Shown here: piece by piece, positions 1-64,000 of the stretch
How positions within the stretch are numbered: position 1 is the first letter of the stretch
How the letters are laid out: the number at the start of each line of letters is the position of its first letter
DNA from: Lachnospiraceae bacterium
GTDB taxonomy: Bacteria; Bacillota; Clostridia; Lachnospirales; Lachnospiraceae
Direction: 5' to 3'
DNA: 64,000 nt
NCBI GenBank assembly: GCA_009777715.1
Contig: WRLH01000003.1
Location: forward strand, 80,952 to 144,951
Translations under genes and position numbers: made by a program
The notes under the pieces: generated by a model
Databases searched by the model: none
Told to the model about the DNA's origin: nothing
Seen by the model: only the letters and a program-made list of their open reading frames with translations

Positions 1-409
1 AATTAACAAAATAGAAATATCCGCTTTTATTAGCGAAAGAAACTTTGTTCCAGCCCATTTGCGGAACTCTTACTTTTTCGCGGTCAAATTTTACGACCTG
101 CCCTTTTAACCAGCTAAGACAAGCAGTATTTTCTTCCGCGCTAAAGTCAAAGAGAACCTGCATTCCCACACAGATTCCGAAAAACATAACACCCTCACCT
201 AGCACTTTTTCGGTCAGGGGTTTGATTAAATCAAGCTCTGCCAAGGATTCCATTGTCGCTTTTGCGCTGCCGACCCCTGGTAAAATTATATGGGTTGAAT
301 TAGCTAAATCGCTCTTATTCTTCGCAAATTCTGCCTTGAAACCTAAGTGATTTAGCGCGTGCATGACGCTAGGGGCGTTCCCTGCTTTATAGTCAATTAT
401 TTTTATCAA
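1..409 (-). CDS. hisH: Imidazole glycerol phosphate synthase glutaminase subunit HisH (partial, 3' end outside window)
   Basis: Reading the minus strand from 409 gives an open frame to the window edge beginning (M)IKIIDYKAGNAPSVMHALN, then HIILPGVGSA, GICVGMQVLF and VPQMGWNKV. These are the HisH landmarks; the Cys near residue 80 is the glutaminase nucleophile. HisH releases ammonia from glutamine for HisF in histidine synthesis. I chose the TTG at 409 because GAGG lies about seven bases upstream; an in-frame GTG at 421 is the alternative. It follows asnB by 16 bases and is probably cotranscribed. The catalytic His/Glu end is not in the window. Confidence 0.86.
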   Translation of the reverse strand, partial: MIKIIDYKAGNAPSVMHALNHLGFKAEFAKNKSDLANSTHIILPGVGSAKATMESLAELDLIKPLTEKVLGEGVMFFGICVGMQVLFDFSAEENTACLSWLKGQVVKFDREKVRVPQMGWNKVSFANKSGYFYFVN

Positions 410-425
410 ATTAAGCCTCACTTGT

Positions 426-2306
426 CTAACTTGTCTGCTTGCCCTCGTTTGCCAAAAAATTCTGGAACATCAATATATACCATATCTGGGGGATAAAATT
501 ATCATTTTTCGCGTAATCATTCCAAATCTGATGGACAACCCCGGCATCCAAAAAGCCTTGTTTTTTAAGCGTGTCTTGGTTAATCAAATCTTCCGCCCAA
601 TTACGCAAGTTGGGGTCTTTTAACCATCTTTCGATGGGAATGCCAAAACCTTGCTTGGGGCGGTCCATCATTTCACTTGGGACATAGCGGTATAAGACAT
701 CACGCAGCACCAATTTCCCCAGCTTGGCGTTTCGTTTGTATTCAATCGGCAAGCTCCACGAAAATTCAACAATATCCTTATCAAGCAGCGGAACTCTTGT
801 TTCAAGGGAAACTGCCATTGCCGCGCGGTCAACTTTTGCCAAGATGTCATCGGGCAAATACATACGCTGATCCATCAGCATAAGCTGGTGGTTTGGTTCT
901 CTTAAAAAGCGGTAGTCAATATCATTGTGCTTGTAAGAAACTGCTGCGTCATTTAAGCTAATCTTGTGAAGAATTGGGCTATAGTCCAAAACATTACTAT
1001 ATAAGTCCGTGGCTGTTTCACTTTTTAACAAGTTCGCCCGAATCCGGTAATGCTGGCTGGCCGAGACAAAATCACTTAAGATAATCCGGTGGGCGGCTTT
1101 TCTGACAAAACGCGGAATCCGATGGATTTTTTTGTAAACCGCTTCCATTTTGCGGTAAGAATTGTAACCGCGGAAAAGCTCATCACCGCCATCACCGCTA
1201 AGCGATACCGTTACTGCTTCCCTTGTTATTTTGCTGACAAGATGGGTTGGGATCTGGGAAGAATCGGCATAAGGCTCACCATACATATTGCCTAGCAAGG
1301 GGATAATTGCTTTTGCTTCGTTTTCGCTGATATATTTTTCGGTATGGTCACAGCCTAAATGCTTTGCGATTTCCTTGGCATAAATAGCTTCATCATAAGC
1401 ATCAATTCCAATCGTAAAGCTTTTGACTGGCTTATCATGTAATGACTGCATAATTGCAACAACCGTGCTAGAATCTATTCCGGCGGAAAGAAACGCCCCG
1501 ACCGGGACATCAGCAATCATTTGCTCGCTGATTGTTTCTTTAAGCAGCCTTTCTAGCTCATCAGCTGCTTCGGCCCGGCTTCCTTTAAAAGGATTATTTT
1601 GGCCGTTTAAGGCAACCTCTGTCAAAGACCAATAAGAGGTTAAGCGGTAAACCTGATGCGGCGCATTGATTTCAAGAATCATTCCGCCATCAAGCTTATT
1701 GATGTCCTGATAAATGGAGTAGGGTGATGGAATATAACCGTGGATAAAATAAAGGCTCAAAATTTCGGGATTAACCGGGTTGGAAAAACCTGACAGCAAA
1801 GCTATTGCCCGGATATCGGAAGCAAAAACAAACGCGCCGTTGACCCAGCCGTAATATAATGGCTTTTCGCCAAAACGGTCACGGGCAAGGGACAGCTTTT
1901 TTTCCTTGCGGTCATAAACAGCCAAAGCAAACATTCCTTTGGACATCTTAAGTGTTTCTGAAAGGCCATAAGCTTCGATCGCTTCAAGAAGCACTTCGGT
2001 GTCAGAAGTGCCGATAAATTTGCTGACTTTGTTCTCGCTAAGCAAACGCTTTGCTATTTTTTGGTAATTGTATATTTCGCCATTAAAGGTGATGACGTAA
2101 CGGCCGCTTAAGGACATCATTGGCTGGGCCCCGCTTTCCGTTAAGTCAACTACCGAAAGCCGCCGATGGCCCAGCGTGACAGTTTTGTCTTCTGTCTGCC
2201 AAGTTCCCCCGCCATCGGGGCCGCGTTTATACATTATTTCGCACATTTTTAAGATATTTTTTTCTGTATCACCTGCGAAATTACAAAATCCTGCTATACC
2301 ACACAT
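426..2306 (-). CDS. asnB: Asparagine synthase, glutamine-hydrolysing
   Basis: The 626-residue protein begins MCGIAGF, so Cys2 is the N-terminal nucleophile of a class II glutaminase. It continues with RGPDGGG and HRRLSVVDL, then a C-terminal synthetase half with the PP-loop FLSAGIDSS and SGDGGDELFRGY. Family knowledge: it makes asparagine from aspartate, glutamine and ATP. The length (about 60-70 residues longer than E. coli AsnB) and the HRRLSVVDL form match the asnB type often found in surface-polysaccharide loci, so the amide acceptor might not be free aspartate. It lies downstream of glnN with a 185-bp palindrome-rich gap and just upstream of hisH. Confidence 0.9.
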   Translation of the reverse strand: MCGIAGFCNFAGDTEKNILKMCEIMYKRGPDGGGTWQTEDKTVTLGHRRLSVVDLTESGAQPMMSLSGRYVITFNGEIYNYQKIAKRLLSENKVSKFIGTSDTEVLLEAIEAYGLSETLKMSKGMFALAVYDRKEKKLSLARDRFGEKPLYYGWVNGAFVFASDIRAIALLSGFSNPVNPEILSLYFIHGYIPSPYSIYQDINKLDGGMILEINAPHQVYRLTSYWSLTEVALNGQNNPFKGSRAEAADELERLLKETISEQMIADVPVGAFLSAGIDSSTVVAIMQSLHDKPVKSFTIGIDAYDEAIYAKEIAKHLGCDHTEKYISENEAKAIIPLLGNMYGEPYADSSQIPTHLVSKITREAVTVSLSGDGGDELFRGYNSYRKMEAVYKKIHRIPRFVRKAAHRIILSDFVSASQHYRIRANLLKSETATDLYSNVLDYSPILHKISLNDAAVSYKHNDIDYRFLREPNHQLMLMDQRMYLPDDILAKVDRAAMAVSLETRVPLLDKDIVEFSWSLPIEYKRNAKLGKLVLRDVLYRYVPSEMMDRPKQGFGIPIERWLKDPNLRNWAEDLINQDTLKKQGFLDAGVVHQIWNDYAKNDNFIPQIWYILMFQNFLANEGKQTS

Positions 2307-2342
2307 ATTTTCCTACTTTTCTTATGTCCCAATAGTTTTTTT

Positions 2343-2484
2343 CGCGTTACGAGAGCTGTCAATTCAACGCCCGACCCGCTTTCGCTCCGAGAGAAACGCT
2401 GCGTTACATAAATTCGCAAAATACGCGAATTAAGTAACGGCGTTTCTCAAGGGCCGGTCTTTTGAATCGCACTCTCTTAACGCA
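2343..2484. repeat. Nested palindromic element between glnN and asnB
   Basis: The gap between glnN and asnB is dominated by inverted repeats. The inner one (2391-2448) pairs GAGAAACG with CGTTTCTC, CGTTAC with GTAACG and AATTCGC with GCGAATT, about 21 pairs with small bulges. An outer imperfect pair (2344-2357 with 2471-2484, GCGTTACGAGAG-like) encloses it. There is no U-run after the hairpin, so it is not a classical terminator. It may be an mRNA-processing hairpin or a small palindromic repeat element. A TTGACA-like hexamer occurs just upstream of asnB, but without a convincing -10 box. Confidence 0.5.
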
Positions 2485-2491
2485 GTTCTAC

Positions 2492-4576
2492 TTATACAAC
2501 ACTATATAGAAGTTCCGCATAAGATGGCAATGGCCAATATTTTTTCGCAACTAAAGTTTCCAGCTCATCGACGCATAAGCGAAGCTCAACCATTGCCCCA
2601 TATACCTCTTCGCGGTAAAATTTTGCGCTGGCTAAAATATCGCGTTCAATATCTGTCTCAAGCAAGGCTTTTTCCAAGCTGTTTAGCTTCTTAAGCATAC
2701 ATGATGATAGTTTGCTGATCCGGCTAAGTAAATATTCTTCCAATGTTGATTCATATTCCGTAGCCTTTAAACTTAATAATTTCGCCAGTTCATTCTGGTA
2801 AGTAATGCAAGCGGGGATAATCTCACTTTTCACCAAATCAACCATTGTATGCGATTCGATATGCAAGGTCTTGCAATAGTTTTCCATCAGGATTTCATAG
2901 CGGGAATGAATCTCACTTTCCGTGAAAACATTATGCTGGGTAAATAAAGCAATGTTTTTGGGCTGGGTGAATTTGGGCAGGGCCTCAACTGTTGTCTTAA
3001 GGTTTGACAAGCCCCTTTTGGCGGCTTCAACGACCCACTCATCAGCATAATTATTGCCATTAAAGATAATCCGCTTGTGGTCAGTAATTGTTTTTTTCAC
3101 CAATAAGTTCAAGGCTTGGGTGAAATCACGCGCTTTTTCAAGTTCATCAGCAAATTGTTTTAAGATTTCGGCAACCGCTGTATTTAGGACAATATTTGGC
3201 CCGGCCACGGAAAATGCTGAACCAAGCATCCGGAACTCGAATTTGTTCCCGGTAAAGGCAAAGGGTGAAGTCCGGTTACGGTCAGTTGTATCTTTTGTAA
3301 AATGGGGCAGTGAGGTAACACCGATTTCCATTTCGTGTTTTTCCCGGTTGTCATAAGCCGAGCCTGATTCGATGGCGGCCAGGATTTCATTAAGCTCTTC
3401 GCCCAAGAAAATTGAAACTATTGCCGGAGGAGCTTCATTTGCCCCAAGCCGATGGTCGTTGCCCGCGCTTGCAACTGAAAGGCGGAGCAAATCTTGATAT
3501 TCATCAACCGCTTTGATTACCGCGACAAGGAAAAGCAAAAACTGGGCGTTTTCAAACGGAGTCTCGCCCGGTTCAAGCAGGTTGCCAAAATTGTCGGCTG
3601 ACAATGACCAGTTATTATGCTTTCCGCTTCCATTAACCCCGGCAAAGGGTTTCTCATGCAGTAAGCAAGCAAGGTCATGCTTGTCAGCAATGCTTTTCAT
3701 CAGTTCCATGGTCAGCTGGTTGTGGTCAGTCGCGATGTTGGTGGTGGAAAAAATCGGTGCCATCTCGTGCTGGGCCGGGGCAACTTCATTATGTTTTGTT
3801 TTCGCATAAACGCCAAGCTTCCAAAGCTCTTCATCAAGATCTTTCATGAAAGCGGCGACCCTTGGTTTGATTGCGCCAAAATAATGGTCGTCCATTTCCT
3901 GGCCTTTGGGCGGGCGGGCCCCAAACAAAGTGCGCCCGGTATAAACCAGGTCGGGGCGTTTCTGAAACATCGCTTTATCGACCAGAAAATATTCCTGCTC
4001 CGGGCCAACATTGGCGACCACCCTTTTTGCTTCCTTATTGCCAAAAAGGCGTAAAATCCTAAGTGCTTGCCGATCAATTGCTTCCATCGACCTTAACAGG
4101 GGCGTTTTTTTATCAAGCGCTTCACCGCTGTATGAGCAAAAAGCGGTCGGAATACATAAAGTCCCGTCCTTGATAAAAGCATAAGATGTCGTGTCCCAGA
4201 CTGTATAACCACGCGCCTCAAAGGTTGCGCGTAAACCGCCGGACGGAAAGCTTGAGGCATCCGGCTCACCGCGGACCAAAGCTTTTCCGGAAAATTCCAT
4301 AATCACCTTGCCCCCATCGGCAACGGAAATAAAGCTGTCGTGCTTTTCGGCAGTCATTCCGGTCATCGGCTGGAACCAGTGGGTAAAATGGGTCACGCCT
4401 TTCTCAACCGCCCACTCTTTCATCGCATTGGCAACTGAATTAGCGACATCAAGCTCTAAATGCGTCCCTAATGAAATTGATTTCTTAAGCGACTTATAGA
4501 TGTCCTTTGGCAATTTCTCACGCATTATTTTATCGTTAAATACCATGCTGCCAAATAATTCTGTGACGTTTTTCAT
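2492..4576 (-). CDS. glnN: Glutamine synthetase type III
   Basis: The 694-residue length and motifs [45 protein letters not shown] and [10 protein letters not shown] identify the large GSIII family of Bacteroides and many Clostridia, not GSI. It condenses glutamate, ammonia and ATP to glutamine in the cytoplasm. A second, type I enzyme is encoded at 46.5-47.8 kb. The start ([10 protein letters not shown]) has AGAAAGG upstream with a long spacer. A strong promoter and an ANTAR-type hairpin/terminator leader precede it (4633-4707), so its expression is probably controlled by antitermination. asnB and hisH follow on the same strand. Confidence 0.95.
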
Positions 4577-4632
4577 ATAAATACCATGCCTTTCTAAAAT
4601 TTGAAGATTTATCTTTCACATTAAGGTAAAAT

Positions 4633-4662
4633 AAGGTGCTGTGACATAAGCCACAGCACCTT
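4633..4662 (-). terminator. Conditional intrinsic terminator, glnN leader
   Basis: An 11-bp perfect stem with an 8-base loop is followed by AUUUU. The U tract is short, so termination may be partial. The 5' arm overlaps the AAAGGU hexaloop hairpin. Confidence 0.6.
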
Positions 4663-4668
4663 TGCTGT
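4633..4668 (-). promoter_or_regulatory. ANTAR-type hexaloop leader of glnN with overlapping terminator
   Basis: In the RNA (minus strand) the first structure is ACAGC-AAAGGU-GCUGU (4668-4653), a 5-bp stem with a six-base loop having A at position 1 and G at position 4, as in known ANTAR targets. An 11-bp stem AAGGUGCUGUG / CACAGCACCUU (4662-4652 with 4643-4633) starts inside that loop and uses its 3' arm, so the two cannot coexist. AUUUU follows. The predicted transcription start is only a few bases upstream, leaving no room for a second hexaloop. The same layout recurs upstream of gdhA and purB. Confidence 0.72.
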
Positions 4669-4678
4669 TCATAATAAT

Positions 4679-4707
4679 AATTTAAGGGATTTTGGGCCCT
4701 TTGTCAA
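4679..4707 (-). promoter_or_regulatory. Sigma-A type promoter of glnN
   Basis: On the minus strand TTGACA (4707-4702) is followed after 17 bases by TAAATT (4684-4679). The start would lie near 4672, a few bases before the hexaloop hairpin. Confidence 0.8.
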
Positions 4708-4745
4708 GTAAAAAATTTAAAATTTTTCAATTAAAATTTTTTTTA

Positions 4746-6110
4746 TCATCTACTTTCTAGCGGCCCATCCGATATAATAATATCTCCGCCCACATCAGTG
4801 CTAAAATGTACATATCCATTAGCATCTATTTTGTAATTGGTCCTTTCAATTCTGATGTACCTGTTCGTTTTGGCTGAATACGAGTAGAAATAGAGATTAC
4901 TTGTATTCATTCTGCTTACGTCAACTTTTGCCGCAATACGCACATCATGGCCAAAATTGCCTTGGTGATCAAGTGATACCATTTTTATATCGTTCTGAAA
5001 AAATTTCTGAAAAGTATTTACTTTTTTCGTTACTTCATCGCCTGATGTCTGGCCGGAAATGGCCAGGGACGGCCCCGCCGAAATGCTGGCCTTTAGAGGG
5101 TCATAAATATTAATCCTTACTTCTACTTCATTTCCTTTTAAGCTATCGCTAATGATTCCCAGGCCTGTCAACCGATTTTCATCGCTTCCATACTCAAGGA
5201 AATGAAGGACATAAGCCGCCATATCATCACCAAAAGCCGCCATTAAATCTGGATTTGCATTTTTATATACTGAGACATCAAATAAATCGCTTCCGGCGCG
5301 TCCTTCCAATAAACCAAATTCCAAGAAATGGTTAAGCAAAGAAAGCTCATCATCTCCAAATTCTTCCGCGACATCCGGATAACGTTCAGCATAGTAGACG
5401 GCATCGAAAACTTCGCTTAAAATGCCGGCGTTAATAGGGGAATTGCCATTGTTAGGATTATCTATATTTTCATTATTATAAAACAAACTTCTTAATACTT
5501 CTAAAGCGTCTTCGGTAAGATAGGCTGGCCCGGTGCTATTAAAAACATACTTTTTATTGCTAGTTTGGCTGGACCAGGATTGAACAATTGCACTCTTCAC
5601 GGTACTGCCATCAATCGCTTTAACAGCTGCGGTAGCTGTAGTAGTAGCAGGGATGTCACTAGTGTTGGCACGAGTGGTGGGGTTGGTACTGGGAAGTGAA
5701 GGTGGCGGTGGCGGCCCGGAAGGCCCATTACCTGGCGATGAACTTGGCTCGGAGCTGGGTGATGAGCTTGGCTCGGAGCTGGGTGATGAGCTGGGCTCGG
5801 AGCTGGGCGATGAACTCGGCTCGGAGCTGGGTGATGAGCTTGGCTCGGAGCTGGGTGATGAGCTTGGCTCGGAGCTGGGCGATGAACTCGGCTCGGAGCT
5901 GGGTGATGAACTCGGCTCGGAGCTGGGTGATGAACTTGGCTCGGAACTGGGTGATGAACTTGGCTCGGAGCTGGGTGATGAACTTGGCGATGAACTTGCC
6001 TCCACGTCACCATCACCTGCCTTAACATCAAAAACATATGTCGGCATTAAAATGACTGTCATTATAATGATAACTATCCATCCGGCAATTTTTGATATAT
6101 TTATTTTCAT
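4746..6110 (-). CDS. Secreted protein with Ser/Pro/Glu repeat linker and two tandem YxxxxPD-type repeats
   Basis: About 454 residues from the ATG at 6110 (AAGGTG just upstream), which removes a spurious 15-residue N-terminal extension. An N-terminal hydrophobic segment (GWIVIIIMTVILMP) with VKA before GDG looks like a signal peptide. About ten copies of SSEPSSSP follow, then a central region with two copies of a motif FDxxxYxxxxPDxxxxFGDDxxxxxxHFLExG. The C-terminal domain contains LYFYSYSAKTNRY and GYVHFSTDVGGDIIIS. Similar domains are common in clostridial surface proteins; function is unknown. It has its own promoter (6228-6256) and stands apart from the nitrogen genes. Confidence 0.8.
   Translation of the reverse strand: MKINISKIAGWIVIIIMTVILMPTYVFDVKAGDGDVEASSSPSSSPSSEPSSSPSSEPSSSPSSEPSSSPSSEPSSSPSSEPSSSPSSEPSSSPSSEPSSSPSSEPSSSPSSEPSSSPSSEPSSSPGNGPSGPPPPPSLPSTNPTTRANTSDIPATTTATAAVKAIDGSTVKSAIVQSWSSQTSNKKYVFNSTGPAYLTEDALEVLRSLFYNNENIDNPNNGNSPINAGILSEVFDAVYYAERYPDVAEEFGDDELSLLNHFLEFGLLEGRAGSDLFDVSVYKNANPDLMAAFGDDMAAYVLHFLEYGSDENRLTGLGIISDSLKGNEVEVRINIYDPLKASISAGPSLAISGQTSGDEVTKKVNTFQKFFQNDIKMVSLDHQGNFGHDVRIAAKVDVSRMNTSNLYFYSYSAKTNRYIRIERTNYKIDANGYVHFSTDVGGDIIISDGPLESR
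5740..5998 (-). repeat. 24-bp minisatellite encoding the SSEPSSSP linker
   Basis: Roughly ten tandem copies of a 24-bp unit (plus-strand form GATGAGCTTGGCTCGGAGCT and variants) encode the repeated octapeptide. Copies differ mainly at synonymous positions. Copy number is likely to vary between strains by slippage. The repeat also creates long shadow frames on the other strand that are not genes. Confidence 0.9.
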
Positions 6111-6227
6111 GTTACACCTTATGCACTCCACAAAGCTAAGCTTGTGAAGCTGCAAAAACCTTTCTTTTTTGGTAGGAAATGGAAATTAAATTTCCGCACT
6201 ATCTTCCCTAATTTTTATATATTCAAT

Positions 6228-6256
6228 ATTATAGCACAATTTGAAATATTTTTGAA
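6228..6256 (-). promoter_or_regulatory. Promoter of the secreted repeat protein
   Basis: Minus strand TTCAAA (6256-6251), 17-bp spacer, then TATAAT (6233-6228) preceded by TGTGC, which gives an extended -10. The 5' leader to the start codon is about 115 bases and AT-rich, with no structure I can support. Confidence 0.7.
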
Positions 6257-6309
6257 CTCTTTTTTTAAAATTTTTTGTTTTTTATTTTTTCAAAATCACA
6301 TTAACCCAG

Positions 6310-7224
6310 TTAATCTCCGCCTAAAGATATGCCAAAATTAGTATTGGCATCTTCCTTAATAGTTTTCGCCGCCAAACCATCACCTTGCATTAATGCGCCT
6401 TGATAAGCCCTTACTAAAAGCGGTTCCCAAATACAACGCTCTTCCCCCAGTTTTAGTTTCCGGCGTGCCATGTTATAATGTATTTTGGGGTGAAACCGAA
6501 AGTTGCTATTGCTTTTCCCTATCCTTAATGCCTTTTCACAAATTTCAATTGATTCCTCGTTCCTGTCAAAATCACCCAGCATATTTGACAAGTCGAACAA
6601 TAGCGGCGGCAAAAGCAATGCCCGATCTTCTTCAGTCGTAAAAGATTCCTCTATATTCTGTTCTAAATCTTGCAACATAGTTATTGCTCTGCTTTTTTCT
6701 TCCGTTTCATACAAACGCACGGCAATTTCACTTATTATTGCAATTTCATTAAAAGTCAATCGATATTCTTTTAAATTTGCTTCCTCAAAATTAGCTTTTG
6801 TCATGCTAAGTGCCTGCCAAAGCCCATCAATCGCTTCCTTATCACTTAGGTCCATATTCAGTTTGATTCGTGCAATTGAAAGAAATTGATTGATTAGCAT
6901 ATGTGGTTCTTTTCTTTTTGAATCAAATTTCTTTAATATTTCCTTTGCTTCATCATGACTATTTTCGCTAATCAGCCACCTAAGCTTTCGATATAACCTA
7001 TAATCTTTATGTTCGTCAGTCTCAAGAAATAAAAGCCAAAAATCCTCTGAATGCTGGCCAAGAAGCTCCTGAATCAGGATAAATTGCGAGTAGCTTAAAT
7101 CAAGCTCTGTTTTCTCTTTGTTTTGGTAAGTACGCAATGAAACACCAAGAGTAGCCGCGAACTCTTCTTGATTCATCTTTACTTTATTGCGTATTCCTTT
7201 AATAATTCTGCCCTTTATCTTCAC
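6310..7224 (-). CDS. RRNPP/Rgg-like transcriptional regulator (XRE helix-turn-helix plus helical repeat domain)
   Basis: A 304-residue protein. Residues about 8-60 form an XRE-type helix-turn-helix (MNQEEFAATLGVSLRTYQNKE). The rest is all-helical with repeats resembling tetratricopeptide units (for example NEESIEICEKALRIGKSN). That architecture is typical of the RRNPP/Rgg family, whose helical domain binds a small signalling peptide. It follows the ABC exporter of the RiPP locus on the same strand but has its own promoter, so control of that locus by a peptide is plausible but inferred. No short signalling-peptide gene was recognised next to it. Confidence 0.7.
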   Translation of the reverse strand: MKIKGRIIKGIRNKVKMNQEEFAATLGVSLRTYQNKEKTELDLSYSQFILIQELLGQHSEDFWLLFLETDEHKDYRLYRKLRWLISENSHDEAKEILKKFDSKRKEPHMLINQFLSIARIKLNMDLSDKEAIDGLWQALSMTKANFEEANLKEYRLTFNEIAIISEIAVRLYETEEKSRAITMLQDLEQNIEESFTTEEDRALLLPPLLFDLSNMLGDFDRNEESIEICEKALRIGKSNSNFRFHPKIHYNMARRKLKLGEERCIWEPLLVRAYQGALMQGDGLAAKTIKEDANTNFGISLGGD

Positions 7225-7274
7225 GTAAGTTCACCCATTCTAGGATTATTAGCATTTAGTAACAGATTCTCTTA

Positions 7275-7316
7275 AATTTACCATATTTTTCTGAATAAAG
7301 CAATATGTTTTATTCA
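7275..7316 (-). promoter_or_regulatory. Promoter and candidate operator of the RRNPP-like regulator
   Basis: TTGCTT (7303-7298), 17-bp spacer, TAAATT (7280-7275) on the minus strand. A perfect 8-bp inverted repeat TGAATAAA / TTTATTCA (7292-7299 and 7309-7316) overlaps the -35 box and would suit autoregulatory binding by a dimeric helix-turn-helix protein. Confidence 0.55.
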
Positions 7317-7409
7317 ACTCCGCAATAATTAAGCAAGTAAGCAACAATTAACAGCTTGAAAATGAATTTTAGCAAATTCTTCTTTTTATTTCTAAGCAGA
7401 TCTGGATTT

Positions 7410-9095
7410 TCATTTTTTTAGTTCCTCAAAAGCCCCTTGAAATGTGATCCCCGAACTAGTCAATAAAAATGTTTTTTTGCTTTGCCTGATTGGCATTTCC
7501 CGATGTGACACCATGAAAATAATTGAATGCTCTGCCTTTTCCTTTATCACATCAACTATATCCTTTTCTGCCAAGATATCCAAATCCGATGTTATTTCAT
7601 CAAGCAAATATAAGGAAGCATTCCTTAGCAAAGTTCTCACTAAGCAAAGACGTTGTTTTTGACCTGACGACAAGATAACTCCCATATCATCTAATATGCT
7701 GTCATATTCTTCTGGCAAAGACATAATATAGTCATGCAAACCAACTTTTTTACATAGTTTAACAACATCAGAAAAAAAAGCATCCTCATTTCCAATCATT
7801 ATATTTTTTAAGATAGTATCATTTATAAGATAGCTTTGCTTTGACGCATATGAAATTTCATTCCTAAGTGAAGATAACGATATTTTATTGATATCTAATC
7901 CATTAATATAGATATAATTATCAGCACAATCATACATTCTCAATAAAAGTTTTAAAAATGTACTTTTCCCACAACCATTTTCCCCAATAATTGCATATAA
8001 GCCTGGTGAATCTATATGTAATGAAAGATTAGAAAATACATTATCATCATTGTACCCGAATTGCAGGTTTTGAGTTTGAATAGTTTTGATAGTACCAATA
8101 GCAAGTCCGGAAGCCGTATCTTCAACTTGAGCATTATTAAGTGACTCTAATCTCTCAAGGCTTACTTTAATAGTGTTTGATGTCAGGTTCAATGAAAGAA
8201 TCTTAGATGTTGCCTCAAAAAACCTCCCAACATAGGTATTAAAAGAAACCATGTTTCCGATTGATAAGATTCCATTCATAATCCTTATTGCAAATACATA
8301 TATCAAAAAAGGATTAACTATATTATTAATAAATGACTTTAGCAATTGTAAAAAATCATTTACTTTGATGTGTTTTTTGAGCAATGCTCTATTTTCCATT
8401 AAAAACTGGCTAAAAGCATTGCCATATTTATTTTCAATCTGATATGCCTTAATATTTTCAAAATCCTTAAATGTGTAAGTAAGGAAATTAATATATTTGT
8501 CAGAAAATGCGAGCTGGCGTTTCGTAATTATTTTTATTGATGATTGAAACAACTTAATTAATAACAAGGACAAAACAGGTATGCATAATGCGATAAAAGC
8601 ATTCACATATGAGATTTTAAAAATAAAATAAATTGACAAGGCTAGATTGATTCCAATTACAAAAACATTAGTAATTATGTCAATAAAAAATTGAATGACT
8701 GTAACTGTGTCGTTTTCAATTCTATTGATCAATTCCCCCAAAGTATATTTGTTAAACTCCGATTGCTTTAGACTTAGCGACTTAGTGTAGACATTTAGTT
8801 TAATCCGGTTGTTTATTTTGTTTACTAGCAGTTTAGTTGAAATTATCTGGAAAAATCCAAGCGTTGCTGTCACAAGGGAAACAGTAACATATATAATCAA
8901 ATAGCTGTTAAACAATTTTACATCTTTATTGATAATGGCATCAATCAATAACCCATATATATATGGATTAATATTTCCAATTGCAACAGTTAGCACGATT
9001 AATCCTGCTAATAAAACTAATCGTATTTGTTCTAAGCGAAAATATGTCCTGTAAATCTCGATAAAGTATCGCATATAAATTTTCTCAAACCTCAC
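7410..9095 (-). CDS. ABC exporter, fused transmembrane and ATPase domains
   Basis: 561 residues: an N-terminal membrane domain with about six hydrophobic helices (residues about 20-300), then an ATPase domain with Walker A GENGCGKST, signature LSSGQ and Walker B LYLLDEITSDLD, and H-loop SHRE. It is a half-transporter expected to act as a homodimer exporting a peptide or lipid. No N-terminal C39 leader peptidase is present, so leader removal needs another enzyme. Its start overlaps the FtsX-like permease stop by four bases (ATGA), showing it belongs to the RiPP operon; it probably exports the modified peptide. Confidence 0.85.
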   Translation of the reverse strand: MRFEKIYMRYFIEIYRTYFRLEQIRLVLLAGLIVLTVAIGNINPYIYGLLIDAIINKDVKLFNSYLIIYVTVSLVTATLGFFQIISTKLLVNKINNRIKLNVYTKSLSLKQSEFNKYTLGELINRIENDTVTVIQFFIDIITNVFVIGINLALSIYFIFKISYVNAFIALCIPVLSLLLIKLFQSSIKIITKRQLAFSDKYINFLTYTFKDFENIKAYQIENKYGNAFSQFLMENRALLKKHIKVNDFLQLLKSFINNIVNPFLIYVFAIRIMNGILSIGNMVSFNTYVGRFFEATSKILSLNLTSNTIKVSLERLESLNNAQVEDTASGLAIGTIKTIQTQNLQFGYNDDNVFSNLSLHIDSPGLYAIIGENGCGKSTFLKLLLRMYDCADNYIYINGLDINKISLSSLRNEISYASKQSYLINDTILKNIMIGNEDAFFSDVVKLCKKVGLHDYIMSLPEEYDSILDDMGVILSSGQKQRLCLVRTLLRNASLYLLDEITSDLDILAEKDIVDVIKEKAEHSIIFMVSHREMPIRQSKKTFLLTSSGITFQGAFEELKK

Positions 9096-11449
9096 ATCGG
9101 TGCTTTGTAGGAAATAAGTGCCTTAAAATCGACCAGCTTCATTACGGCGATTAGGATCAGATAAGTAATGGCTGCCAATACTGAAAGCGTAATCCCAAGG
9201 GCTAATAATGACGGAAGATAAGCTATGCGCATTAGTAATAAGAAGAACAAATTAATCACGGCAAGGCAAAGCAAAAAGGCGGCAATGCTGCTAATTAAAA
9301 TAATGATGCCGTATTGCAGATAAATAATTCTCCTGACCTTTTTCTCTTTTGCCCCCAAAGCACGGTAAAGGGATAATTCAGGACTCCGCTTTATTAAAGT
9401 GCTTGCCATCAGCGAGGCAAGGAAAATCAGCAGGGCAATTATTATAATTGATGAGGCCATGTAGATAATTGAAATATATTGCGCCATCCCGGTAGTCAGA
9501 ATCTGCGTCAGGATATTGGCAGTCATTATTTCCGCTTGCCAGCTTCTTAGTATTTGCCCCAGCAATTCTATTTCATTTTCATTAAGGAAAAACAAATAAT
9601 TATTCCGGAATGTCTCGTCAATGGCACTCCCCATGTCTTGATGGGAAGCCAAAATCGTATGCGAAGCGGGCGTAAACGGGGTGGGGGTCAAATAATCTGC
9701 CAAGGTAAGGTTCTTATCGCTTCCCTCTAGCAGATATGGGTCGCCGATATTAAGCCCTATCGCGCCAGTCACAATCCTGTCAGCCAAGAAAGTTCCCGGC
9801 AAAACCTTCAAAGTCGGTGAATAATTATTCTCGTCTTTTAAAATGCCAAGGAAATATCTTCTTTCGCTGTTGTGGTAGGTGGCAATTTTTGTGTATATTT
9901 GAAAATACGGAAGTCCATGCTCCTTTAGCAAATCTTCAAACCGCTCCTCGTCACGCGGCATTACATTTACGCAAACATTATATCCGACCCCTGCAATCCA
10001 AGCGTTTTCAACCATTTTTGCAATGCCGAAAGATAAATTATAAATAAACATAATAAAAACGGCAACTATGACAAACGCGGTTGAAATAATCGCGGAATTT
10101 CTCAAATTGCCCCTCAGCAGCTTCACCGAAAGCATAAGGCTGTTAGTTAAAGTTTTATCCGCAAACCGGAATAAGTTAATCGCTTTCTTGCTGATGAAAT
10201 ATATGAATGCAACTAATGCCATCAGCCCCAGCGTAAAAAGCAAAAGCGAGAAATCATTTGAAAAAGCCGCCATGATAATTGCAAAAACGATAATGCTAAT
10301 AATCGGATATTGGAGTGATTTGTCTGCTTTATGATGGATTCGGCCATTGATAATATTCATTGCGTCAATGTCAAAAATCTTTTTCGCCAGTAAAAAACTT
10401 AACGGCAGATTAATCATTATCGAAATTGCAAGGACAACTAAAAATACTAAAACCATTTGCCAAAAGGTAACTAAAAGTGAAGCACCAAAGGCTTGTCTTG
10501 TCACATATTTGAACATCAAGAGGGCAAGAGGGGCGGCAATCAAATTGGCAGACAGCGAAAATGCCAATGCGTCAATGAAAGATATTTTGATTGCGCTTTT
10601 TCTTGTGAACCCATAAACCCTTAGGAGGGCAAAGTTCTTGATATTCTTCGAAAAATTGAGATAAGCAAAAGTAAAAAAACCCGCGGTAAAGACAATAAAG
10701 CAAAGAACGACAAGATATGCAATAACTTCTTTGATGACTTCTTTAACAAGCTGGTAGTTTTTTTGTATTTCGCTGTAATGCTGTCTGGTTATCTTTATAT
10801 TGTTGTCACCAAAATATAAATCCAAGGCTTCACTAATATCAGCTTCTTCATCGTAAGCCAGACGGATATTTGCCTTTTCAATTGCGCCTAGAATTTGCTC
10901 TATATACAATTCATTAATGGTAACATAACCATAATACTGGGATTCGAGAGTGCCAAAATCCGGATTTTCAATGGAATTAACCGAAAAAGCCAAATCCCAG
11001 TCATCAAAAGATAATGTGGAATCTTTTTTTGCCCGCAAGCTTTCACTTAAAGTGCTGCTCATGATACAAGCATTTAAGGGGATTCCGCTTTGAAAGCGCA
11101 GAAGAACAGGCCGCCTTTCGCCATTAAGGGACAGGTTTACGGTTGCATATCTTTCCACTAGTTTAGCGTTTAACTTAAGCTCATCAAAATGCTTTTCAAA
11201 ATGCTCATCCATTATTAAGCCGTTTTCTTCGTTATGCTCAAGATAATATGAAACAATTCCGCCATTGGCATTTATTGAAGCATTTTCAAAAATTAAATCG
11301 TTGCTTGAAGTCAGCAAAAGCATTAGCGCAATTATTGAAGCAAGCAAAACATAAACAACCCATACCATTAAGGATATGGATTTATTTGTGTTGCTTACCT
11401 TATAAAAAACGGCAAATTGCTTAAAAGCTCTATCCACTAAGCTCACCAT
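9092..11449 (-). CDS. FtsX/MacB-type ABC transporter permease
   Basis: 785 residues. It has one transmembrane helix near the N-terminus, a large extracytoplasmic domain (about 60-220), a block of membrane helices, a second extracytoplasmic region and a C-terminal cluster of helices (YISIIYMASSIIIIALLIFL). This two-module layout is that of FtsX-like permeases used for peptide resistance, lipoprotein handling or bacteriocin immunity and export. It overlaps the preceding ATPase gene by 20 bases, so the two proteins are very likely partners. In this context self-immunity or export of the Cys-repeat peptide is the likeliest role. Confidence 0.82.
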   Translation of the reverse strand: MVSLVDRAFKQFAVFYKVSNTNKSISLMVWVVYVLLASIIALMLLLTSSNDLIFENASINANGGIVSYYLEHNEENGLIMDEHFEKHFDELKLNAKLVERYATVNLSLNGERRPVLLRFQSGIPLNACIMSSTLSESLRAKKDSTLSFDDWDLAFSVNSIENPDFGTLESQYYGYVTINELYIEQILGAIEKANIRLAYDEEADISEALDLYFGDNNIKITRQHYSEIQKNYQLVKEVIKEVIAYLVVLCFIVFTAGFFTFAYLNFSKNIKNFALLRVYGFTRKSAIKISFIDALAFSLSANLIAAPLALLMFKYVTRQAFGASLLVTFWQMVLVFLVVLAISIMINLPLSFLLAKKIFDIDAMNIINGRIHHKADKSLQYPIISIIVFAIIMAAFSNDFSLLLFTLGLMALVAFIYFISKKAINLFRFADKTLTNSLMLSVKLLRGNLRNSAIISTAFVIVAVFIMFIYNLSFGIAKMVENAWIAGVGYNVCVNVMPRDEERFEDLLKEHGLPYFQIYTKIATYHNSERRYFLGILKDENNYSPTLKVLPGTFLADRIVTGAIGLNIGDPYLLEGSDKNLTLADYLTPTPFTPASHTILASHQDMGSAIDETFRNNYLFFLNENEIELLGQILRSWQAEIMTANILTQILTTGMAQYISIIYMASSIIIIALLIFLASLMASTLIKRSPELSLYRALGAKEKKVRRIIYLQYGIIILISSIAAFLLCLAVINLFFLLLMRIAYLPSLLALGITLSVLAAITYLILIAVMKLVDFKALISYKAPM

Positions 11450-12083
11450 CTTTCATCTGGATAATTCTGTCGCACAAATCCGCAACAGTTTTGTCGTGGG
11501 TTACAATCAAAACTGTTTTCTTCTGTAAAGCCGTTTTGCGGAACATTGCCATTATTTCAAGGCCAGTTTTTTGGTCGAGTGACCCGGTCGGCTCATCAGC
11601 AAGGATTATGTCCGGCCCAGTTATGAGTGCCCTTGCTATCGCTGCCCTTTGCTGCTCACCGCCTGACATTTCATTCGGATAGCGGTTAAGGAGTTCCTTT
11701 AAGCCAAGCTGTTCATATAGTGACTTGGAAATTAAGTTTTGGCTTGAACCAGAAAAAATAAGCGGAAGCATGATATTATCCTTGCAATTAAGCTCTTTTA
11801 TCAAGCCATAATTTTGAAAAACTATGCTAATGTGGCGGGCGCGAAATGAATCCAATTTGTCAGACGGCATTTCATACATTTTCTTGCCGTTAAGCGAAAC
11901 AGAACCGGAATCCGGCTTGTCAAGCCCGGCTATTATGCCAAGCAATGTGCTTTTACCGCAGCCGCTGGGGCCCATAATCGCAACCATCTCACCTTGATTT
12001 ACAGAAAAACTAATCCCTTTTAGAATATGGGTGGTTGCTGATTTGGTTTTTATGGATTTTTTGATGGAATTTACTTTAAGCAC
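11430..12083 (-). CDS. ABC transporter ATP-binding protein, MacB/LolD type
   Basis: 217 residues with a full set of motifs: Walker A GPSGCGKST, signature MSGGEQQRAAIARAL, Walker B IILADEPTGSLD and H-loop VTHD. The size and MSGGEQQR form are those of LolD/MacB-like ATPases that pair with FtsX-like permeases, encoded directly downstream with an overlap. It begins 37 bases after the small CXXX-system protein and is part of the same operon. Confidence 0.88.
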   Translation of the reverse strand: MLKVNSIKKSIKTKSATTHILKGISFSVNQGEMVAIMGPSGCGKSTLLGIIAGLDKPDSGSVSLNGKKMYEMPSDKLDSFRARHISIVFQNYGLIKELNCKDNIMLPLIFSGSSQNLISKSLYEQLGLKELLNRYPNEMSGGEQQRAAIARALITGPDIILADEPTGSLDQKTGLEIMAMFRKTALQKKTVLIVTHDKTVADLCDRIIQMKDGELSG

Positions 12084-12120
12084 GTTTTTGCTCCTGTTTT
12101 ATATATCACTTGCTGAAATT

Positions 12121-12429
12121 TTATCCGCGCCGTAATATAAGTTCATCATTGCCATAATTAATATATAATTGCATATTGTCAGTAATAATTATATCATATT
12201 TTTCAACACAATAATCCCAGAACTTGCGAATATCCCTTAGGCATTTTTTATTATCCTGAACCAATCGTTTATATATTTCGCTTTCATGCTTTTTATATAA
12301 ATCATTATCAGTTAAAGATTTACATAAATCTTGGATAGCGAAATTTAGGTATTGCAAATCTTGTATTTTTTCAATTTCTTCCTCTGATAAAACTGCTATG
12401 CGTTCTTCTATAAAATTATCTTTTGACAT
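12121..12429 (-). CDS. Small accessory protein of the Cys-repeat peptide locus (CXXX-repeat system-associated type)
   Basis: 102 residues from the ATG at 12429, chosen because GGAGG lies seven bases upstream; six extra upstream codons lack a ribosome site. The protein is charged and mostly helical (LSEEEIEKIQDLQYLNFAIQ) with no catalytic motif I recognise. From memory it resembles the small proteins annotated as 'CXXX repeat peptide modification system protein' that accompany such maturases. That assignment rests mainly on context between the maturase and the ABC genes. It may help recognise the precursor. Confidence 0.55.
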   Translation of the reverse strand: MSKDNFIEERIAVLSEEEIEKIQDLQYLNFAIQDLCKSLTDNDLYKKHESEIYKRLVQDNKKCLRDIRKFWDYCVEKYDIIITDNMQLYINYGNDELILRRG

Positions 12430-12446
12430 TTTTATCCTCCTGCTCA

Positions 12447-14627
12447 TCAGATAGCATTTTTTCTATCTAGTAAAACGTTTATAGGGTCTTTATATGAAAT
12501 TTCGTCAATATGACAGTTGCTGCCTATTTCTAAAATTGCATATGTGGGTAATAGTTTGCGTGATATTTCTCTTTCAATATGTGAAATTTTACATTGAAGT
12601 GCTGATGGCACGTTATACTCGCCAGTATGGTTTTTGTTTTGGAAAATACAACGATTACATTGATAACAATCGCAATTATTACAGTTTGGTGAGTTTGCTA
12701 GTTCTGTGAGAGAAATTTCGGGCAAGAACTCATATTCGCCGCTTGATTCATTGTATGTGCCGATCGGATTCATTTTATTATAGTAAAATGCCGGGCAAAT
12801 ATATAATTGACCATCAGGAGCCAAAGTTAAAGAGCGTTCTCCAGCATTACAGTTATTCATTTCACCAGAAAATATCCGGTCGGTAAGACGATTAACTTCT
12901 TTCACCTCATGTTTATTTATATATCTTACAATTTCATCTGCAATTTTATTCATTTGACGCTCATATTCAGTTACATCGAATTTAGTTTTATCTTCTATCC
13001 TAATATTCATATGGACACGATTTACTTTTTCTAATAATCCAATGACCATATTACTTAAATTAAAAATTTGATTACCATCAATATTGAATATTATTTTAGC
13101 AAGCCTTGTTTTTCCATCAATCAATAAATTAATGTTTTCACAGTCAACCACATAAATAATATCTTCAGATAAAAGGTCTCCAGTTTGATAATACTTAATA
13201 TGAGTTACTAAGTGGCTGTTTAGCGCGTCATAAGTATATGGTTTATTTATATTATATAATTCCGAATTACATTCCTTAAGGTGATGAACTAAAACAGGTG
13301 AATAGAAATTATCTTTTGCAAATTCTAATCCTCTGTCTAAAAAAGATTTATTCAAAACTCTATCATTATCAAAACTGTAATAATCACAATAAGATACGCT
13401 AAAGTCTGAGGTCAAAATATATAAGTATTTATAAGGCTTCTTCTTGATTTCTGGCTTGCATTTTATGCCATGAAGATTATATAAACGCGCCCAATAATAG
13501 CGGTTAGCCTTTACACGTGCCTTGTGCATTTCACAAATTGTAGTTGCACGTTCAAATAATGTATCATTTTTAGAAATATCATAATTATATCCGGGGCAAA
13601 ATGAACACGATGAGCTAACAGAACAATCAATACATTCCTGTTTGCTTTGATATTTTGTGTTAAGTGATAAAAATGGTCTTATTTTATCAGTATCGACCCC
13701 CTTATAAATATCACCAAACGATATTTCATTTTTGTTGTCTAACGAATATTTCATGAATCGAATACAAGGATAAAGCTTACCTTCATAGTCCACAGTAAAA
13801 GATCTGCCTGTTCCGCATGAATTATGTAGCATTTCATCATGAAGTGCCTTATAACCCACTTGTTCTGAAAATAACGTAGTATTCACTTTGTTCCATAACT
13901 GATTCTCCAAGACATAATCTGCTAATTGTTTCAATTGATTTTCAAAAATAACATCATCGCCTTCCTGCCAAATATCCTCAAAGACGACGTTAGCCGGAAC
14001 GACTTTTAGCCCTAAATTCCATAAATGAATTATACTATCCTTTACCAATGGCAAATCGTCGTGACCAATTGTTACTTTTGTTGTTTCATCAGGATATTGT
14101 TTAAGCCATAGCATGGTTTGCCTAGCAACCTCATCATATGAGCCAGTGCCATCAGGAAAGATTCTTTGCATATTATGCTTTTCTTTAGTGCCATCAATGC
14201 TGATTCCTATTGAAATCATGTTTTTGTTTTTCCATAAAAATCTTTGCACCTCTGGTGAATCATACAAAAGGCCATTGGTTGATATTAGTATTCGATATTT
14301 TCCAAACCAATTGCTATTACGCCTATATGTTTCAATTCTAAAATAATCAACGATTTTCTCAATTAAGTCCACCTCTAAAAGGGGCTCTCCGCCGATAAAA
14401 TCAAGGGTCAGATAATCTTTTAAATCCAAATCATCTTTGTTTTCAATAAAAAAGTCGATGGCGTCCTTAGCGACTTCAAAGCTCATCACCTTCCCCTCAC
14501 CCTTTTTTATCATATAACAATATTTGCAACTTAGATTACACTCCTGTGTAACTACAAAAGTTATTTCTTGAGCATTACTGGTTTTCCAGTATTGGGGACT
14601 TTTACCCATTATGTACTCACTGCTCAT
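12447..14627 (-). CDS. Radical SAM/SPASM peptide maturase with a second, radical-SAM-less SPASM half
   Basis: 726 residues from the ATG at 14627 (AGAAAGG upstream; an in-frame GTG is nine bases earlier). The first half is a complete radical SAM enzyme: CNLSCKYC (Cys30, 34, 37), GGEP near 79-82, and a SPASM domain with Cys at about 271, 288, 332, 335, 341, 344 and 365. The second half (about 395-726) lacks a CX3CX2C motif but ends in another Cys cluster (593, 611, 649, 652, 654, 657, 660, 679) arranged like a SPASM domain. Such enzymes install thioether or related links in ribosomal peptides. The Cys-repeat precursor directly upstream is the expected substrate. Confidence 0.85.
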   Translation of the reverse strand: MSSEYIMGKSPQYWKTSNAQEITFVVTQECNLSCKYCYMIKKGEGKVMSFEVAKDAIDFFIENKDDLDLKDYLTLDFIGGEPLLEVDLIEKIVDYFRIETYRRNSNWFGKYRILISTNGLLYDSPEVQRFLWKNKNMISIGISIDGTKEKHNMQRIFPDGTGSYDEVARQTMLWLKQYPDETTKVTIGHDDLPLVKDSIIHLWNLGLKVVPANVVFEDIWQEGDDVIFENQLKQLADYVLENQLWNKVNTTLFSEQVGYKALHDEMLHNSCGTGRSFTVDYEGKLYPCIRFMKYSLDNKNEISFGDIYKGVDTDKIRPFLSLNTKYQSKQECIDCSVSSSCSFCPGYNYDISKNDTLFERATTICEMHKARVKANRYYWARLYNLHGIKCKPEIKKKPYKYLYILTSDFSVSYCDYYSFDNDRVLNKSFLDRGLEFAKDNFYSPVLVHHLKECNSELYNINKPYTYDALNSHLVTHIKYYQTGDLLSEDIIYVVDCENINLLIDGKTRLAKIIFNIDGNQIFNLSNMVIGLLEKVNRVHMNIRIEDKTKFDVTEYERQMNKIADEIVRYINKHEVKEVNRLTDRIFSGEMNNCNAGERSLTLAPDGQLYICPAFYYNKMNPIGTYNESSGEYEFLPEISLTELANSPNCNNCDCYQCNRCIFQNKNHTGEYNVPSALQCKISHIEREISRKLLPTYAILEIGSNCHIDEISYKDPINVLLDRKNAI

Positions 14628-14666
14628 CTTTTTCACCTTTCTGATTTGGGAAACACAATAAATACA

Positions 14667-14952
14667 ACATGCACCTCGGGATGAATAAATGTAATTGATT
14701 ACTTTACAAAACTAAACTTCATCACCTCTTGCCATTGAATTGTCTGCAAATTCCACTAGGATAACAAGCATTGCCACAATTACCGGAGCAAAAACCGCCA
14801 CATGTTCCCGAACATGGACCAAGACATTCAAAAGCGCAACCTAATAAACAGCTATTACCACAAAAACATGCTGGCTCAATTCCGCCAATATCGCTGTCAA
14901 AACTAAATTGTTCATCAAAATTCATATAAACCTCCTTTCACGAGGTGCATGT
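14667..14952. repeat. 12-bp perfect inverted repeat enclosing the precursor gene
   Basis: ACATGCACCTCG at 14667-14678 (plus) and CGAGGTGCATGT at 14941-14952 are exact inverted copies flanking the precursor gene and its ribosome site. In the transcript they could form a 12-bp duplex closing a loop of about 260 bases, just before the ribosome site at one end and before the maturase gene at the other. They might also be the ends of a small inserted cassette. Confidence 0.55.
14722..14925 (-). CDS. Cys-repeat RiPP precursor peptide
   Basis: 67 residues with a very strong ribosome site (AAGGAGG, seven bases before ATG). A short acidic leader (MNFDEQFSFDSDIGGIEPA) is followed by a core with 11 Cys at positions 20, 22, 26, 30, 34, 38, 42, 46, 50, 54 and 60. 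Nine of these are spaced exactly four residues apart, with Gly, Ser, Ala and Asn frequent between them. The tail is RQFNGKR. A strict CX3 periodicity next to a radical SAM/SPASM enzyme fits the CXXX-repeat or ranthipeptide-like class, in which Cys sulfurs are linked to nearby residues. The product and activity are unknown. Confidence 0.85.
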   Translation of the reverse strand: MNFDEQFSFDSDIGGIEPACFCGNSCLLGCAFECLGPCSGTCGGFCSGNCGNACYPSGICRQFNGKR

Positions 14953-15036
14953 GTACTTTAATAAAATAATTTCAAGCTTTCATGCTAAACAAACTCTTAT
15001 ATTGCTTCATATTAATACATATCCCGCAATTTGTCC

Positions 15037-15085
15037 ACGCAAAAAGTTGCGTAAATAAAATTTATTTTTCCGCAACTTTTTGCGT
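15037..15085. terminator. Strong hairpin between the lipoprotein remnant and the RiPP precursor
   Basis: ACGCAAAAAGTTGCG (15037-15051) and CGCAACTTTTTGCGT (15071-15085) form a 15-bp perfect stem with an AT-rich loop. There is no clear U tract after the stem on the minus strand, so termination strength is uncertain. It may be the original terminator that lay behind purL, since a remnant of the purL end precedes it. Confidence 0.5.
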
Positions 15086-15113
15086 ATTTATACGCCATGT
15101 CAAATTTCAATTC

Positions 15114-15199
15114 CTAAAATAATTTATCCCCTCAAAAAGAGGCAAATTCTTATTGCCCTAGAATGCTTTTGCCGCAAACTCACCAAAACGCGCCAGCAT
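15114..15199 (-). pseudogene. Decayed duplicate of the 3' end of purL
   Basis: The minus strand reads RFGEFAAKAF-stop-GNKNLPLFEGINYF-stop. The intact purL end (17444-17530) reads RFGEFVAKNIPGNKNLPLFEGGISYFR-stop in the same order, split here at 20 residues: RFGEFVAKNIP and GNKNLPLFEGGISYFR. DNA identity is high over about 75 bases, with small indels and a new TAG. The copy starts directly after the stop codon of the intervening lipoprotein gene. It is a non-functional scar left when that gene was inserted at, or recombined into, the end of purL. Confidence 0.85.
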
Positions 15200-17443
15200 T
15201 TAATTAAGCTCAGCCATTAACAGGCTGGCCCGGTTCTGGATAATATCGGCGGCTTCTTCGGCTGACTTCTGGCCGCTTAAGAAGCTTTCAAGCTCTTCCT
15301 CGATAATCTGGTAAATTCCCCATATGCCGCTTGCAGATGTGACTGCATTAATCAAATCATAAACTTTATTAATATCTGTTCTAGTAGGAATCCGTGTGCC
15401 ATCAAAATAAAAACCTTCGCCAGCCCCTTCATTGATTTCGATAAACATTTCAAATATCTGCTCAAGAGCAGTTCTATGGATTGGAAAACCAAAGAATAAT
15501 GCTTCATTACCCTCAAGGCTATAATAGCCATCAACGACCCGGAATTGAGCATCGGTAAGCAGATACTTAAGATATTCAAAAGCACCATCAACCATTTCTG
15601 ATTTAGCAGATATTGCGACCACATCATTAAAGTGAAAACTTGAGCCGTTTCTTCCATCGCTGGTCGGATAACCTATGTAGCTAACCTCTTCGCCGAAATA
15701 TTTTTCATATTCTGCCGTAGAGCGTTCGTTTAGTCTCTCGATCCGCTCAGACATAAGTAATGGATTTCCACTAAGATAGTTCTCCGCCATTGCCCGATAA
15801 TAAGCCCCAGATGGATAATAAGCCTTTACCATCTCAAGAAAGTTGATAAACTCCGGCGAATTAAAATTACATTCCATTTTGGCATAATCAATAAAGTCTG
15901 AGCTTCGTCCCGAAATGGCGTTAAAGAAAAAATCTGAACCGCTTAATGGCCTATCCCGCCAAGCAACCGGAACTGTCCCATCAGGTTTGCTTTCCATCAG
16001 GGCATGAAACTCATCCCAAGTCCAGCCCGTTCGCTGGCCAACATCAGACATTCGTCCAATAACCGTATTAATACTGAAATAAGGAGGAATGCCATAAAGC
16101 TTATCGTTATGTTCAAGCGTTATTAATACATTATCGATGTAATCACTTAGCTCAATATCCGGGTCAGCATTAATCAGCTCATATAAATCAACAAAGAGGC
16201 CTTTATAGGAATAATTGTAATAAGAGTCATTTGGCGGCATGATGACGATATCCGGAATATTTCCGCTAGCAAGCCTTAAATTCATGCTTTCCGTGTTAAA
16301 TCTTTCTACTTTGATTTCATAATTTTCATTATTAATATTGAAGCGGGCAATCGAACCGCCATAAATAAATTCGCTATATAGCAGGGCAAGGGTGATAATC
16401 TTTTTTCCAGCCACTTCGGGCGGCTCATAAGTCCGGGCCAGCCGGACCATTTTCACTTTGGAATCTTCGGGAACAAGGCAGTAAAAATCATCCCCGGCCG
16501 CCACAATCAGGCGGGCCAAACCCGAAAAAGAGAAATTAATGCCATGCTCAAGCCAATCAAGCAGCTTGAAACGTCGTCCCTTATCAAGATGATAGCCATA
16601 TAATCCCTTGTCTCCGGTTTCGACCAGCCCGATAGCGAGCCCGGTGGTGTCAAACCTTGTTCCATGGAAATAGGGATTGTTTTGTTGCTCATTGGCATTT
16701 ACATCTATCTTAATTTCGCTGCTGACATTTCCCTTTGCGTCAATTATCTGAAAAATTTTCTCTTCGTTTTGCTTATTTTTTTCCGACCGCTCAATCAATA
16801 CCTGTCCGTCTGCTAAGACAGCAATCCCATTTACCCCGCTTATCTCGAACTTGAGTTCTGCGTCGTTGTCATAAGCCCGCAGGACACTCATGCTTAGGTT
16901 GTCAGAATATATATAAATGGTTTCATCATCACCAGAGCCTGTCACATGGAAACTCTTTATGCCCTGGGTCTCGCCGATTAATGCGGTCTTGGTAAGATTT
17001 CCGTTCGCGTCATAACGCCGCAAGTATGTACCGCTTTCCGGCCCGGAAAGGTTAAACATAATCCAGATTCCGCCGTTTTCATCAGAAGCAGCAGCGGCCG
17101 GGCTTTCATGCCAAAAGCTTATTTCCTGTGGATCAAAAACTATTTCACCTAGCTTTTCACCGCTAAAGCTTAATTTCACGAGCTTAAGCTCAAGCCGAAA
17201 ATCATAATCCCCTGCTTCATTGTCCATGCTGATGTCATTGTAGCCAATGACATTTAGGCTTTCATCATCAAGATAAAAATCGAGAATTGATTCTAATTCA
17301 ACATCTGATAACGTTTCTTTTATATAATAAAAAGCTTCAGTCACATCATGGCCATTATCATCATTTACTACTGGTTCAGCCTGATTTGCACAGCCCGAAA
17401 GCAATATAATTAGTAATATTGGCATAAATATCTTTAACTTCAT
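15200..17443 (-). CDS. Lipoprotein: propeller-like N-terminal half fused to an extracellular solute-binding domain
   Basis: 747 residues with a lipobox (IILLSGCANQ), so it is predicted to be anchored outside the membrane. Residues about 30-370 contain repeated strands with motifs such as GTYLRRYDANGNLTK, IYIYSDNL and IFQIIDAKGNVS that look like a beta-propeller. Residues about 375-747 resemble family 1 solute-binding proteins of carbohydrate ABC importers (NIPDIVIMPPND, LYGIPPYFSINTVIGR, GWTWDEFHALM). No permease genes are nearby. Its ATG overlaps the purL stop (ATGA), and a purL-end remnant follows its own stop, so it looks like a later arrival at this site. Confidence 0.75.
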   Translation of the reverse strand: MKLKIFMPILLIILLSGCANQAEPVVNDDNGHDVTEAFYYIKETLSDVELESILDFYLDDESLNVIGYNDISMDNEAGDYDFRLELKLVKLSFSGEKLGEIVFDPQEISFWHESPAAAASDENGGIWIMFNLSGPESGTYLRRYDANGNLTKTALIGETQGIKSFHVTGSGDDETIYIYSDNLSMSVLRAYDNDAELKFEISGVNGIAVLADGQVLIERSEKNKQNEEKIFQIIDAKGNVSSEIKIDVNANEQQNNPYFHGTRFDTTGLAIGLVETGDKGLYGYHLDKGRRFKLLDWLEHGINFSFSGLARLIVAAGDDFYCLVPEDSKVKMVRLARTYEPPEVAGKKIITLALLYSEFIYGGSIARFNINNENYEIKVERFNTESMNLRLASGNIPDIVIMPPNDSYYNYSYKGLFVDLYELINADPDIELSDYIDNVLITLEHNDKLYGIPPYFSINTVIGRMSDVGQRTGWTWDEFHALMESKPDGTVPVAWRDRPLSGSDFFFNAISGRSSDFIDYAKMECNFNSPEFINFLEMVKAYYPSGAYYRAMAENYLSGNPLLMSERIERLNERSTAEYEKYFGEEVSYIGYPTSDGRNGSSFHFNDVVAISAKSEMVDGAFEYLKYLLTDAQFRVVDGYYSLEGNEALFFGFPIHRTALEQIFEMFIEINEGAGEGFYFDGTRIPTRTDINKVYDLINAVTSASGIWGIYQIIEEELESFLSGQKSAEEAADIIQNRASLLMAELN

Positions 17444-20400
17444 CTAAAATAACTTATCCCCCCTTCAAAAAGAGGCAAATTCTTATTGCCGGGAATGTTT
17501 TTTGCCACAAACTCACCAAAACGTTCCGTATGTGCCATTTTCCCTAATATCCGGCCGCAAGGGCTTGTAATTCCCTCGACCGCCCATGCCGACCCATTGG
17601 GGTTAAAGTCAATCTCCATGGTCGGTTTTCCCGCCGGGGTTGCGTACTGGAAGCAAATCTGCCCATTTGCTTTTAAGGCCTTTAAGGTATCAGGCGAAGC
17701 AACAAACCGCCCCTCGCCATGTGAAACAGGCTGCACGTACAAATCACCGGGCTGGCATTTTGAAAGCCACGGCGAAATAACGGAGCTTACCCTTGCCGTA
17801 ATGTAGCGCGACTGATGGCGGCCGATATGGTTAAATGTCAGGGTCGGGCAATCAGCATCCATTGGTTTTATCTGCCCATATGGGAGCAGGCCCAGCTTCA
17901 CTAAGGCTTGGAAGCCGTTACATATCCCCAGAATCAAGCCGTCCCTTTTTTCAAGCAAATCATGGACAGCTTCAAAAAGGCGTTGGTTGCGGAAAAGTGA
18001 GACAATAAACTTGCCCGACCCGTCCGGTTCATCACCGCCGGAAAATCCGCCGGGGAAAATTAGGATTTGCGCCGAAGCAATCGCTTTTTCCAGTTCCATG
18101 ATTGAATCCTTTAGCATATCCGGGGTCAGGTTACGGACAAGGGCAAAAGAAGCTTGTCCGCCCGCTTTTTCTACTGCTAAAGCTGTATCATATTCGCAGT
18201 TAGTCCCGGGGAAAACCGGAATGACAACCTTTGGCACTATGATTTTTGCTTTTGCAAGATTAATGCTTTGCCTTTTATCCGTAATGACCGGAGCGTCACC
18301 GTCTTGCTTTATTTTTGTCGGGAAGACTCCCTCAAGGGCATTTTCATAATGGGGGCGAAGCTCTGAAAGCAAAAGCGCGGTATTTTCGCCGAATTTTAAG
18401 GTCGGTTCATCGCTTGTGTAACCCAGCAACTGAAAATCCTCAAGCTCCGCACAGGCTTCAAAGATAATCGCTCCTGCCATTCGCCCAAAAGAGGCTTCCG
18501 GGCCGGAAAATCCAATCATGTTGCCAAATGCCATCTTCATAATCGCGCCATAAATTCCGCCATATTCACAGGCATAAGCCGAAAGCACTTTCCCTTTTTT
18601 AACGAGGGCAGTATATTTTGAAAAACTTTCCCGCATTGCTTGATAATCGTCCCCGGTGCTATGAATGAGATAAACCGGATTTCCCGGAGCTTTGAACTCT
18701 GGGCTGATTAGGCTTTCAGCATTTCCGATACCAACCGCAAAAGAAATCAGCGTGGGCGGGACATCTAAGTCGCCGAAGCTTCCGCTCATTGAATCCTTTC
18801 CGCCGATGGCTGCAACCCCTAGCCCAATTTGCGCCGCAAATGCCCCCAGCATCGCGGCAAAAGGCACACCCCACCGTGCTTTGTCACTTCCTAGATGGGG
18901 GAAATATTCTTGGAGTGTCAAGTGAATTTGGTTTAACGCTAAACCTGCCGCTATTAGCTTGGCGACCGAGACCACAACCGCATAAGCCGAACCGCCAAAT
19001 GGGTCATTTTCAGTATAATGAGGGTCACAGCAATATGCCATCGCCGAAGCGGTTCTTGTATTTTTTGCTGGCAATAAAGCCGCCATTGCTTGCGTTTCCG
19101 TAAGGGCAAAGCGGCCGCCGTATGGCATAAAGACGCTTGCATTTCCGATTGAGCTGTCGAATCGCTCACACAGCCCTTTTTGCGAGCAAAAATTCAAGTC
19201 ACTTAACAGCCCGATTAGTTGTTCCTTAAGCGAAAGATGAGGCTCTTTTTCATGGCGGGCATTTTCATCTTGCTTAGGCACATAAACGGAAGCATACCGT
19301 TTTTCACCATTCGTATCAAGGAAAGTGCGGCTTAAGTCAACTATTTTCTGGCCTTGCCAATTCATGACAAGCCGATTGTCATCAGTAATCTTAGCCACTA
19401 AGCTAGCTTCAATGTTTTCACTTTCGGCACAATGTTTTAACTTTTCAAAATCACCCGGCGCGATGACAACTGCCATCCGCTCTTGTGATTCAGAAAGGCA
19501 AAGCTCCGTCCCGTCAAGGCCCTCATATTTTACCGGAATTTTATCAAGATTTATTTCGACTCCGCGAGCAAGCTCTCCGATGGCAACGGACACTCCGCCA
19601 GCCCCAAAATCATTGCAGCGTTTAATCATTTTCGTAACTTCCTCGTTCCGGAACAGGCGTTGTAGTTTCCGCTCTTCGGGGGCGTTGCCTTTTTGGACCT
19701 CGGAAGCACATTCCGCCACGGTTTCCTTGCCGTGTGTTTTGGATGACCCGGTTGCTCCGCCGATTCCGTCACGCCCGGTCCGCCCGCCAAGCAGCACGAC
19801 AAAATCTCCGGCCTCCGGGCTTAAGCGTCTTACGAAGCTAGCCGGGGCTGCGCCGACTACTGCCCCGGCTTCCAAGCGTTTGGCAACATATCCCTCATGG
19901 TAAAGCTCGCGGACAAAACCGGTCGCAATCCCAATTTGATTGCCGTAAGCACTAAAGCCCAAAGCGGCAGTCTGGGTCAGCTTCCGCTGGGGCAGCTTGC
20001 CTTTCATCGTCTCAGCCAGCGGTTTCCTAGGGTCGCCTGACCCGGTTATCCGCATTGCCTGATAAACGTATGCCCGCCCGGACAAAGGGTCACGAATCGC
20101 ACCGCCGATACAGGTTGACGCGCCGCCGTATGGTTCTATCTCCGTTGGGTGGTTATGGGTTTCGTTTTTGAAAAATAAAAGCCAGTCCTCACTTCTTTCT
20201 TTAAAATCGGCTTTGATTTTTATTGTACAAGCGTTTATTTCATCAGATTCATCAAGCATTTTAAGCTCGCCCCGCTTTTTAAGGTATTTCATCGGGGCGG
20301 TGGCAATCCGCATTAATGTAGCTGGTTTATTTTCATTGATTGAAAGAAATAGCTCGTAAGCTTTTTTAACCCGGCCGTCAAGAATTTCTGCTTCTTCGAT

Positions 20401-21099
20401 TACGGTATTAAATGTTGTATGGCGGCAATGATCCGACCAATAGGTATCAATGACCCGCACTTCCGTAAAAGTGGGATTCCTTTTTTCGCTCTTAAAATAA
20501 TCCCTTAGCATTAATAAATCCCCGGCCGACATCGAAAGCAAAAGGTTTTCGCGAAGCTGTTCCAGTTCTTCTTTGTCCATGTCGGCAAAACCGCCAATTT
20601 CCGGAATCGCGGCCTTAGAAGCTTTTAAAGAACGCTTAAGGGTCTTTGGTTTTTCATCAGTTATATAGCGGCTTTCAACCGGGTTAATCAGATACGAGCG
20701 GATTTTTCGGAAATCACTTTCACCGGCCCCGGAAATGGCGTATACTTTTGCCGCCCTGACGGCCGGGCGTTCCCCACCTAAAAGCATTTGGACGCATTGC
20801 TCGCAGGAATCAGCCCGGACATCAAACTGGCCCGGCAAAGGTTCGCAAACGAGGAGGCGTGTATCTAACGGAAATTCCGGCAGTTTTTCCTCATAATAAA
20901 AATCACAGGCCGGTTCACTTAAGATGGTTTCGATGACTGGAAGCCAGTTGGCTTTCGCAAGGCCTTCAATGTCATAGCGGTTAAACAGCCGGATTTTTAT
21001 TGGGGGCAGGCCCAATATTTCTTTTAGTTCACTGCCTAGCATTTGGGACTCAATGTCAAAGCCGGGGCGTTTTTCTACATAACAGCGATATACTGGCAA
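17440..21099 (-). CDS. purL: Phosphoribosylformylglycinamidine synthase, single-chain
   Basis: 1,219 residues containing synthetase halves (THNHPTEIEPYGGASTCIGG, FGAGGVSVAIGELARG) and a C-terminal glutaminase (FPGTNCEYDTA, GICNGFQALVKLG, then His/Glu near PVSHGEGRF). It converts FGAR to FGAM using glutamine and ATP in purine synthesis. One-chain PurL of this length is typical of Clostridia, where PurS and PurQ are not separate. I accept the TTG start because GGAGG sits seven bases upstream. It ends the carA-carB-purL stretch and overlaps the following lipoprotein gene by four bases. Confidence 0.95.
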   Translation of the reverse strand: MPVYRCYVEKRPGFDIESQMLGSELKEILGLPPIKIRLFNRYDIEGLAKANWLPVIETILSEPACDFYYEEKLPEFPLDTRLLVCEPLPGQFDVRADSCEQCVQMLLGGERPAVRAAKVYAISGAGESDFRKIRSYLINPVESRYITDEKPKTLKRSLKASKAAIPEIGGFADMDKEELEQLRENLLLSMSAGDLLMLRDYFKSEKRNPTFTEVRVIDTYWSDHCRHTTFNTVIEEAEILDGRVKKAYELFLSINENKPATLMRIATAPMKYLKKRGELKMLDESDEINACTIKIKADFKERSEDWLLFFKNETHNHPTEIEPYGGASTCIGGAIRDPLSGRAYVYQAMRITGSGDPRKPLAETMKGKLPQRKLTQTAALGFSAYGNQIGIATGFVRELYHEGYVAKRLEAGAVVGAAPASFVRRLSPEAGDFVVLLGGRTGRDGIGGATGSSKTHGKETVAECASEVQKGNAPEERKLQRLFRNEEVTKMIKRCNDFGAGGVSVAIGELARGVEINLDKIPVKYEGLDGTELCLSESQERMAVVIAPGDFEKLKHCAESENIEASLVAKITDDNRLVMNWQGQKIVDLSRTFLDTNGEKRYASVYVPKQDENARHEKEPHLSLKEQLIGLLSDLNFCSQKGLCERFDSSIGNASVFMPYGGRFALTETQAMAALLPAKNTRTASAMAYCCDPHYTENDPFGGSAYAVVVSVAKLIAAGLALNQIHLTLQEYFPHLGSDKARWGVPFAAMLGAFAAQIGLGVAAIGGKDSMSGSFGDLDVPPTLISFAVGIGNAESLISPEFKAPGNPVYLIHSTGDDYQAMRESFSKYTALVKKGKVLSAYACEYGGIYGAIMKMAFGNMIGFSGPEASFGRMAGAIIFEACAELEDFQLLGYTSDEPTLKFGENTALLLSELRPHYENALEGVFPTKIKQDGDAPVITDKRQSINLAKAKIIVPKVVIPVFPGTNCEYDTALAVEKAGGQASFALVRNLTPDMLKDSIMELEKAIASAQILIFPGGFSGGDEPDGSGKFIVSLFRNQRLFEAVHDLLEKRDGLILGICNGFQALVKLGLLPYGQIKPMDADCPTLTFNHIGRHQSRYITARVSSVISPWLSKCQPGDLYVQPVSHGEGRFVASPDTLKALKANGQICFQYATPAGKPTMEIDFNPNGSAWAVEGITSPCGRILGKMAHTERFGEFVAKNIPGNKNLPLFEGGISYFR

Positions 21100-21134
21100 A
21101 TTTTTACCTCCATTATTTTTTCCTCATGCGCAAA

Positions 21135-24100
21135 CTATAATCGACCGCTAGCGATCGTATGCTCGCACCCGGATAAATCAATAATATTAACTAACTCCGT
21201 ATTCGATTCATTGTAACCCGAAAGCAGGCTGTCGGCTAGGGCATTTGCCGTGTCAACCGAGGTAAGGCACGGTATGCCAAGCAAGCAAGCTTTCCGGCGG
21301 ATTTTGACATCATCAAACGCCGGGTTGCGGCCTTTTTCCGATGTTGAGATGATTAAGCCAATTTCCCCGCTTTCCAGCAAGGTCGCGGTATTATTTGACG
21401 GGCATTCCCATATTTTTTCCACTAATTTGACTTTAAATCCTTTGCTCTTAAGATATTTTGCTGTTCCTCTGGTTGCATAGAGGATAAATCCAAATTTTAC
21501 CAATTTTTCCGCGATATCATCAATTTCACTTTTGTCACTTTCGCGGACGGTTATCAAAGCCCCTAAATCTTTCCTAATGCGATAAGCCGCGGCGGTAAGC
21601 CCTTTGTAAAGCGCTTCTTCAAGGTTTCGCCCGATTCCCAGCACTTCCCCGGTAGACTTCATCTCCGGCCCTAAGTGGGTATCAAGCCCGGCCAGCTTTT
21701 CAAAGGAAAAAACCGGGACTTTAACCGCAACATACGGCGGTATTTCAGCAATTCCAGCTTTTAAGCCAAGGGACATGAGCGTTTGCCCCATGCTTACCTT
21801 AGTTGCAATTTCACACATCGGAATGCCCGTTACCTTGCTCAAATAAGGGACTGTCCGCGATGCGCGGGGGTTGACCTCAATCACATAAATCTCTTTATCA
21901 TAAATGACATATTGGATATTGACAAGCCCTTTTACTTTTAAAGCAAAACAAAGTTTTTCCGTCACCGCAAGCAGTTTTTTGGTCAAATCCTCATCAACAT
22001 TAAGGGTTGGGTAAACGGCAATGCTGTCGCCGGAATGGATTCCGGTCCTTTCAATATGCTCCATAATGCCCGGAATCAAGATCTCCTTTCCGTCACAAAT
22101 AGCATCAACTTCTATTTCCAAGCCCTCAATATATTTGTCAATTAAAACCGGATTTTCGTGTTTGGTACGCAAAATTATTTCCATGTATTCATTAATATCC
22201 GCTTCCTGCCAAGCGATAATCATATTTTGGCCGCCAAGCACGTAAGACGGGCGTAAAAGAACCGGGAAGCCAAGTTTTTTTGCGGCTTTTACCGCTTCTT
22301 CTTTCGTACTTATCGCATATCCTTTGGGACGGAGAATCTTTAGCTCCTCAAGCAAAGTATCAAAGCGTTCCCGGTCTTCACAAATATCAATGCTGTCCGC
22401 TTGTGTCCCGATTATTTTTACGCCGCGTTCGCTAAGTTTTTTGGTCAGCTTAATTGCTGTCCCGCCGCCGAACGCCACGACAACGCCAATCGGCTTTTCA
22501 ATTTCAATAATGCTCATCACATCATCAAGGCATAACGGCTCAAAATACAGCCTGTCAGCAGTATCAAAGTCTGTTGACACCGTTTCAGGATTGTTATTGA
22601 TGACAATGACCTCATACCCCATGCTTTTTAAGGTCCAGACGCTATGGACGCAAGCATAATCAAACTCAATCCCTTGGCCAATCCTGATTGGGCCGCTGCC
22701 AAGGACCACCACGCGCTGTTTTTGGCTTTTTTCGATAAAGGCAAGGGCTTCATTTTCCACGCCCATGCTCACGCCCATGCTCATGCCTGTGCTTACGCCC
22801 GTGCTGATTGAATAAAAATACGGCGTTTTAGCTTCAAATTCTCCGCCGCAAGTATCAACCATTTTATAAACCAGCTTCTGGTTATGCGAGGTTTTTTTAG
22901 CGGCGATATTTTTTAACCCATTTAAAAACCAGCGGTCTACCCTGGTGATATTGTGGAGTTCATCAACCGTAATTCCGCGTTTTATTGCTTCGTATAAGAC
23001 GAATAAACGCTCATCGGTTACGGTTTTGAGCAGGGTATGGATTTCTTCATCTGTTTTTTGGCTAAGCCGGGGAAAATCAAGGCTTAACAGGCCCAGCTCC
23101 GCGCCGCGGACCGCTTTAACTAATGCTTCCTCAAAAGTATCAGCCATTGCCATTACTTCCCCGGTTGCTTTCATTTGCGTGCCTAAGTCATTGTCGGCAT
23201 AGACAAACTTGTCAAACGGCCATTTTGGCAGCTTAACCGCAACATAATCAAGGGTTGGCTCAAAGGCTGCATAAGTATTCCCGGTAATTGCATTTTTTAT
23301 CTCGTCAAGCGTATAACCAAGCGCGATTTTGGTTGCAACCTTGGCAATGGGATAACCTGTTGCCTTGCTGGCAAGGGCTGATGAACGTGATACCCGTGGA
23401 TTTACCTCAATAACGGCGTATTCAAAGCTATGAGGGTGGATTGCCAACTGGCAGTTGCAGCCCCCCTCAACCCCAAGCGACTCAATGATATTAAGGGACG
23501 CTGATCTTAACATTTGATATTCCTTGTCAGCCAAGGTCACCGCCGGGGCAATGACAATGCTGTCCCCTGTATGCACGCCAACCGGGTCAAAATTTTCCAT
23601 TGAGCAGACAATAATCGCGTTCCCGGCGCGGTCACGCATGACCTCAAACTCAATTTCTTTCCACCCGGCAATTGATTTCTCGACCAGTATCTGGGTAATC
23701 GGCGAAAGTGAAAGGCCGTTTGCAGCAATCAGGCGCAGGTTTTCCTCATCTTTGGCAATGCCGCCGCCGCTTCCCCCCAGCGTAAACGCCGGGCGGACAA
23801 CAACCGGATATCCCATCTCTTCTGCGGCCTTAACTGCCGTTTCAACATCATTGGCGATCTTAGACGGAATGACAGGCTGTGAGATTTTTTGCATTGTTTC
23901 TTTAAAAAGTAATCTGTCCTCTGCCTTATTGATTGTTTCCGGTGACGAGCCAAGCAGTTTTACGTTCATTTTTTCAAGAAAACCTTCGCGAGCCAGCTTC
24001 ATGCAAAGGGTGAGGCCCGTCTGGCCGCCTAGCCCGGAAAGAATGCTGTCAGGCCGTTCTTTTTCAATAATGCGCTTGATGGTCGTAAGGGTCATTGGCT

Positions 24101-24299
24101 CGATATAGATTTTGTCCGCGATATTGCTGTCAGTCATAATCGTGGCCGGATTCGAATTGACAAGGATAATTTCTATCCCATCTTCCTTTAAAATCCGGCA
24201 AGCCTGTGTCCCGGCATAGTCAAACTCTGCGGCCTGGCCAATGACAATCGGCCCAGAGCCGATGACCATGACTTTTTTTATCGATTTATCTCTTGGCAT
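21135..24299 (-). CDS. carB: Carbamoyl phosphate synthase, large subunit
   Basis: 1,054 residues with two homologous ATP-grasp halves, each starting with a signature (VMVIGSGPIVIGQAAEFDYAG and, near residue 535, VVVLGSGPIRIGQGIEFDYA), plus a C-terminal regulatory domain. It makes carbamoyl phosphate for pyrimidines and arginine. Between the halves, near residue 505, is a low-complexity stretch STGVSTGMSMGVSMGVE encoded by short tandem repeats (plus about 22757-22806); homologues as I know them have a short unrelated linker there. It overlaps carA by 14 bases. Confidence 0.95.
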   Translation of the reverse strand: MPRDKSIKKVMVIGSGPIVIGQAAEFDYAGTQACRILKEDGIEIILVNSNPATIMTDSNIADKIYIEPMTLTTIKRIIEKERPDSILSGLGGQTGLTLCMKLAREGFLEKMNVKLLGSSPETINKAEDRLLFKETMQKISQPVIPSKIANDVETAVKAAEEMGYPVVVRPAFTLGGSGGGIAKDEENLRLIAANGLSLSPITQILVEKSIAGWKEIEFEVMRDRAGNAIIVCSMENFDPVGVHTGDSIVIAPAVTLADKEYQMLRSASLNIIESLGVEGGCNCQLAIHPHSFEYAVIEVNPRVSRSSALASKATGYPIAKVATKIALGYTLDEIKNAITGNTYAAFEPTLDYVAVKLPKWPFDKFVYADNDLGTQMKATGEVMAMADTFEEALVKAVRGAELGLLSLDFPRLSQKTDEEIHTLLKTVTDERLFVLYEAIKRGITVDELHNITRVDRWFLNGLKNIAAKKTSHNQKLVYKMVDTCGGEFEAKTPYFYSISTGVSTGMSMGVSMGVENEALAFIEKSQKQRVVVLGSGPIRIGQGIEFDYACVHSVWTLKSMGYEVIVINNNPETVSTDFDTADRLYFEPLCLDDVMSIIEIEKPIGVVVAFGGGTAIKLTKKLSERGVKIIGTQADSIDICEDRERFDTLLEELKILRPKGYAISTKEEAVKAAKKLGFPVLLRPSYVLGGQNMIIAWQEADINEYMEIILRTKHENPVLIDKYIEGLEIEVDAICDGKEILIPGIMEHIERTGIHSGDSIAVYPTLNVDEDLTKKLLAVTEKLCFALKVKGLVNIQYVIYDKEIYVIEVNPRASRTVPYLSKVTGIPMCEIATKVSMGQTLMSLGLKAGIAEIPPYVAVKVPVFSFEKLAGLDTHLGPEMKSTGEVLGIGRNLEEALYKGLTAAAYRIRKDLGALITVRESDKSEIDDIAEKLVKFGFILYATRGTAKYLKSKGFKVKLVEKIWECPSNNTATLLESGEIGLIISTSEKGRNPAFDDVKIRRKACLLGIPCLTSVDTANALADSLLSGYNESNTELVNIIDLSGCEHTIASGRL

Positions 24300-25338
24300 A
24301 TGTATCCATCCTTTCTAAGAAACGGTCAAATAAAAACGCCGTATCAAGCGGCCCGCCCTTAGCCTCCGGGTGAAACTGGACCGAAAATGAGTTGCCGTAG
24401 TCCATTCCCTCACAAGTTCCGTCATTGATATTAATAAACGAGGGCGCGGAAGATAAAACAGAATAACTGTGGTTCTGGCTGGTAATATAAACCCGCCCGG
24501 TTAAAACATCTTTAACAGGCTGGTTTGCCCCGCGATGCCCGAATTTCAGCTTTGCTGTTTTATAGCCCTTAGCCAAAGCCATCAGCTGATGGCCAAGGCA
24601 AATGCCAAAAACCGGGATTTTGCTTTCGAAAAAATGCCTGATTGTTTCAATAATTTTTTCATTTTCCAAAGCCGCCGGGTCACCCGGCCCATTGCTTAGC
24701 ATGATCCCGCTTGGCTTCATTGCAAAAACTGTCTTTGCGTCCGTGTCATGCGGAAATGACCATATTTCACAACCGCGTGAAACCAAAGCGTCCGCAATGC
24801 CTTTTTTTGCCCCAAAATCCATCAGCGCAACCCGGTGGCCTTTATTTCCAATTTTTTCCAATTGCTTCCGCGAGACCGAAGCAACGGCATTAGTAACCCG
24901 GTAAGCTTTGGCTTCGTTTAAGTCCTTTTCGGTCGGGAAAGCACAAGTGATTTTGCCGTTCATAGCCCCATTTTCACGGATAACCTTGGTGAGCTGCCTC
25001 GTGTCGATTCCGTATAGCCCAGCAACGCCCTGATTTTTTAAAAAAGTGTCAAGCGTACCCTCGCTGCGGAAATTGGAGGGGGTTTGACACGGGTGTTTGA
25101 CGATATAGGCTGCCGCGCTAATCTTTTCATTTTCAAAATCGCAAGGAATGATACCGTAGTTGCCGATTAGCGGAAACGTCATCAGGATAATCTGGCCATA
25201 ATAGCTTGGGTCGGTCAGCGTTTCTATGTAACCTGTCATTCCGGTCGCGAAAACGACTTCTCCGGTCACCTCGCTCACCGCGCCAAATGATTCCCCCGCA
25301 AATATCATTCCATTTTCTAGTATTAAATACGCTGGCAT
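24286..25338 (-). CDS. carA: Carbamoyl phosphate synthase, small (glutaminase) subunit
   Basis: 350 residues. The N-terminal domain starts MPAYLILENGMIFAGESFG and the C-terminal class I glutaminase contains FGICLGHQLMALA (nucleophile Cys) and VQFHPEA (catalytic His, Glu). It supplies ammonia to CarB through an internal tunnel. The gene follows purF by 15 bases and overlaps carB, so the subunits are translationally coupled. Only one carAB pair is visible, so it must serve both arginine and UMP synthesis unless another lies outside the window. Confidence 0.95.
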   Translation of the reverse strand: MPAYLILENGMIFAGESFGAVSEVTGEVVFATGMTGYIETLTDPSYYGQIILMTFPLIGNYGIIPCDFENEKISAAAYIVKHPCQTPSNFRSEGTLDTFLKNQGVAGLYGIDTRQLTKVIRENGAMNGKITCAFPTEKDLNEAKAYRVTNAVASVSRKQLEKIGNKGHRVALMDFGAKKGIADALVSRGCEIWSFPHDTDAKTVFAMKPSGIMLSNGPGDPAALENEKIIETIRHFFESKIPVFGICLGHQLMALAKGYKTAKLKFGHRGANQPVKDVLTGRVYITSQNHSYSVLSSAPSFININDGTCEGMDYGNSFSVQFHPEAKGGPLDTAFLFDRFLERMDTYAKR

Positions 25339-25353
25339 ATATCACTCCTTTTC

Positions 25354-26715
25354 TTACTCACTTTGAAAACAAGCTGTGCAAAACGAAAGCTGGCAATCGC
25401 CGCAAGCCCTCTTTAGGCCGTCAAGGCTTATATAACCAAGGCTGTCCGCGCCAATTTCCTTGCAGACCTCAGTTAAGCTTAGTTTGCTGGCGATTAAATT
25501 TTCCTCTGCCCCAATATCCGTTCCGTAATGGCAAGTATAACGAAACGGCGGGGACGAAATCCGTAGATGAACTTCCTTTGCCCCGGCATTCCTTAAGCTT
25601 CTTACGATTTTTTCACAGGTTGTGCCTCTGACGATTGAATCATCAACCATGATGACCCGCTTTCCCCGGACATTAGCCGCTAGTGGATTTAGTTTCTGCC
25701 GGACGGCACTGTCTCTTTGTGACTGGGTCGGATAAATAAAACTGCGGCCGATATAACGGTTTTTGACAAACCCGGACACCAGTTTTATCCCGCTTTTGGC
25801 ACTATAACCGCTGGCTGCCTCAAGCCCGCTGTCCGGAACGCCGATAATGATATCCGCCAAAGCCGGGCATTCATCAAAAAGCACCGCCCCCATATTAAAT
25901 CTTGCGTCATAAACCGAAAGCCCGTCAAGCACCGAATCCGGCCTTGCAAAATAAACATATTCAAAAATGCAAAGACCCCGGTCCTTTTCCTTTTTGGTGA
26001 GGATAATCTGTTCGGAAATCAGCTTGCCTTGCTCGAAAACAATCATTTCACCCGGCTTTACGTCCCTTACAAAATCAAAACCGCACACCTCAAGGGCGCA
26101 GCTTTCTGACGCAACCGCATAACCTATCTCGTTCTTCCCAATGCAAAGGGGGCGGAAGCCGTCCGCGTCACGGACAGCAATCAATTTGTCCTTTCCGCTA
26201 GCTATTGCCAGCGAAAACGCGCCTTTGATATGCTGGACTGCTTTGATGATTCCAGAAGCCGTGCCATGCTTTGTGATGTGGTAAGCAAGCAAAGATGAGA
26301 CAATTTCGCTGTCGCTTGTCGCATCGAACCTAAGGCCGTTTTGGCTAAGGCTTTCGCGGATCTCTTTGGCATTGGTGACATTGCCGTTATGGGAAAGGGC
26401 AATCCGCCCGGTCAGATAATCCGTCACAAACGGCCCGGCATTTTCTTTTGTGCTGCTGCCATAGGTTGAATAGCGGGTGTGGCCAACAGCGGTTTTCCCA
26501 CCTGGCAAAGTATTTAATGTGTCGTATGAAAATACTTCGCCAACTAAGCCAAGGTCCTTTAAAAGGAATATTTTGTTTTGATAAGCTACGGCAATTCCTG
26601 CGCTTTCCTGCCCGCGGTGCTGGAGCGAAAGCAAACCGTTATATGTAATCCCAACGGCTTCATCAACTAGCAAGCTGACCCCGAATACCGCGCATTCCTC
26701 ATTTAATTTTCTCAT
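25354..26715 (-). CDS. purF: Amidophosphoribosyltransferase
   Basis: 453 residues. The N-terminus MRKLNEE-CAVFGV shows a short propeptide before the catalytic Cys, as in the Bacillus enzyme, then LSLQHRGQESAGIA. The C-terminal half carries the PRPP-binding motif VIMVDDSIVRGTT. Conserved Cys near the C-terminus (RACGDCQLSFCTACF) suggest the Fe-S cluster of the Bacillus type. It performs the first step of purine synthesis from PRPP and glutamine. Its 5' gap of 89 bases holds two hairpins, and carA follows closely. Confidence 0.95.
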   Translation of the reverse strand: MRKLNEECAVFGVSLLVDEAVGITYNGLLSLQHRGQESAGIAVAYQNKIFLLKDLGLVGEVFSYDTLNTLPGGKTAVGHTRYSTYGSSTKENAGPFVTDYLTGRIALSHNGNVTNAKEIRESLSQNGLRFDATSDSEIVSSLLAYHITKHGTASGIIKAVQHIKGAFSLAIASGKDKLIAVRDADGFRPLCIGKNEIGYAVASESCALEVCGFDFVRDVKPGEMIVFEQGKLISEQIILTKKEKDRGLCIFEYVYFARPDSVLDGLSVYDARFNMGAVLFDECPALADIIIGVPDSGLEAASGYSAKSGIKLVSGFVKNRYIGRSFIYPTQSQRDSAVRQKLNPLAANVRGKRVIMVDDSIVRGTTCEKIVRSLRNAGAKEVHLRISSPPFRYTCHYGTDIGAEENLIASKLSLTEVCKEIGADSLGYISLDGLKRACGDCQLSFCTACFQSE

Positions 26716-26726
26716 ATATGCACTCC

Positions 26727-26811
26727 AAAGAATGCGCTTTTTGCATTCTTTTAATGTGTTAGCAATTCTTAGCGAGCTGTTTTGCAGCGAGCTTTTAGAA
26801 TTGCTTACACA
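26727..26811. other. Two intercistronic hairpins between purC and purF
   Basis: AAAGAATGC / GCATTCTTT (26727-26735 with 26743-26751) forms a 9-bp stem close to the purF start. A larger imperfect hairpin (26755-26769 with 26797-26811, TGTGTTAGCAATTCT against its near complement) overlaps the purC stop. Neither is followed by a U tract in the direction of transcription. Their position suggests processing or differential stability within a long transcript, not termination. Confidence 0.55.
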
Positions 26812-27518
26812 TTTAGTAGTCTGGTTAGGACTTCCTGATAACTTTCCGGCACATTGCCCATATTCCGGCGGAAACGGTCTTTATCAAGCTTTTCATTCGT
26901 TTCTAAATCCCATAAACGGCATGAGTCGGGTGAAATTTCATCACATAAAATAAGTTTGCCGTCAAATCTTCCAAACTCAAGCTTAAAATCAACCAGCTTA
27001 ATGCCGACCTTTCTAAATAATTCGCTTAATAAATCATTTATCCTAAGCGTTTTTTCTTCCATTTCCTTAAGCTCTTCCTTGGTTGCAATCCCAAGGGCCG
27101 TTATTTGGCTGATATTTATCATCGGGTCACCAAGCTCATCATCTTTTAAGCTAAATTCGGCGACAATATTATTTAGCTTGCTGCCCTCAGCCACGCCGTA
27201 TTTTTTGGAAAAGCTCCCGGCGGCCACATTCCTTACGATTACCTCAACCATGACTATTTCGGCTTTTTTGGCCAGCACTTTTGTTTCGTCAATTACTTCA
27301 ATTAAGTGAGTTTCGATTCCGTTTTGCGAAAGATAATCATAAAGCAAATTTGAAATGGCGGCATTTAACTTGCCTTTATCATTCAAATCCTCTTTCTTTT
27401 CGCCGTTAAAGGCGGTGGCGGTGTCCTTGTAGAAAATGACGACGCTTTTTTCGTCCGGCCCGGCATAAATTACTTTTGATTTTCCCTCGTACATGACTTC
27501 TTTACCATTTTTTTCCAT
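26805..27518 (-). CDS. purC: SAICAR synthetase (phosphoribosylaminoimidazole-succinocarboxamide synthase)
   Basis: 237 residues, the usual size for the bacterial family, with MYEGKSKVIYAG, KDTATAFNGEKK and KLEFGRFDGKLILCDEISPDSCRLWD. It joins aspartate to CAIR with ATP; PurB later removes fumarate from the product. It lies 12 bases after dapL. It is one of several aspartate-consuming enzymes in this run. Confidence 0.95.
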   Translation of the reverse strand: MEKNGKEVMYEGKSKVIYAGPDEKSVVIFYKDTATAFNGEKKEDLNDKGKLNAAISNLLYDYLSQNGIETHLIEVIDETKVLAKKAEIVMVEVIVRNVAAGSFSKKYGVAEGSKLNNIVAEFSLKDDELGDPMINISQITALGIATKEELKEMEEKTLRINDLLSELFRKVGIKLVDFKLEFGRFDGKLILCDEISPDSCRLWDLETNEKLDKDRFRRNMGNVPESYQEVLTRLLNV

Positions 27519-27530
27519 TTTTCCCTCCGG

Positions 27531-28688
27531 TTAAAATATTTTTTTAAATTTTTCCATTGCTTTAATGGTGTCTTCTTTATTGCCAAAAGCGCTCAGGCGG
27601 AAAAAGCCCTCTCCGTTTGCCCCGAAACCAGAGCCGGGTGTTCCGACAATGCCCTCTTTTTCCAAAAGATAATCAAAAAATTCCCACGATGTCATCTGGC
27701 CTGGGCATTTAAGCCAGATATAGGGCGCGTTGGTTCCCCCGGTATACCAAATCCCAAGCTGGCTTAGGGTCTTAGTGATTGTCTCCGCGTTGTCACGGTA
27801 GCGGTTAATATTAGCTTTTATTTCCTTTAATCCGTCCGATGTAAAAACGGCTTCCGCCCCACGCTGGACGATATAAGGCACTCCGTTAAATTTTGTCGTC
27901 TGCCGCCTTAGCCACAAATCATTTAAAATGAATCCGCCCCGGTTAAGCTCGCGGGGGACAACAGTATATCCGCATCTTGTCCCGGTAAAACCAGCCGTTT
28001 TTGATAATGAGCAAAATTCAATCGCGCATTTTTTCGCGCCGTCAATTTGATAAATGCTGGTCGGAAGCTCTTCATCACGAACAAAGATTTCATATGCGCT
28101 GTCAAACAAGATGACCGCATCGTTTGCCAAAGCATAATCAACCCACGTTTTTAGCCCGCTTTTGTCATAAACCGCCCCGGTCGGATTATTGGGCGAGCAT
28201 AGGTAAATTATGTCAGCCTTTATCCCATCATCAGGTAAGGGCAAGAAATTATTATCGATGTTACCGTCCAGATAAACGATTTTCCGTCCCGCCATCAGAT
28301 TGGTATCAACATAAACCGGATAAACCGGGTCGGGAATCAAAACCGTATTATCGGCACTAAAAAGATCAAGGATATTGCCCAAGTCGCTTTTTGCCCCATC
28401 GCTTACAAATATTTCATCAACGGTTAGGGTAACTTCTTTTTCAAGGTAATAATCCAAAATCGCTTGGCGCAAAAATAAATAGCCTTGCTCCTCGCCATAA
28501 CCTTTAAAAGTCGCCTGGTCTTTCATTTCCAGCACCGCCTTATTTAAAGCGGTGATGACCGATGGGGCAAGCGGAAGGGTTACATCACCAATGCCTAAGC
28601 GGATTACGTCCTGGCCTTTTGTTTTTTTTGCTATCGTTGAAAACAAATAGCTGTCTTTTAAGTTTTGGAAATTTTCATTTATTTTCAT
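27531..28688 (-). CDS. dapL: LL-diaminopimelate aminotransferase
   Basis: 385 residues; class I fold PLP enzyme. [27 protein letters not shown] and GYGEEQGY are diagnostic of DapL, and the PLP lysine is in [15 protein letters not shown]. It converts tetrahydrodipicolinate plus glutamate directly to LL-diaminopimelate, bypassing the acyl pathways to lysine and peptidoglycan. Its glutamate dependence links it to the surrounding genes. It overlaps pyrG by 14 bases. A DapF-like fragment is encoded at 42.5 kb, but it lacks the catalytic residues. Confidence 0.92.
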
Positions 28689-30318
28689 ATTTATCCCCTA
28701 CTCCTTTCAAAGCCTTTTCCCCTGTTTTCACAATCGCAGCCTTTAATAATCCGACAAAAATGGGGTGCGGCCTGTTGGGGCGGCTTTTAAATTCCGGGTG
28801 GAACTGGACGCCTAAGAAAAAATCATTTGTCTTTAGCTCAACCGCTTCAACTAATGAGCCGTCCTTTGATGTCCCTGAAATAACCAATCCAGCTTTGGTT
28901 AACCTGTCCTGATATTCATTGTTAAATTCAAACCGATGGCGGTGCCGCTCGGTGATGTCCCCGCCCCCATATAATCCGGACAGCAAGGTTTTTTCCTTAA
29001 GGAGCAAAGGGTATGCCCCAAGGCGCATTGTGCCGCCGCTTAATTCTTTGCCCGCCTGGCCGGGCATATAATCAATGACAAGGTGGGGTGAGTCTTTCGA
29101 AAATTCACCGGAATCTGCGTCTTTCATTCCTGCGACATTGCGGGCAAATTCGATTACCGCAACTTGCATTCCAAGGCAGATCCCAAGGAAAGGAATATTG
29201 TTTTCACGGGCATAGTTGCAAGCGGCAATTTTCCCGGCAATGCCCCGGTCGCCGAAGCCGCCGGGAATAATCATGCCGTCAATTTTCTGCAAGGTTTCGT
29301 CCAGATTCGCTTCCGTTATCAAAGAACTGTCAACCCAGCGGATCTTGACATGGGCCCCGGTTTCAAAACCAGCATGATTAAGGCTTTCAATCAGCGAAAG
29401 ATAGGCATCATGGAGTTTGATATATTTTCCGACAATCGCGATTGTTAGTTCTTTTTTCCGCGCAATTATCTTTTGCCTTAAGCTTTCCCACTCGCTAAGA
29501 TCGGGAGCGTTTGTTTTTAGGTAAAGCTCACGGCAGACCACCTCATCAAGCCCATTTTGGTTAAGCATTAGCGGTGCTTCATATAATGACGCTAGTGTCA
29601 TATTTTCAATGACGCAATCTAGTTTTACATTACAGAACAAAGAAATTTTTTCTTTTATTCCGGGGCTTAACGGCTCATCAGCCCGCGCAATAATGATGTT
29701 CGGGGTAATTCCGCCAGCCTGGAGTTCCTTAACCGAATGCTGGGTGGGCTTGGATTTATGTTCACCCGAAGCTTTAAGATAAGGGATTAATGTCACATGG
29801 ATAAAAAGGCAATTTTCACGTCCTTTTTCCAACGATATCTGCCTAATCGCCTCAATAAAAGGCTGGCTTTCAATATCACCAACCGTACCGCCTATTTCGG
29901 TAATCATGACATCAGCCGCGCTTATCTTCGCGCCGTCATAGATAAAATCCTTTATTTCTTGGGTGACATGGGGGATTACTTGGACTGTCCCGCCATGATA
30001 TGCACCGCTCCGTTCGCGGGAAAGCACGTGCCAATATACTTTTCCCGAAGTCAAATTACTAAGCTTCGTTAAATTTTCATCAATAAACCGCTCATAATGC
30101 CCCAAATCAAGATCCGTCTCCGCCCCATCATCGGTGACAAATACCTCGCCATGCTGGAATGGGCTCATCGTCCCCGGGTCAATATTCATATAAGGGTCTA
30201 GCTTTTGCGCCGCAACCTTTAGCCCGCGCTGCTTTAAAAGCCGCCCCAGTGAAGCCGCCGTTATTCCTTTGCCTAGCCCGGAGACCACCCCCCCGGTTAC
30301 GAATACAAATTTAGTCAT
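28675..30318 (-). CDS. pyrG: CTP synthase
   Basis: 547 residues. The N-terminal synthetase has [18 protein letters not shown] and [21 protein letters not shown]; the C-terminal glutaminase has [15 protein letters not shown] with the nucleophile Cys and [11 protein letters not shown]. It aminates UTP to CTP with glutamine. It lies between guaA (12-base gap) and dapL (overlap) in the long nitrogen operon. Confidence 0.96.
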
Positions 30319-30330
30319 AATAAACCCTTT

Positions 30331-31944
30331 CTACTCCCATTCGACGGTCGCCGGGGGTTTTGAAGTAATATCATAAACTACCCGGCTGACTTCCGGTATT
30401 TCGCTGGTTATCCGCATTGAAACGCGCCTTAAGAATTTATGCGGAAGCGCGGTATATTCACAGGTCATAAAATCATCGGTTGTGACTGCCCTTAAGGCTA
30501 TTACTTTGTCAAAAGTCCGTTCGTCACCTTTTATCCCGACCGATTTTGAATCAGTAATCAGGGCAAAGTATTGGCTTGGCCTGCGGCGAAGACTTTTAAC
30601 TTCCTCGCGCAAAATCGCATCGGCTTTAAGCAGGATTGTTAGTTTTTCTTCGGTAACTTCGCCGATTACCCGGATGGCAAGGCCAGGGCCGGGGAATGGC
30701 TGGCGGTTTACCAAGGTTGCCGGAAGCTTTAGTTTCCTGCCTATTTCCCTTACTTCATCTTTAAACAATCCGGAAAGCGGTTCAATCACTTCATGAAATT
30801 TTAGTTTTTCCGGAAGCCCCCCGACATTATGATGGCTTTTTATCACCGCGCCGTATGTCCCGCCCGACTCAACAATATCAGGGTAAATCGTTCCTTGCGC
30901 CAAAAACTCAATTCCGCTTATTTTCTTTGCTTCTTCTTCAAAAACGCGGATAAATTCGTTGCCGATGATTTTTCTTTTTTGTTCGGGATCAGTAACCCCG
31001 GCTAATTTCTTAAGAAAACGTTCTTTGGCATTGACACGGATAAGGGCGAATTTTTGTGCCGAAAATAAGCGTTCTATTTCGTCACCCTCATTTAGCCGCA
31101 TTAAGCCATGGTCAACAAAAATTGAAACCAGCTGTCCCGGCAGGGCTTTGGCTAACAAAAAAGCAAGCACCGATGAATCAACTCCGCCGGACAAAGCCAG
31201 TAAGATTTTTTTGTCGCCGACCTTGGCGCGGATTTTTTTGATTTGCGCTGCCAAATAATCATCAAGCCTGTAATCACCTTTTGCGCCGCAGACAGAAAAC
31301 AAAAATTGCTTAAGCATTTCTTTTCCGCTATCAGTATGTTTTGTTTCGGGGTGGAACTGCAAACCATATAGCTTTTTCCCCGTATTTTCAAAGGCCGCCG
31401 GGCAGTTTCTCGTCGCAGCGGTTAAAGTAAAGCCCGGCGGCAAGCGATGGACGCTGTCGCGATGGCTCATCAGGACTTTTAGGTTTTTGCCAGCAATGAG
31501 ATTGCTTGCAATGGGATTGCTTGAAATTGAATTGCCAGCAATGAGATTGCGAGCAATGGGATTGCTTGAAATTACATTGCTTGTACCGCTTGAAAACAGG
31601 ATTGAGGGGGCTAAAACTTTTACTTTTGTCCTCCCGTATTCGCCTATTTCGCCCGGCCCGACTTTTCCGCCCAAGAGATGGCATATTAGGTGCATTCCGT
31701 AACATATGCCAAGGATGGGAATACCCAAGGAAAATATTTCGGGGTCGGCTTTTTTTGCGTCCGGAAGATAGACGCTGTCCGGGCCGCCTGTTAAGATGAT
31801 TCCTAACGGGGCTAGGCGTTTGATTTCCTCGATTGGGGTGCTGCCGGGCCGTATTTCGGCATATACCGCCAGGTTTCTTATGCTATTGCAGATGAGTTCT
31901 TTATATTGTCCGCCAAAATCAAGGACCAGGATTAGTTCATTCAT
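30331..31944 (-). CDS. guaA: GMP synthase with an internal repeat insertion
   Basis: 537 residues, some 20-30 longer than usual. The glutaminase domain has ILGICYGMHLICHLLGG and LQFHPET; the synthetase has the PP-loop ALSGGVDSSVLAFLLAK and C-terminal RVVYDITSKPPATVEWE. It converts XMP to GMP. Extra residues at about 125-155, ISSNPIARNLIAGN given twice, are encoded by two 45-bp tandem repeats (31487-31576) inside the glutaminase domain, in frame. A 255-bp upstream gap carries a structured repeat element and tandem repeats. Confidence 0.95.
   Translation of the reverse strand: MNELILVLDFGGQYKELICNSIRNLAVYAEIRPGSTPIEEIKRLAPLGIILTGGPDSVYLPDAKKADPEIFSLGIPILGICYGMHLICHLLGGKVGPGEIGEYGRTKVKVLAPSILFSSGTSNVISSNPIARNLIAGNSISSNPIASNLIAGKNLKVLMSHRDSVHRLPPGFTLTAATRNCPAAFENTGKKLYGLQFHPETKHTDSGKEMLKQFLFSVCGAKGDYRLDDYLAAQIKKIRAKVGDKKILLALSGGVDSSVLAFLLAKALPGQLVSIFVDHGLMRLNEGDEIERLFSAQKFALIRVNAKERFLKKLAGVTDPEQKRKIIGNEFIRVFEEEAKKISGIEFLAQGTIYPDIVESGGTYGAVIKSHHNVGGLPEKLKFHEVIEPLSGLFKDEVREIGRKLKLPATLVNRQPFPGPGLAIRVIGEVTEEKLTILLKADAILREEVKSLRRRPSQYFALITDSKSVGIKGDERTFDKVIALRAVTTDDFMTCEYTALPHKFLRRVSMRITSEIPEVSRVVYDITSKPPATVEWE
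31487..31576 (-). repeat. Two in-frame 45-bp tandem repeats inside guaA
   Basis: Units 31487-31531 and 31532-31576 are nearly identical, and each contains internal AGCAATGGGATTGCTTG-type sub-repeats of about 16 bases. Length is a multiple of three, so the reading frame is kept. They encode the low-complexity insertion in GuaA. Confidence 0.85.
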
Positions 31945-31987
31945 ATTTTTTGCTCCGTATATATATTTTCTGTTTTTGAGGAGAATC

Positions 31988-32093
31988 AGGCAATAAATAA
32001 CTCTTCGTGAGCCTATGTCCTAATTGGCTGTAAAACAAAAGTATAATTATGGATAGAAGGCGGCCAAGGTCTCACTCCGAGTAATTTTTGCCT
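31988..32093. ncRNA. Structured repeat element, copy B, upstream of guaA
   Basis: A 106-bp sequence bounded by AGGCAA... / ...TTGCCT inverted ends and containing GACCTTGGCCGCCTTCTATC (minus strand) and CCAATTAGGACATAGG. It is homologous to copy A at 38409-38528. Proposed helices in the minus-strand RNA are a long terminal stem, an inner GUGAG/CUCAC helix, and CCUUGGC with GCCAAUUAGG. Copy A has CGAC/GUCG in place of the inner helix, a compensatory change. The family was not recognised; a mobile palindromic DNA element is the alternative. Confidence 0.55.
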
Positions 32094-32100
32094 GCTTCTC

Positions 32101-32218
32101 ACCAGTTCGTGTATATATCATCAGTTCGTGTATATATCACCAGTTCGTGTATATATCATCAGTTCGCCGTATATATCACCAGTTCGCTTATATATGTCAT
32201 CAGTTCGCCGTATATAAC
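32101..32218. repeat. Six tandem 19-21 bp repeats arising from the end of the gltB-domain gene
   Basis: Units begin 32101, 32120, 32139, 32158, 32178 and 32199, with consensus A(C/T)CAGTTCG(TG/CCG)TATATATC. ACC and ATC units alternate, giving a 38-40 bp higher-order period. The last unit contains the stop codon (32200-32202) and final codons of the upstream gene, so the array looks like repeated copying of that 3' end. Spacers are not unique, so it is not a CRISPR array. Confidence 0.9.
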
Positions 32219-32847
32219 TGGTGGTAAGGATTTGTTGCATTTGGCTTTAAGATGTAAAAATCATCTTTCAAAAGCTGCTCAATATTGATGCCAAAAAACT
32301 CACCGTATTCATATAGGTATGGCGCGATTTCCTCTAAGTCCTCTGCGCTTGCTTTTCCGCAAAAGACCTGGGCCGGAAGTGAGCTAAGTTCACTTTTTGA
32401 GCGGATAAAAATTTTGCCGCCGTGCATCCCTGTCCCGGTGAAATTGCCGACCGGAATCTTATCCGATAAAAGACCAAGGACAATAATCAGGCCTCCGGCA
32501 AGATATTCACCTAAGAAGCTTCCGACCTCGCCGCCAATAATGATGACGGGCTTTTTTTCCTCGTATTCTTTCATATGGATTCCGGTCCGGTAGCCGGCAT
32601 TATCGCGGACATATATTTTGCCGCCCCGCATTGCATAACCTAAAGCATCGCCAGCATTCCCCCTGACCACAATCAAGCCGTCATTCATCGTGTCACCGAC
32701 CGCGTCTTGGACATTTCCGTTAATCTCAATGACCCCGCCGTTAAGATAAGCGCCCAGCGCATTTCCCGGCGTTCCATTAACAGTTATTTGCTCATCTTTA
32801 AGCCCGGCCCCAATATATCTTTCGCCGAAACAATTATTTATTGTCAT
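32200..32847 (-). CDS. Glutamate synthase GXGXG-domain protein
   Basis: 215 residues made almost wholly of GXGXG-type beta-helix repeats (GTPGNALGAYLNGGVIEING, GNAGDALGYAMRGGKIYVRD, GEVGSFLGEYLAGGLIIVLG). This is the C-terminal structural domain of the glutamate synthase large subunit, here encoded separately as in archaeal-type split enzymes. It should assemble with the glutaminase, FMN and Fe-S subunits encoded just upstream. Its last codons lie in a tandem repeat. Confidence 0.9.
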   Translation of the reverse strand: MTINNCFGERYIGAGLKDEQITVNGTPGNALGAYLNGGVIEINGNVQDAVGDTMNDGLIVVRGNAGDALGYAMRGGKIYVRDNAGYRTGIHMKEYEEKKPVIIIGGEVGSFLGEYLAGGLIIVLGLLSDKIPVGNFTGTGMHGGKIFIRSKSELSSLPAQVFCGKASAEDLEEIAPYLYEYGEFFGINIEQLLKDDFYILKPNATNPYHQLYTAN

Positions 32848-32874
32848 TTATATATACACACTCCTTCCAAAGTC

Positions 32875-32930
32875 TGGAAACTTTGAGCGTAGCTCAAATT
32901 TCCGGTTGAAAGAATTTCATTCTTTCAACC
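32875..32930. repeat. Paired palindromes at the end of the oxidoreductase gene
   Basis: A 27-bp hairpin (32904-32930, arms GGTTGAAAGAA / TTCTTTCAACC) overlaps the last codons of the oxidoreductase. Next to it, 32875-32903 forms another hairpin (GGAAA..TTGAGC / GCTCAA.TTTCC). The central 25 bases of the first recur exactly at 56278-56302 behind pstC. There is no U tract on the coding strand. Confidence 0.65.
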
Positions 32931-34117
32931 TTGCCTCCTAACTTTTCAAGCCGCTCTTCCAAGCGAAAAGCCATCAGCTGCGGTTTTTCACAAATAAGGG
33001 GGAAATCAAGGGTATCAAGCTTTGTCTGCTCACGGATAAGGCTTGTATAAATACCAGCTTTTGCGATATTTCCAATCATTATATAACCATTAAGCAAGCC
33101 ATCCTGATAAAAAAGCCGCTTAAACTCGCTGTCTTTATTCAATTCAAATATACTGCCAGTATAATTGCCCGCCGTGATAATATTAAGCCCAAAAAAACCA
33201 ATTGCATTCATCGGCAACATTTTTGAGATCGTCTTGTTCCCGCCCGCCATATTTATCCCGGCACACTCACCCGTAACATAAGCATTAGGCAAAATCGCAA
33301 CTCCGTTTGTTACATCCCCGGCTGCATAAATATCAGGAACACTCGTTTCAGCCCTTTCATTAATGACAACCCCTTTTTCAATTGCGGCGATTCCTGAAAG
33401 CAAAGAAGCATTCGGCCGGACGCCAACACAAAGAACGAGTATGTCAAAATCGATTTGAGTTTTGTCTTTTAAAGTCAGGGTGTTTTGCGTAAATTTCTCC
33501 GCCGTGGCAGAAAGGATAAAATTGATCCCTTTTTTCTCAAGGTGCTGTTTTACGATTAACGAGCTGTCATAATCCAAAATACTTGACAGAATCTGAGGGG
33601 CAAGGTCAAGCACGGTGACGGATTGGGCTTTTTTCGTGATTCCCTCGGCGCATTTTAGCCCAATCAGCCCAGCCCCGATGATTAAAACCCGCTTGCTTTC
33701 AAGGCCCATTGCGTCAAGCTTTTTCACATCGTCTAGGCTTAAAAAAGTTGTTTTGTTTTCAACGCTTTCAAGCCCGGCAAACGGCGGGATAAAAGCTTTT
33801 GAACCAGTCGCAATGAGGAGCTTGTCATAACTCATTTGATCCCCATCATCCAAAAAAACCTGCTTATTTAGGTGGTCTACTTTTTCGGCGTGGGCATATT
33901 TAAAGGTGACATGATTGTCCTCATAAAAACTCTTGCTCCGGTAGTTCATCTTTTCAAGGCTTAATTTCCCCGATAAAAGGTATGAAATAAGCGGCCGTGA
34001 GTACGTAAAATAAGGCTCATCACTAATAATCGTGATCTGGTCACTTTTATTCATTTGCCTGATTCCCTCGACCGCACCAATCGCCGCGGCTGAATTTCCA
34101 ATAATTAAATGTTTCAT
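32894..34117 (-). CDS. FAD/NAD(P)-dependent oxidoreductase of the split glutamate synthase
   Basis: About 407 residues from the ATG at 34117 (KHLIIGNSAAAIGA), chosen because the dinucleotide-binding motif starts right there and AGAAAGG precedes it. A second nucleotide-binding motif (VLIIGAGLIGLKCAEGI) and a C-terminal IYAAGDVTNG mark the pyridine nucleotide-disulfide oxidoreductase (NirB/rubredoxin reductase-like) fold. In this operon it likely feeds electrons from NAD(P)H to the ferredoxin-like and FMN subunits. Start and stop of neighbouring genes nearly touch. Confidence 0.85.
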   Translation of the reverse strand: MKHLIIGNSAAAIGAVEGIRQMNKSDQITIISDEPYFTYSRPLISYLLSGKLSLEKMNYRSKSFYEDNHVTFKYAHAEKVDHLNKQVFLDDGDQMSYDKLLIATGSKAFIPPFAGLESVENKTTFLSLDDVKKLDAMGLESKRVLIIGAGLIGLKCAEGITKKAQSVTVLDLAPQILSSILDYDSSLIVKQHLEKKGINFILSATAEKFTQNTLTLKDKTQIDFDILVLCVGVRPNASLLSGIAAIEKGVVINERAETSVPDIYAAGDVTNGVAILPNAYVTGECAGINMAGGNKTISKMLPMNAIGFFGLNIITAGNYTGSIFELNKDSEFKRLFYQDGLLNGYIMIGNIAKAGIYTSLIREQTKLDTLDFPLICEKPQLMAFRLEERLEKLGGKVERMKFFQPEI

Positions 34118-34118
34118 T

Positions 34119-34553
34119 TTAACCAAGCCTTTCTTCAAATACAATTGCATTATTGGGACAGCCCTTTACACAAGCCGGAATCCCGCTTGCGGAATCCGTG
34201 CATAGCTCGCATTTCTTTATCGCGCCGTCCTGTGACGGAGATATTGCGCCGTATGGGCAGCTCAAAATACAGGTGTAACAGCTGACGCACCGCTCTTTGT
34301 CAATCAGGATTACCTCTTCTTTTTTGCTTAATGCTCCGGTAATACAGCCTTTTACGCATAAGGCATCCTCACAATGGCGGCAAGAAACAGCAAAGCTGAT
34401 TCCGTTTTTTTCTTCAATATTAATACGCGGATTTATTTTTATCCCCTTAAGCGCCCTTGCCATGTCACTTTCTTTAGTTTCTTGAAAGGCACAGTAATAC
34501 TCGCATAATCGGCATCCAAGACACCACTTTTCATTAACATACACTCTTTTCAT
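34119..34553 (-). CDS. Polyferredoxin-type 4Fe-4S protein of glutamate synthase
   Basis: 144 residues with several CX2CX2CX3C-like groups (CLGCRLCEYYC, CRHCEDALCVKGC, CVSCYTCILSC, CELCTDSASGIPACVKGC), enough for four 4Fe-4S clusters. It resembles HycB/DmsB-type electron transfer subunits. Sandwiched four bases after the FMN subunit gene and one base before the oxidoreductase gene, it is the likely wire between them. Confidence 0.88.
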   Translation of the reverse strand: MKRVYVNEKWCLGCRLCEYYCAFQETKESDMARALKGIKINPRINIEEKNGISFAVSCRHCEDALCVKGCITGALSKKEEVILIDKERCVSCYTCILSCPYGAISPSQDGAIKKCELCTDSASGIPACVKGCPNNAIVFEERLG

Positions 34554-34557
34554 AGCT

Positions 34558-36063
34558 CTACTCTCCTGCGTGTCTAATCCCCAAGATGCTTAGCTCTTTT
34601 TCATTTAACCCAATCCCCCGGAGCATGAGGCGGTTGCCTTTAAGGCTTTCAATCGAATTGATTCCCATTCCGCCCATCATTTCTTTTATTTCATGCCGCC
34701 AAGCGTTAATCAGGTTTACAAGACGCTGATAGCCAATGTCAGGGTTAAGGCGTTTCTTTAGCTCCGGCATTTGCGTGGCAATGCCCCAATTGCATTTCCC
34801 GGTATAACAGCTGCGGCATAGATGGCAGCCAAGGGCCATCAGGGCCGCGGTGGCAATATAAACACAGTCCGCGCCTAGGGCAATGGCTTTGACGATGTCC
34901 GCGCTTTGGCGGATGCTTCCGCCCACAACGATTGAAACATTTTCCCTTATTCCCTCTTCTCTTAGACGCTGGTCAACCGAAGCTAAGGCCAGCTCAATCG
35001 GAATGCCAACATGGTCGCGAATCCGCGTTGGCGCAGCCCCAGTCCCGCCCCGGAAGCCATCAATTGCAATGATGTCAGCCCCGCTCCTTGCAATTCCGCT
35101 GGCAATGGCGGTCACATTATGGACGGCGGCGATTTTGACAATGACTGGTTTTTGGTAATTTGTCACTTCTTTTAATGAATAAACTAACTGGCGTAAATCT
35201 TCAATCGAATAAATGTCATGGTGGGGGGCTGGCGAGATAGCATCACTTCCCTCCGGAATCATTCTGGTGCGGGAAATATCGCCGACAATTTTTGCCCCGG
35301 GAAGATGGCCGCCAATGCCCGGTTTTGCCCCTTGCCCCATTTTTATTTCAATCGCTGCCCCAGTATTCAAATAATCCGGGTGGACGCCAAAACGTCCTGA
35401 CGCAACCTGGACAATCGTATTGTCACCGTATTGGTAAAAGTCATTATGTAAACCACCCTCGCCCGTATTATACAAAATACCCAGTTCTTTTGCCGCCCGT
35501 GCCAAGCATTCATGGGCATTATAACTAATCGAACCATAACTCATTGCCGAAAACATCAGCGGCATTGATAACGATAAGCGCGGTGGCAGGTTATTTATTA
35601 ACTTTCCGTCTTTATCACGTTTTATATTTTGCGGTTTTGCCCCTAATGATATTTTGGTTTCCATTGGCTCACGCAAAGGGTCAATCGGCGGATTCGTTAC
35701 CTGTGAAGCATTTAAAAGAATCTTGTCAAAATAAACCGGGTAATTTTCGGGGTTGCCCATTCCGGATAATAAGACTCCGCCGCTTTCAGCCTGTTTATAA
35801 ATTTCGTCAATGTATTTTCCGCCCCAATTTGAATTTTGCTTGTATGTATTGCCGCTTTTCGTGATTTTAAGGGCGTGTGTCGGGCATAAAGAAACACAAC
35901 GGTGGCAGTTTACGCATTTACTGTCATCGCAAACCATTTTGTCAATTCCCGCAAGGAACTCATGGGCTTCATTTGCGCATTGGCGTTCACAAACCCGGCA
36001 AGTGATACATCTTTCACTATTCCTTATAACTTCATATTCCGGATAGATAAATGTTAAAGCCAT
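34558..36063 (-). CDS. gltB: Glutamate synthase FMN/Fe-S central domain protein with N-terminal ferredoxin module
   Basis: 501 residues. Residues about 10-75 hold two 4Fe-4S motifs (CITCRVCERQC, CVNCHRCVSLCP). The rest is the FMN-binding glutamate synthase barrel (FSAMSYGSISYNAHECLARAA, GEGGLHND, KPGIGGHLPGAKI, AIDGFRGGTGAAP). A 3Fe-4S-type Cys cluster is in CHLCRSCYTGKCNWG. It reduces 2-oxoglutarate plus ammonia to glutamate. The gene start overlaps the stop of the glutaminase subunit gene by one base. This is the archaeal-type split layout. Confidence 0.93.
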   Translation of the reverse strand: MALTFIYPEYEVIRNSERCITCRVCERQCANEAHEFLAGIDKMVCDDSKCVNCHRCVSLCPTHALKITKSGNTYKQNSNWGGKYIDEIYKQAESGGVLLSGMGNPENYPVYFDKILLNASQVTNPPIDPLREPMETKISLGAKPQNIKRDKDGKLINNLPPRLSLSMPLMFSAMSYGSISYNAHECLARAAKELGILYNTGEGGLHNDFYQYGDNTIVQVASGRFGVHPDYLNTGAAIEIKMGQGAKPGIGGHLPGAKIVGDISRTRMIPEGSDAISPAPHHDIYSIEDLRQLVYSLKEVTNYQKPVIVKIAAVHNVTAIASGIARSGADIIAIDGFRGGTGAAPTRIRDHVGIPIELALASVDQRLREEGIRENVSIVVGGSIRQSADIVKAIALGADCVYIATAALMALGCHLCRSCYTGKCNWGIATQMPELKKRLNPDIGYQRLVNLINAWRHEIKEMMGGMGINSIESLKGNRLMLRGIGLNEKELSILGIRHAGE

Positions 36064-37166
36064 TAGTTTCCGCTCCTTTCGCTGGTTTCATTGACCGTAT
36101 AGATAATTGGCTCGCCGCCTTTTGGCGCAAATACTTTCGTAAGCTCCGGCTCAACAATCCGGATGGCCGCTTCTTCGCTTGCGATATAGACAAAATCATC
36201 TTTTTCCCCGATGACAAGGCTTCGTAGCTTCAGGCGATCATTTAAAGCCATGATTCCGCCGTCAAAGCCAACAATGATTGAAAACGGCCCGGTGATTAGC
36301 TGGGCGCTAAACATCGTCCTAAGATACTCATGGATTTCTTGGCTTTCTTTGTCCATGCGCTTAATTGTCTGCCAAAAAGGAGCCGCCGTGACAATTGCTA
36401 TTTCGGGAAAAGTAAGGCCCTTTTTCCGGTTAAGATAATCAATGATATAGGTAATTACTTCGGTGTCCGTCTGGAGCGTGCATTTATAACCATACATTTC
36501 AATCGCCCGCCGATTGGCATCATAAGAAGATATTTCACCGTTATGGACGACCGAATAATCAAGCAAAGCAAAAGGGTGGGCTCCGCCCCACCAGCCCGGA
36601 GTATTAGTCGGATAGCGGCCATGCGCGGTAAAGCAGAAGCCTTCGTATTCATCAAGCCGATAAAAACGACCGACATCTTCCGGAAAACCAACCGCCTTAA
36701 AAACACCCATGTTTTTTCCGCTTGAAAAAACATAAGCTCCGTCAATCCTTGTATTAACCCGGAAAACACATTTTACGGTAAACTCGCTTTCATCTAATTG
36801 GCTTTCGGCAAGCTTTGTTGGCAAAGGGGTGACGAAATAACGCCATATCAGCGGTTCATCTGTTATTTCCTTTATTTTCCGCGTCGGGATTTTTGACAGG
36901 TTGATAATGTCAAAATGCCGCTCAAGAAAATCTTCGCATTCTTTCCTGACATGGGAAGAATCATAAAAAATATGAAGCGCGTAAAAATTTTTGTACTCCG
37001 GATAAATGCCGTAAGCAGCAAATCCGCCGCCAAGGCCGTTTGAGCGGTCGTGCATGACAGCAATCGATTTAATGATTGCCTCACCGCTTATTCTTTTTCC
37101 GGTTTTATTAAGAATACCCGATATCGCGCAGCCTGACGGTATTCTGATTTCACCTTCTTTTTGCAT
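36063..37166 (-). CDS. Glutamate synthase glutaminase-domain protein
   Basis: 367 residues resembling the class II glutaminase domain of glutamate synthase: Cys13 in IPSGCAISGI, then FTAHGRYPTNTPGWWGGAHPF and DYSVVHNGEISSYDANRR. The Cys is not at position 2, so about 12 residues must be removed or the start lies closer to it; no better ATG is seen. It releases ammonia from glutamine for the FMN subunit encoded next. It starts 33 bases after the malic enzyme stop. Confidence 0.88.
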   Translation of the reverse strand: MQKEGEIRIPSGCAISGILNKTGKRISGEAIIKSIAVMHDRSNGLGGGFAAYGIYPEYKNFYALHIFYDSSHVRKECEDFLERHFDIINLSKIPTRKIKEITDEPLIWRYFVTPLPTKLAESQLDESEFTVKCVFRVNTRIDGAYVFSSGKNMGVFKAVGFPEDVGRFYRLDEYEGFCFTAHGRYPTNTPGWWGGAHPFALLDYSVVHNGEISSYDANRRAIEMYGYKCTLQTDTEVITYIIDYLNRKKGLTFPEIAIVTAAPFWQTIKRMDKESQEIHEYLRTMFSAQLITGPFSIIVGFDGGIMALNDRLKLRSLVIGEKDDFVYIASEEAAIRIVEPELTKVFAPKGGEPIIYTVNETSERSGN

Positions 37167-37199
37167 TATCCATGCTCCTTTTCAAAGCCTGAAATTCTA

Positions 37200-38375
37200 T
37201 CAAACTTTCCTCACTGCTCCGCTTTCATGCGCGGCTTTTTTCACTGCTTCGGCAATATGCAGGGAAACCTCACGCTCTAATGGGCTTGGGACGATATAAT
37301 CTGGCTTAAGGTCGTTATCCTTTACGAATCCGGCAATCGCCTCCGCCGCCGCTATTTTCATTTTTTCGTTAATATCAGTCGCATTTGCCGCAAGCGCCCC
37401 TTTAAAAACACCGGGGAATGCCAAGGCATTATTAATCTGATTCGGAAAATCACTCCGCCCTGTCCCGACAATAACCGCGCCGCCGTCTTTGGCAAGATCT
37501 GGCATAATCTCTGGGATTGGGTTTGATAAGGGAAACAAAATCGGGTCTTTATTCATGCTTTCAACCATTGATTTGGTGACACAATCCGGTGCGGAAACCC
37601 CAATAAATAGATCCGTTCCCTTTATTACTTCGGAAAGACTTCCTTTCCGCATAAAGGGATTGGTTACTTCTGCGATTAATTCTTTTTCGGAGTTTAAGTT
37701 TTCGCGTGATTTGTAAATCGCTCCTTGCCTGTCGCATAAAATAATATTTTCGATCCCATAATCTTTAAGCAGCCGGGCGGTGGCAATTCCGGCCGCCCCA
37801 GCCCCATTAATAACAGTTGTTATTTTATTTTTTTCTTTCCCGGTCAGCTTAAGCGCATTCATGACGGCAGCCAGGACAACAATTGCCGTCCCATGCTGGT
37901 CGTCATGGAAAACCGGGATATCTAAGGCCGCCTTTAATTTCCGCTCGATGGTAAAACAGCGGGGAGCGGAGATATCTTCAAGGTTTATCCCGCCAAAGCT
38001 TCCGGCTAAAAGTTTTACGCAGTTTACGATTTCATCTATTTCATTGGAGCGGATGCAAAGCGGAATCGCGTCAACGTTGGCCAGCTCTTTAAAAAGGACT
38101 GCTTTTCCCTCCATGACTGGCATTGCTGCTTCCGGCCCGATATCACCAAGCCCAAGCACCGCCGTGCCGTCAGTTATGATGGCAACGGTGTTTTTTCGCC
38201 TCGTTAAGGCATAGCTCATTTCCGGGTCCTCTTTTATCATCAGGCAGGGTTTTGCCACTCCCGGGGTGTAAGCCAAGGAGAGGTCGTCTTTTGTTTTGAC
38301 CGGGACTCTGCTAATTACTTCGATTTTCCCTTGCCATTCAAGGTGTTTCTTTAATGATTCGGTTAAGTAGTCCAT
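37200..38375 (-). CDS. NAD(P)-dependent malic enzyme
   Basis: 391 residues, the short bacterial form. SLAYTPGVAKPC, AIITDGTAVLGLGDIG, FHDDQHGTAIV and the nucleotide-binding INGAGAAGIATARLL are present. It oxidatively decarboxylates malate to pyruvate. Position after fumarase and before glutamate synthase suggests a route from fumarate, released by ArgH and PurB, to pyruvate with NAD(P)H that glutamate synthase could use. That link is inferred from order. It has a 195-bp upstream gap with structured DNA. Confidence 0.93.
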   Translation of the reverse strand: MDYLTESLKKHLEWQGKIEVISRVPVKTKDDLSLAYTPGVAKPCLMIKEDPEMSYALTRRKNTVAIITDGTAVLGLGDIGPEAAMPVMEGKAVLFKELANVDAIPLCIRSNEIDEIVNCVKLLAGSFGGINLEDISAPRCFTIERKLKAALDIPVFHDDQHGTAIVVLAAVMNALKLTGKEKNKITTVINGAGAAGIATARLLKDYGIENIILCDRQGAIYKSRENLNSEKELIAEVTNPFMRKGSLSEVIKGTDLFIGVSAPDCVTKSMVESMNKDPILFPLSNPIPEIMPDLAKDGGAVIVGTGRSDFPNQINNALAFPGVFKGALAANATDINEKMKIAAAEAIAGFVKDNDLKPDYIVPSPLEREVSLHIAEAVKKAAHESGAVRKV

Positions 38376-38408
38376 TTTTATGCTCTTTTCTTTGTTAATT
38401 AGTTAGTC

Positions 38409-38528
38409 AGGCAAAATACAACTCTTCGTGGCGACTGTGTCCTAATTGGAGTAAATAAAAGTATTCTTTGGATAGAAGGCGGCCAAGGTCGTAATACAAC
38501 TAAAGTTGCTTACGAGTTATTTTTGCCT
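38409..38528. ncRNA. Structured repeat element, copy A, upstream of the malic enzyme gene
   Basis: A 120-bp sequence homologous to copy B at 31988-32093. It shares the AGGCAAAA / TTTTGCCT ends, GACCTTGGCCGCCTTCTATC (minus strand) and CCAATTAGGACA. It has an extra hairpin (CGTAA...TTACG around CAAC/GTTG) where copy B has a short loop. The inner helix is CGAC/GUCG here and GUGAG/CUCAC in copy B. Both copies lie in the same orientation just upstream of an operon gene. Riboswitch, processing signal or mobile element are all open. Confidence 0.55.
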
Positions 38529-38546
38529 TCCTCCGAGCTGTACGTC

Positions 38547-38568
38547 ATTGCGGCCTCCGAGCCGCAAT
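38547..38568. repeat. Palindrome behind the fumarase beta gene
   Basis: ATTGCGG / CCGCAAT arms with an 8-base loop lie directly after the fumB stop codon. The surrounding CGTCATTGCGG...CCGCAATCCC resembles short palindromic repeats dispersed in many bacterial genomes. No U tract follows on the minus strand. Confidence 0.5.
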
Positions 38569-38570
38569 CC

Positions 38571-39089
38571 CTACTTATATATACTGCGTCCCTCACTATC
38601 GATTGCCACAATCAAGGGCATTTTAAGCACGGTCAGCCGATAAATGGCCTCTGTCCCCAAATCCGCAAAAGCAATCACCTCACTTTCCGTAATGCAAAGT
38701 GACAATAACGCCCCTGCCCCGCCAAGCGCGGCAAGGTATAAGCCTTGATGCTCTTTGATGGCATTAGTGACGGCTTCCCCCCTTGCCCCTTTCCCGACCA
38801 TCACGCGAAGCCCCTCTTTTATCAGCCGCGGTGAAAATGAATCCATGCGGCCGCTAGTTGTTGGCCCGGCCGAACCGATTACTCTGCCCGGCGGGGCAGG
38901 GCAAGGGCCAGTATAATAAATTGCTTGGCCGCCATAATCAAAAGGGGGCTTTTTTCCATTTTCTGCCAATTCAAGCAAGCGTTTGTGGGCAGCGTCCCGG
39001 CCTGTATATAAGAAACCCGAAAGCAAAATATTATCGCCAGCCCGCAGGTTTTTTATTGTCTCATCTAAAAAAGGGGTCATTATCTCCAT
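38571..39089 (-). CDS. fumB: Fumarate hydratase class I, beta subunit
   Basis: 172 residues. Contains GRDAAHKRLLEL, PFDYGGQAIYYTGPCP and GSAGPTTSGRMD, the features of the beta domain of two-subunit Fe-S fumarase/tartrate dehydratase. It works with the alpha subunit encoded immediately upstream (the stop and start share a base, TAATG). The complex hydrates fumarate to malate. Confidence 0.92.
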   Translation of the reverse strand: MEIMTPFLDETIKNLRAGDNILLSGFLYTGRDAAHKRLLELAENGKKPPFDYGGQAIYYTGPCPAPPGRVIGSAGPTTSGRMDSFSPRLIKEGLRVMVGKGARGEAVTNAIKEHQGLYLAALGGAGALLSLCITESEVIAFADLGTEAIYRLTVLKMPLIVAIDSEGRSIYK

Positions 39090-39937
39090 TAAATTATCTC
39101 CGTCCGGTGCCTAAGGGCATGGCAAGCGGTGTTTACGGCCACCGGGAAACCAGCAATATGGGTCGGGTAACTAACAATTTGCACCGCCAGTGCTGTTGTT
39201 AATCCGCCGTAACCAGCCGGGCCGATATCCAATTGGTTAATCCGCCTTAAAAACCTTTCTTCTAGTTCATTAAGAACCGGGTCGGGGTTAGGGCTTCCGA
39301 CTGCACGGATTAACGCTTGTTTGGATAAAAGGGCTGCCTTTTCCATTGTCCCCCCTAGCCCAACGCCAACGATGAGCGGCGGGCATGGGTTTGCCCCGGC
39401 CTTTTTTACTGTCTCGATGATAAATTCCTCCGCCCCGGCAATTCCGTCAGCAGGGTTTAACATTTTCATGTTGCCCATGTTTTCACTGCCAAAACCCTTT
39501 GGCATGACGGTAATTTTTATCTCGTCACCCGGCGCAAAATCATAGTGGATTACGGCCGGGGTATTGTCATTTGTATTATTCCGGCTAAGCGGGCTATCAA
39601 TGACGCTGTTGCGGAAATATCCTTTGCGGTAACCAACCCTGATGCCCTCGTTAATTGCTGCGCTGATATTGCCTGTGACATGGACGTTTTCGCCAATCGT
39701 GACAAACACAATCACCATGCCTGTATCTTGGCAAAGGGGAAGCTGGTTAACTTCTGCCAGTTTGGCATTTTCTAAAAGCAGATTAAGGACCTTTTTTGCG
39801 GTTTGGTTCTCTTCACTTAATGAAGCGTTAAAAAGGGCTTGACGGACATCATCATTTAAGCAAAGATTGGCCTTGATACATAAATCTCTAACTGTTTCCG
39901 TTATTTTTTTTGCGTCAACTATCCGGATATCATTCAT
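39089..39937 (-). CDS. fumA: Fumarate hydratase class I, alpha subunit
   Basis: 282 residues with LPLCQDTGMVIVFV, MPKGFGSENMG and GVGLGGTMEKAALLSKQAL, typical of the Fe-S-bearing alpha subunit; conserved Cys at QLPLCQDTG, ANPCPPLIVG and NTACHALRH would bind the cluster. Overlaps argH by eight bases, which places fumarate hydration directly after the fumarate-releasing step of arginine synthesis. Confidence 0.92.
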   Translation of the reverse strand: MNDIRIVDAKKITETVRDLCIKANLCLNDDVRQALFNASLSEENQTAKKVLNLLLENAKLAEVNQLPLCQDTGMVIVFVTIGENVHVTGNISAAINEGIRVGYRKGYFRNSVIDSPLSRNNTNDNTPAVIHYDFAPGDEIKITVMPKGFGSENMGNMKMLNPADGIAGAEEFIIETVKKAGANPCPPLIVGVGLGGTMEKAALLSKQALIRAVGSPNPDPVLNELEERFLRRINQLDIGPAGYGGLTTALAVQIVSYPTHIAGFPVAVNTACHALRHRTEII

Positions 39938-41318
39938 CGGCCTGATTCTTCCTTATGAATAAAATGCCGTCATTTATGGCGTTAAGAACTGCTTTTTCGC
40001 CTGGCCCGCCGGGTAATGAGCGTGAGTTGATTAAATTTTCCACCATTAAGGCTGTAAAGATATCTTCATCAAAAACTGGCGTGATATCCTTAAATTCGTT
40101 TAAAGTAAGTTCACCTAATCTTTTGTTTTTGCCCACAGCATATGAAACAAGTTTTCCGGTCATTTCATGGGCTTCCCTAAAAGGCACGCCCTTTTTGACC
40201 AGATAATCCGCCGCGTCAGTTGCGTCCGTATATCCGCCGCCAGCACTTTCTGACATCTTTTCTTTATTAAAGGTGATATTTTCAATCATGCCCGTAAAAG
40301 CAAACAGGCAAGCTTTCACCGTGTCAGCCGCATCAAAAACGGCCTCTTTATCCTCCTGCATATCCTTGTTATATGCTAAAGGCAAGGCTTTCATCACCGT
40401 CAGCAAGCTAATCAAATTGCCGTAAACACGCCCCGTTTTTCCGCGGATTAATTCGGCAATATCGGGGTTTTTCTTTTGGGGCATAATCGATGACCCGGTT
40501 GAATATGCGTCTGATATTTCGATAAAACCAAATGAATCCGTTGCCCAGATAATGATTTCCTCACAAAAACGGCTTAAATGTGTCATTATCAGCGATAGCG
40601 AAAAAACAAATTCCATGCAAAAATCGCGGTCGGAAACGGAGTCAAGGCTATTCTTAGTCAGTTCCTTAAAACCAAGCAGGTCTTTTACCAAATCGCGGTC
40701 AAGCGGATAAGAAGTCCCTGCCAACGCTCCCGCACCCAAAGGCATTTCGTCTGTCCGTAAAATCAAATCACAAAGCCTTTCATAATCGCGTTTGAACATC
40801 TGGAAATATGCCATCAGATGATGGGCAAGCGTAATCGGCTGGGCTTTTTGCAGATGGGTAAAGCCGGGCATGACTGTCTTTAGATGAAGCTTTGCCGTCT
40901 CCGATAAGGTCTCAAGCAATAAAAGCAGCTGCTTTTTAAGAGCCTTGGTTTCTTCTTTGACATACATTCGCATATCCAAAGCAACTTGGTCATTCCGGCT
41001 TCTTCCGGTATGTAAGCGTTTGCCAGCTTCGCCAATCCGTTTCACCAATTCGGCCTCAACAAAAGAATGAATGTCTTCAAAAGAAAGGTCGATTTTTAGG
41101 CTTCCGGCTTCGAGTTCAGCCAAAATGCCTGTTAAGCCCTGGGTAATCAAATGTGCATCGGCACTAGAAATAATCCCTTGCTTGCCCAGCATTTTGGCAT
41201 GGGCCAAACTGCCGCTGATATCATGCTTAAAAAGCCTTTGGTCAAACATGATTGAAGATTGGAAAAAATTGGCAAATGAATCTGTTTGCCCCGAAAAACG
41301 GCCGCCCCACAATTTCAT
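39930..41318 (-). CDS. argH: Argininosuccinate lyase
   Basis: 462 residues, standard length. LWGGRFSGQTDSF at the N-terminus, HTGRSRNDQVALDMRMY and the superfamily signature GSSIMPQKKNPD are all intact. It splits argininosuccinate into arginine and fumarate. The start overlaps the argG stop by four bases (ATGA). PurB at 52 kb is a member of the same superfamily and also yields fumarate. Confidence 0.96.
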   Translation of the reverse strand: MKLWGGRFSGQTDSFANFFQSSIMFDQRLFKHDISGSLAHAKMLGKQGIISSADAHLITQGLTGILAELEAGSLKIDLSFEDIHSFVEAELVKRIGEAGKRLHTGRSRNDQVALDMRMYVKEETKALKKQLLLLLETLSETAKLHLKTVMPGFTHLQKAQPITLAHHLMAYFQMFKRDYERLCDLILRTDEMPLGAGALAGTSYPLDRDLVKDLLGFKELTKNSLDSVSDRDFCMEFVFSLSLIMTHLSRFCEEIIIWATDSFGFIEISDAYSTGSSIMPQKKNPDIAELIRGKTGRVYGNLISLLTVMKALPLAYNKDMQEDKEAVFDAADTVKACLFAFTGMIENITFNKEKMSESAGGGYTDATDAADYLVKKGVPFREAHEMTGKLVSYAVGKNKRLGELTLNEFKDITPVFDEDIFTALMVENLINSRSLPGGPGEKAVLNAINDGILFIRKNQADE

Positions 41319-42538
41319 AGCTCCTGTTGCTCCTTTTCGTGATTTTTTTGCATTAAGGCACGGACATGGACCGGGAGGCTAAATAGGTTAATGAATCCTT
41401 CGGCGTCCTGATGGTTGTATAGCTCCCCGGTCGTAAAGCTTGACAGGCTTTCGCTATAAAGGGAAAAAGGCGAGCTTGAACCCCTCGTGATAATATTGCC
41501 CTTATAAAGCTTAAGTTTTACTGTCCCGGTCACTGTCTCTTGCGTTTTTTCAACAAATGCTCCCAGTGCTTCCCTTAAGGGGGTGAACCATTCGCCGCTA
41601 TAAATCAGCTCTGCCATTTTGCCGCTGATGACATCTTTAAATGCCATCGTCTTGCGGTCAAGGCATAAATGCTCAAGCTCCCGGTGGGCAAAATAAAGAA
41701 TCGTTCCGCCCGGCGTTTCGTATATGCCCCGCGATTTCATTCCCACCACGCGGTTTTCGCACAAATCGGTGATTCCGATTCCGTTTCTTCCGCCGATTTC
41801 ATTTAATGCTTCCACCATTTTTACGCCCGCTGCTGCTTCGCCGTTTAGTTTGACTGGAATGCCTTTTTCAAAATAAAGCTCAATATTTTCCGGTTCAGCC
41901 GGGGCATCTTGCGGCATGACCGACATTTTGAGGATATGGCGATAATCCGGTTCAATGTCTGGATTCTCAAGCTCTAAGCCCTCATGGCTTATATGCCATA
42001 AATTTTCGTCACGGCTATAGCTTTGGTCTTGTTTCATCGGGACCGAGATGCCGCGTTCTTTAAGGTATTCCATCGCATCCTCGCGAGATTTTATTGACCA
42101 TAGCCGCCATGGGGCGATGACTTTTAACATGGGGGCAAATGCTTTGATGGTCAGCTCAAAGCGGATCTGGTCATTGCCTTTGCCTGTCGCGCCGTGGCAT
42201 ATTGCTGTTGCTTCGTAAGATAAAGCGGTCTCAACTAGTTTTTTGGCGATTAAGGGACGGGCAATCGCCGTTCCGAGCAAATATTTATCTTCGTAGATTG
42301 CGTTTGCCTTTAGCATGGGGAAGATATAATCGGAAACAAATTCGGCTCTTGCGTTAATTACAACTGCTTCGTCCGCTCCGGTTTCAAGGGCTTTTCTTTT
42401 GATTAAAGGATAAGCCGTTACTTGGCCGACATCAACACAGCAAGCGATTACGATTGCATTTTGATAGTTTTCCTTTAGCCAAGGGATAATTGCGGTTGTG
42501 TCAAGGCCGCCCGAATAAGCTAATACTATTTTTTCCAT
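41315..42538 (-). CDS. argG: Argininosuccinate synthase
   Basis: 407 residues with the N-terminal ATP-pyrophosphatase motif AYSGGLDTTAIIPWL and downstream GATGKGNDQIRFE and TPGGTILYFAHRELE. It joins citrulline and aspartate. The TTAATGGACTAATGG junction shows the start overlapping the stop of the DapF-like gene. Other arginine genes are not in the window; CarAB downstream provides carbamoyl phosphate. Confidence 0.96.
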   Translation of the reverse strand: MEKIVLAYSGGLDTTAIIPWLKENYQNAIVIACCVDVGQVTAYPLIKRKALETGADEAVVINARAEFVSDYIFPMLKANAIYEDKYLLGTAIARPLIAKKLVETALSYEATAICHGATGKGNDQIRFELTIKAFAPMLKVIAPWRLWSIKSREDAMEYLKERGISVPMKQDQSYSRDENLWHISHEGLELENPDIEPDYRHILKMSVMPQDAPAEPENIELYFEKGIPVKLNGEAAAGVKMVEALNEIGGRNGIGITDLCENRVVGMKSRGIYETPGGTILYFAHRELEHLCLDRKTMAFKDVISGKMAELIYSGEWFTPLREALGAFVEKTQETVTGTVKLKLYKGNIITRGSSSPFSLYSESLSSFTTGELYNHQDAEGFINLFSLPVHVRALMQKNHEKEQQEL

Positions 42539-43029
42539 TAGTCCATTAACTCCTTTTTTCCGGTTAAAATAACTTCATCATTTTCGCCGCGTCCCCATTC
42601 GGTTAGAAAGCTGTTCCCGCCCATCGTGACTTTTACTTTTGTTATGCAAGTTTTATTAAGCATGATGGCGACTGTCCCGGCAACTGCCGCGGCTTCGTTT
42701 GTATATGCGGTTTCGCCTTCGCCGTGTTGCCAGAGCCTTGTTTCTAAGCTTTCTTCGTCTTGTTTTTTGGCAAAAATTATGCTTGCCCCTTTAGGGAAAA
42801 TGGCATTCGTCCCCAGCAAAGCACCAATTTTCTTTACATCAACGCTTTTTAAGTCATCAACAAACAAAACACCGTGCGGCCTGCCAAGTGAAATAACCGT
42901 GACTTTAAGGATTTCGCCGTCAATTAAGAGCGGGTTATTGATACACATTGGCGAGCCATTATATAAAACCGGAATCAGGTACGGAGCGGTAATCGGTTTG
43001 CCAAATGAAACAGAAATATTGTTATTCAT
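42538..43029 (-). CDS. Stand-alone DapF C-terminal-domain-like protein lacking the catalytic Cys
   Basis: 163 residues from the ATG at 43029 (GGAGG just upstream). The sequence follows the second half of diaminopimelate epimerase: LGRPHGVLFVDDLKSVDVKKIG, FPKGASIIFAK, RLWQHGEGET, MGGNSFLTEWG (stretches quoted in part). Where active DapF has GETLACGTGA this protein has GETAYTNEAAA, so that Cys is absent. The N-terminal half with the other Cys is missing too. It is short, in frame and tightly coupled to gdhA and argG, so it is probably a real gene with a non-epimerase role. Confidence 0.65.
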   Translation of the reverse strand: MNNNISVSFGKPITAPYLIPVLYNGSPMCINNPLLIDGEILKVTVISLGRPHGVLFVDDLKSVDVKKIGALLGTNAIFPKGASIIFAKKQDEESLETRLWQHGEGETAYTNEAAAVAGTVAIMLNKTCITKVKVTMGGNSFLTEWGRGENDEVILTGKKELMD

Positions 43030-43042
43030 ACTAACCTCCCAA

Positions 43043-44374
43043 TCAGATATTGCCTTGCATAAGCATTGCGTCAGCAACTTTTTTGAATCCGGCGATATTC
43101 GCCCCGGCAACAAGGTTGCCTTTCATGCCGTAACGCTCGGCGGCCTTATAGCTGCTTATATAAATATCGTGCATGATATCCTTTAGTTTCCGGTCAACTT
43201 TTTCAAATGCCCATGAAAGGCGGGTGCTGTTTTGCGCCATTTCAAGGGCTGATACCGCAACTCCGCCAGCATTGGCCGCTTTGCCCGGAGCAAAGCAGAT
43301 ATTATTTTCCTGCAACAAATGGGTTGCTTCCAATGTGGTTGACATATTTGATCCCTCGGCCACAACAATACAGCCGTTTTTGACCAAATATTTTGCGCCG
43401 TCTTCATCAAGCTCATTTTGGGTCGCGCAGGGCAGGGCGACATGGCAAGGGACTGACCAAATCAAGCCATTTTCGACATATTCCGCCGTTTTATGGAAGT
43501 TAAGATAGTCTTTTATCCGGCCGCGGTTTTTTTCTTTGATTTGCTTAACTGTTTCAATTTCGATTCCATTTAAGTCAGATATATAACCGTTCGAGTCACT
43601 CATGGCGATTACTTTTGCGCCATATTGGATTGCTTTCTCGGCTGCATAAATCGCCACGTTCCCGCTTCCGGAAATGACAACTGCTTTTCCGCTAAAGTCG
43701 GTCTTTTTGGCATTAAGCATATTTTCCGCCATATAAACAAGGCCGTAACCTGTCGCTTCGGTCCTGACAAGCGAACCGCCGTAACTAAGCCCTTTTCCGG
43801 TAAATGCTCCCTCATATTGCCCAGTCAGTCTTTTATACTGCCCGTACATATATCCAATCTCGCGGCCGCCAACGCCAATGTCCCCGGCTGGAATATCCTG
43901 GTCCTGGCCGATATGACGGTACAATTCATTGATGAAGCTTTGGCAAAAAGCCATCACTTCCCGGGAAGATTTTCCTTTCGGGTCAAAATCAGCTCCGCCT
44001 TTTCCGCCGCCAATCGCCAGCCCGGTTAATGAGTTTTTAAAAATTTGCTCAAAACCAAGGAATTTGATGACGCTTAGGTTGACGCTCGGATGGAAGCGAA
44101 GCCCGCCTTTATATGGGCCGATGGCACTATTAAACTGGACGCGGTAACCACGGTTAACATTAATTTCACCGTCATCACTAATCCAAGGGACGCGAAAGAT
44201 GGTCTGGCGTTCAGGTTCAACCAGCCGTTCTAAGATTTTTTCTTTTTCGTATTCCGGATTTTCGGCAATAAAAGGGGCAAGCGTTGGGATAATTTCCGTC
44301 AAGGCTTGGTGAAATTCCGGCTCGTTAGGGTTTTTCGTTATTGCTTCTTTAAGCACTTTTTCCGTATAATTCAT
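43043..44374 (-). CDS. gdhA: Glutamate dehydrogenase
   Basis: 443 residues from the ATG at 44374, where AAAGGAG sits eight bases upstream; a longer frame upstream runs through the leader structure and is rejected. GPYKGGLRFHPSVNLSVIKF, GGGKGGADFDPKGKS and the dinucleotide-binding VISGSGNVAIYAAEKA mark the NADP-type hexameric family. It interconverts 2-oxoglutarate plus ammonia and glutamate. It is the first gene of the long minus-strand run and has a strong promoter and an ANTAR-type leader. Confidence 0.95.
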   Translation of the reverse strand: MNYTEKVLKEAITKNPNEPEFHQALTEIIPTLAPFIAENPEYEKEKILERLVEPERQTIFRVPWISDDGEINVNRGYRVQFNSAIGPYKGGLRFHPSVNLSVIKFLGFEQIFKNSLTGLAIGGGKGGADFDPKGKSSREVMAFCQSFINELYRHIGQDQDIPAGDIGVGGREIGYMYGQYKRLTGQYEGAFTGKGLSYGGSLVRTEATGYGLVYMAENMLNAKKTDFSGKAVVISGSGNVAIYAAEKAIQYGAKVIAMSDSNGYISDLNGIEIETVKQIKEKNRGRIKDYLNFHKTAEYVENGLIWSVPCHVALPCATQNELDEDGAKYLVKNGCIVVAEGSNMSTTLEATHLLQENNICFAPGKAANAGGVAVSALEMAQNSTRLSWAFEKVDRKLKDIMHDIYISSYKAAERYGMKGNLVAGANIAGFKKVADAMLMQGNI

Positions 44375-44399
44375 GTGTGGACTCCTTTTTTCATAAATG

Positions 44400-44450
44400 A
44401 AAAAAGGCACTCACCGGCAACTGAAAAATCAATTGCCGATAAACACCTTT
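44400..44450 (-). terminator. Conditional intrinsic terminator, gdhA leader
   Basis: 22-bp stem with UUUU loop; the 3' arm ends in GUGCCUUU and runs into UUUC, giving six U in total. It would stop transcription before gdhA unless the hexaloop hairpin forms. Confidence 0.75.
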
Positions 44451-44458
44451 GTTTATCG
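44403..44458 (-). promoter_or_regulatory. ANTAR-type hexaloop leader of gdhA with overlapping terminator
   Basis: The RNA starts with CGAUAAAC-AAAGGU-GUUUAUCG (44458-44437), an 8-bp stem with the hexaloop AAAGGU. A second fold pairs 44450-44429 with 44424-44403, 22 consecutive pairs (several G-U) around a UUUU loop, and is followed by U residues. Its 5' arm begins with the loop bases themselves, so the hexaloop hairpin and the terminator exclude each other. The predicted start site is at the base of the hexaloop hairpin. This is the best of the three leaders. Confidence 0.78.
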
Positions 44459-44463
44459 TGCCT

Positions 44464-44493
44464 AGTTTAGCATAAACCGACCTAGGCTGTCAA
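44464..44493 (-). promoter_or_regulatory. Promoter of gdhA and the long nitrogen operon
   Basis: TTGACA (44493-44488), 18-bp spacer, TAAACT (44469-44464) on the minus strand. The start is expected near 44457. Confidence 0.8.
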
Positions 44494-44647
44494 GTTATTT
44501 TTTTTGCCATTACATTTCCATTCTTTACCACCCTGAAAAAATTTCCAAAATATGGTAAAATTTTTGGCCGAAATTTTTCATTTATTAGGCTTTGTCAGCA
44601 CTTTTTGTCCTAATTCTTACATATTATTCCCAATTCTGCTAAGGGTA

Positions 44648-44675
44648 TTGTATTTACTTTTTAGATAGTTATAAT
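44648..44675 (+). promoter_or_regulatory. Candidate promoter of the two small membrane-anchored proteins
   Basis: TTGTAT (44648-44653), 16-bp spacer, TATAAT (44670-44675) on the plus strand, about 85 bases before the first start codon. The region 44494-44647 between this and the gdhA promoter is AT-rich with nothing else I can support. Confidence 0.5.
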
Positions 44676-44762
44676 TAAATAAGAGGGAAAACCTGGACTT
44701 AAGAAGCAAAGCTGTATTATTTATAGTACATACTTAATATAGTAAAGATGGAGGCAGTTAGA

Positions 44763-45377
44763 ATGAAGCAAAATAAGACCATAAAAATAACTAAGAAAAA
44801 AGCTGTTGCCATAGTATTTGTACTCGCATTAATCGGTTTTAGCATATATAATATAATGTGGTTCAGCTATGTAAAGAAATTTGATGTTTTTCTATATAAT
44901 GAAAACTTGCAGGCAATAAAATACAAACCGGTAACGGCACCGGATTTTGTGGTCCTTAGTAATGGGGTTGAAATACCTTATAGCTATGAAAGATATACTT
45001 TTTTTGAATCAGATGGCTGGAAAAGTTATAGTTTCCGCGATTGTGATTATAATGAGCATGGCTATTCCTATAGCATTGTGATACCGCCTTATCTTAAATT
45101 TGGCGGAAACATCCAGATATCCCACCAGACAGAAGAGCTGAGAGTTAGTGTAATATTATCGCCAAAAGATTGGGTTTATTATTTAGATATAGGTGAAATT
45201 TCGGACAACCACATATACTCATATGGATCTTTAGTTGATAGAAACGGCAAACCCATTGACCCCGATATTGAAAATGAACATATCAAAACATGGCTGGAAC
45301 TTTATGAAAAGCATAATGAGCCAATAAGGGAATTGTTTGAAGCTGCAAGAGAAATGTACGGTGATGCGTTGCAATGA
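44763..45377 (+). CDS. Single-pass membrane-anchored protein, copy 1
   Basis: 204 residues from the ATG at 44763, chosen because GGAGG lies eight bases upstream. A basic N-terminus is followed by one hydrophobic helix (AVAIVFVLALIGFSIYNIMW); the rest should lie outside the membrane. The C-terminal region (IVIPPYLKFGG, LVDRNGKPIDP, TWLELYEKHNEPIRELFE) is clearly paralogous to the next gene. I do not recognise the family. It is on the opposite strand to the nitrogen genes on either side, with lower G+C, and may be an insertion between them. Confidence 0.75.
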   Translation: MKQNKTIKITKKKAVAIVFVLALIGFSIYNIMWFSYVKKFDVFLYNENLQAIKYKPVTAPDFVVLSNGVEIPYSYERYTFFESDGWKSYSFRDCDYNEHGYSYSIVIPPYLKFGGNIQISHQTEELRVSVILSPKDWVYYLDIGEISDNHIYSYGSLVDRNGKPIDPDIENEHIKTWLELYEKHNEPIRELFEAAREMYGDALQ

Positions 45378-45957
45378 AGAGATAACTGAAAAAACCATCT
45401 TTAAACGCCCATCTAAAAACTTGGTTCTATTTTTGCTGTTCGTTACTTTGGCAATTATCTTAGGCCCAGTCCGCATTTCAAGATGGAACAGCTTTATTTC
45501 CGGATTTGACCCCTATCTTAACAGCGAAAAATTGGTGCAAACATCAACAGTCGCCGGGCATATGTTAAGCCCCAATTACCGATCCCGGAACTACGAGGAC
45601 ACTATCGGGAGCGGCTATAAGTATACTGTTCAACTGCCCAGCCATTTAAAGTATGGAGGGCGAGTGCTTATTATTAATGATACAGGGGATTACAGGATTG
45701 AACTAAAAATATGGATGATGGGCACGCCATTTAATCCGACATTGCAATTGAACCATTTAGTAATAGGTGAATATTCCGGCAGATTAAAAGAGTATATATC
45801 AGGCGTTGATAAAAACGGAAAGCCTTTAGGCATGGATCCCACTGATAATGAAGAATCTTATCAAAACTGGCTTATGCTTTACGAAAAATACAACGAGCAA
45901 ATAAGGGAATTTTTCGCCGTTTTTGAAGAGGTATTTGGGGAGGACGTTCTTAAATGA
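45364..45957 (+). CDS. Single-pass membrane-anchored protein, copy 2
   Basis: 197 residues if started at the ATG at 45364, which overlaps the previous stop by 14 bases. One hydrophobic helix (LVLFLLFVTLAIILGPV) is followed by an exported domain with VQLPSHLKYGG, VDKNGKPLGMDP and NWLMLYEKYNEQIREFF matching copy 1 at the same places. The N-terminal thirds have diverged strongly. A tandem duplication is clear; the role is unknown. It ends seven bases from the convergent ANTAR gene with no terminator between them. Confidence 0.72.
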   Translation: MRCNEEITEKTIFKRPSKNLVLFLLFVTLAIILGPVRISRWNSFISGFDPYLNSEKLVQTSTVAGHMLSPNYRSRNYEDTIGSGYKYTVQLPSHLKYGGRVLIINDTGDYRIELKIWMMGTPFNPTLQLNHLVIGEYSGRLKEYISGVDKNGKPLGMDPTDNEESYQNWLMLYEKYNEQIREFFAVFEEVFGEDVLK

Positions 45958-45964
45958 AAAAAAA

Positions 45965-46534
45965 CTAATTCTCATAAGTTTTAATGATTCCCTCGGCGAC
46001 CTCTCTTCTGCTTTGCCGTGAATCCATCGCTTCTTTTTCGATATAGCGGTGGGCTTCTTTTTCGGTCATGTTCATATAGGAAATTAGGATTAGCTTGGCA
46101 CGGTCAATAACCCGGATATCCTCAATTTTTTGTTTTAATTTTGCGTTTTCAGCTTTTACCTTTGTCAGCCTGCTTTGGGCTGAACGCGCTAGTGTAAGCG
46201 CCGACCAAAAAATGGTTTTGTTGATTGGCTTGGCAATCGTGAGTACCCCATCGTCCTCGCAAACTGCGGAAACAGCTTCATAAAATTCCGTTTTTACCAC
46301 TAAGATAACTTGCGACGCACCTTTTGCCGCAATAAAGCGGGCCAGCATTTCCCCTGTTTCATCTTTTAGCGGCGCATTAATTAAAACGAGGTCAAAATCC
46401 CGCTCTAAAAGAAGCCGCCTTGCATCGCCACAAGAATGGATATCAACAATATGGCCAATTGAAGCAGACTTTAGTATTTCTGCAAAAAAAGCAATGTATT
46501 TTTCGTTGCTTGAAACTATCAAAGCACTATCCAT
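45965..46534 (-). CDS. ANTAR-domain antitermination regulator with degenerate receiver
   Basis: 189 residues from the ATG at 46534. Residues about 1-120 have a receiver-like fold, but the acidic pair is replaced (IVSSNEK) and Asn53 stands at the phosphoacceptor site (LVLINAPL). A coiled segment (KVKAENAKLKQKIEDI) leads to an ANTAR domain: VIDRAKLILISYMNMTEKEA then HRYIEKEAMDSRQSRREVAE. ANTAR proteins bind hexaloop RNA hairpins and prevent termination. It overlaps glnA and is the last gene of the purB transcript, whose leader has such a hairpin. Without a phosphorylation site, control is probably by ligand or protein, possibly glutamine synthetase. Confidence 0.88.
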   Translation of the reverse strand: MDSALIVSSNEKYIAFFAEILKSASIGHIVDIHSCGDARRLLLERDFDLVLINAPLKDETGEMLARFIAAKGASQVILVVKTEFYEAVSAVCEDDGVLTIAKPINKTIFWSALTLARSAQSRLTKVKAENAKLKQKIEDIRVIDRAKLILISYMNMTEKEAHRYIEKEAMDSRQSRREVAEGIIKTYEN

Positions 46535-47795
46535 TATCGCCAACTTCCAGTTTCTTTAGGTTGATATATTTATAAAGCAGCTCTTCATTAAGGGTTTGTT
46601 TGACAAAGTCGCTATTGGCGGCTAGGTTTAACGCTAAACCTAGGCTATCCGGCAAGGATTCAAGCTCTTTTGTCACATCGATGCCAGCGGTATATAAATC
46701 TGCGTCAACCGGGGCTTTCAGCTTCATTTCAGCTTCAATTCCATCAAGCCCGGCCGCGATAATCAAAGCAAAAGCAAGATAAGGATTAAGCGATGGGTCA
46801 GGTGAACGCAGTTCCATTCTGACTTTATTGCCTTTTGCCGCCGGAATCCGGATCAGCTGTGAACGGTTTTGGTGTGACCATGATATATATCTTGGGGCAT
46901 CAAATTCGCCAAACCGCTCATATGAGCTTTTAAGCGGATTTAAAAAGGCGGTCATTTCGGATATCCGCTCAAGAATCCCAGCGATAAAACTTTCCGCAAC
47001 CTTAGAATGGCCGTCATTTTTGTTTTTAAAGATATTAACCCCGTTTTGCATGAGCGAAATATTAACGTGCATCCCGCTCCCCGGAGCACCGGGCAGAGGT
47101 TTTGGCAAGAATGAAGCATAAAGGCCGTTCCTGGCCGCAATCGCCCGGACAACTGAACGGAATGTCTGGAGATTGTCCGCACTTGTCACGGCATCGCTAA
47201 ATTCAAAATCAACTTCGTTTTGGCCCGGCCCTTGCTCATGATGTGAGGTTTCGGGCTTAACATTCATTTCTTCAAGGGTCAAGCAGATCTCCCGGCGGAT
47301 ATCTTCGCCCAAATCAAGCGGATAAATATCTAAATATCCGCCTTTGTCAAAAGGAATCTCCGTTTGTTCACCGTTTTCATCGGTTTTAAACAAATAAAAC
47401 TCGCATTCTGCGCCGATTTTGACGAAATATCCTAGTTTTTCTGCCCGCTTAACTACTTGTTTTAATAAAATCCTGCCATCATGCAAAAATAATGAGCCGT
47501 CAGGGTTTTTTATCTCGCAGTAAAAACGCGCAACCCGGCCCGGCCCTGGCCGCCACGGCAAAATCGCTAATGTCGCAGGGTCGGGGAATAAAAATAAATC
47601 CGAGCGGGTGACATCACGAAAACCAAGGATTGAATGGGCATCAAAGGATATTCCTATTTCAAAAGCCGATTCAAGCTGATCCGCCATAATCGAAATATTT
47701 TTTTGCGTCCCCAAAATGTCACAAAAGGTAAGCCTTATAAATTTTATGTCATTTTCTTTGATAAATTCGATAACTTCAATTGCCGTGCTATCCAT
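46527..47795 (-). CDS. glnA: Glutamine synthetase type I
   Basis: 422 residues. FIRLTFCDILGTQKN, AECEFYLF, SHHEQGPGQNEVDFEF, GSGMHVNISL and NRSQLIRIPA mark the GSI family; the length suggests the shorter alpha type without an adenylylation loop. It makes glutamine from glutamate and ammonia. It lies 11 bases after glmS and overlaps the ANTAR gene, an arrangement that suggests the regulator may sense this enzyme or its product. A GSIII is encoded at 2.5 kb. Confidence 0.95.
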   Translation of the reverse strand: MDSTAIEVIEFIKENDIKFIRLTFCDILGTQKNISIMADQLESAFEIGISFDAHSILGFRDVTRSDLFLFPDPATLAILPWRPGPGRVARFYCEIKNPDGSLFLHDGRILLKQVVKRAEKLGYFVKIGAECEFYLFKTDENGEQTEIPFDKGGYLDIYPLDLGEDIRREICLTLEEMNVKPETSHHEQGPGQNEVDFEFSDAVTSADNLQTFRSVVRAIAARNGLYASFLPKPLPGAPGSGMHVNISLMQNGVNIFKNKNDGHSKVAESFIAGILERISEMTAFLNPLKSSYERFGEFDAPRYISWSHQNRSQLIRIPAAKGNKVRMELRSPDPSLNPYLAFALIIAAGLDGIEAEMKLKAPVDADLYTAGIDVTKELESLPDSLGLALNLAANSDFVKQTLNEELLYKYINLKKLEVGDNG

Positions 47796-47806
47796 ATTTT
47801 TCTCCT

Positions 47807-49618
47807 TTATTCTACGGTCACGCTTTTGGCCAGATTCCGCGGTTTATCAATATCAAGGCCTTTGTTGGCGGCTACGTAATAGCTGAAAAGCTGCAAAATA
47901 ATCACGGAAAGTGACGGCGAAAACAGTTCATTGCCTTCCGGAAGCTTGATAAACTTAAGCCGCTTGTCAGCTTGTGTTTCTTCTTGGCTGCTGATTAAAA
48001 GGACATTGGCTTTCCTGCTTACTACCTGCTCAATATTGCTCATGCTTTTTAGGTATAATCTTTCACAATTCGCCAGCGCGACCACCAAAGTATTTTCTTC
48101 AAGCAGGGAAATTGTGCCATGTTTTAATTCCCCGCCCGCATATGCTTCTGAATGGATATATGATATTTCCTTAAGCTTTAGTGAACCTTCCAAAGCAATG
48201 GCATAATCGATATTGCGGCCGATAAAAAAGATGCTTTTGTAGCCAACGCAAACCGAGGCATATTTCTGGATATCATCAACGTGCAAAAAAATGCTGGCTA
48301 TTTTTTCCGGCAAGGCTTCAATTTCCATCAGTAACTCATTTTGATCGGCATTTGCCAGTTTGCCCATTTTGGAAGCAAAACGGATTGCCAAAAGATAAAG
48401 CAAAATTAGCTGGGTGGAAAAAGCTTTTGTCGTTGCAACCGCAATTTCCGGCCCGGCCTGGGTATAAATGCAAAAATCCGCTTCCTTTGCCAGCGTGCTG
48501 CCAACAACATTCACAATGGCCAGCGTACTGGCCCCTTTCGATTTCGCTTCCCGCATTGCGGCAATTGTATCGGCTGTTTCGCCGGATTGGCTTATCAAAA
48601 TAACAAAGGTTTTATCGTCAATTACGGCATCCTTATAGCGAAATTCGCTGGCAAGCTCAACCTCAATTGATGAAAAACGGCATAAGCGTTCAAAAACATA
48701 TTTCGCCACAACTCCGGCATTATAAGCAGAACCGCAAGCAGTTATGACAATTTTATCATAAGCAATGATATTTATTTCATCAATGATTGCTTTGTTTGCT
48801 CCGTTAACCGCTGAATTAATCGTATCGCGGACTACCTTGGGCTGCTCCATGATTTCTTTGAGCATAAAATGCGGATAACCGCCCTTTTCGGCACTATCGG
48901 CACTCCAAGTGATGGTTTCGGGCATTTTGGAAATTGGCTCTTTGTCAATGCTAAAAAAAGCAACACTATCCTTTTTAAGGACGGTAATTTCTTTGTCCTC
49001 AAGATAATAAATCTGGTTCGTATGTTTTAAAACGGCCGGGACATCAGAAGCAATGAAGTTTCCGTTTGCGGCAATTCCGATAATCAAAGGATTGTCTTTT
49101 TTGATGGCAATTAAGACATCCGGGTCGTCTAGGCTCATGATTCCAAGGGCATAAGAACCCTCAAGGGCATTGGAAACGCGGATCACCGTCTCAAGCAAAT
49201 CACCGCGATAATAATACTCGGCCAGCTGGGCAACTACCTCGCTGTCAGTTTGCGAAGCAAACTTTGCCCCTTTTTGCTCCAAACGTTCTTTCAGCTGTTT
49301 GTAATTTTCAATAATGCCATTGTGGACAACGGCTATTTTGCTTTTGCTCCCAACATGGGGATGGGAATTGATGTCCGAGGGTTCACCGTGAGTGGCCCAC
49401 CGGGTATGGCCGATTCCCATTGTCGCCGACCTTGGGTTTTCCTTAAGCTTTTGATCAAGTGCCGCCAAACGGCCCTTTTGCTTTACGATATCAAAGCCGT
49501 CTTTTCCATAAATCGCTATTCCGGCTGAATCATATCCTCTGTATTCAAGCTTTTTAAGCCCCTCAACAATAATTGGGACCGCGTTTTCACTGCCAATATA
49601 ACCGATTATTCCGCACAT
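47807..49618 (-). CDS. glmS: Glucosamine-6-phosphate synthase
   Basis: 603 residues from the ATG at 49618, which places the catalytic Cys at position 2 (MCGIIGYIGSENAVP); longer upstream in-frame starts would bury it. LEYRGYDSAG, GHTRWATHGEP and two sugar isomerase domains (ISQSGETADT, KELSYIH-like region, C-terminal LAKSVTVE) follow. It makes glucosamine-6-phosphate from fructose-6-phosphate and glutamine. I see no glmS ribozyme core in the 90-base upstream gap, which holds two small palindromes. Confidence 0.95.
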   Translation of the reverse strand: MCGIIGYIGSENAVPIIVEGLKKLEYRGYDSAGIAIYGKDGFDIVKQKGRLAALDQKLKENPRSATMGIGHTRWATHGEPSDINSHPHVGSKSKIAVVHNGIIENYKQLKERLEQKGAKFASQTDSEVVAQLAEYYYRGDLLETVIRVSNALEGSYALGIMSLDDPDVLIAIKKDNPLIIGIAANGNFIASDVPAVLKHTNQIYYLEDKEITVLKKDSVAFFSIDKEPISKMPETITWSADSAEKGGYPHFMLKEIMEQPKVVRDTINSAVNGANKAIIDEINIIAYDKIVITACGSAYNAGVVAKYVFERLCRFSSIEVELASEFRYKDAVIDDKTFVILISQSGETADTIAAMREAKSKGASTLAIVNVVGSTLAKEADFCIYTQAGPEIAVATTKAFSTQLILLYLLAIRFASKMGKLANADQNELLMEIEALPEKIASIFLHVDDIQKYASVCVGYKSIFFIGRNIDYAIALEGSLKLKEISYIHSEAYAGGELKHGTISLLEENTLVVALANCERLYLKSMSNIEQVVSRKANVLLISSQEETQADKRLKFIKLPEGNELFSPSLSVIILQLFSYYVAANKGLDIDKPRNLAKSVTVE

Positions 49619-49668
49619 AATAATCACCATGCCTTTATTTTGGGCCGTTAGGCACAATATTTGCAAAC

Positions 49669-49707
49669 CGAATCATAGATTCGTTTTCGAAAGATTTATC
49701 TTTCGAA
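49669..49707. repeat. Two adjacent palindromes upstream of glmS
   Basis: CGAATC-ATA-GATTCG (49669-49683) and a 22-bp perfect palindrome TTCGAAAGAT..ATCTTTCGAA (49686-49707) fill the gap between the aminotransferase and glmS genes. The first resembles the CGAATCATGATTCG palindrome upstream of the XRE gene at 63.7 kb. No U tract follows. Confidence 0.6.
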
Positions 49708-49708
49708 T

Positions 49709-50881
49709 TTACCCCTCTTTTTTTAGGGTATTGATAAATGCTTGGATTCGTGATAATGCTTCCCTGATATTTTCAAGCGAATATGCGTAGCAAATACGGA
49801 CAAAACCTTCGCCGCATTCGCCAAAGGCAGGCCCTGGCACAATCGCTAAACGCTGTTCCTTAAGCAGCCTTATGCAAAACTCCTCGGAGCTAAGGCCAAA
49901 GCTTTTAATCGAGGGGAATAAATAAAATGCCCCGCGTGATTCAAAGCAATCAATGCCCATTTTCCAAAATTCATCAAGCATGAAGCGGCGGCGGAGATCA
50001 TATTCGGCTTTCATTTCCTTAACCTCCTCATCGCAACTCCTTAAAGCGCAAATCCCAGCGTGTTGGGCGTTAGTTGGCGCGCACATAATGACATATTGAT
50101 GAATTTTTATCATTTCGGCTATGATTTCCTCCGGCCCGCAAGCATAACCAAGCCGCCAGCCTGTCATCGCAAAAGCTTTTGAAAAGCCATTAAGTAAGAT
50201 TGTTCTTTCATACATTCCGGGCAAGGAAGCAATGCTAACATGGGCTTCGTCGCCGTAAGTAAGCTCAGCATATATTTCATCGCTGATAACCAGTATTTCA
50301 TGCTTCCTTAATAAGTCAGCAACTGCTTCAATGTCTTTCCGCTCCATGATTGCCCCGGTCGGGTTGCTAGGATAACTAATCAGGATGGCTTTGGTTTTTT
50401 CCGTAATCCGCATTTCGATGTCCTCCGGTTTGACCCGGAAGTTGTTTTCGGCACTGGTTGGGATTGTCACCGGGACTCCGCCAGCCATCAAAACACAAGG
50501 CCGGTATGAGACATAACAAGGCTCAACAACTAACACCTCATCACCCGGATTTAAAATCGCCCGTAAGGCAACATCTATGCCCTCGCTTGCGCCAACCGTA
50601 ATCAAAATCTGCTGGTTCGGGTCATAATTTACGTCATATTTTCGTGATAAATACCTGCTGATTTCGTTGCGTAATTCTAAAAGGCCAACATTTGAGGTGT
50701 ATTTTGTCCCTTGGCTTTCAAGCGTTCTGACCGCCTCTTCCCTAATGCTAAGGGGAGTCGCAAAATCCGGCTCGCCAACACTTAAGGAAATAATATCTTT
50801 CATTTCCGCAGCTATGTCAAAAAATTTACGGATTCCGGAATAGGGTAAATCGCGGATATTTTGGGCAATAAATGATTTCAT
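49709..50881 (-). CDS. Class I aminotransferase, aspartate aminotransferase type
   Basis: 390 residues. IISLSVGEPDFATP, SYPSNPTGAIM and the PLP lysine motif NGFSKAFAMTGWRLGYACG place it in the fold-type I AspC/PatA group. Substrate cannot be fixed from sequence, but its position behind purB and purA, both in the aspartate branch of AMP synthesis, makes interconversion of glutamate and aspartate the likely role. AGAAAGG lies upstream with a long spacer; purA ends 17 bases earlier. Confidence 0.85.
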   Translation of the reverse strand: MKSFIAQNIRDLPYSGIRKFFDIAAEMKDIISLSVGEPDFATPLSIREEAVRTLESQGTKYTSNVGLLELRNEISRYLSRKYDVNYDPNQQILITVGASEGIDVALRAILNPGDEVLVVEPCYVSYRPCVLMAGGVPVTIPTSAENNFRVKPEDIEMRITEKTKAILISYPSNPTGAIMERKDIEAVADLLRKHEILVISDEIYAELTYGDEAHVSIASLPGMYERTILLNGFSKAFAMTGWRLGYACGPEEIIAEMIKIHQYVIMCAPTNAQHAGICALRSCDEEVKEMKAEYDLRRRFMLDEFWKMGIDCFESRGAFYLFPSIKSFGLSSEEFCIRLLKEQRLAIVPGPAFGECGEGFVRICYAYSLENIREALSRIQAFINTLKKEG

Positions 50882-50898
50882 TAATATACCAGCCTTTC

Positions 50899-52173
50899 TT
50901 AGGACATTTCTATATAATCTTCCCTTCCCGCCCCGACTGACACATATTTGATGGGGCAGCCAACCGCTTTTTCAATAAACCGGATATAGCTTAACGCGCT
51001 GCTTGGCAGCTCTTCTGCTTTACGGCATTTCGAGATATCAGTTTTGAAACCATCCACATATTCATAAATGGGCTTTGCCCGGTAAAGCTTATCTCCGATG
51101 ACAAAATGGTCTTTTATGATACCGTCAATCTCATAAGCGACACAAACGGGAATCTTATCAAGATATGATAACACATCAAGCTTGGTTAATGCAAGTTCAT
51201 CAGCTCCTTGGATTTTTACCCCATATTTGCTTGCCGGAATGTCAAATGCGCCAACCCGTCTCGCCCGGCCTGTGGCTGCGCCAAATTCTGCCCCGGCTTC
51301 GCGTAAAAGCTTTGCTTCCTGGCCAGACGCTTCCACCGTAAACGGCCCTTCGCCGACACAGCTTGAGTAAGCTTTCATTACCCCAATTGTCCGGTCGGTT
51401 TTTAATCCGGGGATTCCTGCCCCGATTGTCGCATAAGCAGCCAAGGTCTGGGACGAGGTCGTAAATGGATAAATGCCGTAGTCAATATCCCTAAGCGCCC
51501 CTAGCTGTGCTTCAAAAAGGATATTTTGCCCTTTATCAGCCGCCTCATACAAATAATCAGTCGTATTGCTGATAAAAGGAAAAAGCGGAGTGCCATACTG
51601 ATGAAGCCATGCCATTGTTTCCTCTAAGTCAACCATGTTCTTTTTGCCAAACTTAGCCAGGGTAAAATTCTTCCATTCAATAAAATCTGAAAGCTTGGTT
51701 CTTAGGCTTAAAAAATCGGCTAAATCACTAATCCTGATTCCTTTTTTCATATATTTGTCGCCGTAAACAGGGGCAATTCCGCGTTTTGTCGAGCCGTACT
51801 TTTTATCGCCGAGGCGTTTTTCTTCAAGCCCATCTTGGCTTTTGTGGCAGGGCAAGCAGATAAAAGCGTTTTCGCTGATTTTTAAGTTATCAGGGGTGAT
51901 TTTAATGCCTTTCTCTTTTAAGGTATTGATTTCACCATTTAAGTGTTCAAGGTCAATTACCATTCCGCCCCCCATGACGTTTGTTATTTTGTCCCGTAGA
52001 ATGCCTGACGGAAGCAGGTTTAAAATGAACTTACCCTTGTCATTGATAACGGTATGCCCGGCGTTATTTCCGCCTTGATATCGGCAAATCACATCATATC
52101 TTTCTGAAAGCAGGTCAACCATCCTGCCTTTTCCCTCATCACCCCAATTTATTCCGGCAATTACTGTCAGCAT
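50899..52173 (-). CDS. purA: Adenylosuccinate synthase
   Basis: 424 residues. The N-terminal GINWGDEGKGRMVDLLS and GGNNAGHTV, and later GAATGRARRVGAFD, are family signatures. It adds aspartate to IMP with GTP, giving adenylosuccinate for PurB. It lies 10 bases after purB; TAGGAGG precedes the start. Confidence 0.95.
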   Translation of the reverse strand: MLTVIAGINWGDEGKGRMVDLLSERYDVICRYQGGNNAGHTVINDKGKFILNLLPSGILRDKITNVMGGGMVIDLEHLNGEINTLKEKGIKITPDNLKISENAFICLPCHKSQDGLEEKRLGDKKYGSTKRGIAPVYGDKYMKKGIRISDLADFLSLRTKLSDFIEWKNFTLAKFGKKNMVDLEETMAWLHQYGTPLFPFISNTTDYLYEAADKGQNILFEAQLGALRDIDYGIYPFTTSSQTLAAYATIGAGIPGLKTDRTIGVMKAYSSCVGEGPFTVEASGQEAKLLREAGAEFGAATGRARRVGAFDIPASKYGVKIQGADELALTKLDVLSYLDKIPVCVAYEIDGIIKDHFVIGDKLYRAKPIYEYVDGFKTDISKCRKAEELPSSALSYIRFIEKAVGCPIKYVSVGAGREDYIEMS

Positions 52174-52183
52174 TTTTTTCCTC

Positions 52184-53611
52184 CTAAACTTTTATTTTTA
52201 TGTCAATGCCCAATTGGTCTTGGTAAGCTAAAAGAATCAGCTTGATTTCCAGAAGAAATTCCTCGGTCTGCTCCTTTGCCCGCCCGGTAAACAAATCAGC
52301 AACCAGCAGCCGCTTTAATTCCTCGCTAGTCAAACAAAAAGCCTCGTCATTTAAGATCCGGTCAATCAAATCATTTTCTTTGCCTAATTCTTTAATCCTC
52401 AAGGCTGCGTCTAGCGAATGGACGCGAATCCGCTCATGTAATAATTGCCTGTCACCGCCCTTATTTACGCAGTGCATCAAAATATTTTCGGTGGCAATGA
52501 ATGGAAGCTCTTCATCTAAATGCTTTTTAATCATTTTGGGGTAAACCTTAAGGCCGCTGATGACATTGATATAAAGGGACAGAATCGCGTCAACGCCAAG
52601 GAAAGCCTCCGGAATCGATATCCGCCGATTCGCCGAATCATCAAGCGTCCGCTCAAACCACTGCGAGCTTGCGGTAAAAGCAGGATTGATGGCGCCGATT
52701 ATCACATACCTTGCCAAGGAAGCAATCCGTTCACTCCGCATGGGATTCCGCTTATATGCCATTGCCGATGAACCAACCTGATTGTTTTCAAAAGGCTCAT
52801 CAACTTCTTTTAAGTGTGACAAAAGGCGGATATCATTGGAAAATTTGGCCGCGCTTTGGGCAATGCCCGATAGGACGGACAAAATATAATAATCAATTTT
52901 CCGTGAATAGGTCTGGCTGCTTAGGGGATATGTTTCATCAAAGCCAAGCTTTGCCGCAATTTTTTCTTCCAGTTGCTTTACTTTGTGATGGTCGTTATCA
53001 AATAAGGCCAGAAAGCTTGCTTGCGTCCCGGTTGTGCCTTTACAGCCAAGCAGCTTTAAATTGTTGCAAGCAAATTCAAGCTGATTAAGATCAAACAATA
53101 AATCTTGCAGCCATAACGCGGCCCTTTTCCCCAGCGTTGACGGCTGTGCTGGCTGAAAATGGGTATATGAAAGGCAAGGCAGGGCTTTATGCTCTGCGGC
53201 AAAATCGGCCAGCTTAGCAATAAGATTAACCAGCATTTTTTTAATCAGGTTTAACGCTAAACGTTGCAAAATAATGTCGGTATTGTCGCCGACATAACAA
53301 GAAGTTGCCCCCAGATGGATAATCGGCTTTGCTTTTGGGCATTGCTCGCAATAAGCGTAAATATGCGCCATTACGTCATGCCTTAGCTCGGCTTCATATC
53401 TTGCGGCCGCCTCATAATTTATGGCGTCAGCATTTTCTTTCATTTCGTCAATTTGCTCCTGCTTGATGTTAAGCCCAAGTTCCATCTGGCTTTCAGCAAG
53501 GGCAATCCAGAGCTTGCGCCATGTCGAAAATTTGCTGTCATCAGAGAAAATAGCTTGCATTTCATGACTTGCGTATCTTTTACATAAAGGGTTTTCGTAA
53601 CTGTCCTGCAT
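52184..53611 (-). CDS. purB: Adenylosuccinate lyase
   Basis: About 475 residues from the ATG at 53611 or the adjacent one at 53614; two further in-frame upstream codons are less likely. The signature GSSAMAYKRNPMRSERIASL is intact, with HLGATSCYVGDNTD upstream. It cleaves SAICAR and adenylosuccinate, releasing fumarate. It is the first gene of the purB-purA-aminotransferase-glmS-glnA-ANTAR transcript and is preceded by a hexaloop/terminator leader. Confidence 0.94.
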   Translation of the reverse strand: MQDSYENPLCKRYASHEMQAIFSDDSKFSTWRKLWIALAESQMELGLNIKQEQIDEMKENADAINYEAAARYEAELRHDVMAHIYAYCEQCPKAKPIIHLGATSCYVGDNTDIILQRLALNLIKKMLVNLIAKLADFAAEHKALPCLSYTHFQPAQPSTLGKRAALWLQDLLFDLNQLEFACNNLKLLGCKGTTGTQASFLALFDNDHHKVKQLEEKIAAKLGFDETYPLSSQTYSRKIDYYILSVLSGIAQSAAKFSNDIRLLSHLKEVDEPFENNQVGSSAMAYKRNPMRSERIASLARYVIIGAINPAFTASSQWFERTLDDSANRRISIPEAFLGVDAILSLYINVISGLKVYPKMIKKHLDEELPFIATENILMHCVNKGGDRQLLHERIRVHSLDAALRIKELGKENDLIDRILNDEAFCLTSEELKRLLVADLFTGRAKEQTEEFLLEIKLILLAYQDQLGIDIKIKV

Positions 53612-53640
53612 CATAATAACCATGACCTTTCCATAATAAA

Positions 53641-53700
53641 AAAAATAAAAACAAAGACATTCATTGATATGCAAAATACATATCCACGAACGCCTTTGTT
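53641..53700 (-). terminator. Conditional intrinsic terminator, purB leader
   Basis: A 15-bp outer stem plus a 6-7 bp inner stem, followed by UUUUAUUUUU-type sequence. It is mutually exclusive with the AAAGGC hexaloop hairpin. Confidence 0.75.
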
Positions 53701-53703
53701 CAC
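53650..53703 (-). promoter_or_regulatory. ANTAR-type hexaloop leader of purB with overlapping terminator
   Basis: GUGAAC-AAAGGC-GUUCGU (53703-53686) is a 6-bp stem with hexaloop AAAGGC (A1, G4). The alternative fold pairs AACAAAGGCGUUCGU (53700-53686) with AUGAAUGUCUUUGUU (53664-53650) and is topped by a second helix GAUAUG/CAUAUC. It is followed by a long U-rich run. The two folds share the loop and 3' arm. The regulator that should bind it is encoded at the end of this same transcript, implying autoregulation. Confidence 0.77.
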
Positions 53704-53712
53704 TCTTTCTTT

Positions 53713-53741
53713 ATTTTATAATTAAAATCCTTGGTTGTCAA
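53713..53741 (-). promoter_or_regulatory. Promoter of the purB operon
   Basis: TTGACA (53741-53736), 17-bp spacer, TAAAAT (53718-53713) on the minus strand. The start is expected near 53706, directly before the hexaloop hairpin. Confidence 0.8.
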
Positions 53742-53757
53742 GAAATGAAAATTAGGA

Positions 53758-53786
53758 TTGAATTTTTATAAAAACCGTATTATAAT
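53758..53786 (+). promoter_or_regulatory. Promoter of the pst operon
   Basis: TTGAAT (53758-53763), 17-bp spacer, TATAAT (53781-53786) on the plus strand, divergent from the purB promoter with about 16 bp between the two -35 boxes. I see no clear Pho box. Confidence 0.7.
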
Positions 53787-53820
53787 GTATCAGAATTTAT
53801 AAATCAGTTTGGATGAAGCA

Positions 53821-54606
53821 ATGGAAAAAACGCAGAAAAAAATAAAGATAAAAGTCGAGAAGATCAACCTTTTCTATGGGACAAGCCACGCTCTCGGCGA
53901 CATTAACGCTGATATTTATGAAAATTCCATAACAGCTGTTATTGGTCCTTCGGGTTGTGGCAAATCGACATTCCTCCGCCTTTTTAACCGCATGAATGAC
54001 TTAATCCCCGGGGTCACGATTAATGGCCGGATTTTGCTGAATGGCGAAAATATCTATGCCAAAGATACTTATGTCGTCGAACTGCGCAAAAAAGTAGGAA
54101 TGGTTTTCCAAAAGCCTAATATTTTTCCGATGAGCATCCGAGATAACGTCATAATTGGGCCAAAGCACCACGGAACAAAGAAAAAACAGGATCTTGACAT
54201 AATCGTAGAGCGAAGCCTACGGCAAGCTGCCCTTTGGGACGATTTTAAGGACAATCTTTTTAAGCCCGGCCTTAGCTTGTCGCCGGGCGAGCAGCAACGC
54301 TTATGTATTGCCAGGGCCCTTGCCGTCGAACCGGAGATCATTTTGTTTGACGAATCATGCAGCGCGCTAGATCCTGAATCAACGATGAGAATTGAGGATT
54401 TAATGAGCGAGCTTTCGAAAAAGTATACTATTATAATAGTAACACATAATATGGAACAAGCGGCCAGGGTTTCGCATATGTCCGCATTTTTTATGATTGA
54501 TGATGATAAAATCGGGCGTCTGGTTGAATACCGCCCAACTGGGGATATGTTTGCCAATCCCAAGGACAAACGCACCGAAGATTATATTACAGGACGATAC
54601 GGCTAA
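53821..54606 (+). CDS. pstB: Phosphate ABC transporter ATP-binding protein PstB (catalytic member)
   Basis: 261 residues from the ATG at 53821; an in-frame TTG at 53809 is the alternative. Walker A GPSGCGKST (42-50), Q-loop Gln97 in MVFQKPN, Walker B ILFDE (174-178) and H-loop His209 are intact. The signature reads LSPGEQQR instead of LSGGQQQR. It powers phosphate import through PstC and PstA. A second PstB encoded downstream has the opposite pattern, so the two may form an asymmetric pair. The stop overlaps the pstS start (TAATG). Confidence 0.93.
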   Translation: MEKTQKKIKIKVEKINLFYGTSHALGDINADIYENSITAVIGPSGCGKSTFLRLFNRMNDLIPGVTINGRILLNGENIYAKDTYVVELRKKVGMVFQKPNIFPMSIRDNVIIGPKHHGTKKKQDLDIIVERSLRQAALWDDFKDNLFKPGLSLSPGEQQRLCIARALAVEPEIILFDESCSALDPESTMRIEDLMSELSKKYTIIIVTHNMEQAARVSHMSAFFMIDDDKIGRLVEYRPTGDMFANPKDKRTEDYITGRYG

Positions 54607-55400
54607 TGAAAAAAATAACAGCAATTTTATCTTTGATAATGATATCAGCCTTGATTTCGGCTTGCAATGGCGGCGGCGGTTCGCGGACAAGCATTGTTGT
54701 TGCTGGCTCGACTTCGGTTCAGCCATATGCTGAATTTCTTGCCGAGGAATACGAAAAATTATACCCTGGGCAACACGCCGAGATTTCGGGCGGCGGGTCA
54801 TCAGTCGGAATCAATGCCGTTGAATCGGGAGTTGCGGATATTGGAATGTCATCACGTTCCCTAAAAGATTATGAGCTAGATTTTTGGTCAACTGTGATTG
54901 CCAAAGACGGGCTGGCTATTATCATCAATCCGGGCAACCCGATTACCAATTTGACCCGCGAGCAAATCTGCGCGATTTATTCCGCCGAAATCACCAATTG
55001 GAGCGAATTAGGCGGCGAAGACCGGAAAATCCATGTCATGGCAAGGGAAGAAGGTTCGGGGACAAGAAGCCAGTTTGCCGAGCTTGTCATGGGCAATATC
55101 CGGATTACGCCAAAAGCAATCGTCCAAAATAGCAATGGCGCGATCAAACAGCTTGTCGCAAGTGACCTAAGCTCAATTGGATTTATCTCCCTTGGGGTTG
55201 TTGATGAGACGGTCAAGGCAATTGAAATAGACGGCGTTCCGGCTTCCATCGCCAATGTCAGGAACGGGACTTACGCCTTATATCGGTCATTTTTATTCAT
55301 TACCAAAGAAAAGCCTGAAGGCATGACAAAAGATTTTATTGATTTTGTTTTATCGGATGCGGGAAAAGAATTATTAATTAATGAAGGATTGATTCCATAA
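54606..55400 (+). CDS. pstS: Phosphate-binding lipoprotein PstS
   Basis: 264 residues with a lipobox (MISALISACNGG), so it is anchored to the outer face of the membrane. VVAGSTSVQPYAEFLAE, ISGGGSSVGINAV and MAREEGSGTRSQF are the phosphate-binding loops of the PstS family. It delivers phosphate to PstCA. Unusually the order here is pstB first, then pstS. Confidence 0.93.
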   Translation: MKKITAILSLIMISALISACNGGGGSRTSIVVAGSTSVQPYAEFLAEEYEKLYPGQHAEISGGGSSVGINAVESGVADIGMSSRSLKDYELDFWSTVIAKDGLAIIINPGNPITNLTREQICAIYSAEITNWSELGGEDRKIHVMAREEGSGTRSQFAELVMGNIRITPKAIVQNSNGAIKQLVASDLSSIGFISLGVVDETVKAIEIDGVPASIANVRNGTYALYRSFLFITKEKPEGMTKDFIDFVLSDAGKELLINEGLIP

Positions 55401-55403
55401 CCA

Positions 55404-56282
55404 ATGAAAAAATTTAAAGAAAACCTGCCGGGACATATCTTTTTACTGCTTGCCTTATCCTCAATTTCCGCGCTTGCGCTGATAACAGGATTCATCGTTG
55501 TCCGCGGAGCCCCGATTATTACTGATGTCGGCTTAAAGGATTTTGCTTTTGGCATGAGCTGGGCGCCCAGCCTGGAAGAATATGGCATTTTCCCGATGAT
55601 CATCGGAACTGTTGCGGTTTCGCTTGGGGCTGCCCTGATTGGTGTGCCGATTGGGATTTGCTGTAGCATTTTTTTATCAGAATTTGCCCCGCCCTTTATT
55701 ACGGCCATTTTCCGCCCGGCCATCCAGCTGCTTGCCGGAATACCATCGGTTGTGTATGGCTTTTGGGGGCTTATCTTTATTGTCCCCTTTATCCGTGATT
55801 ATTTGGGCGGGCCGGGCTTAAGCATCCTTGCTGCTTCGATTATCCTTGCGATTATGATTCTCCCAACGGTCATCAGTATCTCCGAGGTGTCCTTGCTTGC
55901 CTTGCCAAAGCAGTACAAAGAGGGGGCGCTTGCCCTTGGGCTTACCCATTGGCAGACGATAAGGATTGTCATGCTTCCGGCTGCCAAATCCGGAATTGTT
56001 GCGGCCGTCATTCTTGGCATTGGGCGGGCAATCGGTGAAACAATGGCGGTCATCATGATTGTTGGTAACGCAGTCGCCATGCCGGAGTCGATTCTTGACC
56101 CGGTGAGGACGTTGACTACCAATATCGGCATTGAAATGGGGTACGCAACCGGAGTCCACCAAGAGGCTCTTTTTGCCACCGGGATTGTTTTATTCATTGT
56201 CATTATGATTCTTAATGCAACGGCCCAGTATATAGTATCATCCGGAAAACAAGCAAGAGGCAAGGAAAGGCAGAAAAGTTGA
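55404..56282 (+). CDS. pstC: Phosphate ABC transporter permease PstC
   Basis: 292 residues with about six membrane helices. LLAGIPSVVYGFWG and EGALALGLTHWQTIRIVMLP (the ATPase-coupling EAA loop) are characteristic, as is GRAIGETMAVIMIVGN. It forms the channel with PstA. A 25-bp palindrome identical to one at 32.9 kb begins just before its stop codon. Confidence 0.93.
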   Translation: MKKFKENLPGHIFLLLALSSISALALITGFIVVRGAPIITDVGLKDFAFGMSWAPSLEEYGIFPMIIGTVAVSLGAALIGVPIGICCSIFLSEFAPPFITAIFRPAIQLLAGIPSVVYGFWGLIFIVPFIRDYLGGPGLSILAASIILAIMILPTVISISEVSLLALPKQYKEGALALGLTHWQTIRIVMLPAAKSGIVAAVILGIGRAIGETMAVIMIVGNAVAMPESILDPVRTLTTNIGIEMGYATGVHQEALFATGIVLFIVIMILNATAQYIVSSGKQARGKERQKS

Positions 56283-56302
56283 AAGAATTTCATTCTTTCA
56301 AC
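56278..56302. repeat. 25-bp palindrome identical to one at 32905-32929
   Basis: Arms GTTGAAAGAA / TTCTTTCAAC around TTTCA form a 10-bp hairpin at the pstC-pstA junction. The same 25 bases occur at the end of the oxidoreductase gene 23 kb away. There is no U tract. Confidence 0.75.
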
Positions 56303-56331
56303 GAAGTCTTCGAAAGGAGCATGGATATAAT

Positions 56332-57183
56332 ATGAAACCGATGAAACCAAGCGCAAGAACATCAGAATATCTCGCTAAAGGAATGATTTGGGCGGCGGCA
56401 ATGTCAGTAATGATTGTCCTTGTCGCGATTATTGTTTATATTTTAATAAAAGGGCTTCCCGTCCTTAACTTTAGCTTTTTGACCCAAAATCCTTATAATA
56501 TGGGGCGGTCAGGCGGGATTGCCTCAACAATCGTCGGCACTTTATACATCACCTTGGTTGCGATATTAATCGCCGTCCCTTTTGGCATTGGGACAGCTTT
56601 TTATCTTGCTGAATATACCCGCGAAAACATCATCACCAGGATTATCCGCTTTAGCGCGGAATCACTTGCCGGGATTCCTTCTATTATTTATGGCTTATTT
56701 GGTTTCATCTTTTTTGTCATTTACCTGGGGATGGGCTGGTCAATCCTTGCCGGGGGCTTGACGCTGGCATTCATGGTCCTCCCGACCATTATCCGGACAT
56801 CGGAAGAAGCTATCCGCGCTGTCCCCCAAATATACCGCGAAGCAAGTTACTCCCTTGGGGCAACAAAGTGGCAGACAATTATCAAAACCGTTTTCCCCTC
56901 GGCAATCCAAGGAATTGTTAATGGCATCATTTTAAGCGTCGGGCGGTGTATTGCGGAAACGGCCGCGGTCATCTTTACCGCCGGGTCGGTGCTTAGTATG
57001 CCCTTTTCGTTATTTGACTCAACCAGGACAATGGCGGTGCATTTTTATATCCTCGCCAGCGAGGGCGTATCGATGGAAAATGCCTATGGCACGGCGGCAC
57101 TTTTGATTATTCTGATTTTTGTAGTTAATGTCGGGGTAAATTTGCTGGTGAGCCGATTTATTAATAAGAACCAAAAACGATAG
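56332..57183 (+). CDS. pstA: Phosphate ABC transporter permease PstA
   Basis: 283 residues with six predicted helices. ESLAGIPSIIYGLFGFIFF, EASYSLGATKWQTIIKTVFP (coupling loop) and GRCIAETAAVIFTAG match PstA. GAAAGGAG lies upstream of the ATG with a long spacer. It pairs with PstC. Confidence 0.93.
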   Translation: MKPMKPSARTSEYLAKGMIWAAAMSVMIVLVAIIVYILIKGLPVLNFSFLTQNPYNMGRSGGIASTIVGTLYITLVAILIAVPFGIGTAFYLAEYTRENIITRIIRFSAESLAGIPSIIYGLFGFIFFVIYLGMGWSILAGGLTLAFMVLPTIIRTSEEAIRAVPQIYREASYSLGATKWQTIIKTVFPSAIQGIVNGIILSVGRCIAETAAVIFTAGSVLSMPFSLFDSTRTMAVHFYILASEGVSMENAYGTAALLIILIFVVNVGVNLLVSRFINKNQKR

Positions 57184-57205
57184 GACAAGAGGTTAGGTAC
57201 ACACC

Positions 57206-57967
57206 ATGGAAGAAAATATCAAGATTGAGATTAAGGATTTTAGTTTTCTTTACCACAAGAAACAAGTTATCCACAATCTTAACCTAAAAATCCATAAAAA
57301 TGAGATTACGTCGTTTTTCGGCCCGGCTAATGGCGGAGTGACGACTTTATTACGGTCGTTAAACCGCCTATTCGAATTAAATCATGATACCCACACAAAG
57401 GGTGACATTTTAATTGACGGCAAAAGCATTTTTGACCCCGATTCCAGCGTGACTGAACTGCGCCGGAAAGTTGGCATGGTTTTTGAGATTCCCGCCCCGC
57501 TCCCGATTTCAATTTTTGACAATGTTGCTTATGGGCCGCGGCTTAAAAAGAAAAAAAGCAAAAGTGAAATTAATGATGTCGTCGAACAGGCACTCAAACA
57601 AGCCGCCCTGTGGGATGATGTAAAGGATCGCTTAAAAGCTCCGGCCATGAGCCTTTCCGGCGGACAGCAGCAACGCCTTTGCATTGCCCGCGTCCTGGCC
57701 TTACAGCCGGAAGTCATTATGCTTGACCGCGCTTGTAGCGGGCTTGACCCGATTTCGACCGCCAAGATCGAAGAATCATTGTTCCAATTAAAAGAAGAGT
57801 TCACGATTGTGATTGCGCCGCATAATGTACAACAGGCAATCCGTATTTCTGACCGGGCCGCGTTTATGCTGATGGGACATCTGATTGAAGCCGGAACTAG
57901 TGATGAGGTATTCGGAAGCCCAAAGGACCAGCGGACCAATGATTATATTACAGGGCGGTTTGGATAA
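57206..57967 (+). CDS. PstB-like ATP-binding protein with degenerate nucleotide site
   Basis: 253 residues, full length and clearly PstB-related (ELRRKVGMVF, DNVAYGPRLK, C-terminal NDYITGRFG). The Walker A motif reads GPANGGVTT (39-47), with Val45 in place of Lys. The Q-loop Gln is Glu94, and the catalytic Glu after Walker B is Arg175 (IMLDRACSGLDP). The signature LSGGQQQR (150-157) and His206 are canonical. It is unlikely to hydrolyse ATP at its own site but can complete the site of the first PstB, whose signature is the altered one. Confidence 0.88.
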   Translation: MEENIKIEIKDFSFLYHKKQVIHNLNLKIHKNEITSFFGPANGGVTTLLRSLNRLFELNHDTHTKGDILIDGKSIFDPDSSVTELRRKVGMVFEIPAPLPISIFDNVAYGPRLKKKKSKSEINDVVEQALKQAALWDDVKDRLKAPAMSLSGGQQQRLCIARVLALQPEVIMLDRACSGLDPISTAKIEESLFQLKEEFTIVIAPHNVQQAIRISDRAAFMLMGHLIEAGTSDEVFGSPKDQRTNDYITGRFG

Positions 57968-58032
57968 CAGACAAGATAAAGCTTTCATAGTTAAAATAAA
58001 AATCATCAGGGGAATAAGAAGGAGGAATAGGT

Positions 58033-58689
58033 ATGAGAAAACAATTTGATAAACAGCTTGAAAACCTTAATGCAAAGCTGGTCGAAATGAGCGAGGCCGT
58101 TGAACAGGCAATTGCCAACACTAATACTGCTTTAACCACCCGGAATACTGAACTCGCCAAAGAAATAATTGCTTGCGATGACGATATTGACGCGATGGAA
58201 AAAGAAATCGAAAGCCTTTGCCTTAAGCTAATTATCCAGCAGCAGCCAGTTGCTTCTGATCTGCGGCTGGTTTCGGCCGTCCTCAAAATCCTTACCGATG
58301 TCGAGCGAATTGGCGACCACGCTTCCGATATTTCCGAAATCATCTGCATGATGAACGGCAAGGAATACATCAAAAAACTAGAGGATATCCCCCAAATGGC
58401 AGAGGTGACCCAAAAGATGGTGCATGATAGCATCGTTGCTTTTGTGAGTAAGGACATCGAACTTGCCAAAGAAGTCATCGCAACCGATGACAAGGTTGAT
58501 GACTTATTCGTTGCGGTCAAAGACGAGTTAATTGTTTTGATTAACAACAATCAGGAAAACGGCGACCAGGCCATTGATTTGATTATGATTGCCAAATATT
58601 TTGAACGGATTGGCGATCATGCGGTCAACATCGCTGAATGGGTCATCTTCTCGCTGACAGGTTTCCATAAAGACAGCCGGGTGATGTAG
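58033..58689 (+). CDS. phoU: Phosphate transport regulator PhoU
   Basis: 218 residues, two three-helix repeats with the metal-binding acidic motifs ERIGDHASDISEI and ERIGDHAVNIAEW. PhoU dampens Pst activity and, where present, PhoR signalling. No phoR/phoB pair is in the window. GGAGG precedes the start. Confidence 0.94.
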   Translation: MRKQFDKQLENLNAKLVEMSEAVEQAIANTNTALTTRNTELAKEIIACDDDIDAMEKEIESLCLKLIIQQQPVASDLRLVSAVLKILTDVERIGDHASDISEIICMMNGKEYIKKLEDIPQMAEVTQKMVHDSIVAFVSKDIELAKEVIATDDKVDDLFVAVKDELIVLINNNQENGDQAIDLIMIAKYFERIGDHAVNIAEWVIFSLTGFHKDSRVM

Positions 58690-58693
58690 CGAT

Positions 58694-59062
58694 ATGAAAA
58701 CTATTTTTGTCGTTGATGACAGTATTTCCGTCCTTGCCGAAGCGGAAGCAATCCTCGAAAAGCATTATGTCGTGGTGACGCTCCAATCCGCGGAAAGTAT
58801 GTTTACTGTGCTGGAAAAAGTTTCTCCCGACATGATTTTGCTTGATATTCTTTTGCTGGGAATGAGCGGGTTGGAAGCGCTTAAAGCATTAAAGGAAAGT
58901 GAAGAATACAAGGATATCCCGGTGATATTTTTGACCGGGCTGACTGATCCTAATACGGAAGCCTTGGGGATTGAGCTTGGGATAACTGATTTTATCCACA
59001 AGCCTTTTTCTGAAGCTATTTTGCTTAACCGGGTGAGGAATTATCTCGACTTGCTTAATTAA
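58694..59062 (+). CDS. Stand-alone receiver-domain protein (CheY-like)
   Basis: 122 residues, a single receiver domain with all phosphorylation residues: Asp8 and Asp9, phosphoacceptor Asp51 (MILLDILLL), Thr81 and Lys103 (IHKPF). There is no output domain and no histidine kinase nearby. It begins five bases after phoU and ends 18 bases before the antiporter gene, so it may link phosphate state to one of those proteins. The partner kinase is unknown. Confidence 0.88.
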   Translation: MKTIFVVDDSISVLAEAEAILEKHYVVVTLQSAESMFTVLEKVSPDMILLDILLLGMSGLEALKALKESEEYKDIPVIFLTGLTDPNTEALGIELGITDFIHKPFSEAILLNRVRNYLDLLN

Positions 59063-59080
59063 ACAACAAAAGGACACAAA

Positions 59081-61069
59081 ATGGAAGTTTTTAACTATGT
59101 GCTAATTTTATTAGCTGCCGTTCTTCTATCCAACTTAATAAACCGCTTTCTCCCTTTATTGTCGGTCCCGGTCATTCAGATAGCTCTGGGAATGCTGATC
59201 GCGATTATACCCCATGGGGCGTTCGGCTACGATTTTTATCTTGAGCCGGAACTTTTTTTTGTCTTGTTCCTCTCACCATTAGTTTTCCATTCGGCCCGGA
59301 CCGCTGACCTTAAAAATATGCGGAAAATGATCCGCCCAATTGTCCTTGCCGCCGTCGGGTTGGTGCTTTTTAGCGTTTTCATCATTGGCTTTATTACCCA
59401 GTCGCTGATTCCGGCTATTCCTATGGCGGCCGCTTTTGCCCTCGCTGCTGCCCTTGGGCCGACTGACATTGTTGCGGTTGAGGCTGTCGCTCACCGGGTT
59501 AAACTTCCGCGGCGGATTAAAAGCATATTAGTTGGCGAATCGATAATTAATGACGCCACCGGGCTTGTTTGCTTCCAGTTCGCAATTATTGCTGCGACCA
59601 CCGGGTATTTTAATGTTTTTCATGGCCTGGGACGCTTTTTTATTATTGCGATTGGCGGGTTGTTCCTAGGAATGTTTTTGACCGTCCTAAAATTCATTCT
59701 TATCCGCTGGCTCCGCTCGCTTCATATTGTTGTTGCGTCACTTCATCTTGCTTTAGGGATCCTCACCCCTTTTATTATTTATATGATTGCCGAAGAGCTT
59801 GGGACAAGCGGCATTTTGGCTGTTTTTGGTTCAGGAATCGTCCATGCCATGTATAAAGATAAGCTAAATCCTGAGGTTCTTTCCTTAAATAATGCGACGG
59901 AAAATATCTGGTCATTTTTGTCATTCAGCCTTGACGGGCTGGTTTTTGTCATGCTTGGGGCAGGGCTTCCCACTATTTTGCGCATTCAAGCTGGCAGGGC
60001 AAGCGGCTTTCATATTTGGGAAACCAGCCTTTATATTCTCCTGATTTATCTGGCAATGACTGGGTGCAGATTCTTCTGGTGGTTAATGACCGTGCGGGCG
60101 AAAACATACAGCGACCCCAAATATCCGGTTGGGACAATCCGCGCCGGGCTGATCTTTAGCGTTGCCGGGGCCCGCGGTGCTGTTTCAATGGCAGGTATTT
60201 TATCTATTCCCCTTGTTTTATCAACCGGGGCTTTGTTTCCTGAACGTGATTTGATTATCCTCGTTACTTGCGGCGTCATCATTATTTCCCTGCTCATGAC
60301 CAACTTCGTCCTGCCCCTCGTTGTCCCTAAAGGCAAAAGAAAAGACAAACACTTTTACCTAAAGGAGCAGGAAGCCCGTGATGAAATCCTAAAGACCGTC
60401 ATTCAGCGTTTGAAAGAAGCAATAACTCCGGAAAATATCGCGGCCACCGAAATAATCATCCAGCATTATTATGCCCGCCTAAACAAGCAGTTCCAGAACC
60501 ATCAGGAAGACGAGGGAAAACGGCGGCACTTCGGGCTTCGGAGCAGTATTTTGCTGCTTGAAAAAGATGTCATCCTGCATATGGCAGAAATGGGGCAATT
60601 AAATGAAAGCCAAGCCGAGCATTATATTGAAGAAGCAAATCGGCTTTATGACGAAAGCGAGCAGAAAATCGGGACTTTACAATCTTTCCTTTGGATTGTT
60701 AAGCATTTTTATGATTTTTTTACTTGGAAAGACCCCTTGCCAAGCAAACATAAAACCCATCTGTTAAAGGAAATAAACGCAAAGCTGATGAGGGAAAAGC
60801 AAAATGAGCTTCATTTAGATAGCGATGATGAGGCGTTAAAAATAATTTCCTTGGAGCATGAAAAGGTTGTTTCCGCCAGGCTGGGATTCCAAAGCAATGA
60901 AAATATGGCCAATGGAATTAATGAAGTGGCTGAAAATGGGCTTTATATGGAGCGGGTCTTAATTCAGCAGATGATGGATGCCGGACGGCTCTCACGCAAA
61001 ACCGCCAAAGAAATGCAAGCCAACATAATTTTACTGGAGGCAAAATTGCAGGTTGATGATTCTATTTGA
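59081..61069 (+). CDS. Na+/H+ antiporter, CPA1 (NhaP/YjcE-like) family
   Basis: 662 residues. Residues about 1-420 hold about 12 helices with the family motifs ALGPTDIVAVEAVA and GESIINDATGLVCFQ (ion-binding Asp). The remaining 240 residues are a hydrophilic cytoplasmic tail rich in charged helices, probably regulatory. It exchanges Na+ or K+ for H+. Co-transcription with pst/phoU suggests coupling to phosphate or pH stress, by inference. Confidence 0.9.
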   Translation: MEVFNYVLILLAAVLLSNLINRFLPLLSVPVIQIALGMLIAIIPHGAFGYDFYLEPELFFVLFLSPLVFHSARTADLKNMRKMIRPIVLAAVGLVLFSVFIIGFITQSLIPAIPMAAAFALAAALGPTDIVAVEAVAHRVKLPRRIKSILVGESIINDATGLVCFQFAIIAATTGYFNVFHGLGRFFIIAIGGLFLGMFLTVLKFILIRWLRSLHIVVASLHLALGILTPFIIYMIAEELGTSGILAVFGSGIVHAMYKDKLNPEVLSLNNATENIWSFLSFSLDGLVFVMLGAGLPTILRIQAGRASGFHIWETSLYILLIYLAMTGCRFFWWLMTVRAKTYSDPKYPVGTIRAGLIFSVAGARGAVSMAGILSIPLVLSTGALFPERDLIILVTCGVIIISLLMTNFVLPLVVPKGKRKDKHFYLKEQEARDEILKTVIQRLKEAITPENIAATEIIIQHYYARLNKQFQNHQEDEGKRRHFGLRSSILLLEKDVILHMAEMGQLNESQAEHYIEEANRLYDESEQKIGTLQSFLWIVKHFYDFFTWKDPLPSKHKTHLLKEINAKLMREKQNELHLDSDDEALKIISLEHEKVVSARLGFQSNENMANGINEVAENGLYMERVLIQQMMDAGRLSRKTAKEMQANIILLEAKLQVDDSI

Positions 61070-61337
61070 AGCCTTTTTCGATCAGGCTTTCGTATTGCTT
61101 CTTTATCAATTCTTTGTATTTGCGGCCAGACAAATCTTCCCCTGCTTCAAAGCCATTGTCAGCCATGTAATATTTGAATGCTTTGGCATGGCTTAAATCT
61201 TCTTCACACATTCCATCCCAGCGTCTTAATAAGTGATACTTAAAATCCAGCTCAAAGCCAAAACGCTTGGTTTTTCCATCAAGGTATTTTTCGACATATC
61301 TCATCATGAATCTGATGTTCGGTTTGCTATTATCCAT
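61062..61337 (-). CDS. Small hypothetical protein
   Basis: 91 residues, soluble, with many charged and aromatic residues (FELDFKYHLLRRWDGMCEED, KYYMADNGFEAGEDLSGRKY). I do not recognise the family. It converges on the antiporter gene with an 8-base overlap of the 3' ends. The 78 bases upstream carry an 8-bp hairpin (61364-61382, ATGATTTC-TAC-GAAATCAT). Confidence 0.6.
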   Translation of the reverse strand: MDNSKPNIRFMMRYVEKYLDGKTKRFGFELDFKYHLLRRWDGMCEEDLSHAKAFKYYMADNGFEAGEDLSGRKYKELIKKQYESLIEKGFK

Positions 61338-61415
61338 TGTATTTTCTCTTCAGTTGTTAAATTATGATTTCTACGAAATCATGAACCACCGGGGGATGCG
61401 CACTAAAACTGCACA

Positions 61416-63389
61416 TCATGAACCGTGATTGCCATACTTGATCATTGTTTCGCGGTAAGCACTAGGAAGCCCGATATCATATGATTTTCCGGCTGGCACA
61501 AAACCATACATTCCGTATTTCTCGCGGACTTTATCAAGGGCGTCTGTTAATTGGTACTCGCCATAGCTTTTTTTGCCGCTGGCGATATTTTCGCCCAGCT
61601 CGGCAAAAATTTCCTCGGTTAAAATATATTGGCCAAAAACGGCATAATAAAGCTTTTCTTTGCGGCGGGTTGCTGTCCCAAGATACTCTTTTGCATAATC
61701 ACGGTCTGGTTTTTCATGAATATTGCCCACTTTCATCAAATGCTCTTTTTCATCTTCCCAATGGCCATGCACAATCCCATAATGGACAACATCATCAAGG
61801 GTTATCTGCTGGATTGTTACCATCGCCCGGCCGCATTGCTCATATGCCTTAATTAATTGCTTGGTGCAATTTTCGTTTGTTTCTGATTCGTATAACATAT
61901 CTCCCAGCATCAAAACAACTGGTTCATCTTTTGCAAAAGCCCGGCATTGATAGACAGCATGGCCAAAACCAAGGCGTTCGTTCTGGAAGACATAAGTAAT
62001 CATTTTCTTAAGGCGGGCAATTGTATTTTCTATTTCGCGGCGGCTTTCCGGCAATTTTGCCAAGTTTTTCTCCGGCAGCTCGGCGAAAAACGTATCATAT
62101 ATCTCCTGCTCTTCAGCACCGATAACAAGGCAAATCTGCTCTATTCCTGCCTCTTCTAGCTGCTCAAGCAAAATCAAAAGCGCAGGCTTTAAGATCCCAT
62201 CACTTGAAAGCACCGGAAGAAAATCCTTTTTGATTCCTTTTGTCGCCGGATAAAGGCGGGTCCCAAAACCAGCCACCGGAATAATCGCCCTTTTCACCGT
62301 CCTGCCCGGCTGTATTGTCAAAGAAAAGGCTGGCATTTTCTTTTCTTTTTCTAAGTATCTAATTAAAGCATCCCGGCACTCTAAGTCTTTTGCCAGGAAC
62401 TGGACCGTCCCATCACCTTGCGAGCCGACCCCTTTTCCGCCGTAAATCAAATCCTTAATTGCTTGCTCATTTAAAACCGCATGAAGAACCGGGGCGGTAA
62501 GCTGCGCCGGGCTGGCAGGGGCAACTTTTTTGTCGAAATTCTCCTGCGCCTCAGTCATCAGCTTTCCTAATTCGTAAGCGTCTCCGGCTTCCAGAAAGGC
62601 AGCGGCTTTTTCCACAAACCGCTTATTGTCAATGCCAAGGGCTTCATGAACCAGCCGTTCTTTTTCGTCCTCGGCAAAAGGATAACATTTGTTCAAATCC
62701 GATAAAATATGGATCGTATTCTTTGAAGCCTGTAAATCCGCCACAACCCAATACATTGGCTTTCCGATCCTAAGCGGGCGGGCGTATGTCTCTGTTCCGT
62801 CAAATTCCATATAGACTGGCTTCACCCCATAAGCACAAGCCTGGTCCAAACGCCCGCAGCGGGAAGGAGTCCGCTGCTCGCCAAGGAAAGCGGCCAGCAT
62901 TTCCCCGCGGATATTCATCTTTAGGTCATATAATTGATTGAACGCCCGGGCGACAAGGACACAAATTGCTGCCGAAGACGATAAGCCGCTTTTAATCGGG
63001 AGATCCATTCCGGTAATCGTAATCTTGACCCCATCAACGCTATAATTGTCACTAATATAAGAGGCAACTCCGGCAACGTAAGAAAAGAAGCCGCCCTCTT
63101 TTGCGATTGCCAGAAGCTTGTCCGAATCCATGACCGAATGAAGAGATTCGCCGTCATAAATGCCAATGCTGCTGTCAACGATAAAATCCTTGCTTTTTAC
63201 ACAAGTTGCATAAATCCCCTGCTCAATGCCGGAAACGATGGCATACCCAGGCTCTAGCGATGAATTCATAACCCGGTGCATTCCAGCCCAGTCGCTATGT
63301 TCACCAAAAAGGCAAAGCCGCCCCGGAATAAAGATATTGATTTGGTTCTCGTTAAAAATCTCGTTTTTTGTGATGTCATTATTTCCCAT
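61416..63389 (-). CDS. Fused GHMP sugar kinase and UTP-sugar-1-phosphate uridylyltransferase-like protein
   Basis: 657 residues from the ATG at 63389. The N-terminal half is a GHMP kinase: IPGRLCLFGEHSDWAG and the phosphate loop LPIKSGLSSSAAICVL. From about residue 360 a GalU-like nucleotidyltransferase begins (RAIIPVAGFGTRLYPATKGI), with VMLGDMLYES-type sugar-nucleotide motifs later. The fusion could phosphorylate a free sugar at C1 and convert it to a UDP-sugar in one polypeptide. The sugar cannot be fixed; galactose, an arabinose-type sugar or glucuronate are possibilities. No transporter or epimerase gene is adjacent. Confidence 0.82.
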   Translation of the reverse strand: MGNNDITKNEIFNENQINIFIPGRLCLFGEHSDWAGMHRVMNSSLEPGYAIVSGIEQGIYATCVKSKDFIVDSSIGIYDGESLHSVMDSDKLLAIAKEGGFFSYVAGVASYISDNYSVDGVKITITGMDLPIKSGLSSSAAICVLVARAFNQLYDLKMNIRGEMLAAFLGEQRTPSRCGRLDQACAYGVKPVYMEFDGTETYARPLRIGKPMYWVVADLQASKNTIHILSDLNKCYPFAEDEKERLVHEALGIDNKRFVEKAAAFLEAGDAYELGKLMTEAQENFDKKVAPASPAQLTAPVLHAVLNEQAIKDLIYGGKGVGSQGDGTVQFLAKDLECRDALIRYLEKEKKMPAFSLTIQPGRTVKRAIIPVAGFGTRLYPATKGIKKDFLPVLSSDGILKPALLILLEQLEEAGIEQICLVIGAEEQEIYDTFFAELPEKNLAKLPESRREIENTIARLKKMITYVFQNERLGFGHAVYQCRAFAKDEPVVLMLGDMLYESETNENCTKQLIKAYEQCGRAMVTIQQITLDDVVHYGIVHGHWEDEKEHLMKVGNIHEKPDRDYAKEYLGTATRRKEKLYYAVFGQYILTEEIFAELGENIASGKKSYGEYQLTDALDKVREKYGMYGFVPAGKSYDIGLPSAYRETMIKYGNHGS

Positions 63390-63762
63390 ATAAGCTAGGA
63401 TAGCATGGAATAAAATTAAAAGCAAGGTGCTTTATTGCTTTATTTTATGATAATTATCTCTCTGGCTGAATCTTTCATGAAAATCTTTGGTTTAGGGCAT
63501 CGTAATCAAATTAATTCCGCCATTTTTTATTGTGTTGAGCTAATTGGTATATTTTACCAATTGCGGCCAAATTATCAAAATCTGTACTATAGGTCATTGC
63601 ACAATACTATCGGTCGCTTCCAAGTATAGCTTAAAATGCTTATACTTATAGTATTGGAAAATACTTTTAGGGTGAGAAAAACGAATCATGGATTGAAACT
63701 AATCATAAATTCGAAACGAATCATGATTCGTTTGTAAATTATGGAAAGGCATGGGTTATAGA
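63390..63762. promoter_or_regulatory. Divergent intergenic region with palindromic operator candidates
   Basis: This 373-bp gap holds several palindromes. AATTGGTA..TACCAATT lies at 63542-63562. A nested hairpin (CAATACTAT...ATAGTATTG enclosing AAGTATA...TATACTT) lies at about 63601-63659. A perfect 20-bp palindrome at 63714-63733 has arms AAACGAATCA / TGATTCGTTT. A 12-base half copy of the last (AAACGAATCATG) is at 63679-63690. The repeated half-site just before the XRE gene suits autoregulation. A short plus-strand frame here has no coding signal. Confidence 0.6.
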
Positions 63763-64000
63763 ATGAACTTTACTAATGTCGGCAAAAAATTTAGGCAAAA
63801 GCGGCTATCTCTTAATCTTAATCAAGCCCAGTTCGCCGAAAAGGTGGATTTGAGCGTTGATTACATAAGCAAGCTGGAAAGAGGCGAGCGGATTCCGAAA
63901 ATCCCTTGCTTTGTCAAGATTTTAAATGCTCTTGATTTATCAGCCGATGAGGTTTTATCAGATATCATTGATAAAAGCTATGTCAGCCGGACTTCGGAGT
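63763..64000 (+). CDS. XRE-family transcriptional regulator (partial, 3' end outside window)
   Basis: The first 79 codons are present: a helix-turn-helix with LSLNLNQAQFAEKVDLSVDY followed by ISKLERGERIPKI, an XRE/Cro-type DNA-binding domain. The start is the ATG at 63763 with GGAAAGG upstream and a long spacer. It is probably controlled by the palindrome at 63714-63733. Any C-terminal domain lies beyond the window. Confidence 0.85.
   Translation, partial: MNFTNVGKKFRQKRLSLNLNQAQFAEKVDLSVDYISKLERGERIPKIPCFVKILNALDLSADEVLSDIIDKSYVSRTSE

Follow-up and report, generated by a model that had tools for sequence, protein, structure and literature searches.

Three minus-strand mRNA leaders in a stretch of Lachnospiraceae bacterium DNA probably act, judging by their sequences, as switches thrown when the ANTAR protein whose gene adjoins glnA binds, as a dimer, a single hexaloop with A at position 1 and G at position 4 (A1/G4) and blocks a terminator. 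The stretch, referred to here as the window, is 64,000 nt long (GCA_009777715.1, contig WRLH01000003.1, positions 80,952-144,951), and the leaders precede glnN, gdhA and purB. According to the proposed mechanism, transcription would start at or near the hairpin, a dimer of the ANTAR protein from behind glnA would bind the hexaloop, the bound hairpin would keep the overlapping terminator from forming, and polymerase would continue into genes for glutamine synthesis or use. The ANTAR gene would also be autoregulated, since it sits in the purB operon. The less expected part of this proposal is the element itself, which usually appears to contain one hexaloop at the predicted transcript start and to lack the upstream "recruitment" hexaloop of EutV. 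Each window leader combines a sigma-70-like promoter, an A1/G4 hexaloop hairpin and a terminator beginning within the loop:

4633-4707, minus strand: glnN (GSIII) leader, -35 TTGACA 4707-4702, 17 nt, -10 TAAATT 4684-4679
4633-4668, minus strand: glnN leader RNA, antiterminator hairpin 4668-4653, loop AAAGGU 4663-4658, terminator 4662-4633
44403-44493, minus strand: gdhA leader, -35 TTGACA 44493-44488, 18 nt, -10 TAAACT 44469-44464
44403-44458, minus strand: gdhA leader RNA, hairpin 44458-44437, loop AAAGGU 44450-44445, terminator 44450-44403
53653-53741, minus strand: purB leader, -35 TTGACA 53741-53736, 17 nt, -10 TAAAAT 53718-53713
53653-53703, minus strand: purB leader RNA, hairpin 53703-53686, loop AAAGGC 53697-53692, terminator 53697-53653

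The original prediction had described a promoter, an AAAGGU or AAAGGC hairpin and a terminator starting in the loop at each of these sites, and all were found. The loop and the 3' arm of the hairpin are shared with the terminator, so that hairpin and terminator are mutually exclusive in sequence in all three leaders. The terminator is the fold of the isolated leaders, at -25.5 (glnN), -28.2 (gdhA) and -31.8 kcal/mol (purB), with z-scores of -5.4, -5.8 and -9.6, respectively, and none of 200 shuffles of each leader folded equally well. The short hairpin alone folds at -7.2 kcal/mol in glnN and -9.6 kcal/mol in gdhA and is weak in purB (-3.1 kcal/mol, z -1.0). Scanning the 64 kb for any A..G.. 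hexaloop hairpin plus an overlapping terminator yielded 10 places, at which the three leaders scored 13, 23 and 19 and the remaining seven 4-7. Twenty first-order Markov shuffles contained 0-7 A..G.. places each, as counts without scores, and no AAAGGY element. One of the seven low scorers, at 27408 on the plus strand, also has the loop AAAGGC (score 4). Rfam gave no riboswitch or leader match at gathering cut-offs within the window. The leaders contain an A1/G4 hexaloop on a short stem and a mutually exclusive terminator, both features of the canonical ANTAR target. The canonical target has two hexaloops (Ramesh et al. 2012) and the leaders here have one, so the recognition feature invoked in the prediction is half present.

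The genes associated with these leaders are arranged as follows:

2492-4576, minus strand: glnN, type III glutamine synthetase (GSIII_N and Gln-synt_C domains)
426-2306, minus strand: asnB-like asparagine synthase gene, separated from glnN by 186 bp
43043-44374, minus strand: gdhA, NADP-specific glutamate dehydrogenase
38571-43113, minus strand: short dapF-like ORF, argG, argH and genes for two fumarase subunits, closely spaced downstream of gdhA
32200-38375, minus strand: malic-enzyme-like gene and apparent split glutamate synthase, with a 195-bp gap ahead
36063-37166, minus strand: class-II amidotransferase piece of the apparent glutamate synthase
34558-36063, minus strand: GltB core piece
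32200-32847, minus strand: GXGXG piece
Within 32200-38375, minus strand: further ferredoxin-like and FAD reductase-like pieces
17440-31944, minus strand: guaA, pyrG, dapL, purC, purF, carA, carB and purL, with a 255-bp gap ahead
46527-53623, minus strand: operon of purB, purA, an aminotransferase gene, glmS and glnA (type I glutamine synthetase)
45965-46543, minus strand: ANTAR gene (receiver-like domain, then ANTAR domain), overlapping glnA by 17 bp

Translation of purB and gdhA probably begins at the ATG codons at 53623 and 44374, which replace longer listed ORFs. The asnB-like gene may belong to the glnN transcript, and the dapF-like ORF, argG, argH and the two fumarase subunits are predicted to lie on the gdhA transcript. 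The pieces in 32200-38375 look like a split glutamate synthase, several of their matches being below the full-length curated cut-off, and read-through from gdhA into the guaA-purL run is possible but unproven. The earlier figure of about 25 controlled genes stands as an upper limit, which assumes unproven read-through over the 186-, 195- and 255-bp gaps.

One ANTAR gene was found in a search of the genome, directly behind glnA at the end of the purB-purA-aminotransferase-glmS-glnA run, in agreement with the claim that such a gene closes the purB transcript. Its product scores 61.5 bits against PF03861 (ANTAR), for which the curated cut-off is 27.3, and has Asn at the phospho-Asp position and His165 at the position of EutV Tyr164. 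The protein comparison covered 96 ANTAR proteins, namely those that tblastn matched at E<=1e-8 among 110 loci (L003-L111 and the window). The EutV hexaloop contacts Lys149, Glu160 and Met172 are kept in 96/96 of these proteins, as judged by spacing and alignment, and the position of Tyr164, which stacks on G4 in EutV, holds His in 94/96. The ANTAR gene lies at most 2.5 kb from glnA in 94 of the 96 loci, an adjacency that we take to mark NitR-type nitrogen antiterminators. The phosphorylation site is complete in 3/96 proteins (window plus relatives) and in 0/20 loci of the class; Asp itself occupies the phospho-acceptor position in 47/96, so some relatives may still be phosphorylated. The receiver-like domain of the window protein lacks the phospho-acceptor Asp, so its signal probably does not arrive by phosphorylation and more likely comes through a protein partner. 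Glutamine synthetase I itself is the favoured partner, a guess by analogy with Bacillus TnrA that we regard as doubtful.

The His substitution was considered as a mark of every single-hexaloop system and rejected. It is present in 20/20 leader-bearing loci of the class, and Tyr or Phe in 20/20 leader-less loci, a biased pick in which the Tyr/Phe-type loci were chosen by top domain scores. Seven glnA-linked loci of the Tyr/Phe type, perhaps NitR-like, likewise have one hexaloop before glnA, located roughly 45-90 nt past a promoter-like site where this could be read by eye, so His is associated with the promoter-proximal layout at most. An eighth Tyr/Phe-type locus, L275, has a hexaloop behind the ANTAR gene. 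His also occupies the G4-stacking position of AmiR in alignment. NasR and AmiR share ANTAR antitermination with the system described here and differ from it in acting at one locus each, through dual hexaloops (Ramesh 2012).

The same leader layout recurs across many Clostridia and Treponema. A set of 132 leaders, all but three of them in relatives, was collected from the window, L003-L111 and L171-L230 (L001, L002 and L112-L170 being excluded as duplicates or bare matches), with terminator scores of at least 8, promoter scores of at least 8 in an imposed range, and identical copies removed. Each leader was assigned the longest ORF that begins no more than 450 nt away; in 4 leaders no ORF reached 50 aa. 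Among the 128 leaders with a readable gene, 114 precede genes of glutamine, glutamate, ammonium, asparagine, carbamoyl-phosphate, purine or pyrimidine metabolism; these assignments used 28 clusters, each named by one representative (the amidotransferase cluster through 76% identity to window 36063-37166). The gene shares lean toward the ANTAR neighbourhood, since the loci were collected either near ANTAR genes or with R1, a leader model without any terminator information. Relatives have their own leader copies before glnA, GSIII, gltB, gdhA, amt, pyrG, carA, carB, purF, purA, purC and asnB. No leader was found in two Ruminococcus albus loci around ANTAR (L051, L074).

Pair covariation in 45 leaders (double changes at 5/6 pairs, with a score reached by 0/500 shuffles) is not counted as evidence, since the scan had required a stem of 4; the fair test starts from the loop motif. 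When only a promoter and CAAAG[AG] were demanded, with stem and terminator left free, the window, the ANTAR-relative loci and the own-genome loci contained 96 places, with a stem of at least 4 in 45, a terminator in 44 and both in 41. Nine altered loop motifs occurred at 398 places, none of which had both stem and terminator. With R1, 29 loci were reached in class genomes, and no 30-mer of theirs occurs in a training leader. An overlapping terminator was present at the match in 23/29 by a strict rule and 25/29 by a looser one, compared with 3/1008 background stretches. The scan revealed no element in 22 of 60 regions around R1 matches in relatives (E<=0.1). Promoter placement rests on a free search over 75 nt, because the median spacing between -10 box and stem (8 nt, 112 leaders) was measured inside the imposed range. 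The free search reached a score of at least 9 of 12 in 74/95 leaders versus 25/95 shuffled, and for 70 of the 74 the -10 box ended 8-19 nt ahead of the loop; a promoter score of at least 9 is absent in 20/132 leaders.

The proposal of ANTAR-type antitermination by one regulator, with a scope of glutamine and nucleotide genes, gains support from the relatives' leader copies and from the co-occurrence of leaders with ANTAR genes. Leader matches at E<=0.01 were found in 72 of 130 ANTAR genomes versus 14 of the 113 in which no ANTAR gene was detected (Fisher test, kinship ignored), and 58 of the 130 had no leader at this threshold. Among 99 top-listed matches, 90 were in ANTAR genomes, and 39 of the 90 lay no more than 10 kb from the ANTAR gene. 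The 14 exceptions, ten of which were searched and revealed no convincing ANTAR gene, favour the idea that another protein or a small RNA reads the hairpin and that ANTAR is linked to it merely as a fellow servant of glutamine genes. This idea is very improbable in view of the proximity and co-occurrence of leaders and ANTAR genes, the fit of the loop to the ANTAR rule and the absence of complete elements at altered loop motifs. Moreover, four of the exceptions are strong (G097, G273, G241 and G093) and have ANTAR-bearing kin in the same genus or family, so draft-genome gaps are a plausible cause. Another alternative concerns the number of hexaloops. Antitermination by EutV needs both hexaloops of its target; each binds alone by SPR and an ANTAR dimer takes one at once, yet two are needed against the terminator (Ramesh et al. 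2012; Walshe et al. 2022). The leaders might accordingly be ordinary dual-hexaloop leaders, as in studied ANTAR targets, with transcripts starting further upstream and a P1 that was missed, a possibility that we consider improbable, if somewhat less so than that of another reader. The nominal upstream hexaloop of gdhA speaks for it, but this is made up of the -35 box, and the position of the -10 box found by free search leaves the predicted start close to the loop. Such upstream second hexaloops (P1) occurred nominally in 7/132 leaders, none in a fitting place relative to the predicted transcript starts: when placed by reading, six fell within predicted promoters, and the remaining one (L055) where a coding region ends. 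Twenty further loci gave 1/42. Two initial dual searches used too short a linker and found none even in canonical loci; the detector eventually used recovered 4/4 real duals, which had been found by reading single hairpins (loops 39 nt apart, all preceding glnA). On its upstream scan, judged against the predicted transcript starts, a canonical dual hexaloop was rejected for the glnN, gdhA and purB leaders.

The genome-wide leader search suggested with the original prediction was run and added a fourth leader, which precedes amt on another contig of the same genome (G000:C1:180151, R1 E 0.404) and had been missed by the element scan because its stem has 3 pairs. Its hairpin (-1.1 kcal/mol) is weaker than that of purB. 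Two hexaloops, separated by 49 nt, are present in this leader, so "single" is untrue for some members, and it too might seem to favour the dual-hexaloop alternative; however, each loop has its own terminator, one of which lies with its own T run between the loops, unlike a P1-P2 pair and in the manner of tandem complete modules. Weak R1 matches in this genome (E>=0.4) had no element at the match in 26 of 27 inspected, and four more had no locus. It is also conceivable, though unlikely, that the hairpin is bound in the opposite sense, under nitrogen plenty, or acts on mRNA stability or translation instead of termination. The regulon spans glutamine spenders (pyrG, carA, purF, asnB) as well as makers, so glutamine plenty fits as well as shortage. 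This alternative is opposed by the mutual exclusion of hairpin and strong terminator and by NitR of Clostridium saccharobutylicum, an ANTAR protein reported to cause antitermination at GS/GOGAT genes when nitrogen is limiting (Stutz et al. 2007, via the review PMC6316151).

Single-hexaloop antitermination, the preferred reading, resembles the EutV/eutP dual-hexaloop RNA in its A1/G4 hexaloop, its stem overlapping an intrinsic terminator and its nitrogen-related genes. It differs in that nearly all leaders have one hexaloop rather than two, in a hairpin at the predicted transcript start, and in that the 5' arm of the terminator begins in the loop. The system is similar to that of NitR in the linkage of ANTAR gene and glnA and, as reported in PMC6316151, in antitermination of nitrogen-assimilation (GS/GOGAT) genes by an ANTAR protein. 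The breadth that had been put forward as exceeding nitrate and ethanolamine systems is therefore not new in itself: besides NitR, an ANTAR nitrogen regulon of 13 elements in six units has been described in Desulfotomaculum acetoxidans (Ramesh 2012).

Taken more widely, these leaders may form a class of natural ANTAR antiterminators that have one hexaloop, placed among the first nucleotides of the mRNA, where the transcript 5' end takes over from the recruitment hairpin. Through them, a His-type ANTAR protein that is mostly not phosphorylated and is coupled to glutamine synthetase I would run a global glutamine regulon (nitrogen making, using and import, purines, pyrimidines) in Clostridia, Treponema and Chitinispirillia. 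We advance this generalization tentatively, judging it slightly more apt to fail than to hold in full. More than 100 natural one-hexaloop leaders at predicted mRNA starts would test the two-hexaloop model of EutV directly: either one hexaloop suffices when the hairpin leaves polymerase first, or these proteins work otherwise, and His in place of Tyr164 offers a concrete handle on a different mode of action. If true, large groups of anaerobes would possess a glutamine-centred global regulator that places glnA, gltB, amt, pyrG, carAB, purF and asnB under one switch.

The original prediction placed a leader at the head of each of glnN, gdhA and purB, made up of promoter-like boxes, a hairpin with a hexaloop and a terminator that opens inside that loop, and all three leaders were found there as described. 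No other site in the 64 kb scored close to them in a hexaloop-terminator scan, and no element with the leaders' loop arose in 20 shuffles of the window, which is one piece of a contig in a 3.1-Mb draft genome. The gene runs concerned are the following.

Minus strand: glnN (GSIII) and an asnB-like gene
Minus strand: gdhA, argG, argH, fumarase, split glutamate synthase, guaA, pyrG, purC, purF, carA, carB, purL
Minus strand: purB, purA, aminotransferase, glmS, glnA, ANTAR gene

In the second run, pyrG, purC, purF, carA and carB lack a leader of their own in the window; for leader control they would rely on transcription from gdhA running on across two gaps, of 195 and 255 bp. Neither gap showed a terminator-like site, and the longer one has two weak promoter-like sites, which does not exceed the chance expectation. 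The glutamate synthase is apparently in separate pieces (32200-37166: amidotransferase, GltB core, ferredoxin, FAD reductase and GXGXG domain). Elsewhere in the window lie a possible modified-peptide cluster (7410-14636: radical SAM/SPASM protein, ABC exporter and FtsX-type permease) and a single ORF fusing a GHMP kinase to a nucleotidyl transferase (61416-63425).

A non-circular test, in loci taken mostly from around ANTAR relatives, required only a promoter followed at suitable spacing by CAAAG[AG]. Both a hairpin and an overlapping terminator were present at 41 of 96 such places, and with nine altered loops at none of 398. A covariance model was then built from the promoter and hairpin of 45 leaders, with the terminator left out. 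Among 29 loci fetched after a class-wide search (own genome not counted), none of which shares a 30-mer with the training leaders, an overlapping terminator stood at the hit in 23, or 25 under a looser rule, against a background of 3 in 1008 stretches. In near relatives, 38 of 60 regions around matches at E<=0.1 carry the element and 22 carry none. The leaders are a real, recurrent RNA switch family.

Searching the organism's own genome with the model returned the window's three leaders at E<0.01, values that are not independent because these leaders were part of the training set, and inspection added a fourth. This next match (L115, G000:C1:180151-180210; E 0.404) lies on another contig, outside the window, and reads TTGACA, TAACAT, a weak hairpin AGC-AAAGAC-GCU (-1.1 kcal/mol), a terminator, another module 49 nt downstream whose loop is AACGGA, and the gene for an ammonium transporter (TIGR00836, 401 bits vs a cut-off of 343.3). 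It thus carries two hexaloop-terminator modules in tandem. Of the 27 weak matches with a locus, the other 26 showed no element on inspection.

The dual hexaloop was defined as the ANTAR target by Ramesh 2012, which also showed that loss of either hexaloop cripples induction by EutV. Walshe 2022 (PMC8934654) showed that the dimer engages a single hexaloop at any one time, and proposed single sites for cases in which timing is not limiting. In the present family, an upstream second hexaloop was nominally present in 7 of 132 leaders, of which six have it inside the predicted promoter and the seventh within coding DNA; a further 20 loci, with 42 leaders, gave one case. Run on loci of canonical ANTAR proteins, the same detector recovered all four genuine dual hexaloops, and there the promoter-like boxes precede the first hairpin. 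In an unconstrained search for the boxes across 75 nt, a promoter score of at least 9 of 12 was reached by 74 of 95 leaders, vs 25 of 95 shuffled ones, and in 70 of those 74 the -10 box ends 8-19 nt ahead of the loop. Given this spacing and a predicted start position, transcription would produce the hairpin before any other structure. By title and abstract start, the open-licence PMC literature yielded no single-hexaloop antiterminator at a transcript start, which does not show that none has been published, as subscription journals, the NitR paper included, lie outside that coverage.

Tandem complete modules occur, besides the amt leader, in loci such as L061, L065, L287, L290 and L302, where the two hairpin-terminator modules lie ~60-80 nt apart. 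Among loci of Tyr/Phe-type ANTAR proteins, four (L265, L270, L271, L276) have genuine dual-hexaloop leaders before glnA, with loops 39 nt apart; the glnA-linked loci L266-L269 and L272-L274 have one hexaloop before glnA, farther from promoter-like sites, which may be the NitR layout. At L055 (10570), L057 (10595), L059 (3953) and L060 (9088), hexaloop-terminator elements lacking a good promoter lie directly behind the ANTAR gene, as if intra-operon. In Treponema (L083, L087, L090, L092), AAAGAG precedes gltB and dapF, and AAAGAC or AAAGGC precedes carA; loop sequence there seems to track gene class, a possible sub-specificity.

Behind 128 leaders, a count that excludes the own-genome amt leader, lie glnA (26), GSIII (20), the split-gltB amidotransferase (11), pyrG (9), amt, carA and asnB (8 each), gltB (7), purF (5), gdhA and gltD (3 each), carB and purC (2 each), and purA and purB (1 each), 114 in total; the remainder comprises dapF (3), an oxidoreductase named by reading (2) and nine others. 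The predicted glutamine and nucleotide scope is supported. Wide nitrogen regulons under ANTAR control were already reported in Ramesh 2012.

In EutV, Lys149, Glu160 and Met172 hold the hexaloop and Tyr164 stacks on G4, according to PMC8934654. The first three are kept in all 96 ANTAR proteins compared (EutV numbering), and His replaces Tyr164 in 94. That position is His in every one of 20 leader-bearing class loci, and Tyr or Phe in every one of 20 leader-less loci selected for top domain scores. The window protein has Asn at the phospho-Asp position, where 47 of the 96 have Asp and 38 have Asn; the receiver site is complete in 3 of the 96 and in none of 20 class loci. A branch with support 96/96 separates the 20 leader-less Tyr/Phe proteins and L015 from the window protein, whose closest named relatives are records from Bacillota that carry the labels Defluviitaleaceae, Peptococcaceae, Eubacteriales and Clostridiales. 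Near the window clade, five Treponema proteins fall within Bacillota, with three Chitinispirillia/Chitinivibrionia proteins beside them, a placement in the tree that likely reflects transfer between phyla. The ANTAR-glnA pairs of L041, L043, L044, L045, L046, L047, L049 and L110, in records labelled Treponema and Chitinispirillia/Chitinivibrionia, fall among or beside Bacillota.

The own genome has one ANTAR match; ANTAR genes occur in 42 of 61 genomes (own and relatives), 39 of which have one each, and in 94 of 96 loci the distance from the ANTAR gene to glnA is at most 2.5 kb. Across 243 class genomes, a leader at E<=0.01 was found in 72 of 130 with an ANTAR gene vs 14 of 113 others (Fisher 9e-13, kinship ignored). 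Among the 99 top-listed leader matches, 90 are in ANTAR genomes, 39 of these at most 10 kb from the gene. No ANTAR gene was found in four draft genomes with strong leaders (G097, G093, G241, G273); since an ANTAR gene is present in relatives at genus or family level, gaps in the drafts are a plausible explanation.

Judged from sequence, the mechanism is likely ANTAR antitermination, with putative binding and signal. The description that fits the leaders best is a variant of this mechanism that mostly uses one hexaloop and serves a glutamine-centred regulon.
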